From: Pseudoflavonifractor phocaeensis
Lineage (GTDB): Bacteria > Bacillota > Clostridia > Oscillospirales > Oscillospiraceae
Length of the DNA: 64,000 bases
Reading direction: 5' to 3'
Assembly (NCBI RefSeq): GCF_021531815.1
Contig: NZ_JADYUM010000003.1
Coordinates: 140,062 to 204,061, forward strand
Positions 1 through 64,000 of the stretch are shown piece by piece (the stretch's first letter is position 1; every line of letters begins with the position of its first letter). The notes under the pieces were generated by a model. The model worked only from the letters and a program-made list of their open reading frames with translations, was not told the DNA's origin and searched no databases. A program made the translations under genes and the position numbers.

Positions 1-2018
1 TAGCTCTCCTGCTCCTCGGCGGTCATGTCGACTCCCTCCGCCGGGGTGAATTCACCGGTAAAGCGGTTGTAGAAGCCCTTGTCCGACTTCCAGCACCGGG
101 AGGTGAAGACCACTAACCCCTCGCTGTCAGACAGGATGTCGCTGCCGTCCAGCATCCGGGAGTCGTACTCCAGTCCCAGCAGGTTGGAGAGGGTAGGCAA
201 AATGTCCACCTGGCAGCAGACCTTGTTTACCACCACCGGCTCCTCCATGCTGGCCGTCCAGAGGATGAGGGAGTTTTTATACACATCGAAGTCGATGTTG
301 GACTCCTTCAGAGCCTCCATGTCCTCGGAACTGCCAAATTTCTGGCCGGACAGCTCCTCCAGGGTGTCCACATTGAAATAAGGGATGTGGTCCCCGGTGG
401 CCACGATGAGGGTCTTGTCCAGCTTGCCCGCCGCCTCCAGCTTGTCCAGCAGCACCTCCAGGGCCTTGTCCACCTCCATGGCGGTGGCGATGTAGTTTTG
501 GGTGGTCTCACTGTAGGGTAGAGCCCGGACGGTGTCCCGGTAGGGAGCCACGATGCGGTTGTTGGAGTAGGGCATGTGTCCGCTGATGGTCAGGTAGTAG
601 ACGTGGAAGGGCTTGTCGCTGTTGATGTAGTCATCCACGCTGGCCTCGATGACATAGGAGTCCCGCTGGGGCCACAAGGGCTTGGTTTCCCCCATCTCCA
701 GCTCCAGGCCGGACTGGTACTGCCGCCAGTCATAGCCCAGGTTGGTGTGGGAGGCCAGACGGCCGTACATATCGTAGTTGCCGTGGTAGCCCAGCACCTC
801 ATACCCCGCCCGGCCCAGCTGCTGGGCCAGGGAGAAGTAACAGTTGGTGCCCAGTACCCCGGTGCGCTTCATGGTGATGGGGTTTCCGTTCTTGGGGTAC
901 AGGCCCAGGAGCGTCTGGCACTCCCCGTTAGAGGTACTGGTGAAGTGGAGGGCGGTGTAGTAGTTGTTGAAAATAAAGCCCTCGTGGGTCAGCTTGTACA
1001 GGGTGGGGGTCAGCTCCGGGTCGATGACGTAGCCGGAGAAGCCTTCCAGAACCAATTGGATCACATTATACCCCTCGAACATACCGGTGTACTCGTTCTT
1101 TTTGGTGGGGGTGACGCTGTTAAAGTAGTCGGCCAGCCATTTGACGTCCTTGTTGGAGGTCTCGGCGGACAGCTTGGACAGGTCCACGTCCATGACGTTG
1201 GGCGAGGTGTCGATGACCGGGGCGGGGTCAGGCTCAGAGACGTCCCCCGAGGAGTCGGCCCCGCTGCCGGCGGGATCGGCAGAGCTGGCGCCCAGGTCCC
1301 CGATGCCGCTGAAATCGGCGTCCAGGTCGTTTTTCACCGGGAAGGCCATATGCTTTACATCCAGGCGCAGCATGTTCCACAGGCCCAGCTGCTCCACCTG
1401 GTCGTCGATATTGGTGTCCATCCGGTAGAGCATCTTGGGGGTCAGGTCGCCGTTCCAGGGCAGGTGGACCACTCCCAGGCCCAGCAGGTGGAGGACCAAC
1501 GCCCCCGCCAGCACCAGACCGGAGAACCGGACGTCAAAGCGGTCATAGCCCATGAACCGTCTGCCCAGGGCGCAGAGCAGAATCACGGGCAGGAAAAACA
1601 CCAGGATAATGGGAATGCTGGACACCACCGTGGAGAGGATCACGTCGGCATAGTCGGTGAGCCGGTTGCCGGCGGCGGTACCAAGGGTGCTCAGCGGGTA
1701 GTAGGACTGGAGGATCTTCTTGGCGATCATCTCCACCACATAGACCAGGGTGACCACCACCGCCAGCACTTTGGTGATTATCCCATTGATCCGCCGCTTG
1801 AAGGGCAGGGTCAACGCGGTACAGACGCCCCCCGCCGCCAGGCCGTACAGCAGCCAGATGGGCAGGTACTGCAGTGCCATTTTCATGTACAGGTGGAGCA
1901 CCAGCTCCAGATAGACAAACAGCGCCGGGAAAAACAGCACCCGGGCCGGGGTATTGGACCTACCACGGTAGCCGGACTGCTCCTGCCCCCCAAGGACCCG
2001 TCTTCCGTTATATGACAT
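1..2018 (-). CDS. LTA synthase family sulfatase-fold protein, 3' end cut by window
   Basis: At least 672 codons are visible; the stop lies at or beyond position 1. The N-terminal ~220 residues hold about five hydrophobic segments, followed by an Ser/Asp/Pro-rich linker (~245-280) and an extracellular sulfatase-type domain. Recognisable active-site pieces are LVLEGF (~325), the TSTSNGE stretch with the expected nucleophilic Thr (~360), ATGDHIPYF (~540) and DILPTLSNLLGL. Family members transfer glycerol phosphate from phosphatidylglycerol onto surface polymers or act as related phosphoglycerol transferases. The ATG at 2018 is preceded by GGAGGGAAC and by a good promoter at 2057-2085. Which polymer it modifies is not shown by sequence. 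Confidence 0.88.
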   Translation of the reverse strand, partial: MSYNGRRVLGGQEQSGYRGRSNTPARVLFFPALFVYLELVLHLYMKMALQYLPIWLLYGLAAGGVCTALTLPFKRRINGIITKVLAVVVTLVYVVEMIAKKILQSYYPLSTLGTAAGNRLTDYADVILSTVVSSIPIILVFFLPVILLCALGRRFMGYDRFDVRFSGLVLAGALVLHLLGLGVVHLPWNGDLTPKMLYRMDTNIDDQVEQLGLWNMLRLDVKHMAFPVKNDLDADFSGIGDLGASSADPAGSGADSSGDVSEPDPAPVIDTSPNVMDVDLSKLSAETSNKDVKWLADYFNSVTPTKKNEYTGMFEGYNVIQLVLEGFSGYVIDPELTPTLYKLTHEGFIFNNYYTALHFTSTSNGECQTLLGLYPKNGNPITMKRTGVLGTNCYFSLAQQLGRAGYEVLGYHGNYDMYGRLASHTNLGYDWRQYQSGLELEMGETKPLWPQRDSYVIEASVDDYINSDKPFHVYYLTISGHMPYSNNRIVAPYRDTVRALPYSETTQNYIATAMEVDKALEVLLDKLEAAGKLDKTLIVATGDHIPYFNVDTLEELSGQKFGSSEDMEALKESNIDFDVYKNSLILWTASMEEPVVVNKVCCQVDILPTLSNLLGLEYDSRMLDGSDILSDSEGLVVFTSRCWKSDKGFYNRFTGEFTPAEGVDMTAEEQES

Positions 2019-2056
2019 AGAGAGTTCCCTCCGAATTTTTCTTGAATTTTACACAC

Positions 2057-2085
2057 AGTTTACCATAATATCACAGTCTTCGCAA
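2057..2085 (-). promoter_or_regulatory. Sigma-A-type promoter of the LTA synthase-like gene
   Basis: Reading the minus strand, TTGCGA (2085-2080), a 17-nt spacer and TAAACT (2062-2057) lie about 40 nt upstream of the start codon. Assigned by sequence pattern only. Confidence 0.5.
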
Positions 2086-2239
2086 GTAAAGAGCGCCATT
2101 TTAAGAAAGACTTCAGGAATTCTACTCTCATGCCTTTTCTCCGGGTCCTGTACGCCGGCCACACAAAATGCCGGTCCGCTTACCGCCTCTCCACGTTTTA
2201 TTTTTGCTTTCCCGGGCAAGCTATTCCCGAGGTGATTTT

Positions 2240-2407
2240 ATGAAGTACCCCGATCTGAACAGCCTTCTTCAAAACGATTTGGAGGCCAGGAAATATTTTG
2301 ATACCCTGCCCTACTACGCCCGTGAGCAGATCAGCACCCGCGCCGGCAACGTCAACTCCTTCGCCAGCCTCAAGGACTACGCCGAAAACCTCCTGAGCGG
2401 CGACTAA
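2240..2407 (+). CDS. Small conserved-looking protein, 55 aa, unknown function
   Basis: The ORF begins MKYPDLNSLL and ends KDYAENLLSGD. GAGGTG at 2229-2234 sits at correct distance from the ATG at 2240, which is why I prefer this over the upstream ATG at 2168. The protein is soluble, with a mix of acidic and aromatic residues, and has no signal peptide or membrane segment. It resembles short hypothetical proteins I recall from Oscillospiraceae, but I cannot name a family. It is a single-gene unit between divergent and convergent neighbours and has its own terminator at 2412-2437. Confidence 0.7.
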   Translation: MKYPDLNSLLQNDLEARKYFDTLPYYAREQISTRAGNVNSFASLKDYAENLLSGD

Positions 2408-2411
2408 CGCC

Positions 2412-2437
2412 AACCCGCCCCTCCCTTGGGGCAGGTT
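2412..2437 (+). terminator. Terminator of the small ORF
   Basis: AACC-C-GCCCC pairs with GGGGC-A-GGTT around a six-base loop, five bases after the stop codon, followed by CTTCT. Confidence 0.55.
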
Positions 2438-2447
2438 CTTCTATGTG

Positions 2448-2483
2448 ACAACATCCCCTTTGCCGAAGCAAAGGGGATGTTGT
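2448..2483. terminator. Perfect 16-bp hairpin between convergent genes
   Basis: The arms 2448-2463 and 2468-2483 are perfectly complementary around loop CGAA. It lies between the plus-strand small ORF and the minus-strand ferritin stop at 2508, so it probably serves ferritin, and perhaps both. T-runs are short. Confidence 0.6.
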
Positions 2484-2507
2484 TTGCATGTCCGGTATCA
2501 GATTCTT

Positions 2508-3020
2508 TTACAGGACCAGGGAGGGCGCGCTGTAAACCCGGGCGGCCATCTCACTGTTGAGCATGTACAGGCTCTTGGCATCGTCGCCGAAAAGCTTCAT
2601 CTTCTTGATCATGTCCTCGGCGTTCTTCTCCTCCTCGCCCTGCTCCTTGACGAACCAGTCCAGGAACTGCATGGTACGGAAATCCCGCACGGAGTAAGCC
2701 GCGTCATAAATGGCGTGGATCAGGCTGGTGACATACTGCTCATGCTCCAGACCCAGCTCCAGCACGTGGAGTTTGTCGTCCAGCACCTTATCGGGCTTCG
2801 CGATGGCCTCCAGAGTGACCGTCTCCCCGTTGTTCTGGAGGTACTGCATCATCAGCATGGCGTGGTCCCGCTCCTCCTGGGCCTGGATCTTGTACCAGTT
2901 GGCGAAGCCGTCCAGTCCGGCGTCCTCATAGAAGATGGAGAAATCCAGGTACAGATAAGCGGAATAAAACTCCTTATTGACCTGTTCGTTCAGCAGTTCT
3001 GCTACCTTTTTATCCAGCAT
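2508..3020 (-). CDS. ftnA: Non-haem ferritin
   Basis: The 170-residue protein has the ferritin four-helix pattern: NKEFYSAYLYLDF in helix A, EERDHAMLMMQYL in helix B and EEEKNAEDMI in helix D supply the Glu/His ferroxidase ligands. It oxidises Fe(II) and stores it as ferric mineral in a 24-mer in the cytoplasm. The start is the ATG at 3020; a GTG nine bases upstream overlaps the ribosome binding site GAGGTG and is unlikely. Transcribed alone from the promoter at 3065-3093. Confidence 0.95.
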   Translation of the reverse strand: MLDKKVAELLNEQVNKEFYSAYLYLDFSIFYEDAGLDGFANWYKIQAQEERDHAMLMMQYLQNNGETVTLEAIAKPDKVLDDKLHVLELGLEHEQYVTSLIHAIYDAAYSVRDFRTMQFLDWFVKEQGEEEKNAEDMIKKMKLFGDDAKSLYMLNSEMAARVYSAPSLVL

Positions 3021-3064
3021 GACAAACACCTCGTTTCAGAATTTTCCCGTATCCGGGCCAACCT

Positions 3065-3093
3065 ATGTTAGCACGAAACCATATTTTTGACAA
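3065..3093 (-). promoter_or_regulatory. Promoter of ferritin
   Basis: TTGTCA (3093-3088), a 17-nt spacer and TAACAT (3070-3065) on the minus strand, about 45 nt before the ferritin start. No obvious iron box was seen. Confidence 0.55.
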
Positions 3094-3163
3094 GATGACC
3101 GAAAAAACTTGTTCTTTCCCAGCGCTGTTTTCCCGGCAGCGGAGCGATTCCCGCCCTACACAT

Positions 3164-6100
3164 TCATCCGAACATGGAAAACAGGTCGATCTGGCTGGTT
3201 TCCGGCAGGTCCCCAAAGGTCCCCGCCGCTTTCAGCAACTCGATGTGGGTCTTGGAGACCTTGGGGCAGGCGGCGGAAACCTCCTCGATAGAGATGAAGG
3301 TCCGGCCCTTCCGGGCCTCGGCCAGAGACAGCGCAGCCGTCTCCCCCAGCCCGGCCACTGACACGAAGGGAGGCCGCAGAGTCCCCCGCTCCTCATCCAT
3401 GGTGAAGTTGATGGCCTCGGACTGGTACAGGTCCATCCGGTCGAAGGTGAAGCCCCGGAGGTAGAACTCGTAACACACCTCCAGGGTGGTGAGCATGTCC
3501 TGCTCCACAGCGGTGGCCTCCTTGTCCTTGGCCACGATCTCCCGCATCTTCTTCTGGCACACGTCCATTCCCCGGCACATGTAGGCCTCGTCAAAGGCCT
3601 TGGCCCGGATGGAGAAATAGGCGGCGTAAAAGGCCAGGGGGCGGTGGACCTTGAACCAGGCGATGCGGAAGGCCATCATCACATAGGCCACAGCGTGGGC
3701 CTTGGGAAACAGGTAGGCGATCTTTTTACAGGAGCCGATGTACCAGTCCGGCACCCCGGCGGCCTTCATCTCCTCCTCCGCGCCCTCCGGCAGGCCCCGG
3801 CCCTTACGGACCGCCTCCATGATCTTGAAGGAGCGCTTGGGGGGCATTCCCTTGGAGATGAGGAACAGCATGATGTCATCGCGGCAGCCGATGGCCTGCC
3901 CGACGGGGACTCCCTGCTGGAGGATCAGGTCCCGGGCGTTGCCCAGCCACACGTCGGTGCCGTGGGAAAAGCCGGACAGCCGGACCAGAATATCGAACTG
4001 GTCGGGCTGGGTCTCCTCCAGCATCCCCCGGACAAAGGAGGTGCCGAACTCCGGGATGGCGGTGCCGCCGGTGGGGCCCAGGATCTTGTCATTCTCATAG
4101 CCCAGCACCTTGGAGGATTTGAAGATGGACATGGTGTCCGGGTCATCCAAGGGGATGTCCGTCCGGGCATTCACCCCCGTCAGCACCTCCAGCATTCGGA
4201 TCATAGTGGGATCATCGTGGCCCAGCATGTCCAGCTTCAGCAGGTTGGACTCCATGGAGTGGTATTCAAAGTGGGTGGTGATGATGTCGCTGTTGGGGTC
4301 GTCGGCAGGGTGCTGGACGGGACAGAAGTCGTAGATCTCCTTGTCCTGGGGAATGACCACCATTCCGCCGGGGTGCTGGCCGGTGGTCCGCTTCACGCCG
4401 GTGCAGCCCAGCGCCAGCCGGTTCTCCTCCGCCTTGGAGGCGGTGAGCCCCCGCTCCGCCAGGTACTTTTTCACATAGCCGAAGGCGGTCTTCTCCGCCA
4501 CGGCGCCGATTGTCCCCGCCCGGAACACGTGGGACTGGCCAAAGAGTTCAAAGGTATACCGGTGGGCGTTGGCCTGGTACTCGCCGGAGAAATTCAGGTC
4601 GATGTCCGGGACCTTGTCGCCGCCGAAGCCCAGGAAGGTCTCGAAGGGGATGTTGAAGCCGTCCTTTACATATTTGGTGCCGCAGACCGGACAGTAGGCG
4701 TCCGGCATGTCGGCGCCGCAGCCGTAGGGATGCTCCGGGTCCTGGGCATAGTCGAAGTCGGTGTGCTTACACTTGGGGCAGCGGTAGTGGGCGGGCAGGG
4801 AGTTGACCTCGGTGATGCCCGACATGAAGGCCACCAGAGAGGAGCCCACGCTGCCCCGGGAGCCCACCAGGTAGCTGTGCTCCAAGGAGTTCTGGACCAG
4901 CTTCTGGGCGGACATGTAGATGACGTCGTATTTGCAGCGGATGATGTCTCCCAGCTCCGCCTCGATGCGGTCCACCACGATCTGGGGCGGGTTCTCCCCA
5001 TAGAGGTCGTGGGCCTTCCCCCAGACCAGCCGCTTCAGTTCCCCGTCGGAGTCCTCCAGCTTGGGGGCGAACAGGCCCTTGGGCAGGGGATCGATGGGGT
5101 CGCAGCAATCGGCAATGAAATTGGTGTTCTTCACCACCACCTCGTAGGCCTTCTCCTTCCCCAGATAGGAGAACTCCCGGAGCATCTCGTCGGTGGTTTT
5201 CAGATAGATGGGCAGAGGTTGATCCGCGTCCTCGAAGCCCTTGGAGGCCAGAAGGATATGGCGGTAGACCTCGTCCTCCGGGTCCAGGAAGTGGACGTCG
5301 CCGGTGGCGCACACCGGCTTGCCCAGCTCCTCCCCCAGACGCACAATGGTCCGGTTGAAGTCCCGCAGCTCCTCCTCCGACTTGACCATCCCCTTGCGCA
5401 GCATGAACATGTTGTTGCACAGGGGCTGGATCTCCAGATAGTCGTACCAGGAGGCGATGCGCTTCAGCTCCCCCCAGCTCTTGCCCTCCACCACCGCCTG
5501 GAACAGCTCTCCCGCCTCGCAGGCGGAGCCGATGATGAGGCCCTCCCGGTTCTCGTTGATGAGGGATTTGGGCATGATGGGGTAGCGCTTGAAATACTCC
5601 AGGTAGGACAGGGAGATGAGCTTGTACAGGTTGCGCAGCCCCGTCTGGTTCTTGGCCAGGACGATAAGGTGCTTGGGCCGACGCTTGGCCTTGCCCGCCT
5701 TGCGCAGCTGGGGCATGTAGCCGTTGATCTCCCCAAGGTCGTGGAGCCCCCGCTCCTCCAGCATCCGGAAAAAGGGCGGCAGCATGTAGGCCACCGTGGC
5801 CGCGTCGTCGCTGGCCCGGTGGTGGTTGAAGGCGGGCAGATTCAGGTGCCCCGCCACGATGTCCAGCTTGTATTTGCCCAGGTCGGGCAGCAGGTTCTGG
5901 GCCAGGATCAGGCTGTCCACTGAGGGGTTATGGAAAGGTATGTGATACTTCTCGCAGCCGGCGGCGATAAAGCCCATGTCGAACTCCGCGTTGTGGGCGG
6001 CCAGAGGCCGGTCCCCAGCAAAGGCCAGAAAGGCTTTCAGCGCCTCCTCCTGGGAGGGGGCGCCCACCAGCATCTCGTCGGTAATGCCGGTGAGCTGGAT

Positions 6101-7300
6101 GATCTCGGGAGACAAAATACGGCCCGGGGCGACAAAGGTGTTGAACCGGTCGGTGATCTCCCCGTTTTTCAGCACCACCGCGCCGATCTCGATGATGACC
6201 TCATACTTTTTGTTCAGGCCCGTGGTCTCGATGTCGAAACAGACGATCTCCTGGTCAAAGGGCTGGTGGGTCTCCCCGTGGACCACCACCCGGTCATCCA
6301 CGTCGTTGACGTAGTAGGCCTCCACCCCAAACAAGATCTTCATTTTCTTGGCCGAATGCCAGGCGTTGGGGAAGGAATGGGCCACGCCGTGGTCGGTGAT
6401 GGCCACGGCGGGATGGCCCCACTTCTCCAGCCTCTTGATGGCGTTCTCCGCCACCGGGGAGTCGGTCTTGGCCCCCACGGCGGTCAGGGCGTCCATGGAG
6501 GACATGTTGGTGTGGAGGTGGAGCTCCACACGCTTCTCCTCCGCCGTGTCCATCCGCACCTTCTTGTCCGCCTGGGTGACGGCCACCGGCTCCAGCACCA
6601 TGTCGCCGTAAAAGCGGTCCATGTTCAGGCGGCCCTGGACCTTCAGGTGCATTCCCTTTTTGATCCCGTCCACCAGGGGCTTGCCCTCGTCCCCGGCAAA
6701 GAACTTGTTCACCCGGATGGAACCGGTGTAGTCTGTCATATCGAAGGCCACCACCCAGGCGCCCCGCTTTTTCAGCTCCTTGTGGTCCACGGCGAAGACG
6801 TCGCCCTCCACCACCACGGTGCCCATGTCCAGCTCCAGTTCTCCCATGGAGACAGGGTCCTTGGTGATGGGCTTGCCGAAGATAGCCTTGCCCGCGAACT
6901 TCTTTCCCTCTCCCTTGGGAGCGGCTGGGTGGGCCACGCTCTTCATGGCCGCTTTCCGCAGGGCCTCCGCCCGGGCGAAGGCATCGGCGGGAGCGCTCTC
7001 CTGCTTAGGCGCGGCATCAGCGGCGGGGGCCTCCGCCGGAGCGGTAGGCTCTGCCGCGGGCTTCGGGGCCGCGGTCTGGATCTTCACGCTGTTCAGACCG
7101 TAGGCCCGGCACAGGGTCTCCTCCGCCTCCCGGATCAGGTTGGGTCCGGCGCCCGCCGCGCCCTCCACCAGGATCTTGGCGCTGCGGCTGGCCTTGTCGA
7201 TGGCGGCGGAAACAATGAGCCAGCCCTCCACCGCGTTGGACAACTCGGTCCAGCGGCGCAGGGCGGCGAACATCTGTAAAAAGGGGATCTTTTTAGACAT
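3164..7300 (-). CDS. polC: DNA polymerase III alpha subunit, Gram-positive PolC type
   Basis: A 1378-residue replicative polymerase. In order: N-terminal domain and an Ala/Pro-rich linker (~80-135), an OB-fold (~155-245), the split PHP domain beginning HLHTNMSSMD (~260), an inserted DnaQ-type 3'-5' exonuclease starting FDIETTGL (~355) and ending near HHRASDDA, then the resumed PHP domain and the palm with a zinc-binding cysteine cluster (~850-880), PDIDLNFS (~897-904) catalytic aspartates and thumb/fingers. The exonuclease inside PHP distinguishes PolC from DnaE. AAGGAGA precedes the ATG. It is the last gene of the pyrH-to-polC run and starts 32 bp after ispG. Confidence 0.98.
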   Translation of the reverse strand: MSKKIPFLQMFAALRRWTELSNAVEGWLIVSAAIDKASRSAKILVEGAAGAGPNLIREAEETLCRAYGLNSVKIQTAAPKPAAEPTAPAEAPAADAAPKQESAPADAFARAEALRKAAMKSVAHPAAPKGEGKKFAGKAIFGKPITKDPVSMGELELDMGTVVVEGDVFAVDHKELKKRGAWVVAFDMTDYTGSIRVNKFFAGDEGKPLVDGIKKGMHLKVQGRLNMDRFYGDMVLEPVAVTQADKKVRMDTAEEKRVELHLHTNMSSMDALTAVGAKTDSPVAENAIKRLEKWGHPAVAITDHGVAHSFPNAWHSAKKMKILFGVEAYYVNDVDDRVVVHGETHQPFDQEIVCFDIETTGLNKKYEVIIEIGAVVLKNGEITDRFNTFVAPGRILSPEIIQLTGITDEMLVGAPSQEEALKAFLAFAGDRPLAAHNAEFDMGFIAAGCEKYHIPFHNPSVDSLILAQNLLPDLGKYKLDIVAGHLNLPAFNHHRASDDAATVAYMLPPFFRMLEERGLHDLGEINGYMPQLRKAGKAKRRPKHLIVLAKNQTGLRNLYKLISLSYLEYFKRYPIMPKSLINENREGLIIGSACEAGELFQAVVEGKSWGELKRIASWYDYLEIQPLCNNMFMLRKGMVKSEEELRDFNRTIVRLGEELGKPVCATGDVHFLDPEDEVYRHILLASKGFEDADQPLPIYLKTTDEMLREFSYLGKEKAYEVVVKNTNFIADCCDPIDPLPKGLFAPKLEDSDGELKRLVWGKAHDLYGENPPQIVVDRIEAELGDIIRCKYDVIYMSAQKLVQNSLEHSYLVGSRGSVGSSLVAFMSGITEVNSLPAHYRCPKCKHTDFDYAQDPEHPYGCGADMPDAYCPVCGTKYVKDGFNIPFETFLGFGGDKVPDIDLNFSGEYQANAHRYTFELFGQSHVFRAGTIGAVAEKTAFGYVKKYLAERGLTASKAEENRLALGCTGVKRTTGQHPGGMVVIPQDKEIYDFCPVQHPADDPNSDIITTHFEYHSMESNLLKLDMLGHDDPTMIRMLEVLTGVNARTDIPLDDPDTMSIFKSSKVLGYENDKILGPTGGTAIPEFGTSFVRGMLEETQPDQFDILVRLSGFSHGTDVWLGNARDLILQQGVPVGQAIGCRDDIMLFLISKGMPPKRSFKIMEAVRKGRGLPEGAEEEMKAAGVPDWYIGSCKKIAYLFPKAHAVAYVMMAFRIAWFKVHRPLAFYAAYFSIRAKAFDEAYMCRGMDVCQKKMREIVAKDKEATAVEQDMLTTLEVCYEFYLRGFTFDRMDLYQSEAINFTMDEERGTLRPPFVSVAGLGETAALSLAEARKGRTFISIEEVSAACPKVSKTHIELLKAAGTFGDLPETSQIDLFSMFG

Positions 7301-7332
7301 TATGTCAACTCTCCTTGAGGGTATCTCGGCAC

Positions 7333-8370
7333 TTAAAGGGTATCTATGAGGGCAAACAGCTCGTCCACCAGCCGCTCCTGGGGAACTTTCTTGATGATCT
7401 GGCCTTTTTTGAACAGCAGGCCCTCCCCCTGGCCCCCCGCGATGCCGCAGTCGGCGGCGGAGGCCTCTCCGGGACCGTTGACCACACAGCCCATGACGGC
7501 CACGGTGATGGGCTTGTCCACGGCCTTCAGCCGCTCCTCCACCTCCCCGGCCAGGGAGATCAGGTCGATTCGGGTGCGGCCGCAGGTGGGACAGGACACC
7601 AGCTCCGCCCCCTCCTTCCGGATTCCGGCAGCTTTCAGGATGTCCCGGGCGGCGTAGACCTCCTCAATGGGGTCGGCGGACAGGGACACCCGCATGGTGT
7701 CCCCCACGCCCAGGGCCAACAGGCCCCCGATGCCCACGGCGGACTTGAGGGTCCCCATGCGGACGGTGCCCGCCTCGGTGACGCCAATATGTAAAGGATA
7801 ATCACTTTTCAGCGTCATCAGCTGATAGGCTTTCATGGTGATAGGCACGCTGGAGGATTTGAGGGAGACGCAGATATCGTCGAAGTCGAACTTGTTCAGC
7901 AGGCGAATGTGGCCGAAGGCAGACTCCACCATGGCCTCAGGACATACGTGGCCGTATTTGGCCAAAATAGGCTTCTCAAGAGAGCCGCCGTTCACACCGA
8001 TGCGGATGGGAATATTTTTCTGCCGGCAGGCCGCGGCCACCGCCTTCACCCGGTCCTCTCCCCCGATGTTGCCCGGATTGATTCGCACCTTGTCCGCTCC
8101 GGCGGCAATGGCCTCCAGAGCCAGCTTGTAGTCAAAATGGATGTCCACCACCACGGGGATGGGGCTGTGCTCCTTGATCTTGCCCACCGCGTGGGCAGCG
8201 GCCATATCAGGCACCGCCACACGGATGATCTCACAGCCGGCAGCGGCCAGCTTCCGGATCTGGTCCAAGGTAGCCGCCACATCGTCGGTACGGGTATTGG
8301 TCATGGACTGGATCGTAACCGGAGCGCCGCCGCCGATCAGAACACCGCCGACATTGATTTGTTTGCTCAT
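7333..8370 (-). CDS. ispG: 4-hydroxy-3-methylbut-2-enyl diphosphate synthase
   Basis: The 345-residue enzyme converts MEcPP to HMBPP in the non-mevalonate isoprenoid pathway and needs a 4Fe-4S cluster. The cluster ligands are visible as CPTCGRT (~260) and GCVVNGPGEA (~293). The N-terminal TIM barrel is typical, including IQSMTNTRTDD. The usual partner dxr lies upstream in the same run, separated by rseP and repeat element A. The ATG at 8370 is only about 30 bp from the end of that repeat, so the ribosome binding site (AAGGAAG region) lies in the narrow strip between them. Confidence 0.97.
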   Translation of the reverse strand: MSKQINVGGVLIGGGAPVTIQSMTNTRTDDVAATLDQIRKLAAAGCEIIRVAVPDMAAAHAVGKIKEHSPIPVVVDIHFDYKLALEAIAAGADKVRINPGNIGGEDRVKAVAAACRQKNIPIRIGVNGGSLEKPILAKYGHVCPEAMVESAFGHIRLLNKFDFDDICVSLKSSSVPITMKAYQLMTLKSDYPLHIGVTEAGTVRMGTLKSAVGIGGLLALGVGDTMRVSLSADPIEEVYAARDILKAAGIRKEGAELVSCPTCGRTRIDLISLAGEVEERLKAVDKPITVAVMGCVVNGPGEASAADCGIAGGQGEGLLFKKGQIIKKVPQERLVDELFALIDTL

Positions 8371-8399
8371 GGAAAAACTTCCTTTTTAAAGTATTGTGT

Positions 8400-8882
8400 A
8401 AAATTTTGGTTATTGGCCTATGGAACCTAAAACCTATGTTATGTAGGGCAAGGGCTCTGCCCTTGCCCTTTCCGGGTATCCGAAATACTGGGAGAAATCT
8501 GCGCACTTGAACACTTCGCGTGCGAGCGGGACGGGAGATAGGGATATTTCGCCCCCGGGCGAGGTACTTTTGTAAAGATACAAAAGTACCCAAAAAATCT
8601 CCGGGGCTTCGGCCCCGGTCCCCAAGGGGCGTCCTACAAAAAAGCCTGCCTCACGTCCGGCGCCGATCCCCTGGTTTTGCCGCCCCTCCTTCCGGGCCTT
8701 CGGCCCTGGGTCAAGGGGACTTGGATTGGAACAGGCGCTGAATACTGCGCTTGGGTTTCACAACTATGCGGCGCGGTCCTTGACCGCGCTGGCCCGTCCA
8801 TTGCATGCAGCTTGATTCAGTAGACACCTGTACCGGTTTGTCCCACAGAGCATAGACTCGCTTCTCTATAAACTAAAATTTA
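8400..8882 (+). repeat. Dispersed structured element, copy A
   Basis: About 480 bp of non-coding DNA between rseP and ispG, matched by copies B, C and D. Ends are inverted: AAATTTTGGTTAT on the left and, read inward from the right, TAAATTTTAGTTTATAG. Hairpins in order: H1 8446-8468 (10-bp perfect), H2 8563-8590 (12-bp perfect, GGTACTTTTGTA arm), H3 8601-8618 (CCGGGGC arm with TTCG loop), H4 near 8695-8712 (GGGCC arm), H5 near 8775 (GCGCGGTC arm). Orientation is given as the strand on which H3 has a UUCG loop. The outer TAA of the right end is the rseP stop codon. Confidence 0.85.
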
Positions 8883-9953
8883 TCTTCCGAACAGCTTGCC
8901 CACGTCGCTGAGGGTCACCATCAGCATCAGGGACAGCAGCGCCGCCATGCCCGCCATATGGACGTATCCCTCGTACTTTGGCGGAATTTTTCTGCGGAAC
9001 AGGCCGTACAACACCCCGTTGAGCAGCAAAAAGAAAATGCGTCCCCCATCCAGGGCAGGCAGAGGCAACAGGTTCATCACCGCCAGGTTGACGGCGATCA
9101 GGGCGGCAAAGGCCGCCATATTCTTGGCTGCGTCCAGAAGCGTAGGGGAAAGCTCGGGATTGCTGCCCACCTCGGTCATCACTTCCACGATACCCACCGG
9201 CCCGGACAGGTCCCGCAGGCCAACCGCGCCGCTGATCAGGTCCTCCAGGCTGAGCCACACCATGCGCACGTAGTCCAGCGCTCCATACCAGCTGAACAGC
9301 AGCTTATTGCCCAGGGTGGCGGGCAGCACTTCCATGCCGATGCTCAGCCCCCGCAGATAGGTGGTCTCCCCCTTCTCGCCGGTCCGCTCCTGGAGGGGCA
9401 TGTACAGACCCTCCAGCTTCACCTTCTGGCCGCCGCGCTCCACAACCCAGTCCACCGTATCCTCCGCGCGGCTCAAATACAGGGACACGTCGTCATAGCT
9501 GTACATCCGGTGTCCGTTGATGGATACCACCCGGTCGCCCGCCTGGAGGCCGCAGGTCTCCAACCCGTAGCCGTCCAGAAATCCGGCCACCGTGGGCATG
9601 ACGAACCCACTGCGCTGGGAGTACAGCACCAGAATGATCAGCAGTCCGGTGAGAAAATTCATGGCCGCCCCGGCGCAGAGGATCAAAAATTTCTTCCAGC
9701 CCGCGGCCCGGCCGAAGGCCCCCGGGTCGGCGGAGTCATCGTCCTCTCCCTCCATGGCGCAGTAACCGCCGATGGGAAGCGCCCGAACGCTGTAAAGGGT
9801 TTCTCCTTTCTCCCCGCTGAACAGAGCGGGACCCATCCCGATGGAGAACTCGTTGACCTTTACCCCCAGGCACTTGGCGGCGGTAAAGTGGCCCAACTCA
9901 TGGGTGGCGATGAGGATACCGAAGATCAGGATGGCAACAAGATTATAAAGCAT
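8880..9953 (-). CDS. rseP: Site-2 (RseP/RasP-type) intramembrane zinc metalloprotease
   Basis: The 357-residue membrane protein has HELGH at 18-22 in its first helix, a central PDZ domain (~120-190) and the distal NLLPLPALDGGR motif (~297-308) that supplies the third zinc ligand. The family cleaves transmembrane segments of anti-sigma factors and signal peptide remnants. It starts 25 bp after dxr with GGAGG before the ATG. Its TAA stop coincides with the outermost bases of repeat element A, so the element abuts, and may define, the C-terminus (KLFGR). Confidence 0.95.
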   Translation of the reverse strand: MLYNLVAILIFGILIATHELGHFTAAKCLGVKVNEFSIGMGPALFSGEKGETLYSVRALPIGGYCAMEGEDDDSADPGAFGRAAGWKKFLILCAGAAMNFLTGLLIILVLYSQRSGFVMPTVAGFLDGYGLETCGLQAGDRVVSINGHRMYSYDDVSLYLSRAEDTVDWVVERGGQKVKLEGLYMPLQERTGEKGETTYLRGLSIGMEVLPATLGNKLLFSWYGALDYVRMVWLSLEDLISGAVGLRDLSGPVGIVEVMTEVGSNPELSPTLLDAAKNMAAFAALIAVNLAVMNLLPLPALDGGRIFFLLLNGVLYGLFRRKIPPKYEGYVHMAGMAALLSLMLMVTLSDVGKLFGR

Positions 9954-9978
9954 AGAACCTCCAATGATCGCCGGCGGC

Positions 9979-11115
9979 TTACCGGGCGGCCTCCCGGGCG
10001 GCGGCGTCGGCCTCCAGAATGTCTGTCAGGCCGGGGTCCCGGACCACCGGGACTTTTTCCATAGCCCGGGCCACCTTGTCGGCGATGTCCAAAAAGCCGA
10101 TCTCCCCTGCCAGGAACTGGGCCACTGCCGCCTCGTTGGCGCCGTTGAGAATGGCCCCGGCGGTACCTCCGGCCTTGGCCGCCTCCAGCGCCAGCGCCAG
10201 ACAGCGGAAGGTATCCAGATCGGGGGTGCCGAAGGTCAGCGGCCCGCAGTTCCACAGGTCCAGCGGAGTGGCTGGACCGGGCACCCGCTTGGGCCAGGTC
10301 AGGGCATACTGGATGGGCAGCCGCATGTCCGGGGAACCCAACTGGGCGATCATGGCATTATCACAGTATTCCACCAGGGAGTGGATAATACTCTCCCGGT
10401 GAATTACGATGGCAATTTTTTCCGGCGGCATATGGTACAGGTGCATGGCCTCCATGAACTCCAGCCCTTTGTTCATCAAAGTAGCTGAGTCTACGGTGAT
10501 CTTTGCCCCCATGGACCAGTTGGGATGCCGTAAGGCGTCTTCCCTTGTCATGCCTTGCAGCTGTTCTCTTGTTTTGCCGTAAAAGGGGCCTCCGGAGCAG
10601 GTCAGGATGAGGCGCTTCACCTCTCCCCTGTCCTTGTTGCCCTCCAGGGACTGAAACAGGGCGGAGTGCTCGGAATCCACGGGCAGAATCTGAGCTCCGT
10701 AGTCTTTCGCCTCCTCCAGCACCAGCTGTCCGGCGCACACCAGGGTCTCCTTGTTGGCCAGGGCGATGCGCTTGCCCTCCCGGATGGCCGCCAACGTGGG
10801 CCGCAGACCCACCATCCCCACCACGGCAGTGATGACCGTATCAGCGCTGGAAATGGCGGCGGCCTCCATCAGCCCCTCCATGCCCGACAGTACCCGGACG
10901 TTGGTGTCCGCCAGCCGGACCCGCAGGTCGGCGGCGGCTTTCTCGTCCACCAGCACCGCCAGCTCCGGCTTGAACCGCCGGGCCTGCTCCTCCATCCGGC
11001 CCACGCTGGAATTGGCCGTCAAAGCAGCCACACTCATGCCGCAGGCGGCAATCACATCCAATGACTGCCGCCCGATGGAACCGGTGGAACCTAAAATTGA
11101 AATTCGTTTGCTCAT
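9979..11115 (-). CDS. dxr: 1-deoxy-D-xylulose 5-phosphate reductoisomerase
   Basis: The 378-residue enzyme makes MEP, the second step of the non-mevalonate isoprenoid pathway, with NADPH and a divalent metal. The dinucleotide loop GSTGSIG lies at 7-13 and the metal-binding VDSEHSALFQ at ~146. The ATG at 11115 is preceded by AAAAGGTGAAA; the longer reading frame to 11181 runs through a hairpin and is rejected. It sits in the classic uppS-cdsA-dxr-rseP-ispG cluster and feeds undecaprenyl phosphate synthesis, matching the UppS upstream. Confidence 0.97.
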   Translation of the reverse strand: MSKRISILGSTGSIGRQSLDVIAACGMSVAALTANSSVGRMEEQARRFKPELAVLVDEKAAADLRVRLADTNVRVLSGMEGLMEAAAISSADTVITAVVGMVGLRPTLAAIREGKRIALANKETLVCAGQLVLEEAKDYGAQILPVDSEHSALFQSLEGNKDRGEVKRLILTCSGGPFYGKTREQLQGMTREDALRHPNWSMGAKITVDSATLMNKGLEFMEAMHLYHMPPEKIAIVIHRESIIHSLVEYCDNAMIAQLGSPDMRLPIQYALTWPKRVPGPATPLDLWNCGPLTFGTPDLDTFRCLALALEAAKAGGTAGAILNGANEAAVAQFLAGEIGFLDIADKVARAMEKVPVVRDPGLTDILEADAAAREAAR

Positions 11116-11137
11116 ATTTTTCACCTTTTCAGTTGTG

Positions 11138-11207
11138 GATTCTTTTCTTGTAAGAAAAGAATCAAAAGGACTTTGGCGCAAAACTTCGTTTTGCTTCCTT
11201 TGACACT
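11138..11207 (+). repeat. Hairpin repeat, dxr-proximal copy
   Basis: A perfect 12-bp hairpin (GATTCTTTTCTT arm, 11138-11163) is followed inward by a second weaker hairpin around GCAAAACTTCGTTTTGC. It resembles, in inverted orientation, the unit at 11423-11493; conserved skeleton bases include CAAA, ACTT, AAACT, CGTT and GCTTC. Confidence 0.55.
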
Positions 11208-11214
11208 CAGAGCT

Positions 11215-11385
11215 CTAGCATACAACGCAAAGTAAAAGTCCACTGACGGCTATTCCCAGCAATACGCATAAAGCAGTAATGATACTCTTTGCTGCCTGGT
11301 TCCCAGCGACTAACAGATCCACCTTATTCGCATTTAGGGCCACTATAATACCTAATCCGAGCAAAAGCCAAGAAATTTTTGACAT
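11215..11385 (-). CDS. Predicted small membrane protein, 56 aa
   Basis: An ORF starting MSKISWLLLGLGIIVALNA and ending SGLLLCVVC. It has two hydrophobic stretches (about residues 5-18 and 35-55) separated by a short polar segment, so a two-helix hairpin in the membrane is likely. GGGAAG lies before the ATG at 11385. Its codon use is more AT-rich than the flanking cdsA and dxr, and the ORF is enclosed by inverted hairpin repeats, suggesting that the whole 11138-11493 piece was inserted into the operon. I do not recognise a family. It could be a chance ORF. Confidence 0.45.
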   Translation of the reverse strand: MSKISWLLLGLGIIVALNANKVDLLVAGNQAAKSIITALCVLLGIAVSGLLLCVVC

Positions 11386-11422
11386 TTTTCTTCCCTTTCA
11401 CAACATAAAAAGAAACCTTCTT

Positions 11423-11493
11423 GACCGCCAGAAGCGCAACGCAGTTTCGCAGGAAGTTTTCTTTGCCTGCTTTCTTTTTCAAAAGAAAGCAGG
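11423..11493 (-). repeat. Hairpin repeat, cdsA-proximal copy
   Basis: Directly after the cdsA stop, a perfect 13-bp hairpin (CCTGCTTTCTTTT arm, 11466-11493) is followed by a second palindrome around CTGCGAAACTGCGTTGCGC. It is the inverted partner of the unit at 11138-11207. Confidence 0.55.
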
Positions 11494-12315
11494 TCAGAAG
11501 GCGGGGAACAGCTCCACCAGCAGCAGCAGGGTGGGCGCCGCAAAGACCATGGAATCGAACCGGTCCATCATGCCCCCGTGGCCGGGAAGCAGGTTGCCGT
11601 AATCCTTCACGCCGCACTGGCGCTTGATCAGAGAGAAGGACAGGTCCCCCAACTCGGTGACCGCGCTGCCCACCAGGCCGTAGAGGGCCATCAAGTGGAA
11701 GGACACCGCCAGCCCGGCGAATCTGGCCAGGACCAGGGCATAGAGCAGCATAAACACGCAGCCGGACAGGATACCGCCCACGTAGCCCTCCACCGATTTG
11801 TTGGGGCTGACCCGGGTGATACCCCGGTGCTTGCCCAGAAACACCCCGGCGAAATAGGCCCCCACATCGGTGAGAAAGGCGCTGATCACAGGCAGCAGCA
11901 CCAGATACTGCCCGTTCTCCATTCCCTTCAGCCGGACCAGAGAGGACAGGAACAGGGGGATGGCCACGCCCCCAAAGAGGCAGACCATGACATGCTCGAA
12001 CCGGACCTCCTGTTCCTCCAGGTCGTAGTGCTGAATGGCCGTGAAAAACAGGGCGCACATCAGCAGCAGGGCAGCGGCCAGGGAAACCAGGCTCCCCCAC
12101 CCCGCCCAATAACCCACGGGGATGGCGGCGGCGGACAGAGCGGTGTAGACATACATGTGGTTGTGGTGGGCCACTTTGGTGGCCCGGAGCAGCTCATAGG
12201 AGGCCATGGCCACGATGGCGGCCACCGTCACCGCCAGACAAATGGGCGGCAGAAAAAACAGGTCCACGAAGAACAGCGGGGCCAGCACCACCGCCACAAG
12301 AATCCGTGCTTTCAA
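11494..12315 (-). CDS. cdsA: Phosphatidate cytidylyltransferase (CDP-diglyceride synthase)
   Basis: The 273-residue, roughly eight-helix membrane enzyme makes CDP-diacylglycerol from phosphatidate and CTP. The family signature is complete near the C-terminus: SLIKRQCGVKDYGN followed by LLPGHGGMMDRFDS (~223-251), with the metal-binding aspartates. The start appears to be TTG at 12315, placed after GGAGGTG, and the upstream uppS stop lies four bases before it, so the two are translationally coupled. Product feeds phosphatidylglycerol, the donor for the LTA synthase-like genes in this window. Confidence 0.96.
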   Translation of the reverse strand: MKARILVAVVLAPLFFVDLFFLPPICLAVTVAAIVAMASYELLRATKVAHHNHMYVYTALSAAAIPVGYWAGWGSLVSLAAALLLMCALFFTAIQHYDLEEQEVRFEHVMVCLFGGVAIPLFLSSLVRLKGMENGQYLVLLPVISAFLTDVGAYFAGVFLGKHRGITRVSPNKSVEGYVGGILSGCVFMLLYALVLARFAGLAVSFHLMALYGLVGSAVTELGDLSFSLIKRQCGVKDYGNLLPGHGGMMDRFDSMVFAAPTLLLLVELFPAF

Positions 12316-12318
12316 CGG

Positions 12319-13068
12319 TCACACACCTCCAAACCGGCGGTTTCGGCCCTGGTAGGCCGCAATGGCCCGCAGCAGCTCCTCCTTGGAGAAGTCAGGCCAG
12401 AGCACATCGGTGAAGTAGAACTCCGCATAGGCGGACTGCCACAGCAGGAAATTGGACAGCCGCAGCTCTCCGCTGGGCCGGATGACCAGATCCGGGTCGG
12501 GAACCCCCTTGGAGAACAGATAGCCGCCGAACTGCTCCCGGGTCAGGTGGTTGGGGTCCGCCCTGCCCTCCAGACAGTCCTGGGCATAGGCCTTGGCCGC
12601 ACGCATCAGCTCGTCCCGTCCGCCGTAGTTCAGGCAGATGTTCACCTGACAGCCGTCATAGTGCCGGGAGATCTCCCGGGTGCGCTCACACAGCTGGCGC
12701 AGCTCCGGGGTCAGCGGGGACAGGTCGCCGAAAAACTCCATTTTCACCTTGTCCCGCTCCATCCGGCCAATGGCCTCCAGCAGATATTTCTTCAGCAGGC
12801 CCATGATGGCCTCTACCTCGTCCGCCGGCCGCTTCCAGTTCTCGGTGGAGAAGGCGTATACCGTCAAATAGTCCAGGCCGATCTCCTTGCAGTAGGTAGC
12901 GATGGTTCGGAAGGTCTCAGCCCCCGCGGCGTGGCCCGCCGTCCGGGGCAATCCCCGCTTCTTGGCCCAGCGGCCGTTTCCGTCCATGATGATGGCGATG
13001 TGCCGGGGCAGGTGTTCAAAGTCCACCTGGGATTCCGGCTGATTGTTTTTTTTCTGAAATAAGGCCAT
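12319..13068 (-). CDS. uppS: Isoprenyl transferase / undecaprenyl diphosphate synthase
   Basis: The 249-residue cis-prenyltransferase carries the MDGNGRWA motif (28-35; catalytic Asp29) and the C-terminal RPSGELRLSNFLLWQSAYAE region. It condenses IPP onto farnesyl diphosphate to give the C55 lipid carrier for peptidoglycan and surface glycan assembly. GAGGTG precedes the ATG. It lies between frr and cdsA, as in many Firmicutes. Confidence 0.97.
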   Translation of the reverse strand: MALFQKKNNQPESQVDFEHLPRHIAIIMDGNGRWAKKRGLPRTAGHAAGAETFRTIATYCKEIGLDYLTVYAFSTENWKRPADEVEAIMGLLKKYLLEAIGRMERDKVKMEFFGDLSPLTPELRQLCERTREISRHYDGCQVNICLNYGGRDELMRAAKAYAQDCLEGRADPNHLTREQFGGYLFSKGVPDPDLVIRPSGELRLSNFLLWQSAYAEFYFTDVLWPDFSKEELLRAIAAYQGRNRRFGGV

Positions 13069-13130
13069 TGGGGCACCTCGATCCGGTCTGTCGTTTCAGA
13101 CCTTGTCTCAATATCTCAAAACCGTCAAAG

Positions 13131-13161
13131 GGCCGCGGGGCGGACAGCCGTCCCCGCGGCC
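13131..13161 (-). terminator. GC-rich hairpin between frr and uppS
   Basis: GGCCGCGGGG (13131-13140) pairs with its complement at 13152-13161. Downstream on the minus strand the sequence is CCTTTGAC, a weak tail, so it may be an attenuator or mRNA processing site and not a full terminator. Confidence 0.35.
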
Positions 13162-13179
13162 ATGTATGGCTGGGTCCGA

Positions 13180-13734
13180 TCAGACCGCCATCAATTCCTT
13201 TTCCTTCTTCGCGGTCAGCTCGTCGATTTCCTTACACCGCTTATCGGTGATGTCCTGAAGCTCCTTCTCCAGATTCTTCTGGTCGTCCTCGGTGATCTCA
13301 GACTTCTTGACCTTCTTCTTAATTTCGTCCATGGCGTCCCGGCGGATATTCCGGACGGCAACCTTACCCTCTTCCCCGTACTTGCGGACCTGCTTGGTCA
13401 GGTCCTTGCGGCGCTCCTCGGTGAGCTGGGGGAAGGCCAGACGGATGATCCGGCCGTCATTCTGGGGATTGATGCCCAGGTCGGAGGTCTGGATGGCCTT
13501 CTCAATGGCCTTGAGCAGAGAGCTGTCCCAGGGCTGGATGGTCAGGGTCCGGGGATCAGGGGAGGAAATGGCGGCCACCTGGTTCAGAGGGGTGGGAGTG
13601 CCGTAATACTCCACGGAGATCCGGTCCAGCACACCGGCGTTGGCACGGCCGGCGCGGACAGAGGCAAAGTTGGCCTTGACCACCTCGATGGTCTTCATCA
13701 TCTTGTCGTCGTAGATTTTGTTCTCAGGGCTCAT
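13180..13734 (-). CDS. frr: Ribosome recycling factor
   Basis: The 184-residue protein has the standard RRF length and sequence: VRAGRANAGVLDRISVEYYG near the N-terminus, the helical-bundle region with PFPQLTEERRK-like LAFPQLTEERRKDLTKQVRK, and an acidic/lysine-rich C-terminal helix. With EF-G it splits post-termination ribosomes. It follows pyrH, the usual arrangement, at 38 bp. Confidence 0.97.
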   Translation of the reverse strand: MSPENKIYDDKMMKTIEVVKANFASVRAGRANAGVLDRISVEYYGTPTPLNQVAAISSPDPRTLTIQPWDSSLLKAIEKAIQTSDLGINPQNDGRIIRLAFPQLTEERRKDLTKQVRKYGEEGKVAVRNIRRDAMDEIKKKVKKSEITEDDQKNLEKELQDITDKRCKEIDELTAKKEKELMAV

Positions 13735-13771
13735 GGTCTTGACTTCCTTTCCTTAATTCCAGTTTTTCCGA

Positions 13772-14488
13772 TCAGCCGCCTACAATGGTGCCGATCTTCT
13801 CCCCCATAACGGCCCGGAGAATGTTTTCAGGGTCCTTCAGGGCAAAGAGGAGGACGGGGATCTTATTGTCCATGGACAGGGAGGTGGCGGTGGAATCCAT
13901 CACCTTCAGGTGCTGGGCCAGGACGTCATCGTAGGTAATGGCGTCATATTTGACCGCGCTGGGGTCCAGCTTGGGATCGGCGGAGTAAACGCCGTCGATA
14001 TTCTTGGCCAGCAGGATCACGTCGGCGTCGATCTCGGCGGCCCGAAGGACCGCGGCGGTATCGGTGGAGAAGAAGGGATTGCCGGTGCCGCAGCCGAAAA
14101 TGACCACGCGGCCTTTCTCCAGGTGCCGGATGGCACGGGAACGGATATAGGGCTCGGCCACGGAACGCATCTCAATGGCGGTCTGCACCCGGACCTCAAC
14201 GCCCTTCTGCTCCAGCACGTCGGCCACGGCCAAAGCGTTAATGGTGGTGGCCAGCATGCCCATGTGGTCGGCGCGGACCCGCTCCATCTGGTCGCCGCCG
14301 TCCTTGACGCCGCGCCAGAAGTTGCCGCCGCCTACCACCACGCCCACCTGGACCCCAAGGCCCACACAGCGCTTGACCACGTCGCACACCTGGCCGATCA
14401 CATGGAAGTCCAGGCCGCGGGAGGCGTCGCCCGCCAGGGCTTCGCCGCTGATCTTCAACAAAACTCTTTTATACTTAGGCTGCTCCAT
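13772..14488 (-). CDS. pyrH: UMP kinase
   Basis: The 238-residue amino-acid-kinase-fold enzyme phosphorylates UMP to [15 protein letters not shown] at the N-terminus, the GGGNFWRG loop, [13 protein letters not shown] and the C-terminal [11 protein letters not shown] segment are all present. I place the start at the ATG 14488 because AGGAG precedes it; a GTG nine bases upstream overlaps that site. It is the first gene of the run that ends at polC. Confidence 0.97.
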
Positions 14489-14695
14489 TGGAACCACTCC
14501 TGTCTTTTTTCTTGCTTTCTTATTTTAATATAATTCTCCCCGTTTGCATAGGGGTGAAATCAAAGTTTTTCAAATTGTCCTCACTTGAAAACGGATCGTC
14601 CGCGGATCACGTGGACCGTCCCGGAGGCGGTTTTTCAAACCTCCCATGTCTTATTGGAAGCATAAAACAGATGTTTATTTTATTGGTACCGCAAT
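14489..14695. other. pyrH upstream region
   Basis: About 200 bp without a gene. It is AT-richer than its surroundings and contains TATATTAAAAT on the minus strand as a possible -10 for pyrH, plus a short GGAGG/CCTCC palindrome. No clear -35 box was found. Confidence 0.3.
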
Positions 14696-15178
14696 AAATT
14701 TTCGTTTCGCTGTCCATGGGAGCGAAAACCGATGTGATGTAGGGCAAGGGCTCTGCCCTTGCCCGTTTCGGGTGAGCAAAATGCTGGGAGAAATTTGCGC
14801 GCTTGGACACTTCTCCTACAGGCGGGACGGGGGATTAGGGAAGTTTCGTCCTCGGGCGAGGTACTTTTTTAGAGATACAAAAGTACCCAAAAAAACTCCG
14901 GGGCTTCGGCCCCGGTCCCCAAGGGGCGTCCTACAAAAAGCCTGCCTCACGTCCGGCGCACATTCCCTGGTTTTGCCACTCCTCCTTCCGGGCCTTCGGC
15001 CCTGAGTTAAGGGGGCTTGGATTGGAACAGCCGCTGAATCCTGCGCCTGGGTCTCACGACTGTGCGGCGTGGTCTTTGACCGCGATGGGCCGTCCATTGC
15101 ATGCAGTCTGATCCATCGGCAGTCCGCATAGGTCAGTCCTACAGAGCGTAAAACTGCTACCTCATAAACGAAAATTTT
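14696..15178 (+). repeat. Dispersed structured element, copy B
   Basis: About 480 bp between the pyrH leader and the ribU promoter, closely similar to copy A along its length. Ends: AAATTTTCGTTTCGCTG on the left, GAAAATTTTCGTTTATGAGG read inward from the right. H1 lies at 14742-14764, H2 near 14858 (one mismatch relative to A), H3 with its TTCG loop near 14898, H4 near 14988. A single-base shortening of an A-run near 14935 relative to copy A breaks the open reading frame seen in A and C. Confidence 0.85.
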
Positions 15179-15241
15179 CCTGTTTATGTTGTCCGGTGTC
15201 TGCGATGTTTTGGCACAAACGAAAGATTTTTCCGCAAGGGG

Positions 15242-15270
15242 TTGCAATTTTCTCCCCTGTGCCGTATAAT
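15242..15270 (+). promoter_or_regulatory. Promoter of ribU
   Basis: TTGCAA (15242-15247), a 17-nt spacer and a perfect TATAAT (15265-15270). The predicted start near 15277 is about 20 nt upstream of the FMN riboswitch. Confidence 0.75.
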
Positions 15271-15295
15271 GTGCCACAGACAACTGAATCCAATG

Positions 15296-15414
15296 TCTTC
15301 AGGGCGGGGTGCAACTCCCCACTGGCGGTACAGTCCGCGACCGGACGCAGCGATGCGTCCGCTGACCCGGTGAAACTCCGGGACCAACGGTATAGTCCGG
15401 ATGGAAGAAGATGT
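15296..15414 (+). promoter_or_regulatory. FMN riboswitch (RFN element)
   Basis: The conserved RFN segments are all present in order: CTTCAGGGCGGGGTG, AACTCCCCACTGGCGGTA, AGTCCGCGA, the GGTGAAACTCCGGGACCAA block and CGGTATAGTCCGGATGGAAG. It binds flavin mononucleotide. The expression platform before ribU (15415-15524) contains TTTTGAC/GTCAAAA arms just ahead of the ribosome binding site AAGGAG, so translational control is plausible. Confidence 0.96.
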
Positions 15415-15524
15415 GTGTAGAACAATATTCACGCGCGTTTGCGCGGGTTGCGCACCTCCTTGATTGTTTTGACACCTGGAAGGCATGGCTTTTCGGGCGT
15501 CAAAAATTTTAAGGAGTGTTTTTT

Positions 15525-16151
15525 ATGTCCGCAAATACCGCTACCCAGTCCGCCCGCAGCGCCAGCCGCGTCCGGGCCAGAAATCTGGCTGTCACCGCCA
15601 TGTTGTCCGCCGTCGCCTTTGTGCTGATGTTTTTGGACTTCCCCATTCCCTTTCTGATTCCTGCCTTTGTCAAGATGGACTTCTCCGAGCTTCCCGCCCT
15701 TCTGGCCGCGTTCAGCCTCGGTCCTGTGTACGGCGTGGCGGTCTGCCTGGTGAAAAACCTGATCCATCTGGCCATCACCACCACCGGCGGTGCCGGCGAG
15801 GTATGTAATTTCCTGCTGGGCGCCTGCTTCACGTTCGCCGCTGGCTTGCTCTACCAGAGGGTCAAGTCCCGCAAGGGCGCCCTGGCCGGCGCCCTGGTGG
15901 GCGCTGTCATCATGGCGGTGCTCTCCGTCCCCCTGAACTATTACATCTCCTATCCCATCTACACCAAGTTCATGCCCATCGACGCGATCCTGAACATGTA
16001 CCGGGAGATCCGCCCCAACTCCGGCGGACTGCTGGAATGCCTGATCGTTTTCAACGCGCCCTTCACTCTGGTCAAGGGACTGCTGACCACCGCTCTGTGC
16101 TTCCTGATCTACAAGCCCTTGTCCCCCATTCTCCACGGCACCAACCACTGA
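15525..16151 (+). CDS. ribU: Riboflavin ECF transporter S component
   Basis: The 208-residue membrane protein has about six hydrophobic helices and the RibU hallmark MDFSELPALLAAFSLGP (~51-67). It binds riboflavin at the cell surface and works with a shared ECF module (EcfT and two ATPases), which is not encoded in this window. AAGGAG at 15511-15516 fixes the start at ATG 15525. The upstream FMN riboswitch confirms the substrate and gives feedback control. Confidence 0.95.
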   Translation: MSANTATQSARSASRVRARNLAVTAMLSAVAFVLMFLDFPIPFLIPAFVKMDFSELPALLAAFSLGPVYGVAVCLVKNLIHLAITTTGGAGEVCNFLLGACFTFAAGLLYQRVKSRKGALAGALVGAVIMAVLSVPLNYYISYPIYTKFMPIDAILNMYREIRPNSGGLLECLIVFNAPFTLVKGLLTTALCFLIYKPLSPILHGTNH

Positions 16152-16161
16152 CCGCTGACGC

Positions 16162-16198
16162 AAAAGCGGGGCAGATCTTCATCTGCCCCGCTTTTTTT
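16162..16198. terminator. Strong bidirectional terminator between ribU and yjdF
   Basis: The arms 16165-16176 and 16181-16192 (AGCGGGGCAGAT) are perfectly paired, with T7 on the plus side and AAAA on the other flank. The T-tract overlaps the 3' end of yjdF. Confidence 0.85.
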
Positions 16199-16598
16199 CG
16201 CGCTTTTTTTGCTGGCGCAGGCGGAATTTCCGCTCCGCCTCCTCCTGCCGTTGTGCACGGCTCTGAGTCTGGTGCGCCAGTCCCTCCTGCTCCCGCTGCC
16301 GGCTAAGGGCCTCCTGGGCTTTCGTCCCCACTCCCCTGGCTCCGGCGGCCGCATGTGCCTCCCGCTGGAGCCGTTTCGGGTTCTTCGGGTCCGTTTCCGG
16401 GGGCTTCTCCGCCGACGGCTCACTGAACCGCAGCCTGTGCCATTCCCGCAGCACCCAGCTGTACAGCTGGGGCTCGGTGGGTTCGGCGCCAAAGACCACT
16501 CTGGCCGCCTGATAGCCCTCCCCGCTCCAGCGCTGGGCGATCCCCACCCAGAAGGGCGGCTGAAACAGCACGGTAAAGCTGCTCACGTTTCGGTCCAT
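16179..16598 (-). CDS. yjdF: YjdF family protein (DUF2992)
   Basis: The 139-residue protein begins with a compact domain containing FQPPFWVGIAQR and ARVVFGAEPTEPQLYSWVL, characteristic of YjdF/DUF2992, and ends in a highly basic Lys/Arg/Gln/Glu tail containing GVGTKAQEALSRQ and RQQKKREKK. Its biochemical role is unknown; in other Firmicutes the gene is controlled by the yjdF riboswitch, which senses azaaromatic compounds including flavin-breakdown products such as lumichrome. GGGAGG precedes the ATG. Its convergent neighbour is ribU. Confidence 0.88.
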   Translation of the reverse strand: MDRNVSSFTVLFQPPFWVGIAQRWSGEGYQAARVVFGAEPTEPQLYSWVLREWHRLRFSEPSAEKPPETDPKNPKRLQREAHAAAGARGVGTKAQEALSRQREQEGLAHQTQSRAQRQEEAERKFRLRQQKKREKKRGR

Positions 16599-16599
16599 A

Positions 16600-16716
16600 T
16601 ACAGTTTCCTCCCTAAAAATACGCGTCAGGGAAGGGACGACCCGGGAGGGAAGGTTACTGACGGGAGCGCGCCGCCCGCGGACGGACTACCAACCGCCCT
16701 GTGTTTTTATCCCTGC
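16600..16716 (-). promoter_or_regulatory. yjdF leader, candidate azaaromatic riboswitch
   Basis: From the predicted start near 16716 to the yjdF ribosome binding site there is a ~115-nt GC-rich leader in the position where the yjdF-motif RNA occurs. A pyrimidine stretch CCTTCCCTCCC (16654-16644) is complementary to the ribosome binding site GGGAGGAAA region (16613-16605), which would give an on/off switch at translation initiation. I identify it from gene context and this pairing, not from a full motif match. Confidence 0.65.
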
Positions 16717-16722
16717 CTTTTG

Positions 16723-16751
16723 ATTATACCGTGCGGCCAAGCGGTCCGCAA
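16723..16751 (-). promoter_or_regulatory. Promoter of yjdF
   Basis: TTGCGG (16751-16746), a 17-nt spacer and a perfect TATAAT (16728-16723) on the minus strand. Confidence 0.7.
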
Positions 16752-16898
16752 GTCCAAACGCCCGAACATACGGGACGAATCACCTCCGCCCCTCTTAACC
16801 TCCTTTTGACCTGCTCCCGGTAGCGGTTTTAACAATCCTTTTTTAGAATAATGCCGTCTACTGCGACAAAGATTACATCAAACAGGAGGAAACCAATT

Positions 16899-18467
16899 AT
16901 GAAGAAACTACTGTCCGCCGCGCTCTCCGCAGCGCTGGCCGCCTCCCTTCTGGCGGGCTGCGCCGCCAGCGCCGCCGGAAATGACGCCGCCGCCCAGTCC
17001 AGCGGCGCCGCCGCCGTCACCCCCCTCGCCTCCGCCACCGAGACTCTGAAAGCGCCGAAATATGTATTCCTGTTCATCGGCGACGGCATGAGCTACCCCC
17101 AGTTCCAGGCCGCCTCCGACTATCTGGGCGCCATGGCCGACAGCGACTACATGCAGGCGGAGCCCAGTCTGGACGACAACCAGGGTGCCGTTCTGGATGG
17201 TCCTGTAGCCCTGAACTTCATGAACTTTGAAGTGGCCGGCTCCGCCGTCACCTACGACTCCAACTCCTTCGCTCCTGACTCCGCCTCCACCGCCACCTCC
17301 ATCGCCACCGGACACAAGACCTACTCCGGCTCCATCAACGTGGACGAGACTGCCACCAAGACCTATGAGACTATCACTGAGAAGGTCCATGAACAGCTGG
17401 GCATGAAGGTGGGCATCATCTCCTCCGTCAACCTGAACCACGCCACCCCCGCCGCCTTCTACGCCCACCAGGCCAGCCGCTCCAGCTACTATGACATCGG
17501 TCTGGAGCTCATCGACTCCGGCTTTGAGTACTTTGCCGGCGGCGGCCTGCTGAAGCCCGACGGCCACGACAAGGAAAACCCCTCCGAGAACCTGTATGAG
17601 CTGGCCGCAAAGGCGGGCTATAACGTGGTCAATACCCAGGCTGAGGCGGAGCAGGTCACCGGCGGCCCCGTCATCATCATCGACGAGCATCTGGCTGACG
17701 CTGACGCCATGGCCTATGAACTGGACCGCACCGATGATATGTGGGCTTTGGCCGATTACGTGGAAAAGGGCATCCAGGTCCTGGACAACGAAAATGGCTT
17801 CTTTATGATGTGCGAGGGCGGCAAGGTGGACTGGGCCTGCCACGCCAACGACGCCGCCTCCACCATCCACGACACCCTGGCGCTGGCCGACGCCGTCCAG
17901 GTGGCGGTGGACTTCGCCAAGGACCACGCCGACGAGACCCTGATCCTGGTCACCGGCGACCATGAGACCGGCGGTCTGACCATCGGCTTCGCGGGTACCG
18001 ACTACGACACCTACCTCTCCCTGCTCAGCAGCCAGAAGATCTCCTTCGCCAAGTACGACAGCGACTATGTCTCCGCCTATAAGACGGGCAAGACCTCCTT
18101 TGAAGACGTGCTCAAGGACATCGAAAACCTGTTCGGCCTGAAGGCCCAGGGCGAGGAGGGCGACAAGCTGGTCCTTACCGACTACGAGAAATCTCTGCTG
18201 AAAACCGCCTATGAGAAGAGCGTCAACGAGAAAGACACCGGCATGGCCCAGCAGCAGGAGTATGTGGCCTATGGCACCTACGAGCCCCTGACCGTCACCA
18301 TCACCCACATTCTCAACAACAAGTCCGGCGTCTCCTTCACCTCCTACAGCCACACCGGCCTGCCTGTGGGCGTCTTCGCCGATGGCGTCAACGCCCAGGA
18401 GTTTAAGGGATATTTCGACAACACCGAAATCTATCACAAGCTGGCCAACATGCTGAACGTCAAGTAA
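16899..18467 (+). CDS. Alkaline phosphatase, lipoprotein
   Basis: The 522-residue protein starts with a lipoprotein signal peptide; the lipobox LAGC puts the acylated Cys at 21, so it is anchored outside the membrane. The alkaline phosphatase fold follows: FIGDGMS (Asp62, metal), DSASTATSIATGHKT with the nucleophilic Ser (~129), and GDHETGG (~354) for metal binding. It hydrolyses phosphomonoesters at the cell surface. AGGAGGA at 16884-16890 selects ATG 16899 over an upstream ATG at 16851. No Pho-box was identified. It may be cotranscribed with the YibE/F gene through repeat C, but a hairpin follows it. Confidence 0.93.
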   Translation: MKKLLSAALSAALAASLLAGCAASAAGNDAAAQSSGAAAVTPLASATETLKAPKYVFLFIGDGMSYPQFQAASDYLGAMADSDYMQAEPSLDDNQGAVLDGPVALNFMNFEVAGSAVTYDSNSFAPDSASTATSIATGHKTYSGSINVDETATKTYETITEKVHEQLGMKVGIISSVNLNHATPAAFYAHQASRSSYYDIGLELIDSGFEYFAGGGLLKPDGHDKENPSENLYELAAKAGYNVVNTQAEAEQVTGGPVIIIDEHLADADAMAYELDRTDDMWALADYVEKGIQVLDNENGFFMMCEGGKVDWACHANDAASTIHDTLALADAVQVAVDFAKDHADETLILVTGDHETGGLTIGFAGTDYDTYLSLLSSQKISFAKYDSDYVSAYKTGKTSFEDVLKDIENLFGLKAQGEEGDKLVLTDYEKSLLKTAYEKSVNEKDTGMAQQQEYVAYGTYEPLTVTITHILNNKSGVSFTSYSHTGLPVGVFADGVNAQEFKGYFDNTEIYHKLANMLNVK

Positions 18468-18484
18468 AACCACTTCCCTGCTCC

Positions 18485-18528
18485 CGCGTAAAAGCCCGCT
18501 CCCGCGCACTGCGGGGCGGGCTTACGCG
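18485..18528 (+). terminator. Hairpin after alkaline phosphatase
   Basis: GCGTAA-AAGCCCGC and GCGGGCTTACGC arms pair around a GC-rich centre. There is no T-run, and repeat element C begins immediately after, so termination efficiency is uncertain. Confidence 0.4.
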
Positions 18529-18529
18529 G

Positions 18530-19037
18530 TAAATTTTGGTTTATTGACCAGCAAGTCTATGCTCTGCAGGACCAACCGGTGCGGTTTTCTGCTGAATCAA
18601 GCTACATGCAATGGACGGACCAGTGCGGCCAAGTACCACGCCTCACAGCTGTGAAACCCAGGCGCAGGATTCAGCGGCTGTTCCAATCCGGTTTTCCCTG
18701 ACCCAGGGCCGAAGGCCCGGAAGGCGGGGCCGCAAAACCAGGGAATGTGCGCCGGACGTGAGGCAGGCTTTTTTGTAGGACGCCCCTTGGGGGCCGGGGC
18801 CGAAGCCCCGGAGATTTTTTGGGTACTTTTGTATCTCTACAAAAGTACCTCGCCCGAGGGCGAAACATCCTTATCTCCCGTCCCGCCCGCAGGCGAGATT
18901 TTCAATTCTCTACTATTCGGCGGCCCCAAGGGTCCGCCTTACCTGAACGCAGAATAACGTCCGTCAAAGGCAAGGGCAGAGCCCTTGCCCTACATCATAT
19001 CAGTTTCCGCTTCCATGGGCTGCGAAGCCAGAATTTG
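18530..19037 (-). repeat. Dispersed structured element, copy C (inverted)
   Basis: About 508 bp, the reverse complement of copies A and B, between alkaline phosphatase and the YibE/F gene. The element's right end is at 18530 (TAAATTTTGGTTTATTG) and its left end at 19037. H2 (GGTACTTTTGTA arm, perfect) is near 18830, H3 with a UUCG loop on the minus strand is near 18800, H1 near 18980. Compared with A it carries extra sequence between about 18895 and 18960. Confidence 0.85.
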
Positions 19038-19071
19038 TATTTTCCATCTCGATGCAAAGGAATCATACGCC

Positions 19072-20211
19072 ATGAAACAGATCCTCTCCTCCTCCGCTGC
19101 CTCCACCCGCGCTCCTGTTTTGGTCTGTCTGCTGCTCACGCTGGTCCTGCTGTTTCTCCCCACCGGCTTTGAGGACAAGGAGGTCTTTCAGGAATCAGAC
19201 ATCCGGCCCGCACTGGTGCTGTCCACCGACGAATCTTCTGTCGTGGACACCGGCCTCATCCGTTCCGGGGAACAGCGCTGCCAGCTGAAAATTCTCGGCG
19301 GGCCTTTTCAAGGCCAGACTGCCGAGGGCAAGAACATCCTCAACGGCTCTCTGGAGCAGGACAAGCTCTTTGCCGCCGGGGACAAGGCCCTGGTCCGCAT
19401 CAACTACGACGGGGAGCAAATTCTCAACATCTCCATGATCGACCACTATAGAATGCCCTGGGAGCTTCTCCTGGCCGGGATGTTTGTCCTTCTTCTGCTG
19501 CTGTTCGCCGGCTGGGCGGGCCTGCGGGCGGTGCTGTCCTTCGCTCTGACAGTGCTGATGATCTGGAAGCTGCTGATTCCCCTGTATTTAAAAGGCTGGG
19601 ACCCTGTCTGGGTGGGGCTTGCCATCACCCTGGCCCTCACGGTCCTGATCATCGCCCTGGTCTACGGCTTCGACCGCCGGTGCGCCGCCGCCGTCTCCGG
19701 CTCCTTTTTAGGCATTCTGGTCACCTGTGTCCTGGGTATTTTGTTCACCAACCTGTTCAAGCTCCATGGGGCGGTGATGGCCTACTCGGAGAGCCTGCTC
19801 TATGCCGGGTATCAACACCTCAATCTGACCCAGATCTTCATGGCCTCTGTCTTCATCGGCGCCTCGGGGGCCATCATGGACCTGTCGGTGGACATCACCT
19901 CCGCCGTCCGCGAGGTGGTGGAGAAACGGCCTGACCTGACTTGGTGGGAGGCCGCCCGCTCCGGGATGAACGTAGGCCGGGCCGCCATGGGCACCATGAC
20001 CACCACCCTCCTCTTTGCCTACTCCGGGGGGTATGCGGCCCTGCTCATGGTGTTCATGGCCCAGGGCACCCCCCTGTCCAACATCTTTAACTACAAATAT
20101 GTGGCCGCCGAGATCATCCACACCGTCATCGGCTCCTTCGGGCTAGTCACCGTGGCCCCCTTCACCGCCCTGTGCGCCGGATTGTTTCTCACCAAACAGC
20201 CACAGAGATGA
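19072..20211 (+). CDS. YibE/F family multi-pass membrane protein
   Basis: The 379-residue protein has one N-terminal hydrophobic segment (~17-33), an extracytoplasmic domain of about 90 residues, then seven or so transmembrane helices. The family signature region includes YSESLLYAGYQHLNLTQIF, ASGAIMDLSVDITSA and GTMTTTLLFAYSGGYAALL. The function of YibE/F proteins is not established. I start at ATG 19072 (AAAGGAA at 19056-19062); the upstream extension lies inside repeat C. Confidence 0.88.
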   Translation: MKQILSSSAASTRAPVLVCLLLTLVLLFLPTGFEDKEVFQESDIRPALVLSTDESSVVDTGLIRSGEQRCQLKILGGPFQGQTAEGKNILNGSLEQDKLFAAGDKALVRINYDGEQILNISMIDHYRMPWELLLAGMFVLLLLLFAGWAGLRAVLSFALTVLMIWKLLIPLYLKGWDPVWVGLAITLALTVLIIALVYGFDRRCAAAVSGSFLGILVTCVLGILFTNLFKLHGAVMAYSESLLYAGYQHLNLTQIFMASVFIGASGAIMDLSVDITSAVREVVEKRPDLTWWEAARSGMNVGRAAMGTMTTTLLFAYSGGYAALLMVFMAQGTPLSNIFNYKYVAAEIIHTVIGSFGLVTVAPFTALCAGLFLTKQPQR

Positions 20212-20223
20212 TCCCCGGACATA

Positions 20224-20258
20224 AAAAACTGGCAGACCGGAACGGTCTGCCAGTTTTT
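20224..20258. terminator. Bidirectional terminator, YibE/F gene and aminopeptidase
   Basis: A perfect 15-bp stem (20224-20238 with 20244-20258), flanked by A5 and T5, between convergent genes. Confidence 0.9.
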
Positions 20259-20261
20259 CTC

Positions 20262-21674
20262 TTATACCGCCTCAAAGACGGCCTTCATTCCCTTGAAGGT
20301 CATATAGCAGTCCAGCTTGGACACCGTCTCGAAGGGGGCGTGCATGGACAGGACGGGGACCCCCGCGTCCAGGGTATCGATGTCCCGCTCCGCCATGTAG
20401 ACGGCCACGGTACCGCCGCCGCCGGCATCCACCTTGCCCAGCTCAGCCATCTGCCAGACCACGTTGGCGTTGTCCAGCACCCGGCGGACATAGGCCACCA
20501 GCTCTGCGGAGGCGTCAGAGGCCCCGGACTTGCCCCGGGCCCCGGTGTACTTGCACAGGCCCATGCCGTAGTTGATGAAGGCGCTGTTACGCTTTTCATA
20601 GACCTCGGCGAAATTGGGGTCGTAAGCCGCCGTCACGTCGGCGGACAGGCAGAAGGACTGCTCATAGCAGGCCCGGGGCAGCACGCCCTGGCCCGCGCAC
20701 AGGTCGGCCATGAAGGTGTCGAAGGCGGCGGACTTCATACCGGACACGCCCTCGGAGCCGATCTCCTCCTTGTCGGCCAGCATACACACGGCGGTGCGCT
20801 CGGGCATGCCCAGCTGCAGCAGAGCGGCCAGGGCGGCGTAGGCGCACACCCGGTCATCGTGGCCGTAGGCGCCGATGAGGGAGCGGTCAAAGCCGATGTC
20901 GCAGGCGGAGAAGGCGGGGACGGCGGACAGCTCGGCGGAGATAAAGTCCTCCTCCACGATGCCGTACTTTCGGTTCAGCAGCTCCAGAACGGCGATCTTC
21001 ACCCGGTCGCTGCCCTCGTCATCGGCCAGGGGGCGGCTGCCCACCAGAATGTTCAGGTTCTCGGCGGGAATGGCCTCGCCCAGAGGCTTCTTGGACTGCT
21101 CCGCGCCCAAGTGGGGCAGCAGGTCGTCGATGGTAAACAGGGGGTCGCCCTCCCCGTTGCCCACGGACACCCGAACTACCTGGCCGCTCTTCAGGGCCAC
21201 CACGCCGTGAAGCTCCAGGGGGATGGTCACCCACTGGTACTTGCGCAGGCCGCCGTAGTAGTGGGTCTTGAGGAAGGCCATCTCGTCGGCCTCGTACAGG
21301 GGATTCTGCTTCAGGTCCAGCCGGGGGGAGTCGATGTGGGCCGCGCCGATGTTGACGCCCTGGTCCAGGCCTTTCCGGCCCATGACCGCCAGCATGATGG
21401 CCTTGCCCCGGTTGGCCCGGTACACCTTATCGCCGGGCTTCAGCTCCATGCCCCGGGTATAGGGGCGGAAGCCCGCCGCCTCGGCCAGGGCGATGGTGCG
21501 GTCCACGCACTCCCGCTCGGTCTTGCCCGCGTCCAGGAACTGCTTGTAGCCGGTGCAGTAGTCCTCCATGGCCTCCAGCTCTCCGGGCAGCAGCCGGTCG
21601 TAGCCGTTCTTCTTTTCGTAGGCCAGGGCTTTACGAAGCTGCTCGCCCCGGGTGGGTTCCTTAAATTCGTCCAT
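20262..21674 (-). CDS. M18 family zinc aminopeptidase
   Basis: The 470-residue cytoplasmic enzyme matches family M18 (aspartyl aminopeptidase-like). Metal and catalytic motifs are visible: AAHIDSPRLDLK (~111), YGHDDRVCAY (~271), CMLADKEEIGSEG (~301; the Glu-Glu pair) and SMHAPFE (~445). Such enzymes remove N-terminal residues, often acidic ones, from peptides. It is followed after 73 bp by the coaE stop region and is probably its own unit at the 3' end of this minus-strand block. Confidence 0.93.
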   Translation of the reverse strand: MDEFKEPTRGEQLRKALAYEKKNGYDRLLPGELEAMEDYCTGYKQFLDAGKTERECVDRTIALAEAAGFRPYTRGMELKPGDKVYRANRGKAIMLAVMGRKGLDQGVNIGAAHIDSPRLDLKQNPLYEADEMAFLKTHYYGGLRKYQWVTIPLELHGVVALKSGQVVRVSVGNGEGDPLFTIDDLLPHLGAEQSKKPLGEAIPAENLNILVGSRPLADDEGSDRVKIAVLELLNRKYGIVEEDFISAELSAVPAFSACDIGFDRSLIGAYGHDDRVCAYAALAALLQLGMPERTAVCMLADKEEIGSEGVSGMKSAAFDTFMADLCAGQGVLPRACYEQSFCLSADVTAAYDPNFAEVYEKRNSAFINYGMGLCKYTGARGKSGASDASAELVAYVRRVLDNANVVWQMAELGKVDAGGGGTVAVYMAERDIDTLDAGVPVLSMHAPFETVSKLDCYMTFKGMKAVFEAV

Positions 21675-21747
21675 TGAAAAAACCTCCTTGCAAGAAATAT
21701 AAATGGGTCAATCGATCGGTCCGGCCAGCGGCCGGCTGTCATTTTCT

Positions 21748-22347
21748 TCACCGTTCATCCAAAATCTTCTCAAACAGCGCTCGGGCCCGGGCGGCGAACT
21801 TCTCCGGGGCGGCGCAGTCGTTGACCAGAGTATAGCCGCACTTGCCCACATAGTATTCGTCCCGCTGCTGGGCGGCCACCCGGGACCGGGCATAGTCCTC
21901 TGAAATACCCTCCCGGGCCATGATGCGGCGAATCCGCACCTCCGGCGGGGCAGTGATGGCCAGCGTGGCGGAACACAACTCGGCCAATCCGCTTTCAAAC
22001 AGCCGGATGGCGTCGATGGCGGCGGCGGGACGGCCCGCCCGCTCCGCCTGTTCCAGCCGTCCCCGGATCTCCGCCGTGATGTACCGGTTGGCGATGGCGT
22101 TCAGGTCGGCCATGGCGGCGGGGTCAGCGAAGACAATGGTCCCCAGCTTTTTCCGGTCGAAATGACCCAGGCCGTCGATGAGGGGGCCGAAGCGGTCCTC
22201 CAGCTCATCCCGTAAAGTATGATCACTTGCCAGCAGCTCATGGTACACGGCGTCAGCGTCGATGATGGCGCCCCCCAGTTTCTCCAGCTCATTCAGGGCC
22301 GTGGTCTTCCCCGCCCCGGTGGGTCCGGTGATACCGATAATAGTCAT
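21748..22347 (-). CDS. coaE: Dephospho-CoA kinase
   Basis: The 199-residue P-loop kinase performs the last step of coenzyme A synthesis. GITGPTGAGKTT (5-16) is the Walker A loop; DADAVYHELL and the LID region follow. GAGG precedes ATG 22347. A longer frame overlapping tsaC is rejected because the tsaC stop is at 22379 and the shorter start has the ribosome binding site. Confidence 0.93.
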   Translation of the reverse strand: MTIIGITGPTGAGKTTALNELEKLGGAIIDADAVYHELLASDHTLRDELEDRFGPLIDGLGHFDRKKLGTIVFADPAAMADLNAIANRYITAEIRGRLEQAERAGRPAAAIDAIRLFESGLAELCSATLAITAPPEVRIRRIMAREGISEDYARSRVAAQQRDEYYVGKCGYTLVNDCAAPEKFAARARALFEKILDER

Positions 22348-22378
22348 AACAGCCTCACTTCCGATCCGCCTTTCCCGC

Positions 22379-23404
22379 TCAGACTTCAATAATATGGAAT
22401 CCCGCCGCCTTATTCAGCCGGTTGGCGATGGCCAGTCCAATGCCCGAGGCATCAGGGCACTGAGCCCAGATGGCGGGGACGTCGGTATGGTCGAAGGAGC
22501 GCAGGGCATCGAAAATGTGCCGGGCCTGCTCCTCCTTGTCCCCGGCGGGCCCCAGGTCCATGACCGGCCTCGTCCCGGCACGGCCTGAGAACAGGGACGT
22601 GTACTCGTCAAAGCAGATGATCCCATCTTCAGGAGCGGCATGGGCGGCGATGTAAGCGGCGCTCCTGGCCGGGTCCCCCGCCACCACCGTCACCGGGGCT
22701 TTGGGGGCGTAGTGGCGGTATTTCATGCCGGGAGCCCTGGGCTTCTCCCCCGCTCCCATCAGCCGGGTCACCGCCGGGTCCACCGCCACCTCGCCCAGCA
22801 CGGAGCGCAGTTGCTCCAGGGTGATCCCCCCGGGCCGCAGCAGCCGGGGCGGCGTGCAGGTCAGGTCGATGATGGTGGACTCCACCCCCACGGCGCAGGG
22901 ACCGCCGTCCACGATGGCGTCGATCTTGCCATCCATGTCCTCCAGCATATGCTGGGCGGTGGTGGGGCTGGGCCGGCCCGAAGTATTTCCCGAAGGAGCC
23001 GCCACCGGCACGTCCGCCAGGCGGATGATCTCCCGGCAGACCGGATGGGCGGGGCAGCGCATCCCCACCGTCTCCAGCCCTGCGGTGACCACATCGGGCA
23101 CCACCGCCTTCCGGGGCAGGATCATGGTCATGGGCCCGGGCCAGAAGCGCTCCGCCAGAGTCCATGCCGCCGCCGGGATTTTTTCGCAGTACCGCTCCAG
23201 CCAGGAGGCCTCCGGGATGTGCAGGATCAGGGGATTGTCCTGGGGGCGGCCCTTGGCCTCAAAAATATGGGCCACCGCCTGGGCGTCCAGCCCGTTGGCT
23301 CCCAGTCCGTACACGGTCTCCGTGGGGATGCCCACCAGGCCGCCCGCCCGCAGAATGGCGGCCGCCTGTTCCGTATCTCGTTTTGTCAGCTGCTTTGTCT
23401 CCAT
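22379..23404 (-). CDS. tsaC: L-threonylcarbamoyladenylate synthase, Sua5 type
   Basis: The 341-residue protein has the YrdC domain (~1-200; IPTETVYGLGANG, KGRPQDNPLILHI and SANxSG-equivalent APSGNTSGRPSPT) plus the C-terminal Sua5 domain (~225-341). It condenses threonine, bicarbonate and ATP to the precursor used for the t6A tRNA modification. Its partner tsaB lies in this window at 33089-33826. GGAG precedes the ATG. Confidence 0.96.
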   Translation of the reverse strand: METKQLTKRDTEQAAAILRAGGLVGIPTETVYGLGANGLDAQAVAHIFEAKGRPQDNPLILHIPEASWLERYCEKIPAAAWTLAERFWPGPMTMILPRKAVVPDVVTAGLETVGMRCPAHPVCREIIRLADVPVAAPSGNTSGRPSPTTAQHMLEDMDGKIDAIVDGGPCAVGVESTIIDLTCTPPRLLRPGGITLEQLRSVLGEVAVDPAVTRLMGAGEKPRAPGMKYRHYAPKAPVTVVAGDPARSAAYIAAHAAPEDGIICFDEYTSLFSGRAGTRPVMDLGPAGDKEEQARHIFDALRSFDHTDVPAIWAQCPDASGIGLAIANRLNKAAGFHIIEV

Positions 23405-23431
23405 ATTGCCAGCTCCAAACCTTGGTTTTGT

Positions 23432-23857
23432 CTACGCCAAACGCATCGGGGTGTAACGGATCCCGTCCTCCACCTGTTCTTCCGCCGTGGGAACAAAACC
23501 CAGGCGGCGGTAAATCTCCACCGCGTATGGGGAGGAGTGTACCGTCATGGGCCGTCCCGCCCGGGCGGCGGCATATTGGAACAGGGCCCGGCCTATCCCG
23601 TGGCCCTGGACCTCTTCCCGGACAAAAAACAGAGAGATGTGATTGCCCCGCAGGGCCAGGACACCCGCCAGGCGGCCATCCGTATAGGTGCCATAGGTGA
23701 CAAGTGTTTTCACTTGCTCCATGTTCTAAATATAGGTCTGAAAGGTCTCCACGCCCTGGGCGCTGTACTCCGGCGCTTCAAAGCGCTGAAAGACAGCCCA
23801 GACCAGTTCCATGGCCCCGGGCAGGTCCTGTTCCTCCAGCTTTCTGACGTGAATCAT
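23432..23857 (-). pseudogene. GNAT N-acetyltransferase interrupted by an in-frame TAG
   Basis: One reading frame of 142 codons begins MIHVRKLEEQDLPG at 23857 and continues past a single TAG at 23728-23726 into MEQVKTLVTYGTY and the acetyl-CoA binding stretch VQGHGIGRALFQYA, then SSPYAVEIYRRLGF. Without the stop this is a complete small GNAT. The ATGA overlap with the upstream HAD gene is intact. The likely ancestral codon is a Tyr codon (one base from TAG). It could be a recent pseudogene, a sequencing error, or two fragments made by termination and reinitiation at the ATG at 23722. Confidence 0.75.
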
Positions 23858-24507
23858 GCTAAAATCAACTCCGCCAGCTGGGCCGGGTCCTCCACAATGT
23901 AGTCGGCTCCCTCGGCCTCCAGTTCCTGCCGGGTGCGGAAGCCCCACAGAACCCCGCAGCCGGTGAGGCCGCCGTTTTTGGCCGTTTGAATGTCCACATT
24001 GCTGTCCCCCACGAAGAGGGTCTTCTCTGGGACAGCGCCCATCCGCTCCATCAGCTTGCGGAGCAGGGTGGGGTCCGGCTTGGTGGGCAGGCCATGCAGG
24101 GCCCCCTGGACCATGGGGAACACCCCGGGGTAGTACCGCTCCACAATGGGTCCGGCGGCCCCGTCGGGCTTGTTGGTCAGCACCGCCATAGACACCCCCG
24201 CCTCCTTGAGGCGGGCCAGGGCCTGGGGCATCCCGGCGTAAACAGTGGTTTTATCCGCCTTGTGGGCGGTATACCGGAAGGTAAACTCTTCCATGAGCTG
24301 TGCCCGCAGTTGGGGCGTCAACTCCACATCTTTGGGCGCCACCCGCTCCAGGAGCTTGGGTGCGCCGTTGCCCACAAAGTTCTTGTAGGCCTCCACCGGG
24401 TGGGTGGGCCAGCCGTGCTGCTGACACACCCAGTTGGTGGCCGCCGCCAGATCCTCCAGGGTGTCCAGCAGGGTTCCGTCCAGGTCAAATATTACATAAT
24501 TGTACAT
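23854..24507 (-). CDS. HAD-family phosphatase, phosphoglycolate phosphatase-like
   Basis: The 217-residue protein has DLDGTLLDT (nucleophile Asp8, acid/base Asp10), a four-helix cap, VLTNKPDG (motif II Thr), the motif III Lys in LPTKPDPTLL and GDSNVDIQTAKNGG (motif IV, ~167). It resembles Gph/PpaX phosphatases; the physiological substrate is not evident. It shares an ATGA overlap with the acetyltransferase frame. GGAGGC precedes the ATG. Confidence 0.92.
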   Translation of the reverse strand: MYNYVIFDLDGTLLDTLEDLAAATNWVCQQHGWPTHPVEAYKNFVGNGAPKLLERVAPKDVELTPQLRAQLMEEFTFRYTAHKADKTTVYAGMPQALARLKEAGVSMAVLTNKPDGAAGPIVERYYPGVFPMVQGALHGLPTKPDPTLLRKLMERMGAVPEKTLFVGDSNVDIQTAKNGGLTGCGVLWGFRTRQELEAEGADYIVEDPAQLAELILA

Positions 24508-24540
24508 GGTTTTGCCTCCAAAGGGCTGTTTTGAAGCCCT

Positions 24541-24798
24541 TTACTCGTAAATGCCGATCTCCATGCCGCCGATCTCCACCAGGGTATCCCGGGCAAAACC
24601 GGAGCGCTGAAGGTAGGCCTTCACCGCCATCTGGGCGTACTTGGGGTTGATGTTCTCGTCCTCCAGGTCCAGGTCCAGGCGGTTGTCCTCGCCGCCGCAG
24701 ACCGCGCCGTGGTCGTCCAGTACCTCGTTCAGCTCGCCCACCACATCGGCCAGGGTCTTACCCTCGGGGAGAGAATTGTAATGAATAAACAGGTCCAT
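24541..24798 (-). CDS. Small acidic protein of unknown function, 85 aa
   Basis: The protein begins MDLFIHYNSLPEGKTLADVV and contains an Asp/Glu-rich centre (GGEDNRLDLDLEDENINP). No signal or membrane segment. AAGGAG precedes the ATG. It sits between prfA and the HAD phosphatase on the same strand, with a short hairpin (AAAGGGCT/AGCCCTTT arms, 24519-24541) after it. I do not recognise the family. Confidence 0.75.
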   Translation of the reverse strand: MDLFIHYNSLPEGKTLADVVGELNEVLDDHGAVCGGEDNRLDLDLEDENINPKYAQMAVKAYLQRSGFARDTLVEIGGMEIGIYE

Positions 24799-24857
24799 GG
24801 TTCAAACTCCTTACCTTCTTGTTTCGGGGCCTCCGCCCCGGCTGTCTCAGTGTTCCC

Positions 24858-25916
24858 TCAAGACTGCTCCTTGAGTCGTTCCGCCTGATCGTTGGCCGCC
24901 AGGGCGTCAATGATCTCATCCAGGTCGCCGTCCATGACGCTGTCGATCTTGTACAGGGTCAGGCCGATGCGGTGGTCGGTGACCCGGCCCTGTGGGAAAT
25001 TATAGGTTCGGATACGCTCGTTCCGCATGCCGGACCCCACCTGGCTGCGGCGCTGGGCGGTATATTCGTCCACGATCTTCTCCTGCTCCGCCTCGTACAG
25101 CCGGGAGGCCAGGATGCGCATGGCCTTGTCCCGGTTCTGGAACTGGCTGCGCTCCTGCTGGCACTCCACCACCGTCCCCGTGGGCTTGTGGATCAGCCGA
25201 ACGGCGGAGGACGTCTTGTTGACGTGCTGGCCGCCCGCCCCGGAGGACCGGAACACCTGCATCTCAATATCCGCCGGGTTCAGCTGGACGTCCGCCGTCT
25301 CCATCTCCGGCAGGACAGCCACCGTGGCGGTGGAGGTGTGGATCCGGCCGCCGGACTCGGTCTCAGGCACCCGCTGGACCCGGTGGACTCCGCTCTCATA
25401 CTTCAGACGGGACCAGGCGCCGTCTCCTTCTATTGTAAAGGAAATTTCCTTTATGCCACCTAACTCCGTTTCACTGGCGGAGTCCACTTCCGTCCGCCAG
25501 CCCCGGGACTCGGCGTACATGGAATACATGCGATACAGGGAGTGGGCAAAGAGGGCGGCCTCCTCCCCTCCGACCCCGGCCCGGACCTCCACAATGACGT
25601 TTTTGCCGTCGTTGGGGTCCTTGGGAAGCAGCAAAATTTGCAGTTCCCGCTCCAGCCGCGGCAGGTCCTCCAGGGCCTGCTGGTACTCCTCCTGGGCCAG
25701 GTCCTTCATCTCCGGATCGGAGAGCAGAGCTTGGGCCTGGTCCCGGGCTTCCAAGGTACGCTGGTAGGCATGGAAGGTCTCGGCCAGGGGTTGGAGCTCC
25801 GCCTGTTCCTTATTCAGTTTTGCCACCAGCGCCGGGTCGCCGTAGGTCTCCGGCGCCGCTAAACGGGCCTGGATCTGGCTATATCTGGCCTCAATGGCGG
25901 TGAGTTTGTCCAGCAT
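24858..25916 (-). CDS. prfA: Peptide chain release factor 1
   Basis: The 352-residue class I release factor carries the GGQ motif in SSGAGGQHVNKTSSAVRL (~228) that triggers peptidyl-tRNA hydrolysis, and a domain 2 containing RVQRVPETESGGRIHTSTATV, the type that reads UAA and UAG. AGGAGGT precedes the ATG. It follows the YdcF gene at 44 bp on the same strand. Confidence 0.98.
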   Translation of the reverse strand: MLDKLTAIEARYSQIQARLAAPETYGDPALVAKLNKEQAELQPLAETFHAYQRTLEARDQAQALLSDPEMKDLAQEEYQQALEDLPRLERELQILLLPKDPNDGKNVIVEVRAGVGGEEAALFAHSLYRMYSMYAESRGWRTEVDSASETELGGIKEISFTIEGDGAWSRLKYESGVHRVQRVPETESGGRIHTSTATVAVLPEMETADVQLNPADIEMQVFRSSGAGGQHVNKTSSAVRLIHKPTGTVVECQQERSQFQNRDKAMRILASRLYEAEQEKIVDEYTAQRRSQVGSGMRNERIRTYNFPQGRVTDHRIGLTLYKIDSVMDGDLDEIIDALAANDQAERLKEQS

Positions 25917-25960
25917 GGCGGACCTCCTGTGGTAGGAATCGTTGTATGGTACACTTTAGT

Positions 25961-26602
25961 TTATCGGTCGAACAAGAACGACTTTACCAGGGCCAGCGGC
26001 TCCCGGACATACATTTTCAGCCTTGAGGGGGTATGGCTGGACGGTGCGGCCAGGGTGGACAGGGTATAGGTCCCCTCCCAGGTCCGGTCAAAAAGCATCC
26101 GCACCCGGGTCAGATGGAAGCCGTTGGACACCACCAGCACCCGTCCCATCTCCTCCTGATGTCCCGTCTCTTTCAGCAGTTCAAAGGTGCGTTGCAGGTT
26201 CTCATAGGTATTATGGGAACGTTCTTCTTTCAAAATCTGTTCTTCCTCCATCCCGCTGGCCACCAGATAATCATACATGGCCTGAGCCTCGGTGGAGGGT
26301 TCGTCAGGCCCCTGGCCGCCGGAGACCACCACCAAAATATCCGGGTGGTCCTCCCAGTACTCCAGCGCCTTGTCCAGCCGGTCCTGGAGCAGAACAGACG
26401 GTCCCCAGGGCTTCACCTGGCAGCCCAGCACCACCATAACCCGAGGCTCCCCGCTGAGCTGGTCCCGGGCCCCGGACAGGACCGCCCCAAAGATGACCCC
26501 AAAGGCCAGGACCCCCGCCAGCACCAACGCCAGCAGACCCTTGAGCCACCGGGAGTACCGGCGTCCCTTATAGCTGGCCACTTCCATTTTTTGCTTTTTC
26601 AT
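25961..26602 (-). CDS. YdcF family (DUF218) membrane-anchored protein
   Basis: The 213-residue protein has one N-terminal transmembrane helix (~19-42) and then a DUF218 domain with VMVVLGCQVKPWGPS, VVVSGGQGPDEPSTEAQAM and SHNTYENLQRTFELL. Members such as ElyC/SanA are tied to envelope integrity, but activity is undefined. The start overlaps the ABC-F stop (ATGA), so the pair is coupled. Confidence 0.87.
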   Translation of the reverse strand: MKKQKMEVASYKGRRYSRWLKGLLALVLAGVLAFGVIFGAVLSGARDQLSGEPRVMVVLGCQVKPWGPSVLLQDRLDKALEYWEDHPDILVVVSGGQGPDEPSTEAQAMYDYLVASGMEEEQILKEERSHNTYENLQRTFELLKETGHQEEMGRVLVVSNGFHLTRVRMLFDRTWEGTYTLSTLAAPSSHTPSRLKMYVREPLALVKSFLFDR

Positions 26603-28503
26603 CCCCGGGCCTCCTCCAGTTGGGCGGACAGGGACTCCCAGTTCCCATACAGCTTCAGGATCTCCTCCTCCAGGGCCTCCCGCTGCTCGTACAGCTCCTG
26701 GAGCTTCAGGTAGTCGGAGGCGGCCTCCTCGATTTGAAGGGAGAGGTCGTACATCTGCTCCTCCGCCTTGGCCACCGCCCGCTCAGCGGCGTTGACCTGC
26801 TTTTCCAGTTCCTTAGTCCCGCCGGGCCGTTTGGGTTTCTCTTTCTTCGGTTCCTCCTTGGCCGCCGGGGCCGGAGCGGCAGCCGCCAGCTTCTGCCGCT
26901 GTTTGGCCGCCAGGTACTCCTGGTAGGTGCCCTTGAAGTCGGTGATATGCCCGTCCTCCAGCATCCAGATACGGGTGGCGAAACGGTCGATAAAGTATCG
27001 GTCGTGGGACACAAAGAGCAGGTTGCCCTCGTACTCCTCCACCGCCTCCTCGATCCACTCCCGGCTCTGGATATCCAGATGGTTGGTGGGCTCGTCCAGG
27101 ATCAGCAGATTGATCTTGGCGTCCATGAGCATACACAGCCGCAGCCGGGACTGCTCGCCGCCGGACAGGGTGGAGACGGGCTTGAACACGTCCTCCCCCC
27201 GGAATTTGAAGGAGGCCAGCCGGTTCCGGGCAGTCTGGGGCGTACAGTCCAGATCATAGATCATGGTGTCCACCAGGTTGCGCTCCGGGTGGTCGAAGTG
27301 GATAATCTGGGGCAGGTAGCCGATGCGCACCGTAGGACCCAGCCGCAGCTTGCCGCCGTCGGGCGCCTCCTCCCCCATGATGATCTTGATGAGGGTGGAC
27401 TTGCCGGTGCCGTTGTCCCCCAGCAGGGCGATGCGCTCGCCCCCCTCCACCTCCAGGTTTACTCCGGAAAACAGGGTGCGCTCCCCGAAGGACTTTTCCA
27501 GGTTCTTGACGGTCATCACCTCGTCCCCTCGGAACTCCCGCTCTCCAAAGCGCACCTCCATCTTCCGCTCCCTGGTGGGGCGGTCGGTGGTGCGCATCTT
27601 CTCAATGCGCTTTTCCATGGACTTGGCCCGTCGGAAGGTCTTGTCCATGCCGGAGTAGGCCCAGGTCCGCAACTGCTCCGCCGATTTTTCCAGCTGCTCG
27701 ATTTTGGCCTGCTCCTTCTCATACTGTTTCAGCTTCTCCTCATACCGCCGCTCCTTTTCCACGGCGTAGAAGCTGTAATTGCCGGAGTAGAACTCCGCCT
27801 TGCCATTCTGGATCTCGATGACACGGCTGACTACCTTGTCCAGAAAATACCGGTCATGGGAGACGGTGAGGACGGTGCCCTTGAATTTCTCCAGATACTC
27901 CTCCAGCCACTCGGTGGCCCGCAGGTCCAGGTGGTTGGTGGGCTCGTCCAGCAGCAGGATGTCGGTGTCCTCCAGAATGAGACGGCCCAGATTCACCCGG
28001 GTCTTCTCCCCGCCGGACAGTTTATCAAAAAGCCGCTCCCTCATGTCCCGGGAAATGGAAAGGCCGTTGCACACCTTGTTTTTCCGGGTATCCGTCTCAT
28101 AACCGCCCTCGGACTGGAAGGCCGCGGACAGCTTGTCATACCGGGCCAGCAGGGCGGGGTCGCTGTCCCCCGCCGCCATCTGGTGGGACAGCTGTTCCAT
28201 CTCCTCCTCCATCTCATGGAGGGGGGCGAAGGCGGTGTCCAGCACGTCCTCCACGGTGTAACCCGCGGGATAGACGGGAATCTGGGAGATCAAGCCCAGC
28301 CGTTTCCCCGGGGCGATGACCACCTCGCCCTCGTCATAGTCCATGACGCCGGTGAGGATGCGCAGCAGCGTGGTCTTGCCGCAGCCGTTGGGGCCCAGCA
28401 GGCCCACCCGCTCCCCGGCATCCACCTGGAAGGTAAAGCCGTCTAAAATTTTGGTGCCAACCTCAAATTCTTTGACCAGGTTGGTTACGGAAATATCGAT
28501 CAT
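26599..28503 (-). CDS. ABC-F family ATPase
   Basis: The 634-residue protein has two ABC domains and no membrane segments. Walker A motifs are GPNGCGKTT (~36) and GDNGTGKST (~366), with LSGGEKTR and LSGGEQSR signatures and two LLLDEPTNHLD-type Walker B motifs. A charged linker with MRTTDRPTRERKMEVRF joins them, and the C-terminus is a long coiled coil (~545-634). ABC-F proteins act on the ribosome E-site in translation or antibiotic protection; this subtype looks housekeeping (Uup/YdiF-like). GGGAGA precedes ATG 28503. Confidence 0.93.
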   Translation of the reverse strand: MIDISVTNLVKEFEVGTKILDGFTFQVDAGERVGLLGPNGCGKTTLLRILTGVMDYDEGEVVIAPGKRLGLISQIPVYPAGYTVEDVLDTAFAPLHEMEEEMEQLSHQMAAGDSDPALLARYDKLSAAFQSEGGYETDTRKNKVCNGLSISRDMRERLFDKLSGGEKTRVNLGRLILEDTDILLLDEPTNHLDLRATEWLEEYLEKFKGTVLTVSHDRYFLDKVVSRVIEIQNGKAEFYSGNYSFYAVEKERRYEEKLKQYEKEQAKIEQLEKSAEQLRTWAYSGMDKTFRRAKSMEKRIEKMRTTDRPTRERKMEVRFGEREFRGDEVMTVKNLEKSFGERTLFSGVNLEVEGGERIALLGDNGTGKSTLIKIIMGEEAPDGGKLRLGPTVRIGYLPQIIHFDHPERNLVDTMIYDLDCTPQTARNRLASFKFRGEDVFKPVSTLSGGEQSRLRLCMLMDAKINLLILDEPTNHLDIQSREWIEEAVEEYEGNLLFVSHDRYFIDRFATRIWMLEDGHITDFKGTYQEYLAAKQRQKLAAAAPAPAAKEEPKKEKPKRPGGTKELEKQVNAAERAVAKAEEQMYDLSLQIEEAASDYLKLQELYEQREALEEEILKLYGNWESLSAQLEEARG

Positions 28504-28573
28504 CGCTTGTCTCCCGGTTCTCTGGTGTGATATGATAATAGATACTGAATCATAGTTTTTGGGAGGTCTCGCC

Positions 28574-29590
28574 ATGGAAGCGATCCGATGGGAAAACCAT
28601 ACGTTATATCTCCTGGATCAGACCCGGCTGCCCACCGTGGAAAACTGGCGGCGGTACACCGACCCCTTTGAGGTGGCCAGTGCTATCCGGACCATGGTAG
28701 TCCGGGGAGCCCCCGCCATCGGCGTGGCGGCTGCCTATGCCATGGTGCTGGCTGCCCGGAAGGACCCAGACGGCTCCGGCCGCGGCCAGCAGATGGTCCG
28801 CGCCAAGGAGGCCCTGGCCGCCAGCCGCCCCACGGCGGTCAACCTGTTCTGGGCTCTGGACCGGATGGAGCGGTGCGGCCTGTCCTGCGGGAACGACCCG
28901 GACAGGCTGGAGGCGGAGGCCGTGGCCATCCACCGGGAGGATATTGCCACGAACCAGGCCATGGGCCTGGCGGGGGCGGCGCTGGTGCCGCAAAAGGCCC
29001 GCATCCTCACCCACTGCAACGCCGGGGCCCTGGCCACCGGCGGCTACGGCACCGCCCTGGGGGTCATCCGGGCGGCCCATGCCCAGGGCAAGGTCTCCAT
29101 GGTCTACGCCGATGAGACCCGTCCCCTCCTCCAAGGGGCCCGGCTCACCGCCTTTGAACTGATCCGGGACCAGATCCCGGTCACCCTCATCTGTGACGAC
29201 ATGGCCGGAGCCCTGATGGCCCAGGGCAAGGTAGACCTGGTGGTGGTGGGCTGCGACCGGATGGCCGCCAACGGAGATTTCGCCAATAAGATCGGCACCT
29301 ACTCCCTGGCGGTGCTGGCCCGGTACCACCATATCCCCTTCTACACCGCGCTCCCCTCCTCCACCGTCGACATGTCCATCCCCAACGGGGACCATATCCC
29401 GGTGGAACAGCGCGGAGGCGAGGAGGTCCTCCGTTTTGCCGGGGGCCAGACCGGCCCCCTCGGTGCAAAGACCTGGAATCCGGCCTTCGACGTGACGCCC
29501 CACCAGCTGCTTTCCGGTATCATCACCGAACGGGGCGTGATCCTTCCGCCCTTTGACCAGGGGCTGGCTCGCTGGTTTCGCAAAATCTAA
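28574..29590 (+). CDS. mtnA: Methylthioribose-1-phosphate isomerase
   Basis: The 338-residue eIF2B-like enzyme isomerises MTR-1-P to MTRu-1-P in methionine salvage. The catalytic Cys is in THCNAGALATGGYGTALG (~147) and the catalytic Asp in GCDRMAANGDFANKIGTY (~228). VVRGAPAIGVAAAY is also typical. GGGAGG at 28561-28566 selects ATG 28574. It is a lone plus-strand gene diverging from the ABC-F gene; other salvage genes are not nearby, so its role may be broader sugar-phosphate isomerisation. Confidence 0.95.
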   Translation: MEAIRWENHTLYLLDQTRLPTVENWRRYTDPFEVASAIRTMVVRGAPAIGVAAAYAMVLAARKDPDGSGRGQQMVRAKEALAASRPTAVNLFWALDRMERCGLSCGNDPDRLEAEAVAIHREDIATNQAMGLAGAALVPQKARILTHCNAGALATGGYGTALGVIRAAHAQGKVSMVYADETRPLLQGARLTAFELIRDQIPVTLICDDMAGALMAQGKVDLVVVGCDRMAANGDFANKIGTYSLAVLARYHHIPFYTALPSSTVDMSIPNGDHIPVEQRGGEEVLRFAGGQTGPLGAKTWNPAFDVTPHQLLSGIITERGVILPPFDQGLARWFRKI

Positions 29591-29607
29591 AAGGACAATG
29601 TGAACAG

Positions 29608-29646
29608 ACATCCAGGGCGTGCCCATGGCGCGTCCTGGATGTTTTT
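29608..29646. terminator. Terminator between mtnA and murF
   Basis: ACATCCAGG (29608-29616) pairs with CCTGGATGT (29634-29642) around a GC-rich loop, followed by TTTTTC on the plus strand. Confidence 0.75.
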
Positions 29647-29664
29647 CTTGGTGAAAACAGGGCT

Positions 29665-31056
29665 TTACGCCTCCTGGGTGTGTTCCACCAGGTAGGCGGT
29701 CAATTCCTCCAACTGCATGCCTCGGGAGGCCTTTACCAAAATGGTGCTGTCCGGCTTGATGATCTGGTCCAGCACCGCCTTGGCCGCCGGCTTATCCGCG
29801 CAATGGTAGACCAGAGGCACCCCGGATTCCCGGGCGCCCTGGGCGATATGCTCCGACATCTCCCCCACTGCCACCAGGCAGTCGATATGTGCCTTGCCCA
29901 GGCACTCCCCCACGCCGCTGTGGAGGGCGGGGGCGAAGGGCCCCAGCTCCAGCATATCCCCCAGAACAGCCGCCTTCCAGGAGCTGTGGCTGTCAGACAG
30001 CACGCTGATGGCCGCCCGCATAGACTGGGGATTGGCGTTATAGGTGTCGTCCAGGATGGTGATACCTTGGGCCCGGCGGAGGATATTCATCCGCATCCGG
30101 GTGGGCACGAACCGGGTCAGGCCCTGCTCGATCTGATCGGGAGTCAGACCGAACCGCTCCCCCACCGCCGCGGCGATGAGGGCGGGATAGATCATATGCT
30201 CTCCCAGGGCGGGGATCTTCACCTCCCGGTCCATACCCGGGGTGGTGAGGCGGCAGTGGATATGGCTGACGCCGTCGCCGCCCATGACCTGGGCCCGGTA
30301 CTCCAGCCCCTCCCCCTGGCCGCAGAAGACAGTGTTCACCGGCGTATTTCCCCGGAGGGTGGCCAGCATGGGATCGTCCCCATTGAGGACCAGCAGACCG
30401 TCCTTCCGGATATGGGGCAGCAGCTCACACTTGGCCTTGAAGATATTTTCCCGGCTGCCCAGCCGCTCGATATGGGCGTCGCCGATGTTGGTGATGACGC
30501 CCACGTCGGGCTTTACCGTCCCGGCCAGGTAGTCGATCTCCCCGAATTTGTCCATGCCCATCTCCAGAACGGCGATCTCATAGCTGCGGTCCAGCCGCAG
30601 CAGGGTCAGGGGCAGGCCCACGTTGTTGTTGAAGTTGCCCTCGGTCTTGAGCACCTTGTATTTGGTGCCCAGCACGGCGGCGATCATGTCCTTGGCCGTG
30701 GTCTTGCCCACGCTGCCGGTGACCGCCACAAAGGGGATCTGGAACCGCTCCTTGTACCAGGCGGCCAGGTCCCGGAGGGCCCGCTGGGTATTGTTCACCT
30801 TCACATAGAACTTGTCGGGGCGGTAGCTCTCCCGCTCCCGGGCGGTGAGGCAGCCCACCGCGCCCCCCTCCAGGGCGGCGTTGATGTAGGCGTGGCCGTC
30901 AAACCGCTCGCCCACCAGAGGGATGAACAGCGCCCCCTCGTGGATGTTCCGGCTGTCGGTGTCCACCCGCAGGATTGGGGCGTCCAGATCCTCATAGCTT
31001 CCCAGCAGCTTGCCGTTGACCGCCGTCAGCAGCTGGGCCAGTGTAATGGTCTCCAT
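29665..31056 (-). CDS. murF: UDP-N-acetylmuramoyl-tripeptide:D-alanyl-D-alanine ligase
   Basis: The 463-residue Mur ligase adds D-Ala-D-Ala to the UDP-MurNAc-tripeptide. The ATP loop VTGSVGKTTAKDM lies at ~113, preceded by the N-terminal substrate domain, and ILDDTYNANPQSMRAAI marks the C-terminal domain. It starts just after ddl, which makes its D-Ala-D-Ala substrate; GGAGGA overlapping the ddl stop serves as its ribosome binding site. Confidence 0.97.
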   Translation of the reverse strand: METITLAQLLTAVNGKLLGSYEDLDAPILRVDTDSRNIHEGALFIPLVGERFDGHAYINAALEGGAVGCLTARERESYRPDKFYVKVNNTQRALRDLAAWYKERFQIPFVAVTGSVGKTTAKDMIAAVLGTKYKVLKTEGNFNNNVGLPLTLLRLDRSYEIAVLEMGMDKFGEIDYLAGTVKPDVGVITNIGDAHIERLGSRENIFKAKCELLPHIRKDGLLVLNGDDPMLATLRGNTPVNTVFCGQGEGLEYRAQVMGGDGVSHIHCRLTTPGMDREVKIPALGEHMIYPALIAAAVGERFGLTPDQIEQGLTRFVPTRMRMNILRRAQGITILDDTYNANPQSMRAAISVLSDSHSSWKAAVLGDMLELGPFAPALHSGVGECLGKAHIDCLVAVGEMSEHIAQGARESGVPLVYHCADKPAAKAVLDQIIKPDSTILVKASRGMQLEELTAYLVEHTQEA

Positions 31057-31060
31057 GGAC

Positions 31061-32113
31061 TCAAAGTCCTCCCTTCCGGGCTTCCATTGATTTCCGGATG
31101 ATGGTCTCGCACAGGGTCCCGTAGTCGATCCCCACTGCCGCCGCCTCCTGGGGGACCAGGCTGGTGGGGGTCATGCCGGGCAGGGTGTTGATCTCCAGGA
31201 AATAGGGGGTGCCGTCCTCCGTGACGATGAAGTCGGCCCGGGAGTAGACGGACAGGCCCACAGTGTTGAACACCGTCAGGGCGTCCCGGCCCAGACGCTC
31301 CTCCCACTCCGCGGGGATCTGGGCGGGGCACACCTCCACCGCGGCGCCGGGCTGGTACTTGTTCTCATAGTCGTAAAAGCCCACCTTGGGGATGATCTCG
31401 ATGGAGGGCAGGGCCTTTCCATCCAGGATAGCCACCTGGATCTCCCGGCCCTGGATATACTGCTCCAGCACGGTGCGTCCCCCCAGCTTGATGCTCTCAG
31501 CCAGGGCATGGCGCAGTTCCTCCCGGTCGTGGGCGATGTAGACGCCGATAGAGGAGCCGCTGTCCATGGGCTTTACCACCACGGGCAGCTGCGTCCGCTG
31601 GGCCAGCTCCTCCAGATTTTCATGGGTGATGGTGACCGTCTCCCACCGGGGGGTGGTCACCTTGCCGGCCACCAGCCGCTTGGTCAGGTCCTTATCCATG
31701 GCGATGGCGGAGCCCAAGCAGCCGGAGCCGGTGTAGGGCACCCCCAGCAGGTCCAGGGCGGCCTGGATGCGGCCATCCTCGCCGCAGGCCCCGTGGAGGG
31801 CCAGATAGACCACGTCGGCCCCCCGGCACAGGTCCAACACCCCGGGGCCGATGGCGGAGGGGCTCCGGTCCTTCCGGCTGGCCCGCACCTGGGCCAGGTC
31901 GGGGGCCTGGCGGCTCACCCGCTTGAAGGATTCTGGAATGGGGGCGGCGTATAAGTCCTCCGGCGCGCCCGGGAAATCCTCCAGGCCAAAAAACAGGTCC
32001 ACCAGGGCCACCTGGTGTCCCCGGTCCCGCAGGGCCTGGCACACCATGGAGCCGGACGAGAGGGAGACGTTGCGTTCCGGGCTGAGTCCCCCGGCCAATA
32101 CCACGATTTTCAT
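31061..32113 (-). CDS. ddl: D-alanine--D-alanine ligase
   Basis: The 350-residue ATP-grasp enzyme joins two D-alanines. ALHGACGEDGRIQAALDLLG, KPMDSGSSIGVYIA, GREIQVAIL, YDYENKYQPGA and LEINTLPGMTPTSL are all recognisable. GAGGTG precedes ATG 32113; the ORF start 15 bp upstream is rejected. Coupled to murF and transcribed from the promoter at 32175-32203. Confidence 0.97.
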   Translation of the reverse strand: MKIVVLAGGLSPERNVSLSSGSMVCQALRDRGHQVALVDLFFGLEDFPGAPEDLYAAPIPESFKRVSRQAPDLAQVRASRKDRSPSAIGPGVLDLCRGADVVYLALHGACGEDGRIQAALDLLGVPYTGSGCLGSAIAMDKDLTKRLVAGKVTTPRWETVTITHENLEELAQRTQLPVVVKPMDSGSSIGVYIAHDREELRHALAESIKLGGRTVLEQYIQGREIQVAILDGKALPSIEIIPKVGFYDYENKYQPGAAVEVCPAQIPAEWEERLGRDALTVFNTVGLSVYSRADFIVTEDGTPYFLEINTLPGMTPTSLVPQEAAAVGIDYGTLCETIIRKSMEARKGGL

Positions 32114-32174
32114 ATTTTTACACCTCATTTGGGCCGATCAGGCATAACTGTTACATTTTATACGCTAATAGGAT

Positions 32175-32203
32175 ATTTTAGCACATCCATGCCCAATACT
32201 CAA
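32175..32203 (-). promoter_or_regulatory. Promoter of ddl-murF
   Basis: TTGAGT (32203-32198), a 17-nt spacer and TAAAAT (32180-32175) on the minus strand. Between this and the upp terminator (32204-32416) I see no gene or other feature. Confidence 0.5.
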
Positions 32204-32416
32204 GGATGGGGCGGAAAATTTTGACCGTATAAACTGACAAATCGGCGCCGGGCAGCACAGACCTCTCCTATCTTTTTCCACGATACCGGAAACGCCGGGA
32301 CTCCGACAACGCCGCCGTGTTGGGGCACACTCCCTTCTCCCGCCGCCAAAGAGGGACCGACACACAAAATGGCCGTCCGGTGGATGGACGTTTTACCCGG
32401 GATCACAACAGCCGAT

Positions 32417-32451
32417 AAAAAATCCTCCGGACTGCGATCCGGAGGATTTTT
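32417..32451 (-). terminator. Terminator of upp
   Basis: A perfect 14-15 bp stem (32417-32431 with 32438-32451) ten bases after the upp stop, with a T-run on the minus strand. A-tracts on the other side make it potentially bidirectional. Confidence 0.88.
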
Positions 32452-32460
32452 GAGGATTCC

Positions 32461-33096
32461 TTACTTGGTGCCGAAGATGCGGTCGCCGGCGTCGCCCAAG
32501 CCGGGGACGATATAGGCGTGGTCGTTGAGCTTCTCATCCACAGCGGCCACATAGATCTCCACATCGGGGTGCTCCTTCTGGATGCAGGCGATGCCCTCGG
32601 GGGCGGCGATGACGTTCATCAGCTTGATGTGCTTGCAGCCGTAGCCCTTGATGAAGGTGATGGCGGCGGCGGCGGAGCCGCCGGTGGCCAGCATGGGGTC
32701 CAGAATGATCACGTCCCGCTCGGCGATGTCGTTGGGCATCTTGCAGTAGTACTCCACAGGCTGATGGGTCTCAGGGTCCCGGTACAGGCCGATATGGCCC
32801 ACCTTGGCGGAGGGGATCAGGTTCAGGATACCGTCCACCATGCCCAGGCCCGCCCGGAGGATGGGGACGATGGCCAGCTTCTTGCCGGCCAGCTGCTTGA
32901 AGGTGCCGGTGGCCACGGGGGTCTTGATTACGACCTCCTCCAGAGGCAGGTCCCGGGTGGCCTCGTAGCACTCCAGGGCGGCGATCTCGGAAATGATCTC
33001 CCGGAACTCCTTGACGCCGGTACGCTCGTCCCGGAGGATAGACAGCTTATGCTGCAGCAGAGGGTGGTTCAGAACGTGTACTTTCTCGTTAAACAT
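32461..33096 (-). CDS. upp: Uracil phosphoribosyltransferase
   Basis: The 211-residue salvage enzyme makes UMP from uracil and PRPP. The PRPP loop [14 protein letters not shown] lies at ~131-144 and the C-terminal uracil-binding region ends in [17 protein letters not shown]. The ATG lies inside the last codons of tsaB (8-bp overlap), with AAGGGGAT as the ribosome binding site, so translation is coupled to tsaB. Confidence 0.97.
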
Positions 33097-33826
33097 TTCT
33101 ATGATCCCCTTCGTTGTTTAAATTTTGGTTCTCCCGTTCCAGGCGCTCCCGCTCCGCCTGGGACAGGCGGTGGTAGACCGGGACCAGGTCGCGCCCCTTG
33201 ACCAGAGCGCCCTGGGCCGCCAACTCCTCCGCCGCCCGGGCAACGCCCCAGGCCCCCTGCAGGCGCAGGTTGGCCGGGGCCAGTTCCAGCTGGACGCCTT
33301 GCTCCGTCAAGGTATTATAACACAGCTTCGCCCCGTCTCCAACGACTATTTTGGAATTTTCGTATTTTTTCAGTTCCTCCCCCAACTCGGCCAGGGAGAT
33401 GGCCCGGTCCGGAGACAGCCGTTCCAGTCCCTCCCCGGTGGCCAGGAACAGGGCATTATACACCTGCTTGCGGCGGGCGTCCATGGCGCACACGATCACC
33501 TTCCCCACCAGGTGGACCAGGGGCCAGGCCATGGACTCCAGGGTGGAGCAGGGGGCGCAGTCCTTGTCCCCCGGCCAGGCCAGCCCCTTGGCGGTGGCCA
33601 CTCCGATGCGCAGTCCGGTAAAGGAGCCGGGACCGGCGGCCACGGCCACCACGTCCACCTCCTCCAGCCGCTGGCCGCTGTTTTTCAGCAGGCTGTCCAC
33701 CATGGGCAGCAGGGTGCGGCTGTGGGTCAGGCCGCTGTTCTGCCAGTTCTGGGCCACCAACTCCCCGTCCCGGGTCAGAGCCACGGAACAGGCCGCGGCG
33801 GAGGATTCCAAGGCTAAGATCATCAT
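33089..33826 (-). CDS. tsaB: tRNA threonylcarbamoyladenosine biosynthesis protein TsaB
   Basis: The 245-residue ASKHA-fold protein begins [17 protein letters not shown] and contains [24 protein letters not shown], the family hallmark. It scaffolds TsaD and TsaE in transferring the threonylcarbamoyl group to A37 of ANN-decoding tRNAs. The common neighbours tsaE and rimI are absent here; upp follows instead. Confidence 0.95.
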
Positions 33827-33893
33827 AACAGCATCACACGTTCCTTCTATGGTTTTTAAACTTGCGAAGGGAATGGGGCCGCCCCTTCTCTCC

Positions 33894-34937
33894 TCAGCCC
33901 GCTGAGGGCTGGGCCAGCTCCAGCAGCAGGGAGGTCAGCAGTTCCTGGCCGTCCTGTCCGGTGGACTTCATGGCCAGATCGGTCTGTCCGCACCGGACCA
34001 CCGCCCGGCGGCACCACTTGAGCGAGAACCGCTTGGCGCTGGTCATCAGCTTGTCCGCCGGGTAGGGCTTGATTCCCCACAGGGAGGCCACGTAGGCGCT
34101 CCCCTTTCCCTGTTCCAGGGCCAGCCTGGCTGAGTAGAGCTGGCGCATCTGGCGCCCCAGGGACCACATGATCTTGATAGGGGGCTCCTGCATCTGGTAC
34201 AGCTCCCCCAGCACCGACATGGCCCGGTCGAACTTTCCCTCGCCGATGGCGTCGGTCATGCGGAAGACCACCGCGTCCAGCTGGGGGGTGGCCACGGCCT
34301 CTATGTCCGCCTTGGTAATATGCTTTTGTTTGGAATAGGCGCCGATCTTTTCGATCTCGCCGATCAGGTTGGTCATCAGATCACCGCACAGAAAAATCAA
34401 ATCCAGGGCCAGCCGGGAGTCGATGTCCTTCCCCAGGGCCTTGAAACGCCGCCGCACCCAGTCCACCAGGTCCCCCTGGTCCTGGCGCGCAAAATTCACC
34501 ACCGTGCCGTACTGCTTCAGGGCGGCGGCCAATTTTGTCCTGGCGTCCCCCTTATAGTCCACCAAGTCGTAGAGGAACACCAGACAGCAATAGCCGGGCA
34601 GCTGGGCAAAAAGTCTGGCATATTCCTCCCGGTCCTTCTCCCCCACCTTGAACAGGTCGAAGTCGGTGACCAGCACCAGGGTCCGCTCCGCCATCATGGG
34701 CAGGCAGTCCACCGCCTCCTCCAGGGCGTGGGGGGACATGTCCTTGGCCTTGATCTCATGGAGGTTGAAGGTCCCCATGCCCCCGGTGAGGATCAGTTCC
34801 CGCAGGCGGCCCAAATAGTAGTCCCGGAGATAGGTCTCCTCCCCGTGAAAAATATACAGTTGCCCCGGGGTCCCCTCGGACAGGTCCTTTTTCAGTTTCT
34901 GATAGCCGGCGGTGTCCGGCTTGCTCTTGGGCGGCAT
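33894..34937 (-). CDS. holA: DNA polymerase III delta subunit
   Basis: The 347-residue clamp-loader subunit has YIFHGEETYLRDYY near the N-terminus, a degenerate AAA+ fold and the C-terminal helical collar (QAxxxMxEPPIKIMWSLGRQMRQLYSARL region). It opens the beta clamp during replication. Starts 19 bp after comEC with AAGGAGG, as often seen in Firmicutes (comEC-holA). Confidence 0.94.
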   Translation of the reverse strand: MPPKSKPDTAGYQKLKKDLSEGTPGQLYIFHGEETYLRDYYLGRLRELILTGGMGTFNLHEIKAKDMSPHALEEAVDCLPMMAERTLVLVTDFDLFKVGEKDREEYARLFAQLPGYCCLVFLYDLVDYKGDARTKLAAALKQYGTVVNFARQDQGDLVDWVRRRFKALGKDIDSRLALDLIFLCGDLMTNLIGEIEKIGAYSKQKHITKADIEAVATPQLDAVVFRMTDAIGEGKFDRAMSVLGELYQMQEPPIKIMWSLGRQMRQLYSARLALEQGKGSAYVASLWGIKPYPADKLMTSAKRFSLKWCRRAVVRCGQTDLAMKSTGQDGQELLTSLLLELAQPSAG

Positions 34938-34956
34938 AGGGTGCCCTCCTTCTCAA

Positions 34957-37263
34957 TTACTTCTCCGGCCGGAAGCGGATGACCACCGTTCCCTGGAGGT
35001 CGGTGCGGTAAAGCTCCGCCCCGGCCCGGTCCAGCCGCTCCAGGGTATCCGGGGCGGGGTGGCCGTAGGAGTTGGACTTCCCCACGGAGATGACGGCTAC
35101 CTCGGGCCGGACGGCCTCCAGCAGCTCCTCCGTGGTGGAATATTTGGAGCCGTGGTGGCCCGCCACCAGCAGTTCGATGTCAGGGAGCCGGACATGGTCC
35201 AGCAGCAGCTGCTCCGTCTGTCCGTCCATGTCCCCGGGGATCAGCACATCGTAGTCTCCCGCCGTGGCCAGAACGGTGAGGCCCAGCTCGTTGGTCTCCC
35301 CCGCCCGGCCCAGAGGCGCGTATAACATAAACTCTTGCTCTCCGCCCAGGGAGACGCGGGTATCCTCCTGGATGAGCCAGACCTCCACGCCCCGGTCCTC
35401 CGCAAGCTCCAGAATCTCCCGGCGCAGCGGGTCCCCCTCCTCCACATCGGGGAGGGCGATGGCGGACACGTCGATGCGCTTCAAAAGCTGGGGGATGCCG
35501 TTGGCGTGGTCGGTGTGGTAGTGGGACACCACCAGCAGGTCCAGGGTGTTCCGCCCCAGGCTGTGGAGATAGTCGGCAGCCACGTCCCCGGCGTTGTCCG
35601 GGCTGTCCCCGCCGCAGTCCACCAGGGTCAGGTAGTTCCCGGCCTGGAGCAGGACGCTCTGGCCCTGGCCCACATCCAGCACCGCCGCCGTCAGTTTCCC
35701 CGCCTGGAAGGTCAGGGAGGTGAACAGCAAAGAAACCGCCAGGGTCACCGCCCCGGCACACAGGGGGATCACAGGCCGCCGTCCCCCCTTGCTCAGCAGG
35801 GTGACCGCCAGAAGCAGGCACAAAAATATGATCCAGGCTCGGTAGTAGAAAGACTCCAGCGGAATAGCGGCCATGGGCAGGCGGCCCAGAGCCTCCACCA
35901 CCCGAATCAGCCAGCGGGCAATGGCTGTAAAGGGAATTGCCAGCACAGCGGCCGGGCCGGGGTGGAACATCCCCAGCAGCCCCAGAAACAGCCCGCTCAG
36001 AAACAGCAGGGCCACCGCCCACAGGGTGAGCAGGTTGGAAATGGGCGAGATGAGGGAAAACGTCTGAAAGTGGATGGCCACCAGAGGCACCGTCAGCACC
36101 GACGCCCCCAGGGTGGCGCACAGGACGGACACCAGGAACCGGGGCACCTGCACCGCCAGACGGAGCAGCCTGTTTTTAGGCCGCTTGTCCAGCCGCAGCT
36201 TGCGTAGCATCCACACCTGAATGGTGTCTGACACCAGCAGAATGCCGGCCACCGCTCCGAAGGAGAGTTGGAGCCCCACATGGGCCGCGGAAAAGGGGTT
36301 CCAGGCCAGCAGGAGCATCAGGGCAAAGGCCAGGGCGGTAGGGCCGTCCCGCTCCCGGCCCAGCAGGGGCGCGATCTGGAGCAGCAGGATCATCACCGCC
36401 GCCCGGGTCACCGAGGGGGTACTGCCCGCCACGCCGCAGAAGGCAAGCACAAACAGGATGGTCACCAGGGCGGTGCTCCGCTTCCCCCGCCCCATGAGCG
36501 CAGCCACCAGGGCCGCCAGAAATGCCAGGTGCATCCCGGACACCGACACCGTGTGGGACAGTCCCACCCGCTGCAGAGAGCTGGTGAACGCATCGGTCAG
36601 GCTGTCCCGGTTGCCCGTGACCAGCCCCCGGATCAGCGGGGACACGTCCTCCGGGAAAACACCGGCAATGGACCGCTTCAAATCCCGGGACAGTACCGCG
36701 GGCCAATCCCAAACCGGGACACGCCCGGGCCGCTGGATGTCCAGCCGCCCATAGGTCTGGGCCCGGAGGAAAATCCCCTTGGCGGTGTAGTAGGTGATCT
36801 CCTCCCCGGCGAAGGTGCGGTCCCCCAGGGTGCAGTGGGCCACCGTGGAGAGCCGGTCCCCCGGACGCAGGTCCGCCCCCTGCTCGTCCACATAGAGAAT
36901 GGCGGACAGGCGGACGAAGGTATCCGTGTCCGCCCGGACCAGGACGGACCAGCCGTAGTCCGTCTCCTGGGGCCAGTCGGCCACCGTGGCCGACAGCCTG
37001 ACAGTGCGTCCGTCCAACTCCCGGGCGGGCTGGAAAAAGATGGCGGTGTAGATCGCCGTCCAAATCAGACCCACTGCGGCCCCGGCGCACAGGAGGGCGC
37101 AGACCTTCCGGGGTCTGGTCCGGCTGCGCAGCAGGAGCCACAGGGCCAGTCCCAGCAGGGCCAGCCCTCCCCCCACCGGAAGCCAGCAGTTCTCCGGGAG
37201 AACATAATTTGCCAGAAACACCGCGGCGGAGAAGGCGGAGGCAAAGATGGCAAGTATTCGCAT
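34957..37263 (-). CDS. comEC: ComEC/Rec2 DNA-uptake channel protein
   Basis: The 768-residue protein has an N-terminal DUF4131-type domain with two or three helices, the competence domain with multiple transmembrane helices including GLSHTVSVSGMHLAFLAALV (~230), and a C-terminal metallo-beta-lactamase domain with SHYHTDHANGI (~583) and AGHHGSKYST. It forms the channel for single-stranded DNA entry. All three domains are full length, so transformation capacity cannot be excluded; comEA was not found here. Confidence 0.95.
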   Translation of the reverse strand: MRILAIFASAFSAAVFLANYVLPENCWLPVGGGLALLGLALWLLLRSRTRPRKVCALLCAGAAVGLIWTAIYTAIFFQPARELDGRTVRLSATVADWPQETDYGWSVLVRADTDTFVRLSAILYVDEQGADLRPGDRLSTVAHCTLGDRTFAGEEITYYTAKGIFLRAQTYGRLDIQRPGRVPVWDWPAVLSRDLKRSIAGVFPEDVSPLIRGLVTGNRDSLTDAFTSSLQRVGLSHTVSVSGMHLAFLAALVAALMGRGKRSTALVTILFVLAFCGVAGSTPSVTRAAVMILLLQIAPLLGRERDGPTALAFALMLLLAWNPFSAAHVGLQLSFGAVAGILLVSDTIQVWMLRKLRLDKRPKNRLLRLAVQVPRFLVSVLCATLGASVLTVPLVAIHFQTFSLISPISNLLTLWAVALLFLSGLFLGLLGMFHPGPAAVLAIPFTAIARWLIRVVEALGRLPMAAIPLESFYYRAWIIFLCLLLAVTLLSKGGRRPVIPLCAGAVTLAVSLLFTSLTFQAGKLTAAVLDVGQGQSVLLQAGNYLTLVDCGGDSPDNAGDVAADYLHSLGRNTLDLLVVSHYHTDHANGIPQLLKRIDVSAIALPDVEEGDPLRREILELAEDRGVEVWLIQEDTRVSLGGEQEFMLYAPLGRAGETNELGLTVLATAGDYDVLIPGDMDGQTEQLLLDHVRLPDIELLVAGHHGSKYSTTEELLEAVRPEVAVISVGKSNSYGHPAPDTLERLDRAGAELYRTDLQGTVVIRFRPEK

Positions 37264-37281
37264 GGCGCCTCCTCCCCAGTT

Positions 37282-37316
37282 GATCTCTCATGCCCGCATG
37301 CAGATCGTGAGAGATC
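37282..37316 (-). other. Imperfect palindrome between rarA and comEC
   Basis: GATCTCTCA and TGAGAGATC arms with a partly palindromic loop, located in the 65-bp gap. There is no T-run; role unknown. Confidence 0.3.
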
Positions 37317-37328
37317 CTTTGCCGGCGG

Positions 37329-38606
37329 TCAGGGCTTTCCGCCCTGTTTTTTCAATTCATCCCAATACCGCCTCGCGGCCTGCTCCGTCTTGTTGTCGCC
37401 GTAGCGGTAGTAGTGTACCCCCTTCAGCTCCTCAGGCAGGTACTGCTGCTCCACCCAGTGGCCGGGGAAATCGTGGGGATACAAATATCCCTGCTCCCGC
37501 TCCAGCCCAGCCGAGTCGGCGTGGACATTCTGCAGCTGGCGGGGGATGTCCCCCGCCTTCCCCGCCCGGACGTCAGCCATGGCGGCGGCGATGCCCTCAT
37601 AGACCGAGTTGGACTTGGGCGCGGTGGCCAGCAACACCACCGCCTGGGCCAGCGGCAGCCTCGCCTCGGGCAGGCCCAGCTGGAGGGCGTTATCCACACA
37701 GGCCTTGACGATGGGGATGGCCATGGGATAGGCCATCCCCACGTCCTCGCTGGCGGAGCACAGGATGCGTCGGATGGCGGTGATCATATCCCCCGCCTCC
37801 AGCAGCCGGGCCAAATAGTGGAGGGCGGCGTCGGGGTCGGAGCCCCGCATGGATTTCATCAGGGCGGAGGCAATGTCGAAATGGGCGTCTCCCTCCCGGT
37901 CGTAGCGCATGGCCGACTTCTGGGCCACGGTTTTGGCGTCCTCCAAGCTGACAAGGAGTTTCCCTTGCTGGCGTTTGGCGGCACTGAGCAAAAGCTCAAT
38001 GGCGTTCATGGCCTTCCGGATGTCTCCGCCGCAGGCCCAGGCAATGTGCTCCCGCACCCCGTCCTCACAGACCACCTGCGCTCCCAGCCGCTCCTCCATA
38101 ATGGAGATCCCCCGGTCGATGGCGGGGAGGGCGTCCTCCGCTGTGATCTGCTTGAACTCAAAGACAGTGGCCCGGGACAGCACCGCCCCAAACACCGCGA
38201 AAAAGGGGTTCTCCGTGGTGGAGGCGATGAGGGTGATGCGGCCGTCTTCCATAAACTCCAAAAGGGACTGCTGCTGCTTTTTGTTGAAATACTGGATCTC
38301 GTCCAGGTAAAGCAGCACTCCCTCCGGGGCCATGAGGGTGCCGATGTCCGCCATGATGTCCTTGATGTCGGAGATGGAGGCGGTGGTGGCATTGAGCCGG
38401 TGGAGGGGCCGGTTGGTCCGCTGGGCAATGATGTTGGCCACAGTGGTCTTTCCCGTCCCGGAGGGGCCGTAGAAGATCAGATTGGGGACGCTGCCGCCCT
38501 CGATGATCCGACGCAGCAGGCCGTCCTTGCCCAAAATATGCTTCTGCCCCACCACCTGGTCCAGGTTTTGGGGCCGTATCTCATCCGCCAGAGGGCGGTA
38601 TGCCAT
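37329..38606 (-). CDS. rarA: Replication-associated recombination protein A (RarA/MgsA)
   Basis: The 425-residue AAA+ ATPase has Walker A GPSGTGKTT (~48), Walker B LYLDEIQYFNKKQQ (~103) and the C-terminal tetramerisation domain with the LYPHDFPGHWVEQQYLP motif typical of the family. It acts at stalled replication forks. AAGGAG precedes the ATG. Confidence 0.96.
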   Translation of the reverse strand: MAYRPLADEIRPQNLDQVVGQKHILGKDGLLRRIIEGGSVPNLIFYGPSGTGKTTVANIIAQRTNRPLHRLNATTASISDIKDIMADIGTLMAPEGVLLYLDEIQYFNKKQQQSLLEFMEDGRITLIASTTENPFFAVFGAVLSRATVFEFKQITAEDALPAIDRGISIMEERLGAQVVCEDGVREHIAWACGGDIRKAMNAIELLLSAAKRQQGKLLVSLEDAKTVAQKSAMRYDREGDAHFDIASALMKSMRGSDPDAALHYLARLLEAGDMITAIRRILCSASEDVGMAYPMAIPIVKACVDNALQLGLPEARLPLAQAVVLLATAPKSNSVYEGIAAAMADVRAGKAGDIPRQLQNVHADSAGLEREQGYLYPHDFPGHWVEQQYLPEELKGVHYYRYGDNKTEQAARRYWDELKKQGGKP

Positions 38607-38618
38607 AGGCTCATCTCC

Positions 38619-39314
38619 TTATTCTCGGGACAATTCCCTCTCACATTCCGTCCGGGGTTTGGCCGGCGCTCCGTCCAGCCCCGCGGCACGGCACATTTTA
38701 TCCTTGAAGAAGTAGTTGACCACTGCCACCGCCCGGCCTACGCCCAGCATAGCGATGATGGTGCCCACGCCGACACCCACGATATGGCCCACCTCCACCA
38801 TGCACAGGATACAGGTGGTGGCCACACAGCCGATGTCAAAAATGTTCTTGGTAAAGCCCTGGTCCCTGCCGATCCGCTCCGCCAGAGCCTGAACGATACC
38901 GTCTCCGGGATTGGGTACCAGGCGCATATTCACCGTCATGGTGATCCCCACGCCGGTGACCCCGATGGCCAGGGCCAGCATGAGCAGATTGGATACCAGG
39001 CCGTGGGTCAGTGGATCGTAGGCCACCAGCCGGTCAAACACGTTCAGAAGGCGGCTGAACACCAGACTGAAAGGCAGCTGGAGCAGATCGTACCAGCGGC
39101 GGTTTTTTCCCCGCAGGGCAAACTCCGCCGCCACAAAAATGCAGTATTGGATAAATGTGACGTCTCCCATGCTGATTCCCGTGATCTGATAGACACTGTA
39201 GGACACCGATAAAATCGGCGAAACGCCCAGCCCCGTCTTGGTATTCAGCGTCAGGCCCATGGCCAGCACCAAGATCCCCGCGCCGTAAATCAGACCCCGA
39301 TAAAACCGCTTCAC
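38619..39314 (-). CDS. YczE/YitT-like integral membrane protein
   Basis: The 231-residue protein has about five to six hydrophobic helices; the start resembles YczE-type proteins (GLTLNTKTGLGVSPILSVSYS) and VPNPGDGIVQALAERIG is a further family-like block. Function unknown. The start codon is GTG, overlapping the nth stop (GTGA), so it is coupled to nth. Confidence 0.82.
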   Translation of the reverse strand: MKRFYRGLIYGAGILVLAMGLTLNTKTGLGVSPILSVSYSVYQITGISMGDVTFIQYCIFVAAEFALRGKNRRWYDLLQLPFSLVFSRLLNVFDRLVAYDPLTHGLVSNLLMLALAIGVTGVGITMTVNMRLVPNPGDGIVQALAERIGRDQGFTKNIFDIGCVATTCILCMVEVGHIVGVGVGTIIAMLGVGRAVAVVNYFFKDKMCRAAGLDGAPAKPRTECERELSRE

Positions 39315-39997
39315 TTCTGCCCCTTCTTTTCCTTGGATTTTTCTTTGTCTTCCCCGCCGTTTTTGGTGAAGTAATCACACCAGGGCCGCAGAACGCAGTT
39401 CTGACACTGGGGACGGCGGGCAATGCACACCGCCCGCCCATGGAGGACCAGCCGGTGGCAGAAGTCATTGGATTCCTCAGGGGGCAGAATGGCCCGGAGC
39501 TGCTGCTCCACCTTGCCGGGGTCTTTGGAGCCGTCGGTAAGGCCCAGCAGGCCGGAGATGCGGATACAGTGGGTGTCGGCCACCACCACGCCGGGGGTAT
39601 GGTAGACGTCCCCCAGGATCAGGTTGGCCGTCTTGCGGCCCACGCCGGGCAGCCGCAGCAGGTCTTCCATGGTATCCGGCACCTTCCCGCCGTACTCCCG
39701 GACCAGCATCTGGGAGGCCAGCACGATGTCCCGGGCCTTGGCCCGGAAAAAGCCGGTGGAGTGGATATATTCCTCCACCTCGCTGATGTCCGCCTGGGCC
39801 AGGGACTCCAGGGTGGGGAACCGGGCGTAAAGGGCCGGGGTCACCTTGTTCACCCGCTCGTCCGTACACTGGGCCGCCAGCCGCACGGAAAACAGCAGTT
39901 CATAGTCTTTGCGGTACTCCAGGGAACAGATCCCATCGGGATACAGCTCTTTCAGCGCCTCCACAATGGCCCGAACCTGGTCTTTCGTCTTTTTCAT
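39311..39997 (-). CDS. nth: Endonuclease III
   Basis: The 228-residue base-excision-repair glycosylase/AP lyase has the helix-hairpin-helix LPGVGRKTANLIL with the catalytic Lys, the catalytic Asp in VVADTHCIRIS and a full C-X6-C-X2-C-X5-C iron-sulfur loop near the C-terminus, followed by a Lys/Glu-rich tail. It removes oxidised pyrimidines. Confidence 0.96.
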   Translation of the reverse strand: MKKTKDQVRAIVEALKELYPDGICSLEYRKDYELLFSVRLAAQCTDERVNKVTPALYARFPTLESLAQADISEVEEYIHSTGFFRAKARDIVLASQMLVREYGGKVPDTMEDLLRLPGVGRKTANLILGDVYHTPGVVVADTHCIRISGLLGLTDGSKDPGKVEQQLRAILPPEESNDFCHRLVLHGRAVCIARRPQCQNCVLRPWCDYFTKNGGEDKEKSKEKKGQK

Positions 39998-40166
39998 CTG
40001 ATCACCACTTCTGACGGAACGCCCCGCGCTCAGACAGGCGCGCGTTCACGTTATTTTTATATGATACCATATCTCGCCGAAATTTTCGACTGCTTTTTTC
40101 TCCGATCCCGATTTTTACAAGCGTCTTTTTCCTGCGTTCCGTCCCGAGCGGCATCAGAGGCAGAAA

Positions 40167-40197
40167 ACGCGGGCCGCCGGAAGCGGGCGGCCCGCGT
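40167..40197 (-). terminator. Terminator of the sodium symporter gene
   Basis: ACGCGGGCCGCC pairs with its complement at 40186-40197; TTTT follows on the minus strand. The remaining gap to nth (39998-40166) holds an AT-rich patch with TATCAT on the minus strand, a weak candidate -10 for nth, and nothing else that I can see. Confidence 0.75.
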
Positions 40198-40244
40198 CTT
40201 GGACTCTTTTTCATCGGAAATGCCCGGACGCCCCACAGGTCCTC

Positions 40245-41627
40245 TCAGGCAAAAAACTGGTTCCAATAGCCCATGAAGAAAATGAACAGCACCACCACCG
40301 GCAAAACATAGGTCACATAGGGCCGTACGCCCCTGGGGAACTTCAGTCCGGCGCCGGTGTTGGCCTCGGCCAGGAAGTTCTCCCAGCCCCAGCCCCGGCG
40401 GGAGACGCAGAACACCAGATAGACCAGGGACCCGAGAGGCAGGACGTTCTGGCTGACCAGGAAGTCCTCAATGCCGGAGATGTCCATACCCAGGACGGTG
40501 AAGCCGGACCACAGGTTGAAGCCCAGGGCACAGGGTGCGGACAGAAGCAGCACCGCCACGCAATTGACCGCCACCGCCTTTCTGCGGCTCCACCCCCACA
40601 TATCCATGGAGAAGGAAATGATGTTTTCAAAGACGGCGATGATGGTAGACATGGCAGCGAAGGACAGGAAGACGAAGAACAGCGTCCCCCACAGGCGGCC
40701 CATGGGCATCTCGTTGAAAATGTTGGGCAGGGTGATGAACACCAGGGAGGGACCGGCCCCGGGGGCCACGCCGTAGGCGGAGCAGGCGGGGAAAATGATC
40801 AGTCCCGCCACGAAGGCCACGAAGGTGTCCAGGCCGCAGATGCGCAGGGCCTCACCTCCGAGGGAGTGGCTCTTGTCGATGTAGCTGCCGAAAATGGCGA
40901 TGGCGCCGATGCCCAGAGACAGGGTGAAGAACGCCTGGCCCATGGCGGCGAACACGGCCTCTCCCAGGATCCACTTTCCCTCCGCGTCGTACATCAGATT
41001 CCGGAAGTTGGGCCAGAGGTAGAAGCGCAGGCCCTCGGCGCCTCCCGCCAACGTCAGGGAGCGGACCGCCAGCACCAGCATCAGCACCAGCAGACACAGC
41101 ATCATGGGCTTGGTCACCTTTTCCACGCCGTTCTGGAGACCCTGGAGACACACTGCCATACCCAGCAGGATGACCAGGGCCATGAACAGCAGCATGATCC
41201 CCGGCTTTCCCATCAGGGCGGAAAACTCACCGGCCACACCGTCGGCGCTCAGGCCGGTAAAGTCCCCCATGGCCATCTTGCCGCAGTACAGCACCAGCCA
41301 CCCGGCGATGACGGTATAGAACATCATCAGCAGGTAGTTTCCGGCAAAGCCCACCCAGCTGTACAGGTGCCACTTGGAGCCTTTGGGCTCCAGTACGTGG
41401 AAGGACCGGGCCATGCTCTTCTGACTGGCCCGGCCCACAGCCAGCTCCATTACCATGACGGGCAGGCCCAGGACCGCCAGAAATAACAGGTACACCAGCA
41501 CAAAAGCGGCGCCGCCATACTGCCCCACGATATAGGGGAACCGCCAAACGTTCCCCAGCCCGATGGCACACCCCGCCGAGATCAGCAAAAATCCCAGGCG
41601 GGAAGAAAAATTCTCTCTTTTCTCCAT
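40245..41627 (-). CDS. Neurotransmitter:sodium symporter (NSS) family transporter
   Basis: The 460-residue protein has 11-12 predicted helices. The first helix ends in AGCAIGLGNVWRFPYIVG, the unwound sodium/substrate-binding segment of LeuT-fold transporters; ACSAYGVAPGAGPSLVFITLP is the matching later region. Bacterial members import amino acids with sodium. Substrate cannot be read from sequence. AAAGGAGG precedes the ATG; single-gene unit with promoter at 41681-41709. Confidence 0.93.
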   Translation of the reverse strand: MEKRENFSSRLGFLLISAGCAIGLGNVWRFPYIVGQYGGAAFVLVYLLFLAVLGLPVMVMELAVGRASQKSMARSFHVLEPKGSKWHLYSWVGFAGNYLLMMFYTVIAGWLVLYCGKMAMGDFTGLSADGVAGEFSALMGKPGIMLLFMALVILLGMAVCLQGLQNGVEKVTKPMMLCLLVLMLVLAVRSLTLAGGAEGLRFYLWPNFRNLMYDAEGKWILGEAVFAAMGQAFFTLSLGIGAIAIFGSYIDKSHSLGGEALRICGLDTFVAFVAGLIIFPACSAYGVAPGAGPSLVFITLPNIFNEMPMGRLWGTLFFVFLSFAAMSTIIAVFENIISFSMDMWGWSRRKAVAVNCVAVLLLSAPCALGFNLWSGFTVLGMDISGIEDFLVSQNVLPLGSLVYLVFCVSRRGWGWENFLAEANTGAGLKFPRGVRPYVTYVLPVVVLFIFFMGYWNQFFA

Positions 41628-41680
41628 TCCGAGAACCTCCTTTATCCTTCGGCCCTCTCTAGGCCGCGCACAGTAAAGCC

Positions 41681-41709
41681 ATTGTACTAGATTTTCTCCC
41701 CACGGTCAA
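41681..41709 (-). promoter_or_regulatory. Promoter of the NSS symporter
   Basis: TTGACC (41709-41704), a 17-nt spacer and TACAAT (41686-41681) on the minus strand. The rest of the gap up to the terminator at 41884 contains no supportable gene. Confidence 0.65.
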
Positions 41710-41883
41710 CCGTTTGGGTGGATGGCCATCCATCTTTCCGGCCGGACTGCAGAATATGCTTTCCTGAGCTGTTTATTCCAGGCGGGAATTATGGGGCCAG
41801 GTCAGCGTTCTGCCTTCACGAAGCACTGCTTCAATACGCCGGTAAACTCAGATTCACCCCATCTTCGGAGAGACGGCTACAGC

Positions 41884-41920
41884 AAAACCTCCCTCTGTCA
41901 AAATGACAGAGGGAGGTTTT
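41884..41920 (-). terminator. Terminator of the MarR-type regulator gene
   Basis: A perfect 17-bp stem (41884-41900 with 41904-41920) with a three-base loop and TTTT ends on both strands. Confidence 0.88.
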
Positions 41921-41946
41921 CATTTTGAACCGTCAGCCGGCACGTC

Positions 41947-42393
41947 TTACTTTTCTTTCATCTTGACCTCAGGCATCAGTTCCTCACCCACCACATGGAG
42001 CATATGGTCCAGCTGCTCGGTCTCTTCCGGCGTAAACCGGTTTTTGATCCGGCCCATCACTTCCTGAAGGTAGGTGCTGCTGATGTTGTAGTAATCCAGA
42101 TACTTTTGGGTGGGCCGCAGATGATACTCCCGGCGGTCATAGGGTGACTGGACCTTTTCCACATAGCCCTTTTGGATTAGGCTGTTTACCTTATAGGCGG
42201 CATTGGGGGATGAGATGTGGACAAAGGAGGCAAATTCGTTGATCGTCGGCTCCTTCAGCGCCTGGATGATCTCCATACAGAAGGTCTCCACCGCCGTCAG
42301 CGTAGCCTCCCGGCTTTGAAAACGGGAAAATATCTCCTGATAAAAATGCAGTTTGAATTTGGTATACACCTCGTCAAAGCTTTCCTCCAGCAA
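41947..42393 (-). CDS. MarR-family regulator, likely controller of fatty-acid synthesis
   Basis: The 148-residue protein has the MarR winged-helix core: INEFASFVHISSPNAAYKVNSLIQKGYVEKVQSPYDRREYHL split as recognition helix and wing with the conserved D-R-R-E. It begins at TTG 42393 behind AGGAGGAAG. It is immediately downstream of the fab genes but has its own promoter at 42465-42493. By position it may be the FabT-like repressor of the locus; FabT is also MarR-type. That role is inferred, since no FabT box was found. Confidence 0.85.
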   Translation of the reverse strand: MLEESFDEVYTKFKLHFYQEIFSRFQSREATLTAVETFCMEIIQALKEPTINEFASFVHISSPNAAYKVNSLIQKGYVEKVQSPYDRREYHLRPTQKYLDYYNISSTYLQEVMGRIKNRFTPEETEQLDHMLHVVGEELMPEVKMKEK

Positions 42394-42464
42394 CGTTCTT
42401 CCTCCTCACTGCACCGGAATCCGCCATTGTATCTGAAAACAGTCATTTTTTCCATGCTGATTCC

Positions 42465-42493
42465 AGTATATCAAAAGTTTACCGGTTCAGCAA
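42465..42493 (-). promoter_or_regulatory. Promoter of the MarR-type regulator
   Basis: TTGCTG (42493-42488), a 17-nt spacer and TATACT (42470-42465) on the minus strand. The -35 overlaps the fabZ stop codon. Confidence 0.5.
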
Positions 42494-42933
42494 GAGGAGG
42501 CTGGACTTTCCGTCAGCGCAAAGGTCAGTTCCGCCTTGCAGGCGGTCTTTCCGCTCACCTTGGCGGTGGCGGTGCCGAAGCCCACAGGCCCCCGCTGGGC
42601 GGTGAGCTCACACTCCAGTTCCAGCACGTCGCCGGGACGGACCTGTTGCTTGAAGCGGGCGTTCTTGATGCCCCCGAACAGCGCCAGCTTGCCCTTGTTC
42701 TCCGGCACGGTGAGAATGGCCACCGCCCCCACCTGGGCCAGGGCCTCGATGATGAGGACACCGGGCATCACCTTATAGCCGGGGAAATGTCCCTGGAAAA
42801 AGGGCTCGTTGGCAGTTACGCACTTGATGCCCTTGGCGCTCTGGCCAGGTTCACAGGCCGTGATCTTATCCACCAGCAGGAAGGGGTAGCGGTGGGGCAG
42901 CAAGGCCTCGATCTGGTCGATGTTCAGTTCCAT
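42487..42933 (-). CDS. fabZ: 3-hydroxyacyl-ACP dehydratase
   Basis: The 148-residue hot-dog-fold enzyme dehydrates 3-hydroxyacyl-[17 protein letters not shown], the catalytic His in [23 protein letters not shown] (Glu on the following helix) are typical. GGAGG lies before ATG 42933; the extra N-terminal codons in the longer frame overlap fabF and are rejected. Last biosynthetic gene of the operon. Confidence 0.96.
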
Positions 42934-42935
42934 AT

Positions 42936-44180
42936 TCAGTCCTCCTCCCACTTCTTCAGCACGATGGCGGCGTTGTGGCCGCCGAAGCCCAGGGAGTTGG
43001 ACAGTGCCACCTTGATCTCCGCCTCACGGCCCTGGTTGGGCACGATGTCCAGATCGCAGGCCGGATCGGGCTGCTCATAGCCGATGGTGGCGGGAACAAA
43101 GCCCTCCTTCAGGGCCAGGGCGGTGAAGATGGCCTCCACCGCGCCGGCGGCGCCCAGCAGGTGGCCGGTCATGGACTTGGTGGAGCTGACCATCAGTTTC
43201 TTGGCGTGCTCCCCGAAGGTGGTGTGGATGGCCGCTGTCTCACAGGCGTCGTTCATGGAAGTGGAGGTGCCGTGGGTGTTGATATAATCCACCGCCTCAG
43301 GGGCGATCCCGGCATCGGCCAGGGCCTGGGCCATACAAGCGGCTCCGCCCGCTCCGCCGGGGGCGGGAGCGGTGATATGGTGGGCATCGCAGTTGGCGCC
43401 GTAGCCCAGCACCTCGGCATAGATCTTGGCGCCCCGGGCCTTGGCGTGCTCGTACTCCTCCAGCACCAGGATACCCGCGCCCTCCCCCATGACAAAGCCG
43501 GAACGCCGGGCGTCAAAGGGGATGGAGGCCGCCAGAGGGTCCTGGCTGTCGGTGAGGGCCTTCATGGCGGTGAAGCCGCCCATGGCCAGAGGGGTGATCG
43601 CGGCCTCAGCGCCGCCGCACAGCATCACGTCGCCGTAACCGTCCCGAATGTGGCGGAAGGCGTCGCCCACGGCGTTGGTACCGCCGGCACAGGCGGTGAC
43701 CACGCAGGAGCACATGCCCCGGAAGCCGTAGCGGATGGCGGCATGGCCCGCCGCCATGTTGGAGATGATCATGGGGATCATAAAGGGGGACACGGAGTCA
43801 AAGCCCTTGGCCAGGCCGCGCTCATAGGCCCCCCCCACCGTCTCAAAGCCGCCGATGCCGCTGGAGATCAGCACGCCGCAGCGGTCCAGATCTTCCTTCT
43901 CCCGGTCCAGACTGCTGTCGGCCATGGCCTGGTCGGCGGCGATGAGGGCAAACTGGGTGAAGCGGTCCATCTTCTTGGCGTCCCGCTTGCCCAGCAGGCC
44001 GTCCACATCCAGGTCCTTCACCTCTCCGGCCAGCTTTACCTTCTGGTTGGCGGTATCATAGCGGGTAATGGGGCCGATGCCGCATTTGCCGGCCTTCACA
44101 GCCTCCCAGCTCTCCGCCACCGTATTGCCGGTGGGGTTCACGGTCCCCATACCGGTAATGACTACTCTGCGTTTTTCCAT
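42936..44180 (-). CDS. fabF: Beta-ketoacyl-ACP synthase II
   Basis: The 414-residue condensing enzyme elongates acyl-ACP with malonyl-ACP. The nucleophilic Cys is in [16 protein letters not shown] (~163), and the two His are in [11 protein letters not shown] (~303) and [15 protein letters not shown] (~340). GAGGTG precedes ATG 44180. Directly follows fabG. Confidence 0.97.
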
Positions 44181-44193
44181 ATCCTTCACCTCA

Positions 44194-44937
44194 TTACACC
44201 GCCATTCCGCCGTCCACACACAGCACCTGGCCGGTGATATAGGCGGAATCCTGCTCCGCGAAGAAGGCCACCGCCCGCGCCACGTCCTCAGGGGCGCCGG
44301 GACGGCCCATGGGGATGGTGGACAGCATGGCTTCCTTGGCCTTCTCCGGCAGAACGGCGGTCATATCCGTGTCAATAAAGCCGGGAGCCACGGCGTTGAC
44401 GGTGATGTTCCGCCCGGCCAGCTCCTTGGCGGCGGCCTTGGTCAGGCCCAGAATCCCCGCCTTGCTGGCGGCATAGCCCGTTTGCCCCGGGTTGCCCCGC
44501 AGGCCCACCACGCTGGACAGGTTGACGATCCGCCCGAAGCGCTGGCGCATCATCAGCTTGGAGGCGGCCTTCATGCAGAAATAGGCCCCCTTCAGATTGG
44601 TGTCCAGCACCCGGTCCAGGTCCTCGGCCTTGGCGGTCATCAGCAGGCCGTCCCGGGTGATGCCCGCGTTGTTCACCAGAATGTCCACTTTGCCGAAGCG
44701 GTCCTTCACCGCCTTTACCAGTTCCTCGCAGGCAGCGGGATCGGCCACATCGGCCCGGAAGGCCTCAGCCTCCGCGCCCAGTGCCCGGCAGGCCTCCACC
44801 GTCTCCTGGGCGGCGGCCTCGTTGCCTGCGTAATTGACGGCCACAGCCGCCCCCCGGCGGGCCAGTTCCAGGCAGATGGCCCGGCCGTTCCCCCGGCTGC
44901 CGCCGGTGACCAGAGCCACAGCACCCTTCATGGTCAT
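44194..44937 (-). CDS. fabG: 3-oxoacyl-ACP reductase
   Basis: The 247-residue short-chain dehydrogenase has the NADPH loop VTGGSRGNGRAICLELA, NNAG, the catalytic Ser in NLSSVVGLRGNPGQTGYAASKAG and the Tyr-x3-Lys YAASK. Its ATG overlaps the fabD stop (ATGA). Confidence 0.97.
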   Translation of the reverse strand: MTMKGAVALVTGGSRGNGRAICLELARRGAAVAVNYAGNEAAAQETVEACRALGAEAEAFRADVADPAACEELVKAVKDRFGKVDILVNNAGITRDGLLMTAKAEDLDRVLDTNLKGAYFCMKAASKLMMRQRFGRIVNLSSVVGLRGNPGQTGYAASKAGILGLTKAAAKELAGRNITVNAVAPGFIDTDMTAVLPEKAKEAMLSTIPMGRPGAPEDVARAVAFFAEQDSAYITGQVLCVDGGMAV

Positions 44938-45869
44938 AGGTCTTCTCCTTTCAGAGCCGCCGCGACCTTCTCGAAGTCATCGGCGGTATCGATGTTGTAG
45001 GTACGGATGGAGGGGGCGGTCTTTTTCACGAAGGCGGACAGGGTCTTGCCCGGCCCGATCTCCACGATGGTGTCCACCCCGTCCGCCTCCATGCGGCGGA
45101 TGGTGTCCTCCCAGTAGACGGAGGACTGGACCTGCCGCTCCAGCAGGGCGGCAATGGATTCCTCCTCCGCCTTGGGGCCGCCCTTGCAGTTGAAATAGAC
45201 GGGAATTTCCATCTTATGGAAGGTAATGGTCTCAAAATGCTTCCGCAGCACGTCCCCCGCCGGTTTCATCAGCCTGGTGTGGAAGGGGCCGCTGACCTTC
45301 AGGGGCATGCAGCGCTTGGCCCCCAGCTCCTTGGCGATCTCCCCCGCCCTGTCCACGGCGGCTTTTTCGCCGCCGATGACCAGCTGGCCGGGGCAGTTGT
45401 AGTTGCAGATCTGGACCACGCCCAGCTCCGCTGCCCGGTCACAGGCCGTCTGCAGCTTCTCCCGGTCCAGGGCCAGGACGGCGGTCATACCGCACTCCAG
45501 GCCGGCGGCGGCCTCCTCCATGGCTTTTCCCCGGAGGGCCACGGTGCGGATGGCGGTGTTCCGGTCCAGCACCCCGGCGGCGTACAGGGCGGAGTACTCC
45601 CCCAGGGACAGGCCCGCAGCCGCCTGGGGATAGATCTCCCGGCTGTAGAGCAGTTCTGTGACGCCGATGGCAAAGGCCACCATACAGGGCTGGGTATACC
45701 GGGTCTGGGACAGCCGGTCCTCCGGGCCATCGAAGCACAGCTGCTTCAGGTCAAAGTCCACAGGCGCGCTGTCCATCACGGAGGCAAACTCCGGGTACCG
45801 CTCATAGAAGTCCCGGCCCATGCCCACCTTCTGGCTGCCTTGGCCAGCATATACAAACGCTAATTTCAC
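44934..45869 (-). CDS. fabD: Malonyl-CoA:ACP transacylase
   Basis: The 311-residue enzyme begins KLAFVYAGQGSQKVGMGRDF and has the nucleophilic Ser in AGLSLGEYSALYAAG (~90) with the GPFHTRLM His region (~200). Start codon GTG, with GGAGGTG four codons upstream overlapping the fabK stop. It charges ACP with malonate for FabH and FabF. Confidence 0.96.
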   Translation of the reverse strand: MKLAFVYAGQGSQKVGMGRDFYERYPEFASVMDSAPVDFDLKQLCFDGPEDRLSQTRYTQPCMVAFAIGVTELLYSREIYPQAAAGLSLGEYSALYAAGVLDRNTAIRTVALRGKAMEEAAAGLECGMTAVLALDREKLQTACDRAAELGVVQICNYNCPGQLVIGGEKAAVDRAGEIAKELGAKRCMPLKVSGPFHTRLMKPAGDVLRKHFETITFHKMEIPVYFNCKGGPKAEEESIAALLERQVQSSVYWEDTIRRMEADGVDTIVEIGPGKTLSAFVKKTAPSIRTYNIDTADDFEKVAAALKGEDL

Positions 45870-45872
45870 CTG

Positions 45873-46805
45873 TTACACCTCCCGGGCCAGCTGCGCGGCG
45901 GTGGAATGGCAGCCGGCGCACAGCTCCTCCAGAATGGTCCGCAGGGGGCGGATCTCGTGGAGCATGCCAGCCACCTGGCCCGCCATCAGGGAGCCGGTCT
46001 TAGTATCGCCGTCAAAGACAGCCCGGCGCAGGGAGCCCAGGGTGTACTTCTCCAGCTCCATCTTGTCAGCGCCGGCCTTCTCCCGGCTGATATATTCCCG
46101 GGTCATCTGGTTTTTCAGGACCCGGACCGGGGCGCCCACAGAGCGGCCGGTGACGGTGGTGTCGCTGTCCTTGGCCTTCAGCAGGGCCTGCTTGTAGTTA
46201 TCGTGAATGGGGCACTCCTCGCTGACCAACAGGCAGGTGCCGATCTGAGCGCCGCAGGCTCCCAGGGCGAAGGCGGCGGCCAGCTGCCTGCCGCTGGCGA
46301 TGCCGCCGGCGGCGATCACCGGCAGGTCCGTCATGTCGCACACCTGGGGTACCAGGGCCATAGTGGTCAGCTCGCCCACGTGGCCGCCGCTCTCGGTGCC
46401 CTCGGCGATGAAGCCGTCCACACCCAGGGGTTCCAGCCGGCGGACCAGCGTGGTGGCGGCCACGACGGGAAACACCTTAATCCTGGCCTCTTTCCAGGCG
46501 GGAACATACTGGCTGGGGACGCCGGCTCCGGTGGTGACCACCTTGACGCCCTCCTCCACCACCACCTTGGCCATCTCGGGGGCGGCAGGGTTCATGAGCA
46601 TGATGTTGACGCCGAAAGGTTTGTTGGTCAGCGCCTTGCAGCGGCGGATGTTTTCCCGGAGGCTGTCGGCATTCATGCCGCCGGCGCCGATGAGGCCCAG
46701 GGCCCCCGCGTTGGACACGGCGGCGGCGAACTCGCCGGTGGCGATATTGGCCATGCCGCCCTGGATCAGGGGGAACTCAGTCCCCAGCAATTCGTTCAGC
46801 TTCAT
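45873..46805 (-). CDS. fabK: Enoyl-ACP reductase II, flavin-dependent FabK type
   Basis: The 310-residue FMN TIM-barrel protein (2-nitropropane dioxygenase-like) starts MKLNELLGTEFPLIQGGMAN and has GTESGGHVGEL and VIAAGGIASGRQLAAAFALGA phosphate-binding loops. It reduces enoyl-ACP with NAD(P)H and replaces FabI; no FabI is present here. AAGGAGA precedes the ATG. It begins 48 bp from repeat element D, which separates it from fabH. Confidence 0.96.
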   Translation of the reverse strand: MKLNELLGTEFPLIQGGMANIATGEFAAAVSNAGALGLIGAGGMNADSLRENIRRCKALTNKPFGVNIMLMNPAAPEMAKVVVEEGVKVVTTGAGVPSQYVPAWKEARIKVFPVVAATTLVRRLEPLGVDGFIAEGTESGGHVGELTTMALVPQVCDMTDLPVIAAGGIASGRQLAAAFALGACGAQIGTCLLVSEECPIHDNYKQALLKAKDSDTTVTGRSVGAPVRVLKNQMTREYISREKAGADKMELEKYTLGSLRRAVFDGDTKTGSLMAGQVAGMLHEIRPLRTILEELCAGCHSTAAQLAREV

Positions 46806-46852
46806 ATGATCTCTCCTTACGGATGGTTCCGTTGGTTTGATGGTTGTATGGC

Positions 46853-47245
46853 AAATTTTAGTTTTCTGAGGATTTCGCCTGCGGGCGGGACGGGGGGCGG
46901 AGAAGTTTCGCCCCCGGGCGAGCTACTTTCCAGGGAAGGAAAGTAGCCAAAGTTCCCCGGGCCTGCGGGCCCGGACCCGATGAAAGTTCGATTGGGAAAG
47001 TATTCCTTGCGTCCGGCGCGCATTCCTTGGTTTTGCTGCCCCGCCATCCGGGCCTTTGGCCCTGAGCCGAGTGAATTTGAATACAGACAACCGCTGAATA
47101 CCGGCACCTGCGTTTCCGAATTGTGCGGCGTAGTGCTTGGCCGGCCTGGCCTTCTCCCGGCCATCTTTTGGTGACTTTTGGATGGCTCCAAAATTCACTC
47201 GCCGCCGCAGCGGTGAAATCTCCTAACCCTATAGACTAAAACTTA
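46853..47245 (+). repeat. Dispersed structured element, copy D (short, diverged)
   Basis: About 393 bp between fabH and fabK. Ends: AAATTTTAGTTTTCTG on the left and TAAGTTTTAGTCTATAG read inward from the right; the outer TAA is the fabH stop codon. H1 of copies A-C is missing. H2 is kept as GCTACTTTCC (46922-46931) with GGAAAGTAGC (46938-46947): both arms differ from copy A yet still pair. H3 is kept as CCGGGCC/GGCCCGG with a TGCG loop (46957-46974), again with a compensated pair. H4 is kept near 47048. Confidence 0.8.
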
Positions 47246-48181
47246 CCACTTGAGCAGGGCGCCTGCCCAGGTGAGGCCGCCGCCGAAGCCCACGGTGAGG
47301 ACCCGCATCCCGGGCTTCAATGTTCCTGCCTGGGACAGCTCGTCCAACGCCATGGGGATGCTGGCCGCCGAAGTATTTCCGTAGCGGTCCATATTTTTAT
47401 AAAACAGCCCTTCCCGGGCGCCGAGTTTTTTGGCCACAAAGTCGATGATGCGGGCGTTGGCCTGATGGCAGACCACCAGGTCCAGGTCGTTTATCCCGCA
47501 GCCCTCCGCCTCCAGCAGCTGCCGAATCGACTTCTCCACCACCTCCACCGCGAAGCGGAACACCGCTTTGCCGTCCATATGGACGGTGGAGCGTACCGGG
47601 CCGGGGCCCTCCACCATGATGCTCTCCGCGTCGCCCCGGGAGCCGAACACGGTGTGCCACACCGCCTCCTCGTCCCGGCGGAACACCGCCGCACCCGCGC
47701 CGTCCCCGAAGAGGACGCAGGTGTTCCGGTCGGTCATATCCAGCACCCGGCTGATGACCTCGCAGCCCACCACCAGGGCGTGGGGCCGGGGGGCGTCCGC
47801 CAGCAGAGCGTGGGCGGTCTTCATGCCATACAGGAAGCCGGCGCAGGCGGCATTCAGGTCGAAACAGACGGTGTCCTCCTTCAGGCCCAGTTCCTTTTGC
47901 AGCAGGCAGGCCGTGGAGGGGCTGGCGAAGTCTGGGCTGAAGGTGGCCACCAGGCACACCCCGACGTCCTCCGCGCCCAGCCCCGCCCGTTCCAGGGCCT
48001 GACGGGCAGCCCCCACAGCCAGGTCCAGCCCGGACTCCTTGGTACAGAAATGGCGGTTATGGATGCCGGTGCGGCTGAACACCCACTCGTCGCTGGTGTC
48101 CACCTGCCGGCTCAGTTCCTCGTTGGTCACCACTCGTTCCGGCAGACACCGGCCGGTGGCAAGGATCTTGGGTGCGCTCAT
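47243..48181 (-). CDS. fabH: Beta-ketoacyl-ACP synthase III
   Basis: The 312-residue initiating condensing enzyme joins an acyl-CoA primer to malonyl-ACP. The catalytic triad is visible: Cys in LNAACAGFLYGM (~112), His in VCHQANARI (~243) and Asn in RYGNTSAASIP (~273). ATG 48181 overlaps the accA stop (ATGA). Its TAA stop lies in the end of repeat D. Confidence 0.97.
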   Translation of the reverse strand: MSAPKILATGRCLPERVVTNEELSRQVDTSDEWVFSRTGIHNRHFCTKESGLDLAVGAARQALERAGLGAEDVGVCLVATFSPDFASPSTACLLQKELGLKEDTVCFDLNAACAGFLYGMKTAHALLADAPRPHALVVGCEVISRVLDMTDRNTCVLFGDGAGAAVFRRDEEAVWHTVFGSRGDAESIMVEGPGPVRSTVHMDGKAVFRFAVEVVEKSIRQLLEAEGCGINDLDLVVCHQANARIIDFVAKKLGAREGLFYKNMDRYGNTSAASIPMALDELSQAGTLKPGMRVLTVGFGGGLTWAGALLKW

Positions 48182-49002
48182 GGTTCCTCCTTCCCCGCCG
48201 GAGGCAGACCCTGCCCCATAGCGCGGAACATTTGATAGCGCTGCTGGGCCAAAGCGGGACCCTTCAGCTTGTCCAGACCGGCCAGTTCCTTTCGCAGGGC
48301 CGCGTCCACCGTGCGGAACGTGGCCTGCCAGTCGGTATGGGCCCCTCCCTCGGGCTCCCGCAGGACGCCCTGGACGATGCCGCCCCGGCGCAGGTCCTGG
48401 GCCGTGAGCTTCATCACCTCGCAGGCCTCTCCGCTGCGGGAGGAATCCTTCCACAGAATGGAGGCGAAGCCCTCGGGAGACAAAACGGAGTAGACGGCGT
48501 GCTCCAGCATGAGCACCCGGTTGGCCACAGCCAGAGCCAGGGCTCCGCCGCTGCCTCCCTCTCCGGTGACCACAGCGATGACAGGGACGGTGAGGGAGCT
48601 CATCAGGGCCAGACTCTGGGCGATGGCCTCGCCCTGGCCCCGCTCCTCCGCCTCCTTGCCCGGGTAAGCGCCCGGGGTATCCACGAAGGTGATGATGGGC
48701 CGGCCGAACTTCTCCGCCTGCTTCATCAAACGCTGGGCCTTCCGGTAGCCCTCAGGGCCGGGCATCCCGAAGTTGCAGCGCAGGTTCTCCTCCAGGTTTT
48801 TGCCCTTCCGGTGGCCGATGACGGTAACGGGACGGCCATGGAACCGGGCGATGCCGCCCAGGATGCTGCCGTCCTCCCGGCTCAACCGGTCTCCCCGCTG
48901 TTCAAAGAAATCGGTAAAGAGGGCGTCGATGAAGTCCGCCGTCCCCGGACGTCCCGGGTTCCGGGCGATCTTCACCTTCTCCTCCGGTGAATATTTGCTC
49001 AT
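48178..49002 (-). CDS. accA: Acetyl-CoA carboxylase carboxyltransferase alpha subunit
   Basis: The 274-residue crotonase-fold subunit includes RNPGRPGTADFIDALF, ILGGIARFHGRPVTVIGHRKG, ITFVDTPGAYPGKEAEERGQGEA and GEGGSGGALALAVANRVLMLEHAVYSVLSPEG split across the active-site region. With AccD it transfers CO2 from biotin to acetyl-CoA. The start shares its A with the accD stop (TGATG). Confidence 0.97.
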   Translation of the reverse strand: MSKYSPEEKVKIARNPGRPGTADFIDALFTDFFEQRGDRLSREDGSILGGIARFHGRPVTVIGHRKGKNLEENLRCNFGMPGPEGYRKAQRLMKQAEKFGRPIITFVDTPGAYPGKEAEERGQGEAIAQSLALMSSLTVPVIAVVTGEGGSGGALALAVANRVLMLEHAVYSVLSPEGFASILWKDSSRSGEACEVMKLTAQDLRRGGIVQGVLREPEGGAHTDWQATFRTVDAALRKELAGLDKLKGPALAQQRYQMFRAMGQGLPPAGKEEP

Positions 49003-49856
49003 CAGGCGCGCCCCCCCTTCTCATGGAGAGCCAGCAGACGGCCCAGGACGGACCGCCACTGGTCCCGTGGGACGATCTGGTCCAGGAAGCCGTGGTCCAG
49101 CAGGTATTCCGCCCGCTGGAAGCCCTCCGACAGCTTTTCTCCGATGGTCTGCTCAATGACCCGGGGACCGGCAAAGCCGATGAGGGCCCCGGGCTCTGCC
49201 AGCATGATGTCCCCCAGAGAGGCAAAGCTGGCTGTCACCCCGCCGGTGGTGGGGTGGGTGAGGCAGGAAATATACAGTCCGCCCCTGTCCTGGAAATGCC
49301 GGATGGCGGCGGCGGTCTTTGCCATCTGCATCAGGGAGAAAATGCCCTCCTGCATCCGGGCTCCGCCGCTGGCGGCGAAAATGACCAGAGGCAGCTTCCG
49401 CTTTTCCGCGTACTCCGCCGCCCGGGTCACCTTCTCTCCCACCGCCGTTCCCATGCTGCCCATAAGAAACCGGCTGTCCAAAACCACAAAGACCGCTTTG
49501 TGGCCCTCCACCATGCCTACCGCCGCCACGGCGGCGTCCCGCAGTCCCGTGTCCTCCTCCAGAGCCTTCAGCTTCTGGGGATAGCCGGGGAACGCCAGGG
49601 GATCGGCGGGGGACAGCTTCTCCTCCAGCTCCTGGAAGGAGCCGGGGTCCAGGATCATGGACAGGCGGTAGTAGGCCTCCACGGGGTTGTGGTGGCCGCA
49701 CTTCGGGCAAACCTGATAATTCCGGTTCCAGTCCAGCGCAGCGCTCTCCGCCCCGCAGGCGGGGCAGGTGATGCGCCGGGAGGGAGTCAGCTTCCCCTCC
49801 CGCATGGCCTGGTAAGTCAGCAGCCGGTCCCGGCGCTGGCGAAACAATCCGTTCAC
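49002..49856 (-). CDS. accD: Acetyl-CoA carboxylase carboxyltransferase beta subunit
   Basis: The 284-residue subunit has the N-terminal zinc ribbon with Cys31, Cys34, Cys50 and Cys53, then the carboxyltransferase domain (FVVLDSRFLMGSMGTAVGEK, FAASGGARMQEGIFSLMQMAK, THPTTGGVTASFASLGD). The start codon is GTG after AAAGGAG. Coupled to accC and accA. Confidence 0.97.
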   Translation of the reverse strand: MNGLFRQRRDRLLTYQAMREGKLTPSRRITCPACGAESAALDWNRNYQVCPKCGHHNPVEAYYRLSMILDPGSFQELEEKLSPADPLAFPGYPQKLKALEEDTGLRDAAVAAVGMVEGHKAVFVVLDSRFLMGSMGTAVGEKVTRAAEYAEKRKLPLVIFAASGGARMQEGIFSLMQMAKTAAAIRHFQDRGGLYISCLTHPTTGGVTASFASLGDIMLAEPGALIGFAGPRVIEQTIGEKLSEGFQRAEYLLDHGFLDQIVPRDQWRSVLGRLLALHEKGGRA

Positions 49857-49858
49857 GT

Positions 49859-51250
49859 TTACTCCTTTCCGGTGGTGAGCTGGTCACAGGTCCGTGCCAG
49901 CTCCAACAGCTTTTCCAGATGGCCGTCCAAAAAGCCGGTGTCATACTGGCCCCGGACGAACTCAGGATCATGCATGATCAGATGGGCTAAAGCGGCGTTG
50001 GTGGGATAGCCTTCAATGACCAGTTCCTCCAGCGCCCGGCGCATCCGGCGGATCGCCTCCAAACGGGTAGGGGCGTGGACCAGCACCTTGGCCACCAGGG
50101 AGTCGTAGTAAGGGGGCACCTCATAGCCGGTGTACAGGGCGGTATCCACCCGCACCCCCGGTCCGCCGGGGAGGTGGAGGAACTCCGTCTTACCCGGACA
50201 GGGGCGGAACTCGTGCTCCGGGTCCTCGGCGTTGATCCGGCACTCAATGGCGTGACCGGACACCTTCACCTCCTCCTGGGTAAAGGACAGGGGCAGTCCC
50301 GCGGCCACCCGCAGCTGCTCCTTTACCAGGTCCGCTCCGGTGACCAGCTCGGTGACCGGGTGCTCCACCTGGATCCGGGTGTTCATCTCGATAAAATAGA
50401 AGTCTCCCTCCGGGGACAGCACAAATTCCACCGTGCCGGCCCCCACATAGCCCGCGGCCCTGGCGGCAGCCACAGCGGCCGCCCCCATCTTTTCCCGCAG
50501 CTCCGGAGTCAGCGCCCGGGAGGGGGACTCCTCCACCAGCTTCTGGCGGCGGCGCTGGATGGAACAGTCCCGCTCCCCCAGGTGGACCACATGGCCCTGG
50601 CTGTCCGCCATGATCTGAAATTCAATATGCCGGGGATTCAGGACCAGCTTCTCCAGATACATCTCCCCGTCGCCAAAGCAGGCCACGGCTTCCGCCTGGG
50701 CGGCCTGATAGGCCCCCTCCAGGTCCTCGGGCCGCTCCACCTGGCGCATGCCCCGTCCGCCGCCGCCAGCGGAGGCTTTCAGCAGGACGGGATAACCTAC
50801 CTGGCCGGCCACTTCCCTGGCCTGCTCCACCCCGGACAGGGGACCGTCGGAGCCGGGGACCACCGGCACGCCGGCGTTCTGGGCCAGGGTGCGGGCGGCA
50901 GCCTTGCTGCCCATCTTCCGGATCACGTCGCCGGAGGGCCCGATATATTTCAGCCCCGCCTGGACGCAGCGGTCGGCGAAATCCGGATTCTCCGAAAGGA
51001 AGCCGTAACCCGGATGGATGGCGTCACAGCCGGTGATCCGGGCCGCCGTCAGCAGGGCGTCCTGATTCAGATAGCTGTCCGCCGCCCGGGCCGGTCCGAT
51101 GCACAGGGAACAGGTGGCCAGCTGGGCGGCCAGAGAACTCTCGTCGGCCTCGGAATAGACGGCTACCGTCTCCACATCCAGTTCCCGGCAGGCCCGGATG
51201 ATCCGCAGGGCGATCTCTCCCCGGTTGGCGATCAAAACACGCTTCAGCAT
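49859..51250 (-). CDS. accC: Biotin carboxylase
   Basis: The 463-residue ATP-grasp enzyme carboxylates the biotin on AccB. RVLIANRGEIALRIIRACREL at the start, the glycine-rich KASAGGGGRGMRQ ATP loop, ERDCSIQRRRQKLVEESPS and FIEMNTRIQVEHPVTE are conserved. It begins four bases after accB. Confidence 0.98.
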   Translation of the reverse strand: MLKRVLIANRGEIALRIIRACRELDVETVAVYSEADESSLAAQLATCSLCIGPARAADSYLNQDALLTAARITGCDAIHPGYGFLSENPDFADRCVQAGLKYIGPSGDVIRKMGSKAAARTLAQNAGVPVVPGSDGPLSGVEQAREVAGQVGYPVLLKASAGGGGRGMRQVERPEDLEGAYQAAQAEAVACFGDGEMYLEKLVLNPRHIEFQIMADSQGHVVHLGERDCSIQRRRQKLVEESPSRALTPELREKMGAAAVAAARAAGYVGAGTVEFVLSPEGDFYFIEMNTRIQVEHPVTELVTGADLVKEQLRVAAGLPLSFTQEEVKVSGHAIECRINAEDPEHEFRPCPGKTEFLHLPGGPGVRVDTALYTGYEVPPYYDSLVAKVLVHAPTRLEAIRRMRRALEELVIEGYPTNAALAHLIMHDPEFVRGQYDTGFLDGHLEKLLELARTCDQLTTGKE

Positions 51251-51254
51251 GGCC

Positions 51255-51692
51255 TTACACCTTCCGGACCCGGAACAGGGGCTGGCCGTAGCCCACGGCC
51301 TCGCCGTCCTTGGCCAGGACCTCCTCCACCACGCAGTCGGCGGGGGCGGGGACCTCGCTCATCATCTTCATGGCCTCCAGCAGACACAGGGTCTCCCCCT
51401 TCTTCACCTGCTTTCCGGGTGCGGCAAAGGGCGCCTCCCCCGGGGCGGGAGCGGCGTAAAAGACGCCCACCAGGGGCGCCTTCACCAGGTCGCCCTCCGC
51501 CCGCTTCTCCGGGACGGGTGCGGGGGCAGGCGCGTGGGCGGCGGCAGCCACAGGCACCGGGTTCTCCGCCCGGACCACAGGGGCCGGCTCCCGGCGCAGG
51601 TGGACCTTTTCTTCCCCCTGCTCCCACTCCAGCTCTGTCAGGCCGGAGGAGGCAAAACGCTCCATCAGGCTGTAAAGTTCCTGTAATTCCAT
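51255..51692 (-). CDS. accB: Biotin carboxyl carrier protein
   Basis: The 145-residue protein has an N-terminal dimerisation segment, an Ala/Pro-rich linker (~38-66) and a biotinyl domain ending with EAMKMMSEV, biotinylated at Lys109. AAGGAG precedes ATG 51692; a TTG six bases upstream is less likely. It follows acpP across a terminator-like hairpin. Confidence 0.96.
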   Translation of the reverse strand: MELQELYSLMERFASSGLTELEWEQGEEKVHLRREPAPVVRAENPVPVAAAAHAPAPAPVPEKRAEGDLVKAPLVGVFYAAPAPGEAPFAAPGKQVKKGETLCLLEAMKMMSEVPAPADCVVEEVLAKDGEAVGYGQPLFRVRKV

Positions 51693-51747
51693 GGACAACT
51701 CCTTATTCTCGTCAACGCAACAGATTTGATTCCGTATAATCCGGAAA

Positions 51748-51771
51748 AGACGGGGCGAAAACGCCCCGTCT
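51748..51771 (-). terminator. Intra-operon hairpin between acpP and accB
   Basis: A perfect 10-bp stem (AGACGGGGCG arm) with a four-base loop and a short T-run on the minus strand, 14 bp after the acpP stop. Partial termination here would give more acpP than acc/fab mRNA. Confidence 0.7.
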
Positions 51772-51784
51772 GTGATTCCCGAAC

Positions 51785-52021
51785 TTACTGCTTCTTGCTC
51801 TCCAGATAGGCCACGATGTCGCTGACAGTCTTGATCTTGGTCATATCCTCGTCGGCGATGCCCACACCAAAGGCATCCTCCAGGGCCAGAGACAGCTCAA
51901 CCGCCTCCAGAGAGTCGGCCTCCAGGTCCTCGAACAGGTTGGTCTCCATGGTCACCTGGTCGGCGTCGCAGCTCAGGGTATTCACGATAATATCGCGTAC
52001 GTTTTCGAAATTGATCTCCAT
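51785..52021 (-). CDS. acpP: Acyl carrier protein
   Basis: The 78-residue acidic protein carries the phosphopantetheine Ser37 in LEADSLEAVELSLALEDAFG. It shuttles growing acyl chains between Fab enzymes. First gene of the locus, about 70 nt downstream of a good promoter and just after a perfect inverted repeat. Confidence 0.96.
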   Translation of the reverse strand: MEINFENVRDIIVNTLSCDADQVTMETNLFEDLEADSLEAVELSLALEDAFGVGIADEDMTKIKTVSDIVAYLESKKQ

Positions 52022-52050
52022 AGGTCAAACTTCCTCTCAAATTTGTTCAG

Positions 52051-52082
52051 GCATTTTAGTTAAAGTTTTTTAGGTAAAATGC
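52051..52082 (-). promoter_or_regulatory. Candidate operator upstream of acpP
   Basis: Perfect 8-bp inverted repeats GCATTTTA (52051-52058) and TAAAATGC (52075-52082), separated by 16 nt, lie between the -10 box and the acpP start, over the predicted transcription start. The position suits repression of the whole acp-acc-fab operon, possibly by the MarR-type protein. It does not match FapR or FabT consensus sites as I know them. Confidence 0.45.
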
Positions 52083-52091
52083 TTTAGAATT

Positions 52092-52119
52092 ATTATATGG
52101 GCTTTCCACCAAAAGTCAA
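52092..52119 (-). promoter_or_regulatory. Promoter of the acpP-acc-fab operon
   Basis: TTGACT (52119-52114), a 16-nt spacer and a perfect TATAAT (52097-52092) on the minus strand. Confidence 0.75.
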
Positions 52120-52440
52120 GACGAATTTTACGCTCTCTCCTTCTTTTTTCCATTCTCACAAAGCCCGCTCCCCTGTTTCCCGGTTTTTACGCTATTTTCC
52201 ACGGAATCATCCCCAGTTTTCCGGACTCCAGGTCCCGAAAACGAACTTCTGTTTTGAAAAATACATCCCCTGCCCCACGGCCGGATGACGGGTGATGTCC
52301 ACATGCCTGAACGCAGTCTGCCTCCTCTTCGCCTCCGGGTTCTCCGCCCTGACTCTGTCCGGACGGGCTCACAAGCACCTTTCCCTTTCTTTTGACAGGC
52401 CGCACAGTCTTCACGAACCCGACAAATACGCGGGCATACA
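52120..52440. other. Gap between the fab promoter and the iscU terminators
   Basis: About 320 bp with no gene I can support. One minus-strand frame is open for 136 codons (52128-52538) but it crosses both hairpins, is rich in Arg/Cys and has no convincing start. No clear plus-strand promoter was found. Confidence 0.4.
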
Positions 52441-52468
52441 AAATGGGCGCATGGTGATGCGCCCATTT
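52441..52468 (+). terminator. Hairpin with T-rich tail
   Basis: AAATGGGCGCAT (52441-52452) pairs perfectly with 52457-52468, followed by CTTTTTC on the plus strand. On the minus strand it is followed by TTTTGT, so it may act as a second terminator after iscU. Confidence 0.65.
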
Positions 52469-52496
52469 CTTTTTCGTCTTTTCCTATCAAAAGCAG

Positions 52497-52525
52497 GCCG
52501 GAGGACCCGCAGCGGGTCCCCCGGC
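52497..52525 (-). terminator. Hairpin after iscU
   Basis: GCCGG-GGACCCGC and GCGGGTCC-CCGGC arms pair with small internal bulges, 28 bp after the iscU stop; the T-run is weak. Confidence 0.5.
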
Positions 52526-52552
52526 AATGACAAGGCATATATGATTGCTGCG

Positions 52553-52990
52553 TTACTCCCCGTCGTGGGCGTGGCAGCCCTCGCAGTCCATGTTGCAGAA
52601 CAGCTTGGGGTCGTAGGTGATCCCATGCTTGTCGTAGTAGTCCTTGACAGCGGCCTTCACCGCCTCCTCAGCCAGAACGGAGCAGTGGAGCTTGTGGGCG
52701 GGCAGTCCGTCCAGCGCCTCCACCACCGCCTGATTGGACAGCTCCAGCGCCTCTTCCACCGGCTTGCCCTTGATCATCTCCGTGGCCATGGAGCTGGTGG
52801 CGATGGCGGAGCCGCAGCCAAAGGTGGCGAACTTGGCGTCCGTCACCACGCCGTCGTCGATTTTCAGGGTGATCCGCATGATATCGCCGCACTTGGCGTT
52901 GCCCACCTGGCCCACGCCGTCGGCGTTCTCAATCTCACCCACGTTCCGGGGATTTCTAAAATGGTCCATGACCTTCTCACTGTATAACAT
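52553..52990 (-). CDS. iscU: Iron-sulfur cluster scaffold protein IscU/NifU-type
   Basis: The 145-residue scaffold has the three cluster cysteines Cys34 (GNAKCGDIM), Cys59 (FGCGSAIA) and Cys103 (KLHCSVLAEEA). An additional C-terminal cysteine motif CNMDCEGCH (132-140) is typical of clostridial versions. The ATG lies inside the iscS frame (14-bp overlap), so the scaffold is made with its sulfur donor. Confidence 0.96.
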   Translation of the reverse strand: MLYSEKVMDHFRNPRNVGEIENADGVGQVGNAKCGDIMRITLKIDDGVVTDAKFATFGCGSAIATSSMATEMIKGKPVEEALELSNQAVVEALDGLPAHKLHCSVLAEEAVKAAVKDYYDKHGITYDPKLFCNMDCEGCHAHDGE

Positions 52991-54164
52991 AGGGTCTGAC
53001 TCCTTTCTGAAGCTCGTCCCACACCGGGGACATGGCGCGCAGCCGCGCTACCACTTCGGTGACCGCCTGAATGGTCTGGTCGACCTCCTCCCGGGTGGTC
53101 TCCTCGCTGAGCGTAAGCCGCAGGGAACCGTGGGCCACCTCGTGGGGCCGGCCAATGGCCAGCAGTACATGGCTGGGATCCAGAGAGCCGGAGGTACAGG
53201 CGGAACCGGAGGAGGCGGCGATACCCTTGTCATCCAGCAGGAGCAGCAGGGACTCACCCTCGATACCCTCGAAGCAGAAATTCACGTTGCCGGGCAGGCG
53301 GCGCTCACGGTCGCCGTTAAGAGCGCTGTGGGGGATCTTGCTCAGCCCCTCGATCAGGCGGTCCCGGAGGACGATCTCCTTCCTGGCGTTTTCCTCCAAA
53401 TGATCGCAGGCCTCCTTCAGCGCGACGGCCATCCCCGCAATGGCAGGAAGGTTCTCGGTGCCCGCCCGCTTGCTCCGCTCCTGGGCGCCGCCCTCGATGA
53501 GGTTCAGCAGCGGCAGGCCCTTGCGGACATACAGCAGACCTACGCCCCGGGGGCCGTGGAACTTGTGCCCGGACAGGGAGAGCATGTCGATGTTCTGCTT
53601 CACCACGTCGATGGGCAGGTGGCCCGCGGCCTGGACCGCGTCGGTGTGGAAGGGGATCTTCTTCTCCCGGCACAGGGCCCCGATCTCCTGGATTGGCTGG
53701 ACAGACCCGATCTCGTTGTTGGCAAACATGATGGAAACCAGGGCGGTGTCCTCCCGGATGGCGGCCGCTACGTCAGACACCTTCACGACGCCGCTCTCAT
53801 CCACAGGCAGCAGGGTGACGGAGAACCCCTCCTTCTCCAGCCGGGCCAGGGTGTGGAGCACCGCGTGGTGCTCGATGGCGGTGGAGATCAGGTGGGTCTT
53901 GCCCTTCCGCTTGCCCAGCAGGGCGGCGCTGAGAATGGCCTGGTTGTCCGCCTCACTGCCGCCGGAGGTGAAATAGATCTCCCGGGGAGAGGCGCCGATG
54001 CAGGAGGCCACCTCCTCCCGGGCCTTTGCCAGAGCCTCCGCCGCCCGCTGACCGGGGGTATGAAGGCTGGAGGGATTGCCCCAGAACTGTTCCATGCAGT
54101 CCAGCATGGCCTGCTGTGCGGCCGGACTGGTCTTGGTGGTAGCCGCGTTATCCAGATAGATCAT
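52977..54164 (-). CDS. iscS: Cysteine desulfurase
   Basis: The 395-residue PLP enzyme takes sulfur from cysteine. MIYLDNAATTKTSPAA at the start, the PLP Lys in SLSGHKFHGPRG (~203) and the persulfide Cys in SSGSACTSGSLDPSHV (~328) are present. It feeds IscU. AAAGGAAC precedes the ATG. Confidence 0.97.
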   Translation of the reverse strand: MIYLDNAATTKTSPAAQQAMLDCMEQFWGNPSSLHTPGQRAAEALAKAREEVASCIGASPREIYFTSGGSEADNQAILSAALLGKRKGKTHLISTAIEHHAVLHTLARLEKEGFSVTLLPVDESGVVKVSDVAAAIREDTALVSIMFANNEIGSVQPIQEIGALCREKKIPFHTDAVQAAGHLPIDVVKQNIDMLSLSGHKFHGPRGVGLLYVRKGLPLLNLIEGGAQERSKRAGTENLPAIAGMAVALKEACDHLEENARKEIVLRDRLIEGLSKIPHSALNGDRERRLPGNVNFCFEGIEGESLLLLLDDKGIAASSGSACTSGSLDPSHVLLAIGRPHEVAHGSLRLTLSEETTREEVDQTIQAVTEVVARLRAMSPVWDELQKGVRPYVIQ

Positions 54165-54201
54165 AGGGAAGTTCCTTTCTTGTTATAGCGATAAAGTGCA
54201 G

Positions 54202-54253
54202 GGCAATGGCCGGAACACCCGTTTCCCGGCGGTGGGCGCCCCGGCCATTGTCC
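54202..54253 (-). terminator. Long hairpin between metY and iscS
   Basis: A 12-bp arm (GGCAATGGCCGG, 54202-54213) pairs with 54241-54253 around a GC-rich loop. It lies 20 bp after the metY stop and 38 bp before the iscS ATG. There is no T-run; it could be a terminator, a processing site or an iscS leader structure. Confidence 0.45.
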
Positions 54254-54270
54254 AAGAGGGGGAGAGCGTA

Positions 54271-55554
54271 TTACACCTGGTCAAACGCCTGGGCCAGGTC
54301 TTCCAAAATGTCATCGATATGCTCGGTACCGATGGACAGGCGGATGGTGCTGGGATGGATACCCTGGTCCTCCAACTCCTCGGGGGACAACTGGGAGTGG
54401 GTAGTGGTAGCGGGATGGATCACCAGGGACTTGACGTCGGCCACGTTGGCCAACAGGGAGAAGATCTTCAGGCTGTCGATAAACTTGTGGGCCTCCTCCT
54501 GGCCGCCCTTGATGTCGAAGGTGAAAATGGAGCCGCCGCCGTTGGGGAAATACTTCTCGTACAGGGCGTGATCGGGGTGGTTGGGAAGGCTGGGGTGGTT
54601 GACATGGGCCACCTTGGGGTGGTTGACCAAGAACTCCACCACCTTCTTGGTATTTTCCGCGTGGCGGTCCAGCCGCAGGGACAGGGTCTCCACACCCTGG
54701 AGGAGCAGGAAGGCGTTGAAGGGAGAGATGGTGGCGCCGGTATCACGCAGAAGGATCGCGCGGATGTAGGTGACAAAGGCCGCGGGACCGGCGGCATCCA
54801 CGAAGGACACGCCGTGGTAGCTGGGGTTGGGGGCGACGATGGGGGCGTACTTGCCGCTGGCCTTCCAGTCGAACTTGCCGCTGTCCACGATGACGCCGCC
54901 CAGGGTGGTGCCGTGACCGCCGATGAACTTGGTGGCGGAGTGGACCACGATATCGGCCCCGTGCTCAATGGGCCGGATCCAATAGGGGGTGCCGAAGGTG
55001 TTGTCGATGACCAAGGGCAGGCCGTGCTTATGGGCGATGGCCGCGATGGCGTCGATGTCGGGGATATCGCTGTTGGGATTGCCCAGGGTCTCCAGATAGA
55101 CCGCCTTGGTGTTGGGCTGAATGGCGCCCTCCACCGCCGCCAGGTCATGGGCGTCCACAAAAGTGGTGGAAACGCCGAACTGGGGCAGCGTATGAGCCAA
55201 CAGGTTGTAGCTGCCGCCGTAGATGGTCTTCTGAGCCACGATATGGTCCCCGGCCTGGGCCAGGGCCTGGATGGTGTAGGTGATGGCCGCCGCGCCGGAG
55301 GCCGTGGCCAGAGCGGCCACGCCGCCCTCCAGAGCCGCGATGCGCTTCTCCAGCACGTCCTGGGTGGAATTGGTCAGACGGCCGTAAATATTGCCGGCGT
55401 CGGCAAGGCCAAACCGGGCCGCCGCGTGGGCGGAGTTGCGGAACACATAAGAGGTGGTCTGATAAATGGGCACCGCCCGGGAATCGGTAGCGGGATCGGG
55501 CTGCTCCTGACCGACGTGGAGCTGAAGGGTCTCGAATCTATATTGGTTAGACAT
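54271..55554 (-). CDS. metY: O-acetylhomoserine sulfhydrylase
   Basis: The 427-residue PLP enzyme of the Cys/Met metabolism family makes homocysteine from O-acetylhomoserine and sulfide. VPIYQTTSYVFRN, YGRLTNSTQDVLEKRIAALEGG, the PLP Lys in VHSATKFIGGHGTTLGG (~208) and SRLSxGxE-like STIRLSIGTEHIDDIL agree with the family. AAAGGAG precedes the ATG. It follows a cysteine-containing leader ORF. Confidence 0.95.
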   Translation of the reverse strand: MSNQYRFETLQLHVGQEQPDPATDSRAVPIYQTTSYVFRNSAHAAARFGLADAGNIYGRLTNSTQDVLEKRIAALEGGVAALATASGAAAITYTIQALAQAGDHIVAQKTIYGGSYNLLAHTLPQFGVSTTFVDAHDLAAVEGAIQPNTKAVYLETLGNPNSDIPDIDAIAAIAHKHGLPLVIDNTFGTPYWIRPIEHGADIVVHSATKFIGGHGTTLGGVIVDSGKFDWKASGKYAPIVAPNPSYHGVSFVDAAGPAAFVTYIRAILLRDTGATISPFNAFLLLQGVETLSLRLDRHAENTKKVVEFLVNHPKVAHVNHPSLPNHPDHALYEKYFPNGGGSIFTFDIKGGQEEAHKFIDSLKIFSLLANVADVKSLVIHPATTTHSQLSPEELEDQGIHPSTIRLSIGTEHIDDILEDLAQAFDQV

Positions 55555-55596
55555 GACAAAATCTCCTTTTATTATTATGTTGATGTTGGGGCTTCT

Positions 55597-55674
55597 TTAT
55601 CCGCGGCAGCATCCTGCGCACATTCGCCCGAACCGGAAATTTTGCCGAAGCAACCGTTGAAACAATTTGTCCAT
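55597..55674 (-). CDS. 25-aa leader peptide upstream of metY, cysteine-containing
   Basis: The ORF reads MDKLFQRLLRQ, then NFRFGRMCAGCCRG and stop. It has an excellent ribosome binding site (AGGAGG, 55685-55680, five bases from the ATG) and lies about 35 nt after the predicted transcription start, entirely within the metY 5' leader. Three of its last seven residues are Cys. Cysteine-limited ribosomes would stall just before the stop, 42 nt ahead of metY, which suggests a sulfur-responsive attenuator. No clear terminator stem was found between the two, so the mechanism may be translational or Rho-linked. Confidence 0.6.
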   Translation of the reverse strand: MDKLFQRLLRQNFRFGRMCAGCCRG

Positions 55675-55715
55675 GGCCGCCTCCTAAATACATATCATTC
55701 TTGTGGGTTGATTGG

Positions 55716-55744
55716 ATATTACTACTCTTTCCCTGTTTTGTCAA
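55716..55744 (-). promoter_or_regulatory. Promoter of leader ORF-metY
   Basis: A consensus TTGACA (55744-55739), a 17-nt spacer and TAATAT (55721-55716) on the minus strand; predicted start near 55709. Confidence 0.75.
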
Positions 55745-55852
55745 TAGGTTTTTTCAAAATACTCCTCCCTTTTTCCTTCCCGGGCTCCGCCCCTCTCCAG
55801 ATTCCTTGTCCGGCTGTCCCTCCGGACCGCCCCAGACTTTCTCCCCATTCCC

Positions 55853-55881
55853 TTGCAATACGGGAAAAAAAAGCCTATAAT
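55853..55881 (+). promoter_or_regulatory. Promoter of the gtr operon
   Basis: TTGCAA (55853-55858), a 17-nt spacer and a perfect TATAAT (55876-55881); predicted start near 55888. Confidence 0.75.
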
Positions 55882-55891
55882 AATGTCTACT

Positions 55892-55916
55892 GAATCAACC
55901 GCGCTGTAGTTGATTC
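55892..55916 (+). promoter_or_regulatory. Palindrome at the start of the gtr mRNA
   Basis: GAATCAAC (55892-55899) and GTTGATTC (55909-55916) pair around nine bases at the very 5' end of the transcript; it could be an operator or a 5' stabilising stem. The 15 bases ending in ACTGAATCAA just here also occur in repeat copy A (opposite strand). Confidence 0.4.
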
Positions 55917-55972
55917 GTGCGGCGGCTGCCGCTCATCTTCGTGGTATCTCCGCGCACATGAGGAGGAACATT

Positions 55973-57574
55973 ATGACCATCGACCAACAGGGCCGCAAAT
56001 GGTGGGACCGGGCGGCGGCGGCTCCGAAAGCCGCCTTCCTCTCCTGCGTCATCACCGGCTATCTGGTCCACCTATATGCCTTTACCAACCTTATTCCAAA
56101 CTGCGACGGTCTGAGCCGGGTATTTGACACCCAGCAGATGACGGTCTCCGGCCGGTGGTTCCTCCACTACGCCTCCGCTCTGAACAGCTTCACCCAGATG
56201 CCGGCGGCCATCGGCCTGCTGTCCCTGCTGTTTCTGGGGCTGGCCGCCGCCTTTGCCGTGGACCTGCTGAAGCTCCGCAGCAAGCTCCTGGCCGGACTGG
56301 CGGGAGCGGTCATGGCAGCGTTCCCCTGTATGGGCTACACCTTCCTTTATATGTTCACCGCCTCGGCCTACTGTCTGGCCATTTTCCTGGCGGTGCTGTC
56401 CGTCTGGCTGGCCAAGCGCTGTAAAGTGGGATGGCTTTGCGGCGTGCTCGCTCTGGCCCTGGCCATGGGCACCTATCAGGCCTATGTGACGGTGGCCATT
56501 TCCCTGTCCCTGCTGGTGGTGCTGCGGGAGTGTCTGGACCCGGAGTCCGGCTTTCAAGGGACCCTGGCCCTTGGCCTGCGGCTGGTGGCTTATCTAGCTG
56601 CCGGCGCCATTCTCTATTATGGGATTCTGTTGGTTTTTTTGAAGGTAAAGGACCTGAAGCTACTGTCCTACCTGGGCATGGACGCAGCCAGTTCCGGATA
56701 TCCCTTCGGCAAGCTGCCCCATCTGCTCCTGTCCACCTATAAGCAGGTGGTGGCCTTCTTCTTCGTGGCCGGTTCCTCGGACGGCTTCACCAGCCGGTGG
56801 ATGGTGGTCCTGGACCTGGCAGCTCTGGTCCTGGGGCTGTGCTTCTTCCTGGCCCGGCTGTCCGGCAAAGGCCTCTGGAAAGAGGTCTGGCGTCCTCTGG
56901 GCGCCCTGGCCATGGCGGCGCTGCTCCCCCTTGGGATCAATTTTATGCAGGTGCTGTCCCCCTACTCCGTCCCCACTCCCCTGATGAAATACGCCTTTGT
57001 CACTGTCTATCTGGCGGTACTTCTGGTGGCTGACCTAGCCGACGGGCTGCCCAACACTTCCACCCAGCGCGGAACTGCGCTCTCCGTGGCCGTTGTATGG
57101 GCCGCCGTTCTGCTGCTGTTCTGCCTGAACACAAACAACCTGCTGTACACCGCCTCCGCCCAGGCCCACCGGGCCTCTGAGAGTTACGCCACCCGGCTGC
57201 TCTCCCGGATCGAGGACTGTCCGGGTTACGAGCCCGGCATGGAGATCGCGCTGGTGGGGGCCGTTCCCGCCGACCAGATCAAGAGCCAGATCCCCAGTTA
57301 TGCCCAGGTGGACCACTACAGCGTACCCTTAAATTCGGTAATCTCCCTGAACAAGCACCTCTACTACTATCTAAACGACTGGCTCAACTTCCCTGTGGAG
57401 GAGCTGGACGAGGAGACCATGCTGGCGATCTCCGACTCCCAGGAGTTCCAGGACATGACCCTCTACCCCGCCCAGGGCAGCGTGCAGGTACTGGATGGCC
57501 GGGTAGTGGTCAAGCTCCAGGAGCGGTACACCCCCAAGTCGGATTTTGAGAAAGCCTACGAGAACAGGAGATGA
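55973..57574 (+). CDS. GtrII-type glucosyltransferase, multi-pass membrane protein
   Basis: The 533-residue protein has about ten to eleven transmembrane helices and a C-terminal extracytoplasmic domain of about 130 residues. NLIPNCDGLSRVF followed by SGRWFLHY in the first external loop matches the glucosyltransferase domain family GtrII, which uses an undecaprenyl-linked glucose donor to decorate surface polymers. AGGAGG at 55961-55966 sets ATG 55973. Followed at 3 bp by a GtrB homologue and then GtrA, completing the expected three-part system. Confidence 0.88.
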   Translation: MTIDQQGRKWWDRAAAAPKAAFLSCVITGYLVHLYAFTNLIPNCDGLSRVFDTQQMTVSGRWFLHYASALNSFTQMPAAIGLLSLLFLGLAAAFAVDLLKLRSKLLAGLAGAVMAAFPCMGYTFLYMFTASAYCLAIFLAVLSVWLAKRCKVGWLCGVLALALAMGTYQAYVTVAISLSLLVVLRECLDPESGFQGTLALGLRLVAYLAAGAILYYGILLVFLKVKDLKLLSYLGMDAASSGYPFGKLPHLLLSTYKQVVAFFFVAGSSDGFTSRWMVVLDLAALVLGLCFFLARLSGKGLWKEVWRPLGALAMAALLPLGINFMQVLSPYSVPTPLMKYAFVTVYLAVLLVADLADGLPNTSTQRGTALSVAVVWAAVLLLFCLNTNNLLYTASAQAHRASESYATRLLSRIEDCPGYEPGMEIALVGAVPADQIKSQIPSYAQVDHYSVPLNSVISLNKHLYYYLNDWLNFPVEELDEETMLAISDSQEFQDMTLYPAQGSVQVLDGRVVVKLQERYTPKSDFEKAYENRR

Positions 57575-57577
57575 CCT

Positions 57578-58549
57578 ATGGAAGAAACACTGAAATCGGG
57601 CCTGTTGTCGGTGATCCTGCCTTCCTTCAACGAGGAGGCCTCCGTCCCCCGGGCGGCGGACACCGTCACCGCCATCCTGGCGGCGGCAGGGATCAAGCAT
57701 GAGGTCATCTTCGTGGATGACGGTTCCCGGGATGGTACCTGGGCAGCCATCCAGGCCCAGACAGACCGCTTCCCCCAGGTACGGGGAGTACGGTTTTCCC
57801 GGAACTTCGGCAAGGAAGCGGCTATTTTCGCCGGACTGGCACAGGCCAAGGGCGACTGCGCCGTGGTCATGGACTGCGACCTCCAGCACCCCCCGGAAAA
57901 AGTGGTGGAAATGTACCGCCTGTGGCAAAAGGGGTTTCAGGTGGTAGAGGGCGTCAAAGCCGACCGTGGCAAGGAAAACCCCTTGCACACCTTTGCTGCC
58001 AAAAGCTTTTATTCCATGATCAGCCGGGCCACCGGCATTGACATGTCACGGGCCTCCGACTTTAAGCTCCTGGACCGCCGGGCCGTAGACACCTTGCTGG
58101 CCATGCGGGAGAAAAACGCCTTCTTCCGGGCCCTGTCCTCCTGGATCGGGTTTTCCACTGCCCAGGTGGAGTTTGAGGTCCAGCCCCGGCTGGAGGGGGA
58201 GTCAAAATGGTCCATCCGCAGCCTGGTGCGCTACGCCGTGACCAACATCGCTTCCTTCTCCACCGCGCCCCTCCAGCTGGTCACTCTGCTGGGTGTGGTG
58301 GTCTTTGTGTGCTCTGTGGTCCTGGGACTCCATTCCCTGTGGCAGAAGCTCACGGGACATGCTCTGGAGGGCTTCACCACTGTCATTCTGCTCCAGCTGA
58401 TCATCGGCAGCATCCTGATGATCTGCCTGGGCATCATCGGCTACTACATCTCCAAGATCTACGAGGAGATCAAAGACCGGCCCCGGTACATCGTGGCCGA
58501 CCACTGTGAGGGAACGAAACCGGATGGACAAACTGAAAAAGATATTTGA
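57578..58549 (+). CDS. gtrB: GtrB-type bactoprenol glucosyltransferase (GT2)
   Basis: The 323-residue protein has a cytoplasmic GT2 domain: SVILPSFNEEASVP, VDDGSRDGTW, MDCDLQHPPEKV with the metal-binding DxD-type residues, and GESKWSIRSL. Two C-terminal transmembrane helices (~230-255 and ~270-295) follow. It transfers glucose (or a similar sugar) from a nucleotide donor to undecaprenyl phosphate on the inner face. Its end overlaps gtrA. Confidence 0.93.
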   Translation: MEETLKSGLLSVILPSFNEEASVPRAADTVTAILAAAGIKHEVIFVDDGSRDGTWAAIQAQTDRFPQVRGVRFSRNFGKEAAIFAGLAQAKGDCAVVMDCDLQHPPEKVVEMYRLWQKGFQVVEGVKADRGKENPLHTFAAKSFYSMISRATGIDMSRASDFKLLDRRAVDTLLAMREKNAFFRALSSWIGFSTAQVEFEVQPRLEGESKWSIRSLVRYAVTNIASFSTAPLQLVTLLGVVVFVCSVVLGLHSLWQKLTGHALEGFTTVILLQLIIGSILMICLGIIGYYISKIYEEIKDRPRYIVADHCEGTKPDGQTEKDI

Positions 58550-58964
58550 TCCCACCTTTTTCCGCTTTATTCTGGTGGGTGTTATCAACACCCTGGTGGG
58601 CTATGGGGTCATGTTCGGGCTTTACAACCTGGCCGGCCTGCACCGCCTGGGAGACACGGGCTATTGGATCTCCTCCGCCGCCAACTACGTGGTGGGCAGC
58701 ATTGTCAGCTTCTTTCTCAACAAGCATTTTACCTTCCGCAACCGGGAAAAAGGGGCCGGCGTGGTCCTCCGGTTCGTGGTCAATATCTCAGTGTGCTACC
58801 TGCTGGCCTACGGCCTGGCCAAGCCGGCGGCGGCCTGGCTGCTGGGTGGCATGGGGCTGAGCCAGCAGCTCCAGGGCAACCTGACCATGCTGGCCGGCTC
58901 CGGCCTGTTCGTAGTCCTCAACTACTTCGGCCAGCGGTTTTTCGCCTTCAAATCTTCCAATTAA
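58524..58964 (+). CDS. gtrA: GtrA-type flippase-like membrane protein
   Basis: The 146-residue protein has four transmembrane helices and GtrA-family blocks FFRFILVGVINTLVGYGVMF, NYVVGSIVSFFLNKHFTF and NYFGQRFFAFK. It is thought to flip undecaprenyl-phosphate-sugar. ATG 58524 with GAGGGAA upstream is preferred; the start lies inside the gtrB frame (26-bp overlap). Confidence 0.92.
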   Translation: MDKLKKIFDPTFFRFILVGVINTLVGYGVMFGLYNLAGLHRLGDTGYWISSAANYVVGSIVSFFLNKHFTFRNREKGAGVVLRFVVNISVCYLLAYGLAKPAAAWLLGGMGLSQQLQGNLTMLAGSGLFVVLNYFGQRFFAFKSSN

Positions 58965-58995
58965 AAAGAGGTGTGCCAGCCGGCACACCTCTTTT
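58964..58995. terminator. Bidirectional terminator after gtrA
   Basis: A perfect 14-bp stem (58964-58977 with 58982-58995), A- and T-tracts on both sides, between convergent genes. Confidence 0.9.
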
Positions 58996-58997
58996 CT

Positions 58998-59729
58998 TTA
59001 TTGACACCCGGAACACCGGGAACAGTCCCCGCCGCAGGCTGCCGCCACAGCGGCGATCTGCTCCTGCCGCTTCCGCCGCTTTCCGGCCCACAGGTCGGCG
59101 GCAATGAGGATGGCGCACCACACCAGCAGCAGAGCCAGGATCAGGATGGCGCAGTTGCGGAAAAATTCCTCGGGGAGGATCAGGATCACCGGGTCGGTCT
59201 GCCAGTCAAAGATCCAGTTATCCTTGCCCGGGAAGAACAGGGCGTGGAACAGCACGAAGGAACGGTCGAAGTCCAGCGCCGCCAGACCGCCCACCGTCAG
59301 GAAGGACACCCCCAGGCCGGCCGCCGCCCAGAAGCCGGGGCCCCGGCCCCGGAAACAATAGGGGCGGGTCTTGCTTTTTCGGCAGTAGGCAAAGAGCAGG
59401 ACCAGGGCGGCCAGGGATAAAACCAGCACCCACAGGTCCAGCAAAAACAACTTCCGCACGTCGGCAAAGTGGTCCGCTCCCGACTGGGAGAACCACAGCA
59501 CTCCGGCGGCAAAATCAGGCCGCAGTCCCAGGCAGAAATCCATCACCTGTCCGAAGGCCTCTTTGATCTGTTCCACCGACAAACCGGTGTACTCCGCCAG
59601 GCCCAAAGGACCGATGTGGGCATAGTAAAAGGACCGGCACAGCAGCGGAACGGCAATGGAGCCTGACAGCACCAGCAGGGCGGTGAGGAAAGACAACAGC
59701 AGGGAAAGGGATTTACTGGTTTTCATCAT
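58998..59729 (-). CDS. TIGR01906 family integral membrane protein (DUF1461)
   Basis: The 243-residue protein has an N-terminal helix, an external loop with GLAEYTGLSVEQIKEAFGQVM, and three further helices, matching the DUF1461 pattern including FPGKDNWIFDWQTDPVILILPEEFF. Function unknown. The C-terminus is unusual: basic KRRKRQEQ then CGGDCSRCSGCQ with four cysteines, a possible metal site on the cytoplasmic side. GAGG precedes ATG 59729; it overlaps the end of the upstream gene by 17 bp. Confidence 0.85.
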   Translation of the reverse strand: MMKTSKSLSLLLSFLTALLVLSGSIAVPLLCRSFYYAHIGPLGLAEYTGLSVEQIKEAFGQVMDFCLGLRPDFAAGVLWFSQSGADHFADVRKLFLLDLWVLVLSLAALVLLFAYCRKSKTRPYCFRGRGPGFWAAAGLGVSFLTVGGLAALDFDRSFVLFHALFFPGKDNWIFDWQTDPVILILPEEFFRNCAILILALLLVWCAILIAADLWAGKRRKRQEQIAAVAAACGGDCSRCSGCQ

Positions 59730-60387
59730 CAAGACCTCGCAAAACAGGATCGGGCAGACCGGACAGGGCAATCAGCACCTGGGCGGGCAGATAGAACAGC
59801 CACATTCCCACCCGCGCAAAGGAGTATACAGCACTGGGGACCAGTCCAGGCTCATTGAAGGCGCCTACGCAAAGATCACAGCACAAAAAAAGGGCGAGCC
59901 CCAGGGAGAACAGGCGCAGACGCAGGCCCCGGAGGGACAGGCTCTGGATCACATTCACAAGAAAGTTGTTAAAGTAAAAGGCTGTCACCCCATTCAGCAG
60001 AGACAGCATGCCCAGCCGTCTCAAAACCCACAAGGCCACGGCAAAGAGTCCCAGCCGCAGAGGCCACAGGGCATGTCCTCCGTTTTCCCGCAAAATGCGG
60101 GCCAGGTACAGCCCCTGGACGACACAAAACAGCAGCACTCCCGCCAGATACCGAGCGTCGAGCAGCAAAAGGAAGGTATCCGCTCCCAGAGTGAAGGCCA
60201 GCGCGGCGGTCACCAGCCGCTCTCCGCCCCGAACACTTCCGTACAGGGAAAAGAAAAAGCACAGGGCGATGGCGGCGTATTTGACCGGAGCGCTTCCCGC
60301 TCCGCCGCAAAACAGGTCCAGCCAGAGGAAAAGCAGGTAAACGGCCAGTTCAGCCAGCAGAAACCATCCCACAAGCCGGCGGCGCAT
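59713..60387 (-). CDS. Multi-pass membrane protein, weakly YhhN-like
   Basis: The 224-residue protein has about seven hydrophobic helices. TLGADTFLLLLDARYLAGVLLFC and LFLCCDLCVGAFN recall the aspartate-bearing helices of YhhN/TMEM86 lysoplasmalogenase-like proteins, but the match is by eye only and I would call it unknown. GGGAGGGG precedes the ATG. Cotranscribed with the DUF1461 gene (overlap). Confidence 0.7.
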   Translation of the reverse strand: MRRRLVGWFLLAELAVYLLFLWLDLFCGGAGSAPVKYAAIALCFFFSLYGSVRGGERLVTAALAFTLGADTFLLLLDARYLAGVLLFCVVQGLYLARILRENGGHALWPLRLGLFAVALWVLRRLGMLSLLNGVTAFYFNNFLVNVIQSLSLRGLRLRLFSLGLALFLCCDLCVGAFNEPGLVPSAVYSFARVGMWLFYLPAQVLIALSGLPDPVLRGLDDENQ

Positions 60388-60423
60388 GGCCCCTCCCCCC
60401 TTTCTCCGGCAGACATTACCTTT

Positions 60424-60453
60424 ACTATATCACAGAAAGACCGGACAATGCAA
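60424..60453 (-). promoter_or_regulatory. Promoter of the two-gene membrane protein operon
   Basis: TTGCAT (60453-60448), an 18-nt spacer and TATAGT (60429-60424) on the minus strand. Confidence 0.5.
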
Positions 60454-60499
60454 GGCAGGCCGGTATTTCTCCCCCACCATTTGCCCGTCCCGGCAACAG

Positions 60500-60532
60500 A
60501 AAAGAGGACCCGGAAATTCCGGGTCCTCTTTT
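60500..60532 (-). terminator. Terminator of cstA
   Basis: A perfect 15-bp stem (60500-60514 with 60518-60532) 25 bp after the cstA stop, with TTTT on each strand. Confidence 0.85.
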
Positions 60533-60556
60533 GCGCAGCTTTTGAAGAAAATCGTC

Positions 60557-62290
60557 TTACTTGGCAGCCTGCTTCTTGCCGAAGATGGTCTGAACGCCCT
60601 CGATGGCCAGCACGATAGCCAGCACGAACAGGACAACGGCCAGGACCAGCTGAATCACAGGAGCGGTGGTAGCGCCGCCGGCGGTGATGACCTTGACCTT
60701 GGCCATGGCGGTCTGGAGCAGGGAGCACAGAGTCACGACCAGCATGAAGAACATGGGGAAGTAGAACATCTTGTTGTTGCGGCCAATATTGCCCAGCCAG
60801 GCACAGACAGCCAGCAGAGCCAGAGCGGCCAGCAGCTGGTTGGCAGCGCCGAACAGGGGCCAAATGGTGGAGTAGCCGCCCAGGCCCAGGCCAACGCCCA
60901 GCACCACGGTGATGGCGGTAGCCACGAAGGGGTTGCACAGGGTCTTCTTGAAGCCGGTGGCATCCTTATAGGTCTCGCCGGGCTTCAGCCAGAACTCCTG
61001 GAACATGTAACGGGCCAGACGGGTAGCGGTGTCCAGAGAGGTCAGGCAGAAAGCGGAAACAGCCAGGATCAGCAGAGCGCTGACGGTGGACTGGGTGCCC
61101 TGCAGGCCGGGGATGGTGGCGACCATCTTGGACAGGCCGGTGGCAAACACGGTGGTCGGGGTGCGGATGGCGCCCTCAGCGACAGGCTTGGCGTAGTCAG
61201 CCCAGATGTAGCCGACAGCGCACAGGGAGATCAGAGCCAGAGCGCACTCGATGAGCATGCCGCCGTAAGCGATGGGCTTGGCGTCGCGCTCATGGTCCAG
61301 CTGCTTGGCGGTGGTACCGGAGCCCACCAGGGAGTGGAAGCCGGAAATGGCGCCGCAGGCGATGGTGACGAACAGGGCGGGGAACACGGAGCCCAGAGAG
61401 CTGATCTGATCAGTCCAGCCGGTGAAGGCGGGGATCTCCATGTGGGTGTTCTGACCCATGATGCCGGCGCCCACAACGCCAACAAAGGCGATGACCATCA
61501 TGCCGTACAGCAGGAAGGAGGACAGGTAGTCACGGGGCTGGAGCAGGATCCACACGGGAGCCACGGAGGCGATCAGGATGTAGATGCCGATGATGATCAT
61601 CCAGGTGGTGCCGCTCAGGTAGATGGGGTGGAAGTTCAGACCGATGACCAGGCAGGCCACGATGCCGATCACGCCCACGATGGTGGCCACGGACAGGGAA
61701 GCGCCCTTCCGGTAGACAAAGAAGCCGAAGATGATCGCCATCACGATGAACAGGATGGAGATCATGGCCACAGAGGCGTTGGCGGAAGAAGCGGCCACGT
61801 CCAGCACGCCCTCCACATAGGTGGCCTTAAAGGTGTTGGCCACGATGGAGGCAAAGGCGGCGACCACCAGGATCAGGGTCAGGTAAGAGAAGATGATAAA
61901 CAGCTTCTTGGCGCGCTCGCCGATGTTGGCGGCGATGACTTCGCCGATGGACTGGCCCTTGTGGCGGATGGAGGCAAACAGGGCGCCATAGTCATGGACG
62001 GCACCGAAGAAGATACCGCCGATCAGGACCCACAGCACGACGGGGACCCAGCCGAAAACAGCGGCCTGAATAGGACCGTTGATGGGGCCGGCGCCGGCGA
62101 TGGAAGAAAAGTGGTGGCCCATCAGCACGGGAGCCTTGGCAGGAACATAGTCCATACCGTCTTCCATCTCATGGGCAGGGGTGACCTTGGAATCGTCAAC
62201 GCCCCACTGCTTGGCGAGCCAGCTACCGTAGAACACGTAGCCCGCAATCAGAATGGCGCAGCCGATCAGAAGAACCAATACTGCATTCAT
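60557..62290 (-). CDS. cstA: Carbon starvation protein CstA, pyruvate/peptide transporter family
   Basis: The 577-residue membrane protein has about 16 helices and the CstA core GHHFSSIAGAGPINGPIQAA, GAVHDYGALFASIRHKG, ISGFHSLVGSGTTAKQL and GYSTIWPLFGAANQLLAALALL. Relatives import pyruvate or peptides during carbon limitation. Its ATG overlaps the stop of the upstream gene (ATGA), and both follow an attenuator-like leader. Confidence 0.96.
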   Translation of the reverse strand: MNAVLVLLIGCAILIAGYVFYGSWLAKQWGVDDSKVTPAHEMEDGMDYVPAKAPVLMGHHFSSIAGAGPINGPIQAAVFGWVPVVLWVLIGGIFFGAVHDYGALFASIRHKGQSIGEVIAANIGERAKKLFIIFSYLTLILVVAAFASIVANTFKATYVEGVLDVAASSANASVAMISILFIVMAIIFGFFVYRKGASLSVATIVGVIGIVACLVIGLNFHPIYLSGTTWMIIIGIYILIASVAPVWILLQPRDYLSSFLLYGMMVIAFVGVVGAGIMGQNTHMEIPAFTGWTDQISSLGSVFPALFVTIACGAISGFHSLVGSGTTAKQLDHERDAKPIAYGGMLIECALALISLCAVGYIWADYAKPVAEGAIRTPTTVFATGLSKMVATIPGLQGTQSTVSALLILAVSAFCLTSLDTATRLARYMFQEFWLKPGETYKDATGFKKTLCNPFVATAITVVLGVGLGLGGYSTIWPLFGAANQLLAALALLAVCAWLGNIGRNNKMFYFPMFFMLVVTLCSLLQTAMAKVKVITAGGATTAPVIQLVLAVVLFVLAIVLAIEGVQTIFGKKQAAK

Positions 62291-62826
62291 TGATTTTTCT
62301 CCTCTCCTAAATGTTTTGAGATGATGCGTTCCACCATCCGCTTCAGATCTTTCTCCATTGTTTTCCCGCTGCGGTTGGTGGTAATTTCCGCCGTGGATAC
62401 GTCCACGGCCGCTATTCTAAACTCCATCCATCCATGGAGCGATAGCTTAAATTCCCGGCGCTTTTTCAGCTTTTTCAGCTGGGCCAGGGCCTGGGGGTCG
62501 GCACTGTCATAGAGCACCACCGCCGTCAGGTAGGTGTACATGTGCTGGGAATGGGGCTGTACCCGGGGCTCGCCGTCCTCCAGCACCCGCCGGAAGACCT
62601 CGTCCACATCCGGCTGCTCCAGCCGGTCCAGCGACCACAAATAGAGGTATTCGTGGCTCTCCGCTGCCCACAGTTCCGCTTTCTTCACCAGTACATACTG
62701 GCTGTCCCGCATGTGGCAGGCACAAAGGGCCTTCAGCCCCGTTCCATCCTCCACGGGCGTGATATCGTAGTAGGCGGCATAGGCGTTCATAAGACGCTCC
62801 GCCACGGTCTGTCGCAGCTGAGACAA
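62287..62826 (-). CDS. Conserved-looking protein coupled to cstA, unknown function
   Basis: The 179-residue soluble protein has no signal or membrane segments. It includes LKALCACHMRDSQYVLVKKAELW and ends in a charged helix. The start appears to be TTG 62826 after GAGGA; an internal ATG at codon 13 is possible. Its 4-bp overlap with cstA implies production in step with the transporter, so a regulatory or accessory role is a reasonable guess. I do not recognise the family. Confidence 0.75.
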   Translation of the reverse strand: MSQLRQTVAERLMNAYAAYYDITPVEDGTGLKALCACHMRDSQYVLVKKAELWAAESHEYLYLWSLDRLEQPDVDEVFRRVLEDGEPRVQPHSQHMYTYLTAVVLYDSADPQALAQLKKLKKRREFKLSLHGWMEFRIAAVDVSTAEITTNRSGKTMEKDLKRMVERIISKHLGEEKNQ

Positions 62827-62839
62827 GGTCTGATCCTCG

Positions 62840-62964
62840 CTTTCTTCCCGCCGTCAAACATACAAAACAAAAGCAGCCGGCGGTAATGGCTGCTTCTCAG
62901 AAGGTCCACCCGGCGGTCGCGCCTTTGCTGCCGGTGGGCTGAAATATGAACAAACTATGAAGGC
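62840..62964 (-). ncRNA. Structured leader of the cstA operon, possible riboswitch/attenuator
   Basis: From the predicted start near 62964 the RNA holds a stem CCACC-GGC / GCC-G-GGTGG with a 14-nt purine-rich loop, a small CTTCT/AGAAG hairpin, and then the terminator-like stem 62872-62894. It does not match a riboswitch class I can name. Confidence 0.5.
62862..62894 (-). terminator. Attenuator-like terminator before the cstA operon
   Basis: AGCAGCC and GGCTGCT arms (62872-62878, 62888-62894) followed on the minus strand by TTTTGTTTTG, located before the first start codon of the operon and after its promoter. Confidence 0.6.
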
Positions 62965-62970
62965 AGTAAT

Positions 62971-62999
62971 ATAATAGCAGATTAGAGGGCAATTTGCAA
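62971..62999 (-). promoter_or_regulatory. Promoter of the cstA operon
   Basis: TTGCAA (62999-62994), a 17-nt spacer and TATTAT (62976-62971) on the minus strand. Between this and the next promoter at 63179 the DNA is pyrimidine-rich on the plus strand and holds nothing I can support. Confidence 0.65.
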
Positions 63000-63178
63000 G
63001 AATTTTCTTATGGTTATATGACAAAATGCTCCTCTTGCATGTGAAAGTTTTTATTCATTTCGCTGTATTTTCCCTCTTTTCCCCGGTATACATCCGTCCG
63101 CCGTCTCTCTTCTCTCCGCGCCGTTCTCCTCCCCCGTCTCTTTTTTCCAATCGGCCGCCCCTTTTCTCCCCGTTCTCG

Positions 63179-63207
63179 TTGACACACCCTGGGAAATCGG
63201 ATAGAAT
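63179..63207 (+). promoter_or_regulatory. Promoter of the second LTA synthase-like gene
   Basis: A consensus TTGACA (63179-63184), a 17-nt spacer and TAGAAT (63202-63207). Confidence 0.7.
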
Positions 63208-63252
63208 AGAGGGAACTTTTCCACCCCTCCCCCTTTCTTTTGGAGGTTTGTC

Positions 63253-64000
63253 ATGAAATCTCTCAAAAAATGGTTCTTCCGTTCCGGCCGCGGCACCTTT
63301 TCCCCGGACTGCTGGAAACGGTTGGTCCGCCCCTCCCTCTTTTTTTTACTGGCTGTCTATTATGATGAGCTCTTTTTAAAACTCTATTGTTTCGGAAGCA
63401 TCTCCCCCACCGGCGCCCTGTTCACCCTGCTTTTCACCCTGCCCATGGCCCTGCTGCTGGGCCTTCTGTGCGGCGGGGTATCCTCCCGGCGCGGGTGGAT
63501 CCTTCTCCCCCTCTGTACCGGGGTGGTCTCCCTTTGGCTGGGGGCCCAGGCCATCTATTACCGCCTGTTCAAAACCTTCCTCACCCTCTTTTCCCTGACG
63601 AAAATGGCCATGGTGGCCGGGGCCTTCGGCAATATGGCCGCTTCGGAGGTCCTGCTCAACTGGTTCCCGGTCTTGATGATGGCGGTCCCGGTCGTCCTGA
63701 GCCTGGTGTTCCTGAAAAAGCTGATCCCCGGCGGTCCCCGGCCCAAAGGGCTTCGGCTGCGGTGGGCGGCGCTGGCCGCTGCCCTCCAACTGCTCGTCAT
63801 GGGCATTGTTCTGTGCTGCGGCGGCGGAGTGATGTCCCTGCGGTATATCTATGTCCGCGCCGCCACGCCGGAGCTGGAAACTCAATATTTCGGCATGCTC
63901 ACCCAGACCCAGCTGGAGATCCGGCGGGTATTGTTCGGCATCAAGCCCGACGACCCCACCCAGCACCACCGGACGAAATGGACCCGCCGGATCTCCAGCT
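63253..64000 (+). CDS. LTA synthase family protein, N-terminal part, cut by window end
   Basis: 249 codons are visible, starting MKSLKKWFFRSGRG. GGAGG at 63242-63246 precedes the ATG. Five hydrophobic segments are followed by a soluble stretch containing PELETQYFGMLTQTQLEI, the arrangement of LtaS-type phosphoglycerol transferases before their extracellular sulfatase domain, which lies outside the window. It shares architecture with the gene at 1-2018, so the genome has at least two paralogues. Catalytic residues cannot be checked here. Confidence 0.75.
   Translation, partial: MKSLKKWFFRSGRGTFSPDCWKRLVRPSLFFLLAVYYDELFLKLYCFGSISPTGALFTLLFTLPMALLLGLLCGGVSSRRGWILLPLCTGVVSLWLGAQAIYYRLFKTFLTLFSLTKMAMVAGAFGNMAASEVLLNWFPVLMMAVPVVLSLVFLKKLIPGGPRPKGLRLRWAALAAALQLLVMGIVLCCGGGVMSLRYIYVRAATPELETQYFGMLTQTQLEIRRVLFGIKPDDPTQHHRTKWTRRISS

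Follow-up and report, generated by a model that had tools for sequence, protein, structure and literature searches.

The window analysed here is a 64,000-nucleotide stretch of Pseudoflavonifractor phocaeensis DNA that carries four copies (A–D) of a dispersed repetitive element (Table 1). The genes on either side of A, at 7333–8370 and 8880–9953, are presumably ispG and rseP, as judged from operon order, and those around D, at 45873–46805 and 47243–48133, we take in the same way to be fabK and fabH. The original prediction had placed four copies in this window, and on reading the sequence we found each of them within a few bases of where it had been put. No gene was called inside A–D using our home-made gene caller, which is based on codon usage and may misplace start positions.

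Table 1 Elements A–D and their component parts (positions in the window).
Feature	Position	Strand	Context or basis
Element A	8401..8881	+	Between minus-strand gene 7333-8370 and gene 8880-9953; right end is the TAA stop of 8880-9953
H1 of A	8443..8462	+	GTAG-tagged REP word, identical to the word in the genome's RAYT-like gene; word search
Two-hairpin arm of A (TTTCGCC..GGCGAG + GGTACTTT..AAAGTACC)	8547..8591	+	Locus L001; covariation analysis
Right inverted end of A (ATAAACTAAAATTT)	8868..8881	+	End-pattern search
Element B	14696..15177	+	5' of an FMN riboswitch
H1 of B	14739..14758	+	Same REP word as in A; word search
Two-hairpin arm of B	14844..14888	+	By eye
Right inverted end of B (ATAAACGAAAATTT)	15164..15177	+	End-pattern search
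Element C	18531..19036	-	5' end at 19036 degenerate, about 10/14 matches, judged by eye
Right inverted end of C (ATAAACCAAAATTT)	18531..18544	-	End-pattern search
Two-hairpin arm of C	18822..18866	-	By eye
H1 of C	18974..18993	-	Same REP word as in A; word search
Element D	46853..47244	+	Between minus-strand genes 45873-46805 and 47243-48133; right end is the TAA stop of 47243-48133
Left two-hairpin arm of D	46906..46947	+	Locus L081
Second arm of D, inverted	47145..47228	-	Iterated profile search
Right inverted end of D (ATAGACTAAAACTT)	47231..47244	+	End-pattern search

The four copies had been described as one family with a uniform, ordered series of hairpins, a description that we could not uphold. 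Hairpin H1 (GTAGGGCAAGGGCTCTGCCCTTGCC) is present in A, B and C, its word is absent from D, and the copies are composites of the ends, a REP (in A–C) and a two-hairpin arm that occurs across the genus. D resembles a shortened version of a longer type with two arms, which measures about 560–800 bp elsewhere in the genome.

With copy A as the query, the window genome (G000; 2,671,270 bases, or 2.67 Mb, in 45 contigs) gave 56 matching pieces, the best non-self match having an E-value of 3.7e-151. An iterated profile over the element-bearing stretches resolved 35 clusters, which include the four window copies and a few fragments, and we estimate the family at roughly 40 elements in this genome, with identities to copy A of about 70–94%. 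Additional copies are broken off at contig ends. The elements are closed by AT-rich inverted ends (TAAATTTTNGTTTAT...ATAAACNAAAATTTA), whose outer edges are mostly T and A, and a relaxed right-end pattern matched 35 times (17 + 18) in the window genome as compared to 0 matches for the control read backwards. We also used the genome of the sister species (Pseudoflavonifractor phocaeensis An901, hereafter G052), a gut bacterium like the host of the window. For the elements whose two ends could both be recognised, the outer neighbour of the left end is T in 22/25 elements of the window genome and 30/30 of G052, and that of the right end is A in 20/25 and 27/30, respectively. Such edges are what insertion at a TA dinucleotide would give. 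When sites were compared with their empty counterparts, the right edges aligned to the junction in several cases; the left flanks were too diverged, and no match was base-perfect. A link between the variable bases of an element's two ends was considered and, on reading the ends, dropped. Across both species the elements span 143–852 bp, each with its separate AT-rich ends, and none of the 55 measured elements fully contains a called gene. The expectations that the family would have many copies per genome, AT-rich inverted ends and no encoded protein were confirmed. Conservation of the ends holds across the genome, and we found no degraded gene that would account for the similarity among the copies.

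In 28/55 elements (13/25 in the window genome and 15/30 in G052), a gene next to the element takes its TAA stop codon from one of the ends. When compared to the expectation from all of the TAs in the same gap, 28 of 48 eligible sites write a stop, with 14.45 expected (z 5.7); this comprises 13/21 in the window genome (5.34 expected, z 4.9) and 15/27 in G052 (9.11 expected, z 3.3), two counts that are not independent as sites are shared. A preference for operon gaps was also considered and was rejected, as the genes flanking 43/54 elements run in the same direction, a share equal to that of gaps in general (333/421), and there is therefore no enrichment in this respect. The stop-codon placement in apparent operons of essential genes suggests a survival route where insertions are usually harmful.

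We then consider the distribution of the elements among relatives. Across 64 genomes of the genus, the exact 15-mer end was found 26 times in the window genome, 70 times in G052 and once each in 4 others, and its reversed control gave 2 matches in total. G052 has as many elements as the roughly 40 of the window genome, or more, in two main kinds: a short kind of 143–305 bases (mostly near 200–260) and a long kind of about 680–850 bases, related to the window-genome copies. For 23 short G052 copies, some of which are probably other types or mis-oriented, the pairwise identity had a median of 96.1% (mean 86.4%, minimum 51.5%). In other members of the genus whose A and D gaps were spanned by an alignment, these gaps either are short or contain unrelated sequence, in many cases small palindromes. 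Plasmid and phage collections held no match to one 671-bp copy.

The comparison of orthologous intergenic regions that the original prediction had called for was run between these two genomes. By hand tally, 28/38 tested sites of the window genome, including A, B, C and D, have the end motif at the orthologous flank in G052, although several of these, C among them, were judged from one flank, and for 4 (L038:1778, L041:13076, L042:11302, L047) the flanks conflict or map to different contigs or places. The other 10 sites (L035:15103, L037, L038:8328, L042:4120, L043:9100, L051:10315, L053:5373, L054, L121, L122) have no end in G052. This tally leaves out the contig-end copies in L119 as well as two fragments, L051:4141 and L044:1019. 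As G052 loci were first picked for having ends, which would bias the tally upward, the remaining sites of the window genome were then sought by flank regardless, and of 14 pieces sent in this look-up 12 were followed up, with, by our reading, 4 filled and 8 without an end on the tested flank.

The interiors at shared sites, by comparison, are unlike. For 14 site pairs, whose flanks have a median identity of 86.9%, the best match between interiors had a mean of 33.7 bits (median 22.9), versus 39.0 bits (median 23.8) for non-orthologous pairs. In 13 of the 14 pairs (one of which, L053, is a truncated copy in the window genome), the best interior match is at most 26 bases long; the exception is L048 with L156 of G052, in which a 118-base stretch is kept at 86%. 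Where the long kind occupies a site in both species (five sites, compared by eye), its orientation is reversed at B, C, L048 and L053 and kept at L042:11302. Taken together, shared sites and unlike interiors make it appear that contents are replaced in place, turning over while the ends and the location persist. Repeat insertions common to species are usually taken as inherited sequence. In this case the two species have the location in common but differ in the sequence, so that an old site may contain young DNA. If true, this would be a natural example, simple to score, of bacterial repeats whose contents turn over in place, as well as a warning that the divergence of such repeats cannot be used to date them.

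We consider it likely (a probability of roughly 0.6) that these are non-autonomous, BOX/MITE-like non-coding elements, probably transposon-derived, whose contents would have been replaced block-wise within fixed 14-base inverted ends. It is the ends together with the TA edges that point to a transposon-type origin with the enzyme supplied in trans. In the common ancestor, a putative end-recognising enzyme would have inserted elements at TA dinucleotides; the ends would later have been cut or have recombined, opening elements where they stood, and repair that used a different copy would have put new contents between the ends. Other movers (RAYT in the case of REPs) probably introduced the REP and arm modules, which would now be spread as cargo. 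Considering that the ends are abundant in two species only, we infer rather than observe the direction and timing of replacement. A more far-reaching version, which we put forward tentatively, is a genome-wide exchange of cassettes among inherited docking sites, in which a trans-acting enzyme would swap the contents or flip them. Sister species would then retain the same sites with different cargo. Under the same tentative version, two inverted ends would bound each docking site, which in many cases would be joined to the stop codon of a gene.

An enzyme for the ends was sought in both genomes. No DDE_3 domain was found in either (0/2; the control search matched in 3/14), and an IS630/Tc1-mariner-derived MITE with a DDE_3 partner was rejected for want of such a transposase in both. 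At the loci examined, every recognisable end either has a partner no more than 852 bases away or sits close to the end of a contig, with the exceptions of C, L041:4432 and L053:2688, where the partner is degenerate. No autonomous element sharing the ends was found among the element loci of the two assemblies, in which contig-end copies could hide one; the enzyme may be lost or unassembled.

MITEs are short, non-coding and multi-copy, with inverted ends. The elements described here have all of these features and depart from bacterial MITEs in that no partner transposase was found and orthologous copies have unrelated contents. Bacterial MITEs are covered in a review (PMC10969869). The BOX elements of Streptococcus pneumoniae are reported (PMC3049150) to be modular, size-variable and non-coding, with a length that varies at orthologous sites; they often lie at the 3' end of genes and encode a stop without strong evidence of truncation, 36/58 overlapping CDSs. 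Compared by description, our elements are likewise modular, size-variable, non-coding and suppliers of stop codons (28/55), and differ in their host and in having interiors that are unlike at orthologous sites, beyond the number of modules.

Could the shared sites have been filled twice? Plain MITE families that strongly prefer certain sites might have invaded separately and hit the same TAs, often stop codons, in both species with no in-place exchange. The enrichment at stop-codon TAs is consistent with this, as are the single TA available in some gaps and the likeness of the short G052 copies, which are probably young (median identity 96.1%, next to about 70–94% to copy A among the window genome's own). 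We nevertheless regard it as unlikely, since sharing at 28/38 sites would demand an extreme preference, some shared sites (e.g., B) are away from stop codons, and the other 62 genomes of the genus have four stray end matches only, though many have open gaps at A and D.

A little less probable again is that dispersed copies undergo ordinary homologous gene conversion, which would homogenise their contents, might be triggered by breaks at hairpins and would need no end-specific enzyme. That copies are mosaics of common modules would follow from it, and most short copies within G052 are indeed alike; a chimera of a short-type end with a long-type interior also lies at the start of G052 C46. Against conversion, replacement reaches as far as the 14-base ends, the best match being at most 26 bases in 13/14 orthologous pairs. 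A length of 14 bases is too little homology for RecA.

The inverted ends could instead be crossover sites of a recombinase that inverts cassettes or exchanges them between loci, as in a genome-wide inversion system. Mpi of Bacteroides fragilis is one such master recombinase, acting on many invertible-DNA loci. Our elements resemble that arrangement in that one inverted end motif recurs at many dispersed loci, and the reversed orientation of the long type at 4/5 sites (B, C, L048, L053) and the rearranged flanks at L041:13076 and L042:11302 would fit as well. They differ in being missing at 10/38 orthologous sites, which indicates that units also come and go, and in that their reversed orientations come from a comparison between species. 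Considering in addition that no recombinase was found and that five orientation sites are few, we hold this account to be quite improbable.

Within the elements, hairpin H1 could be assigned to a known class. H1 of A, B and C (GTAGGGCAAGGGCTCTGCCC...) is a GTAG-tagged palindrome, and the same 20-base word occurs twice, inverted, within the reading frame of the only RAYT-like gene found in the window genome (L286:1373-1861), with a third copy just 3' of it. This gene matched Y1_Tnp at 23.7 bits (cut-off 23) and the REP-associated tyrosine transposase of NCBIfam at 70.6, below the cut-off of 80; the RAYT-like genes scored 70.6 and 65.7 against the latter and 23.7 and 28.8 against the former. Allowing up to 2 mismatches, the word has 36 matches genome-wide (control 0), of which our tally puts 22 within elements and 3 at the RAYT locus. 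The remaining 11 are elsewhere, most of them beyond the stretches that were read. The G052 RAYT-like gene has a different word, with 15 matches inside and 20 outside measured elements, as counted in element-centred stretches with contig-end elements scored as outside. RAYT genes with their own REP pair were rejected as a novelty, considering that PMC6006769 describes them, including a REP word inverted inside the reading frame for TnpA-REP subclass 2.4, and REPs that supply stop codons are reported in PMC3733652. A GTAG-tagged palindrome with a RAYT gene in the genome is found for H1 only, and the element as a whole is unlike GTAG-tagged REPs in that the REP is a minor part of a larger unit with its own AT-rich ends. 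We thus rejected the possibility that one or two REPs make up the entire element, given its 143–852 bp, its separate ends and the lack of the H1 word in D.

The two-hairpin arm was examined for signs of an RNA structure. Its first hairpin is TTTCGCC..GGCGAG, the second has a stem around CTTT..AAAG, and CAAA comes after it. Among 24 distinct arms, the second stem has both-side changes in 8/12 pairs; its 62 both-side-change cells compare with 16.5 in shuffles (0/500 as high), and shifting the pairing partner abolishes the covariation signal. Neither the double-change pairs (8 vs 6.3 shuffled, reached in 27/500) nor the pair types (reached in 196/500) stand out. Across 98 stems we counted 1040 Watson-Crick pairs, 11 G-U, 6 A-C and 21 others; the stem search pattern forces 3/11 pairs, so 294 of the 1040 Watson-Crick pairs are trivial and 784 freely varying positions are left. 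In RNA under selection, G-U is expected to be tolerated far more than A-C. Because compensatory changes are accompanied by few G-U pairs, the evidence leans towards a DNA palindrome rather than an RNA stem, such as might bind a protein or form a hairpin in single-stranded DNA, although this is not decisive as template-switch correction likewise perfects palindromes. Of the options first suggested (a mobile element, structured RNAs or mobile leaders), the mobile character stands and the RNA option fits less well, with 11 G-U and 6 A-C over the 784 positions. That the elements are functional structured RNAs in intergenic leaders is highly improbable: the both-side-change cells speak for it, while the two unremarkable covariation measures, the few G-U pairs (11, next to 6 A-C), the unlike contents at orthologous sites and the lack of an Rfam match all speak against it. 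An Rfam gathering scan of the window returned two riboswitches only, and a permissive scan of six sources gave one chance-level match, outside the elements. The initial impression that no named element has this layout held within these scans and the open-licence PMC literature, in which we found no named family or like case in this group.

A covariance model of the arm matched 52/64 genomes of the genus, or, as the model was built from 23 arms of seven genomes, 45/57 of the other genus genomes as the fairer count. At a stricter limit, it matched 8/243 genomes drawn from the class, with the window genome among the 8. The presence of RAYT does not obviously track the arm, with a Y1_Tnp match in 30/64 genus genomes versus arms in 52/64. 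In most of the other genus copies listed, the arm starts near GGGGATTTCGCC and has no AT-rich end. One genus copy (L234) starts at a TAA stop with TCTGTTTAT, which is faintly like the end, and from this copy an older link between the arm and the AT-rich end is possible.

Because the two flanks of a single element in the genome that holds the window (G000) are found apart in its sister genome, that of P. phocaeensis An901 (G052), rearrangement ends may coincide with the elements at the three loci listed in the table below. Many contigs of both genomes begin or end within elements, so element copy numbers are uncertain in both.

In other genus members, the arm, a two-hairpin module of the elements, occurs as facing pairs approximately 570–630 bases apart (L015, L092 and L020). 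Each pair resembles a foldback element that is independent of the AT-rich ends and has separate termini close to GGGGATTTCGCC.

The gap of element D is bordered by genes that we take to be fabK and fabH, considering the operon order. In several species (L179, L182, L183, L185), this gap is occupied by small GTAG-type palindrome pairs, which differ from one another.

Among 17 loci with RAYT-like genes from genus members (L286–L302), 14 have a HuH-containing reading frame, and 11 of these 14 carry, within the open frame, an inverted pair 13 bases or longer. GTAG palindromes made up 7/11 of the in-frame pairs, several of them varying among species. In-frame inverted pairs are already known in RAYT genes, being described for TnpA-REP subclass 2.4 in PMC6006769.

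Riboswitches in the window and G000 elements with displaced flanks
Feature	Position	Strand	Remark
FMN riboswitch	window 15291-15416	+	directly 3' of element B
azaaromatic (yjdF) riboswitch	window 16617-16720	-	
G000 element	L041:13076-13845		two flanks at separate G052 places
G000 element	L042:11302-11976		two flanks at separate G052 places
G000 element	L047:3940-4620		two flanks at separate G052 places
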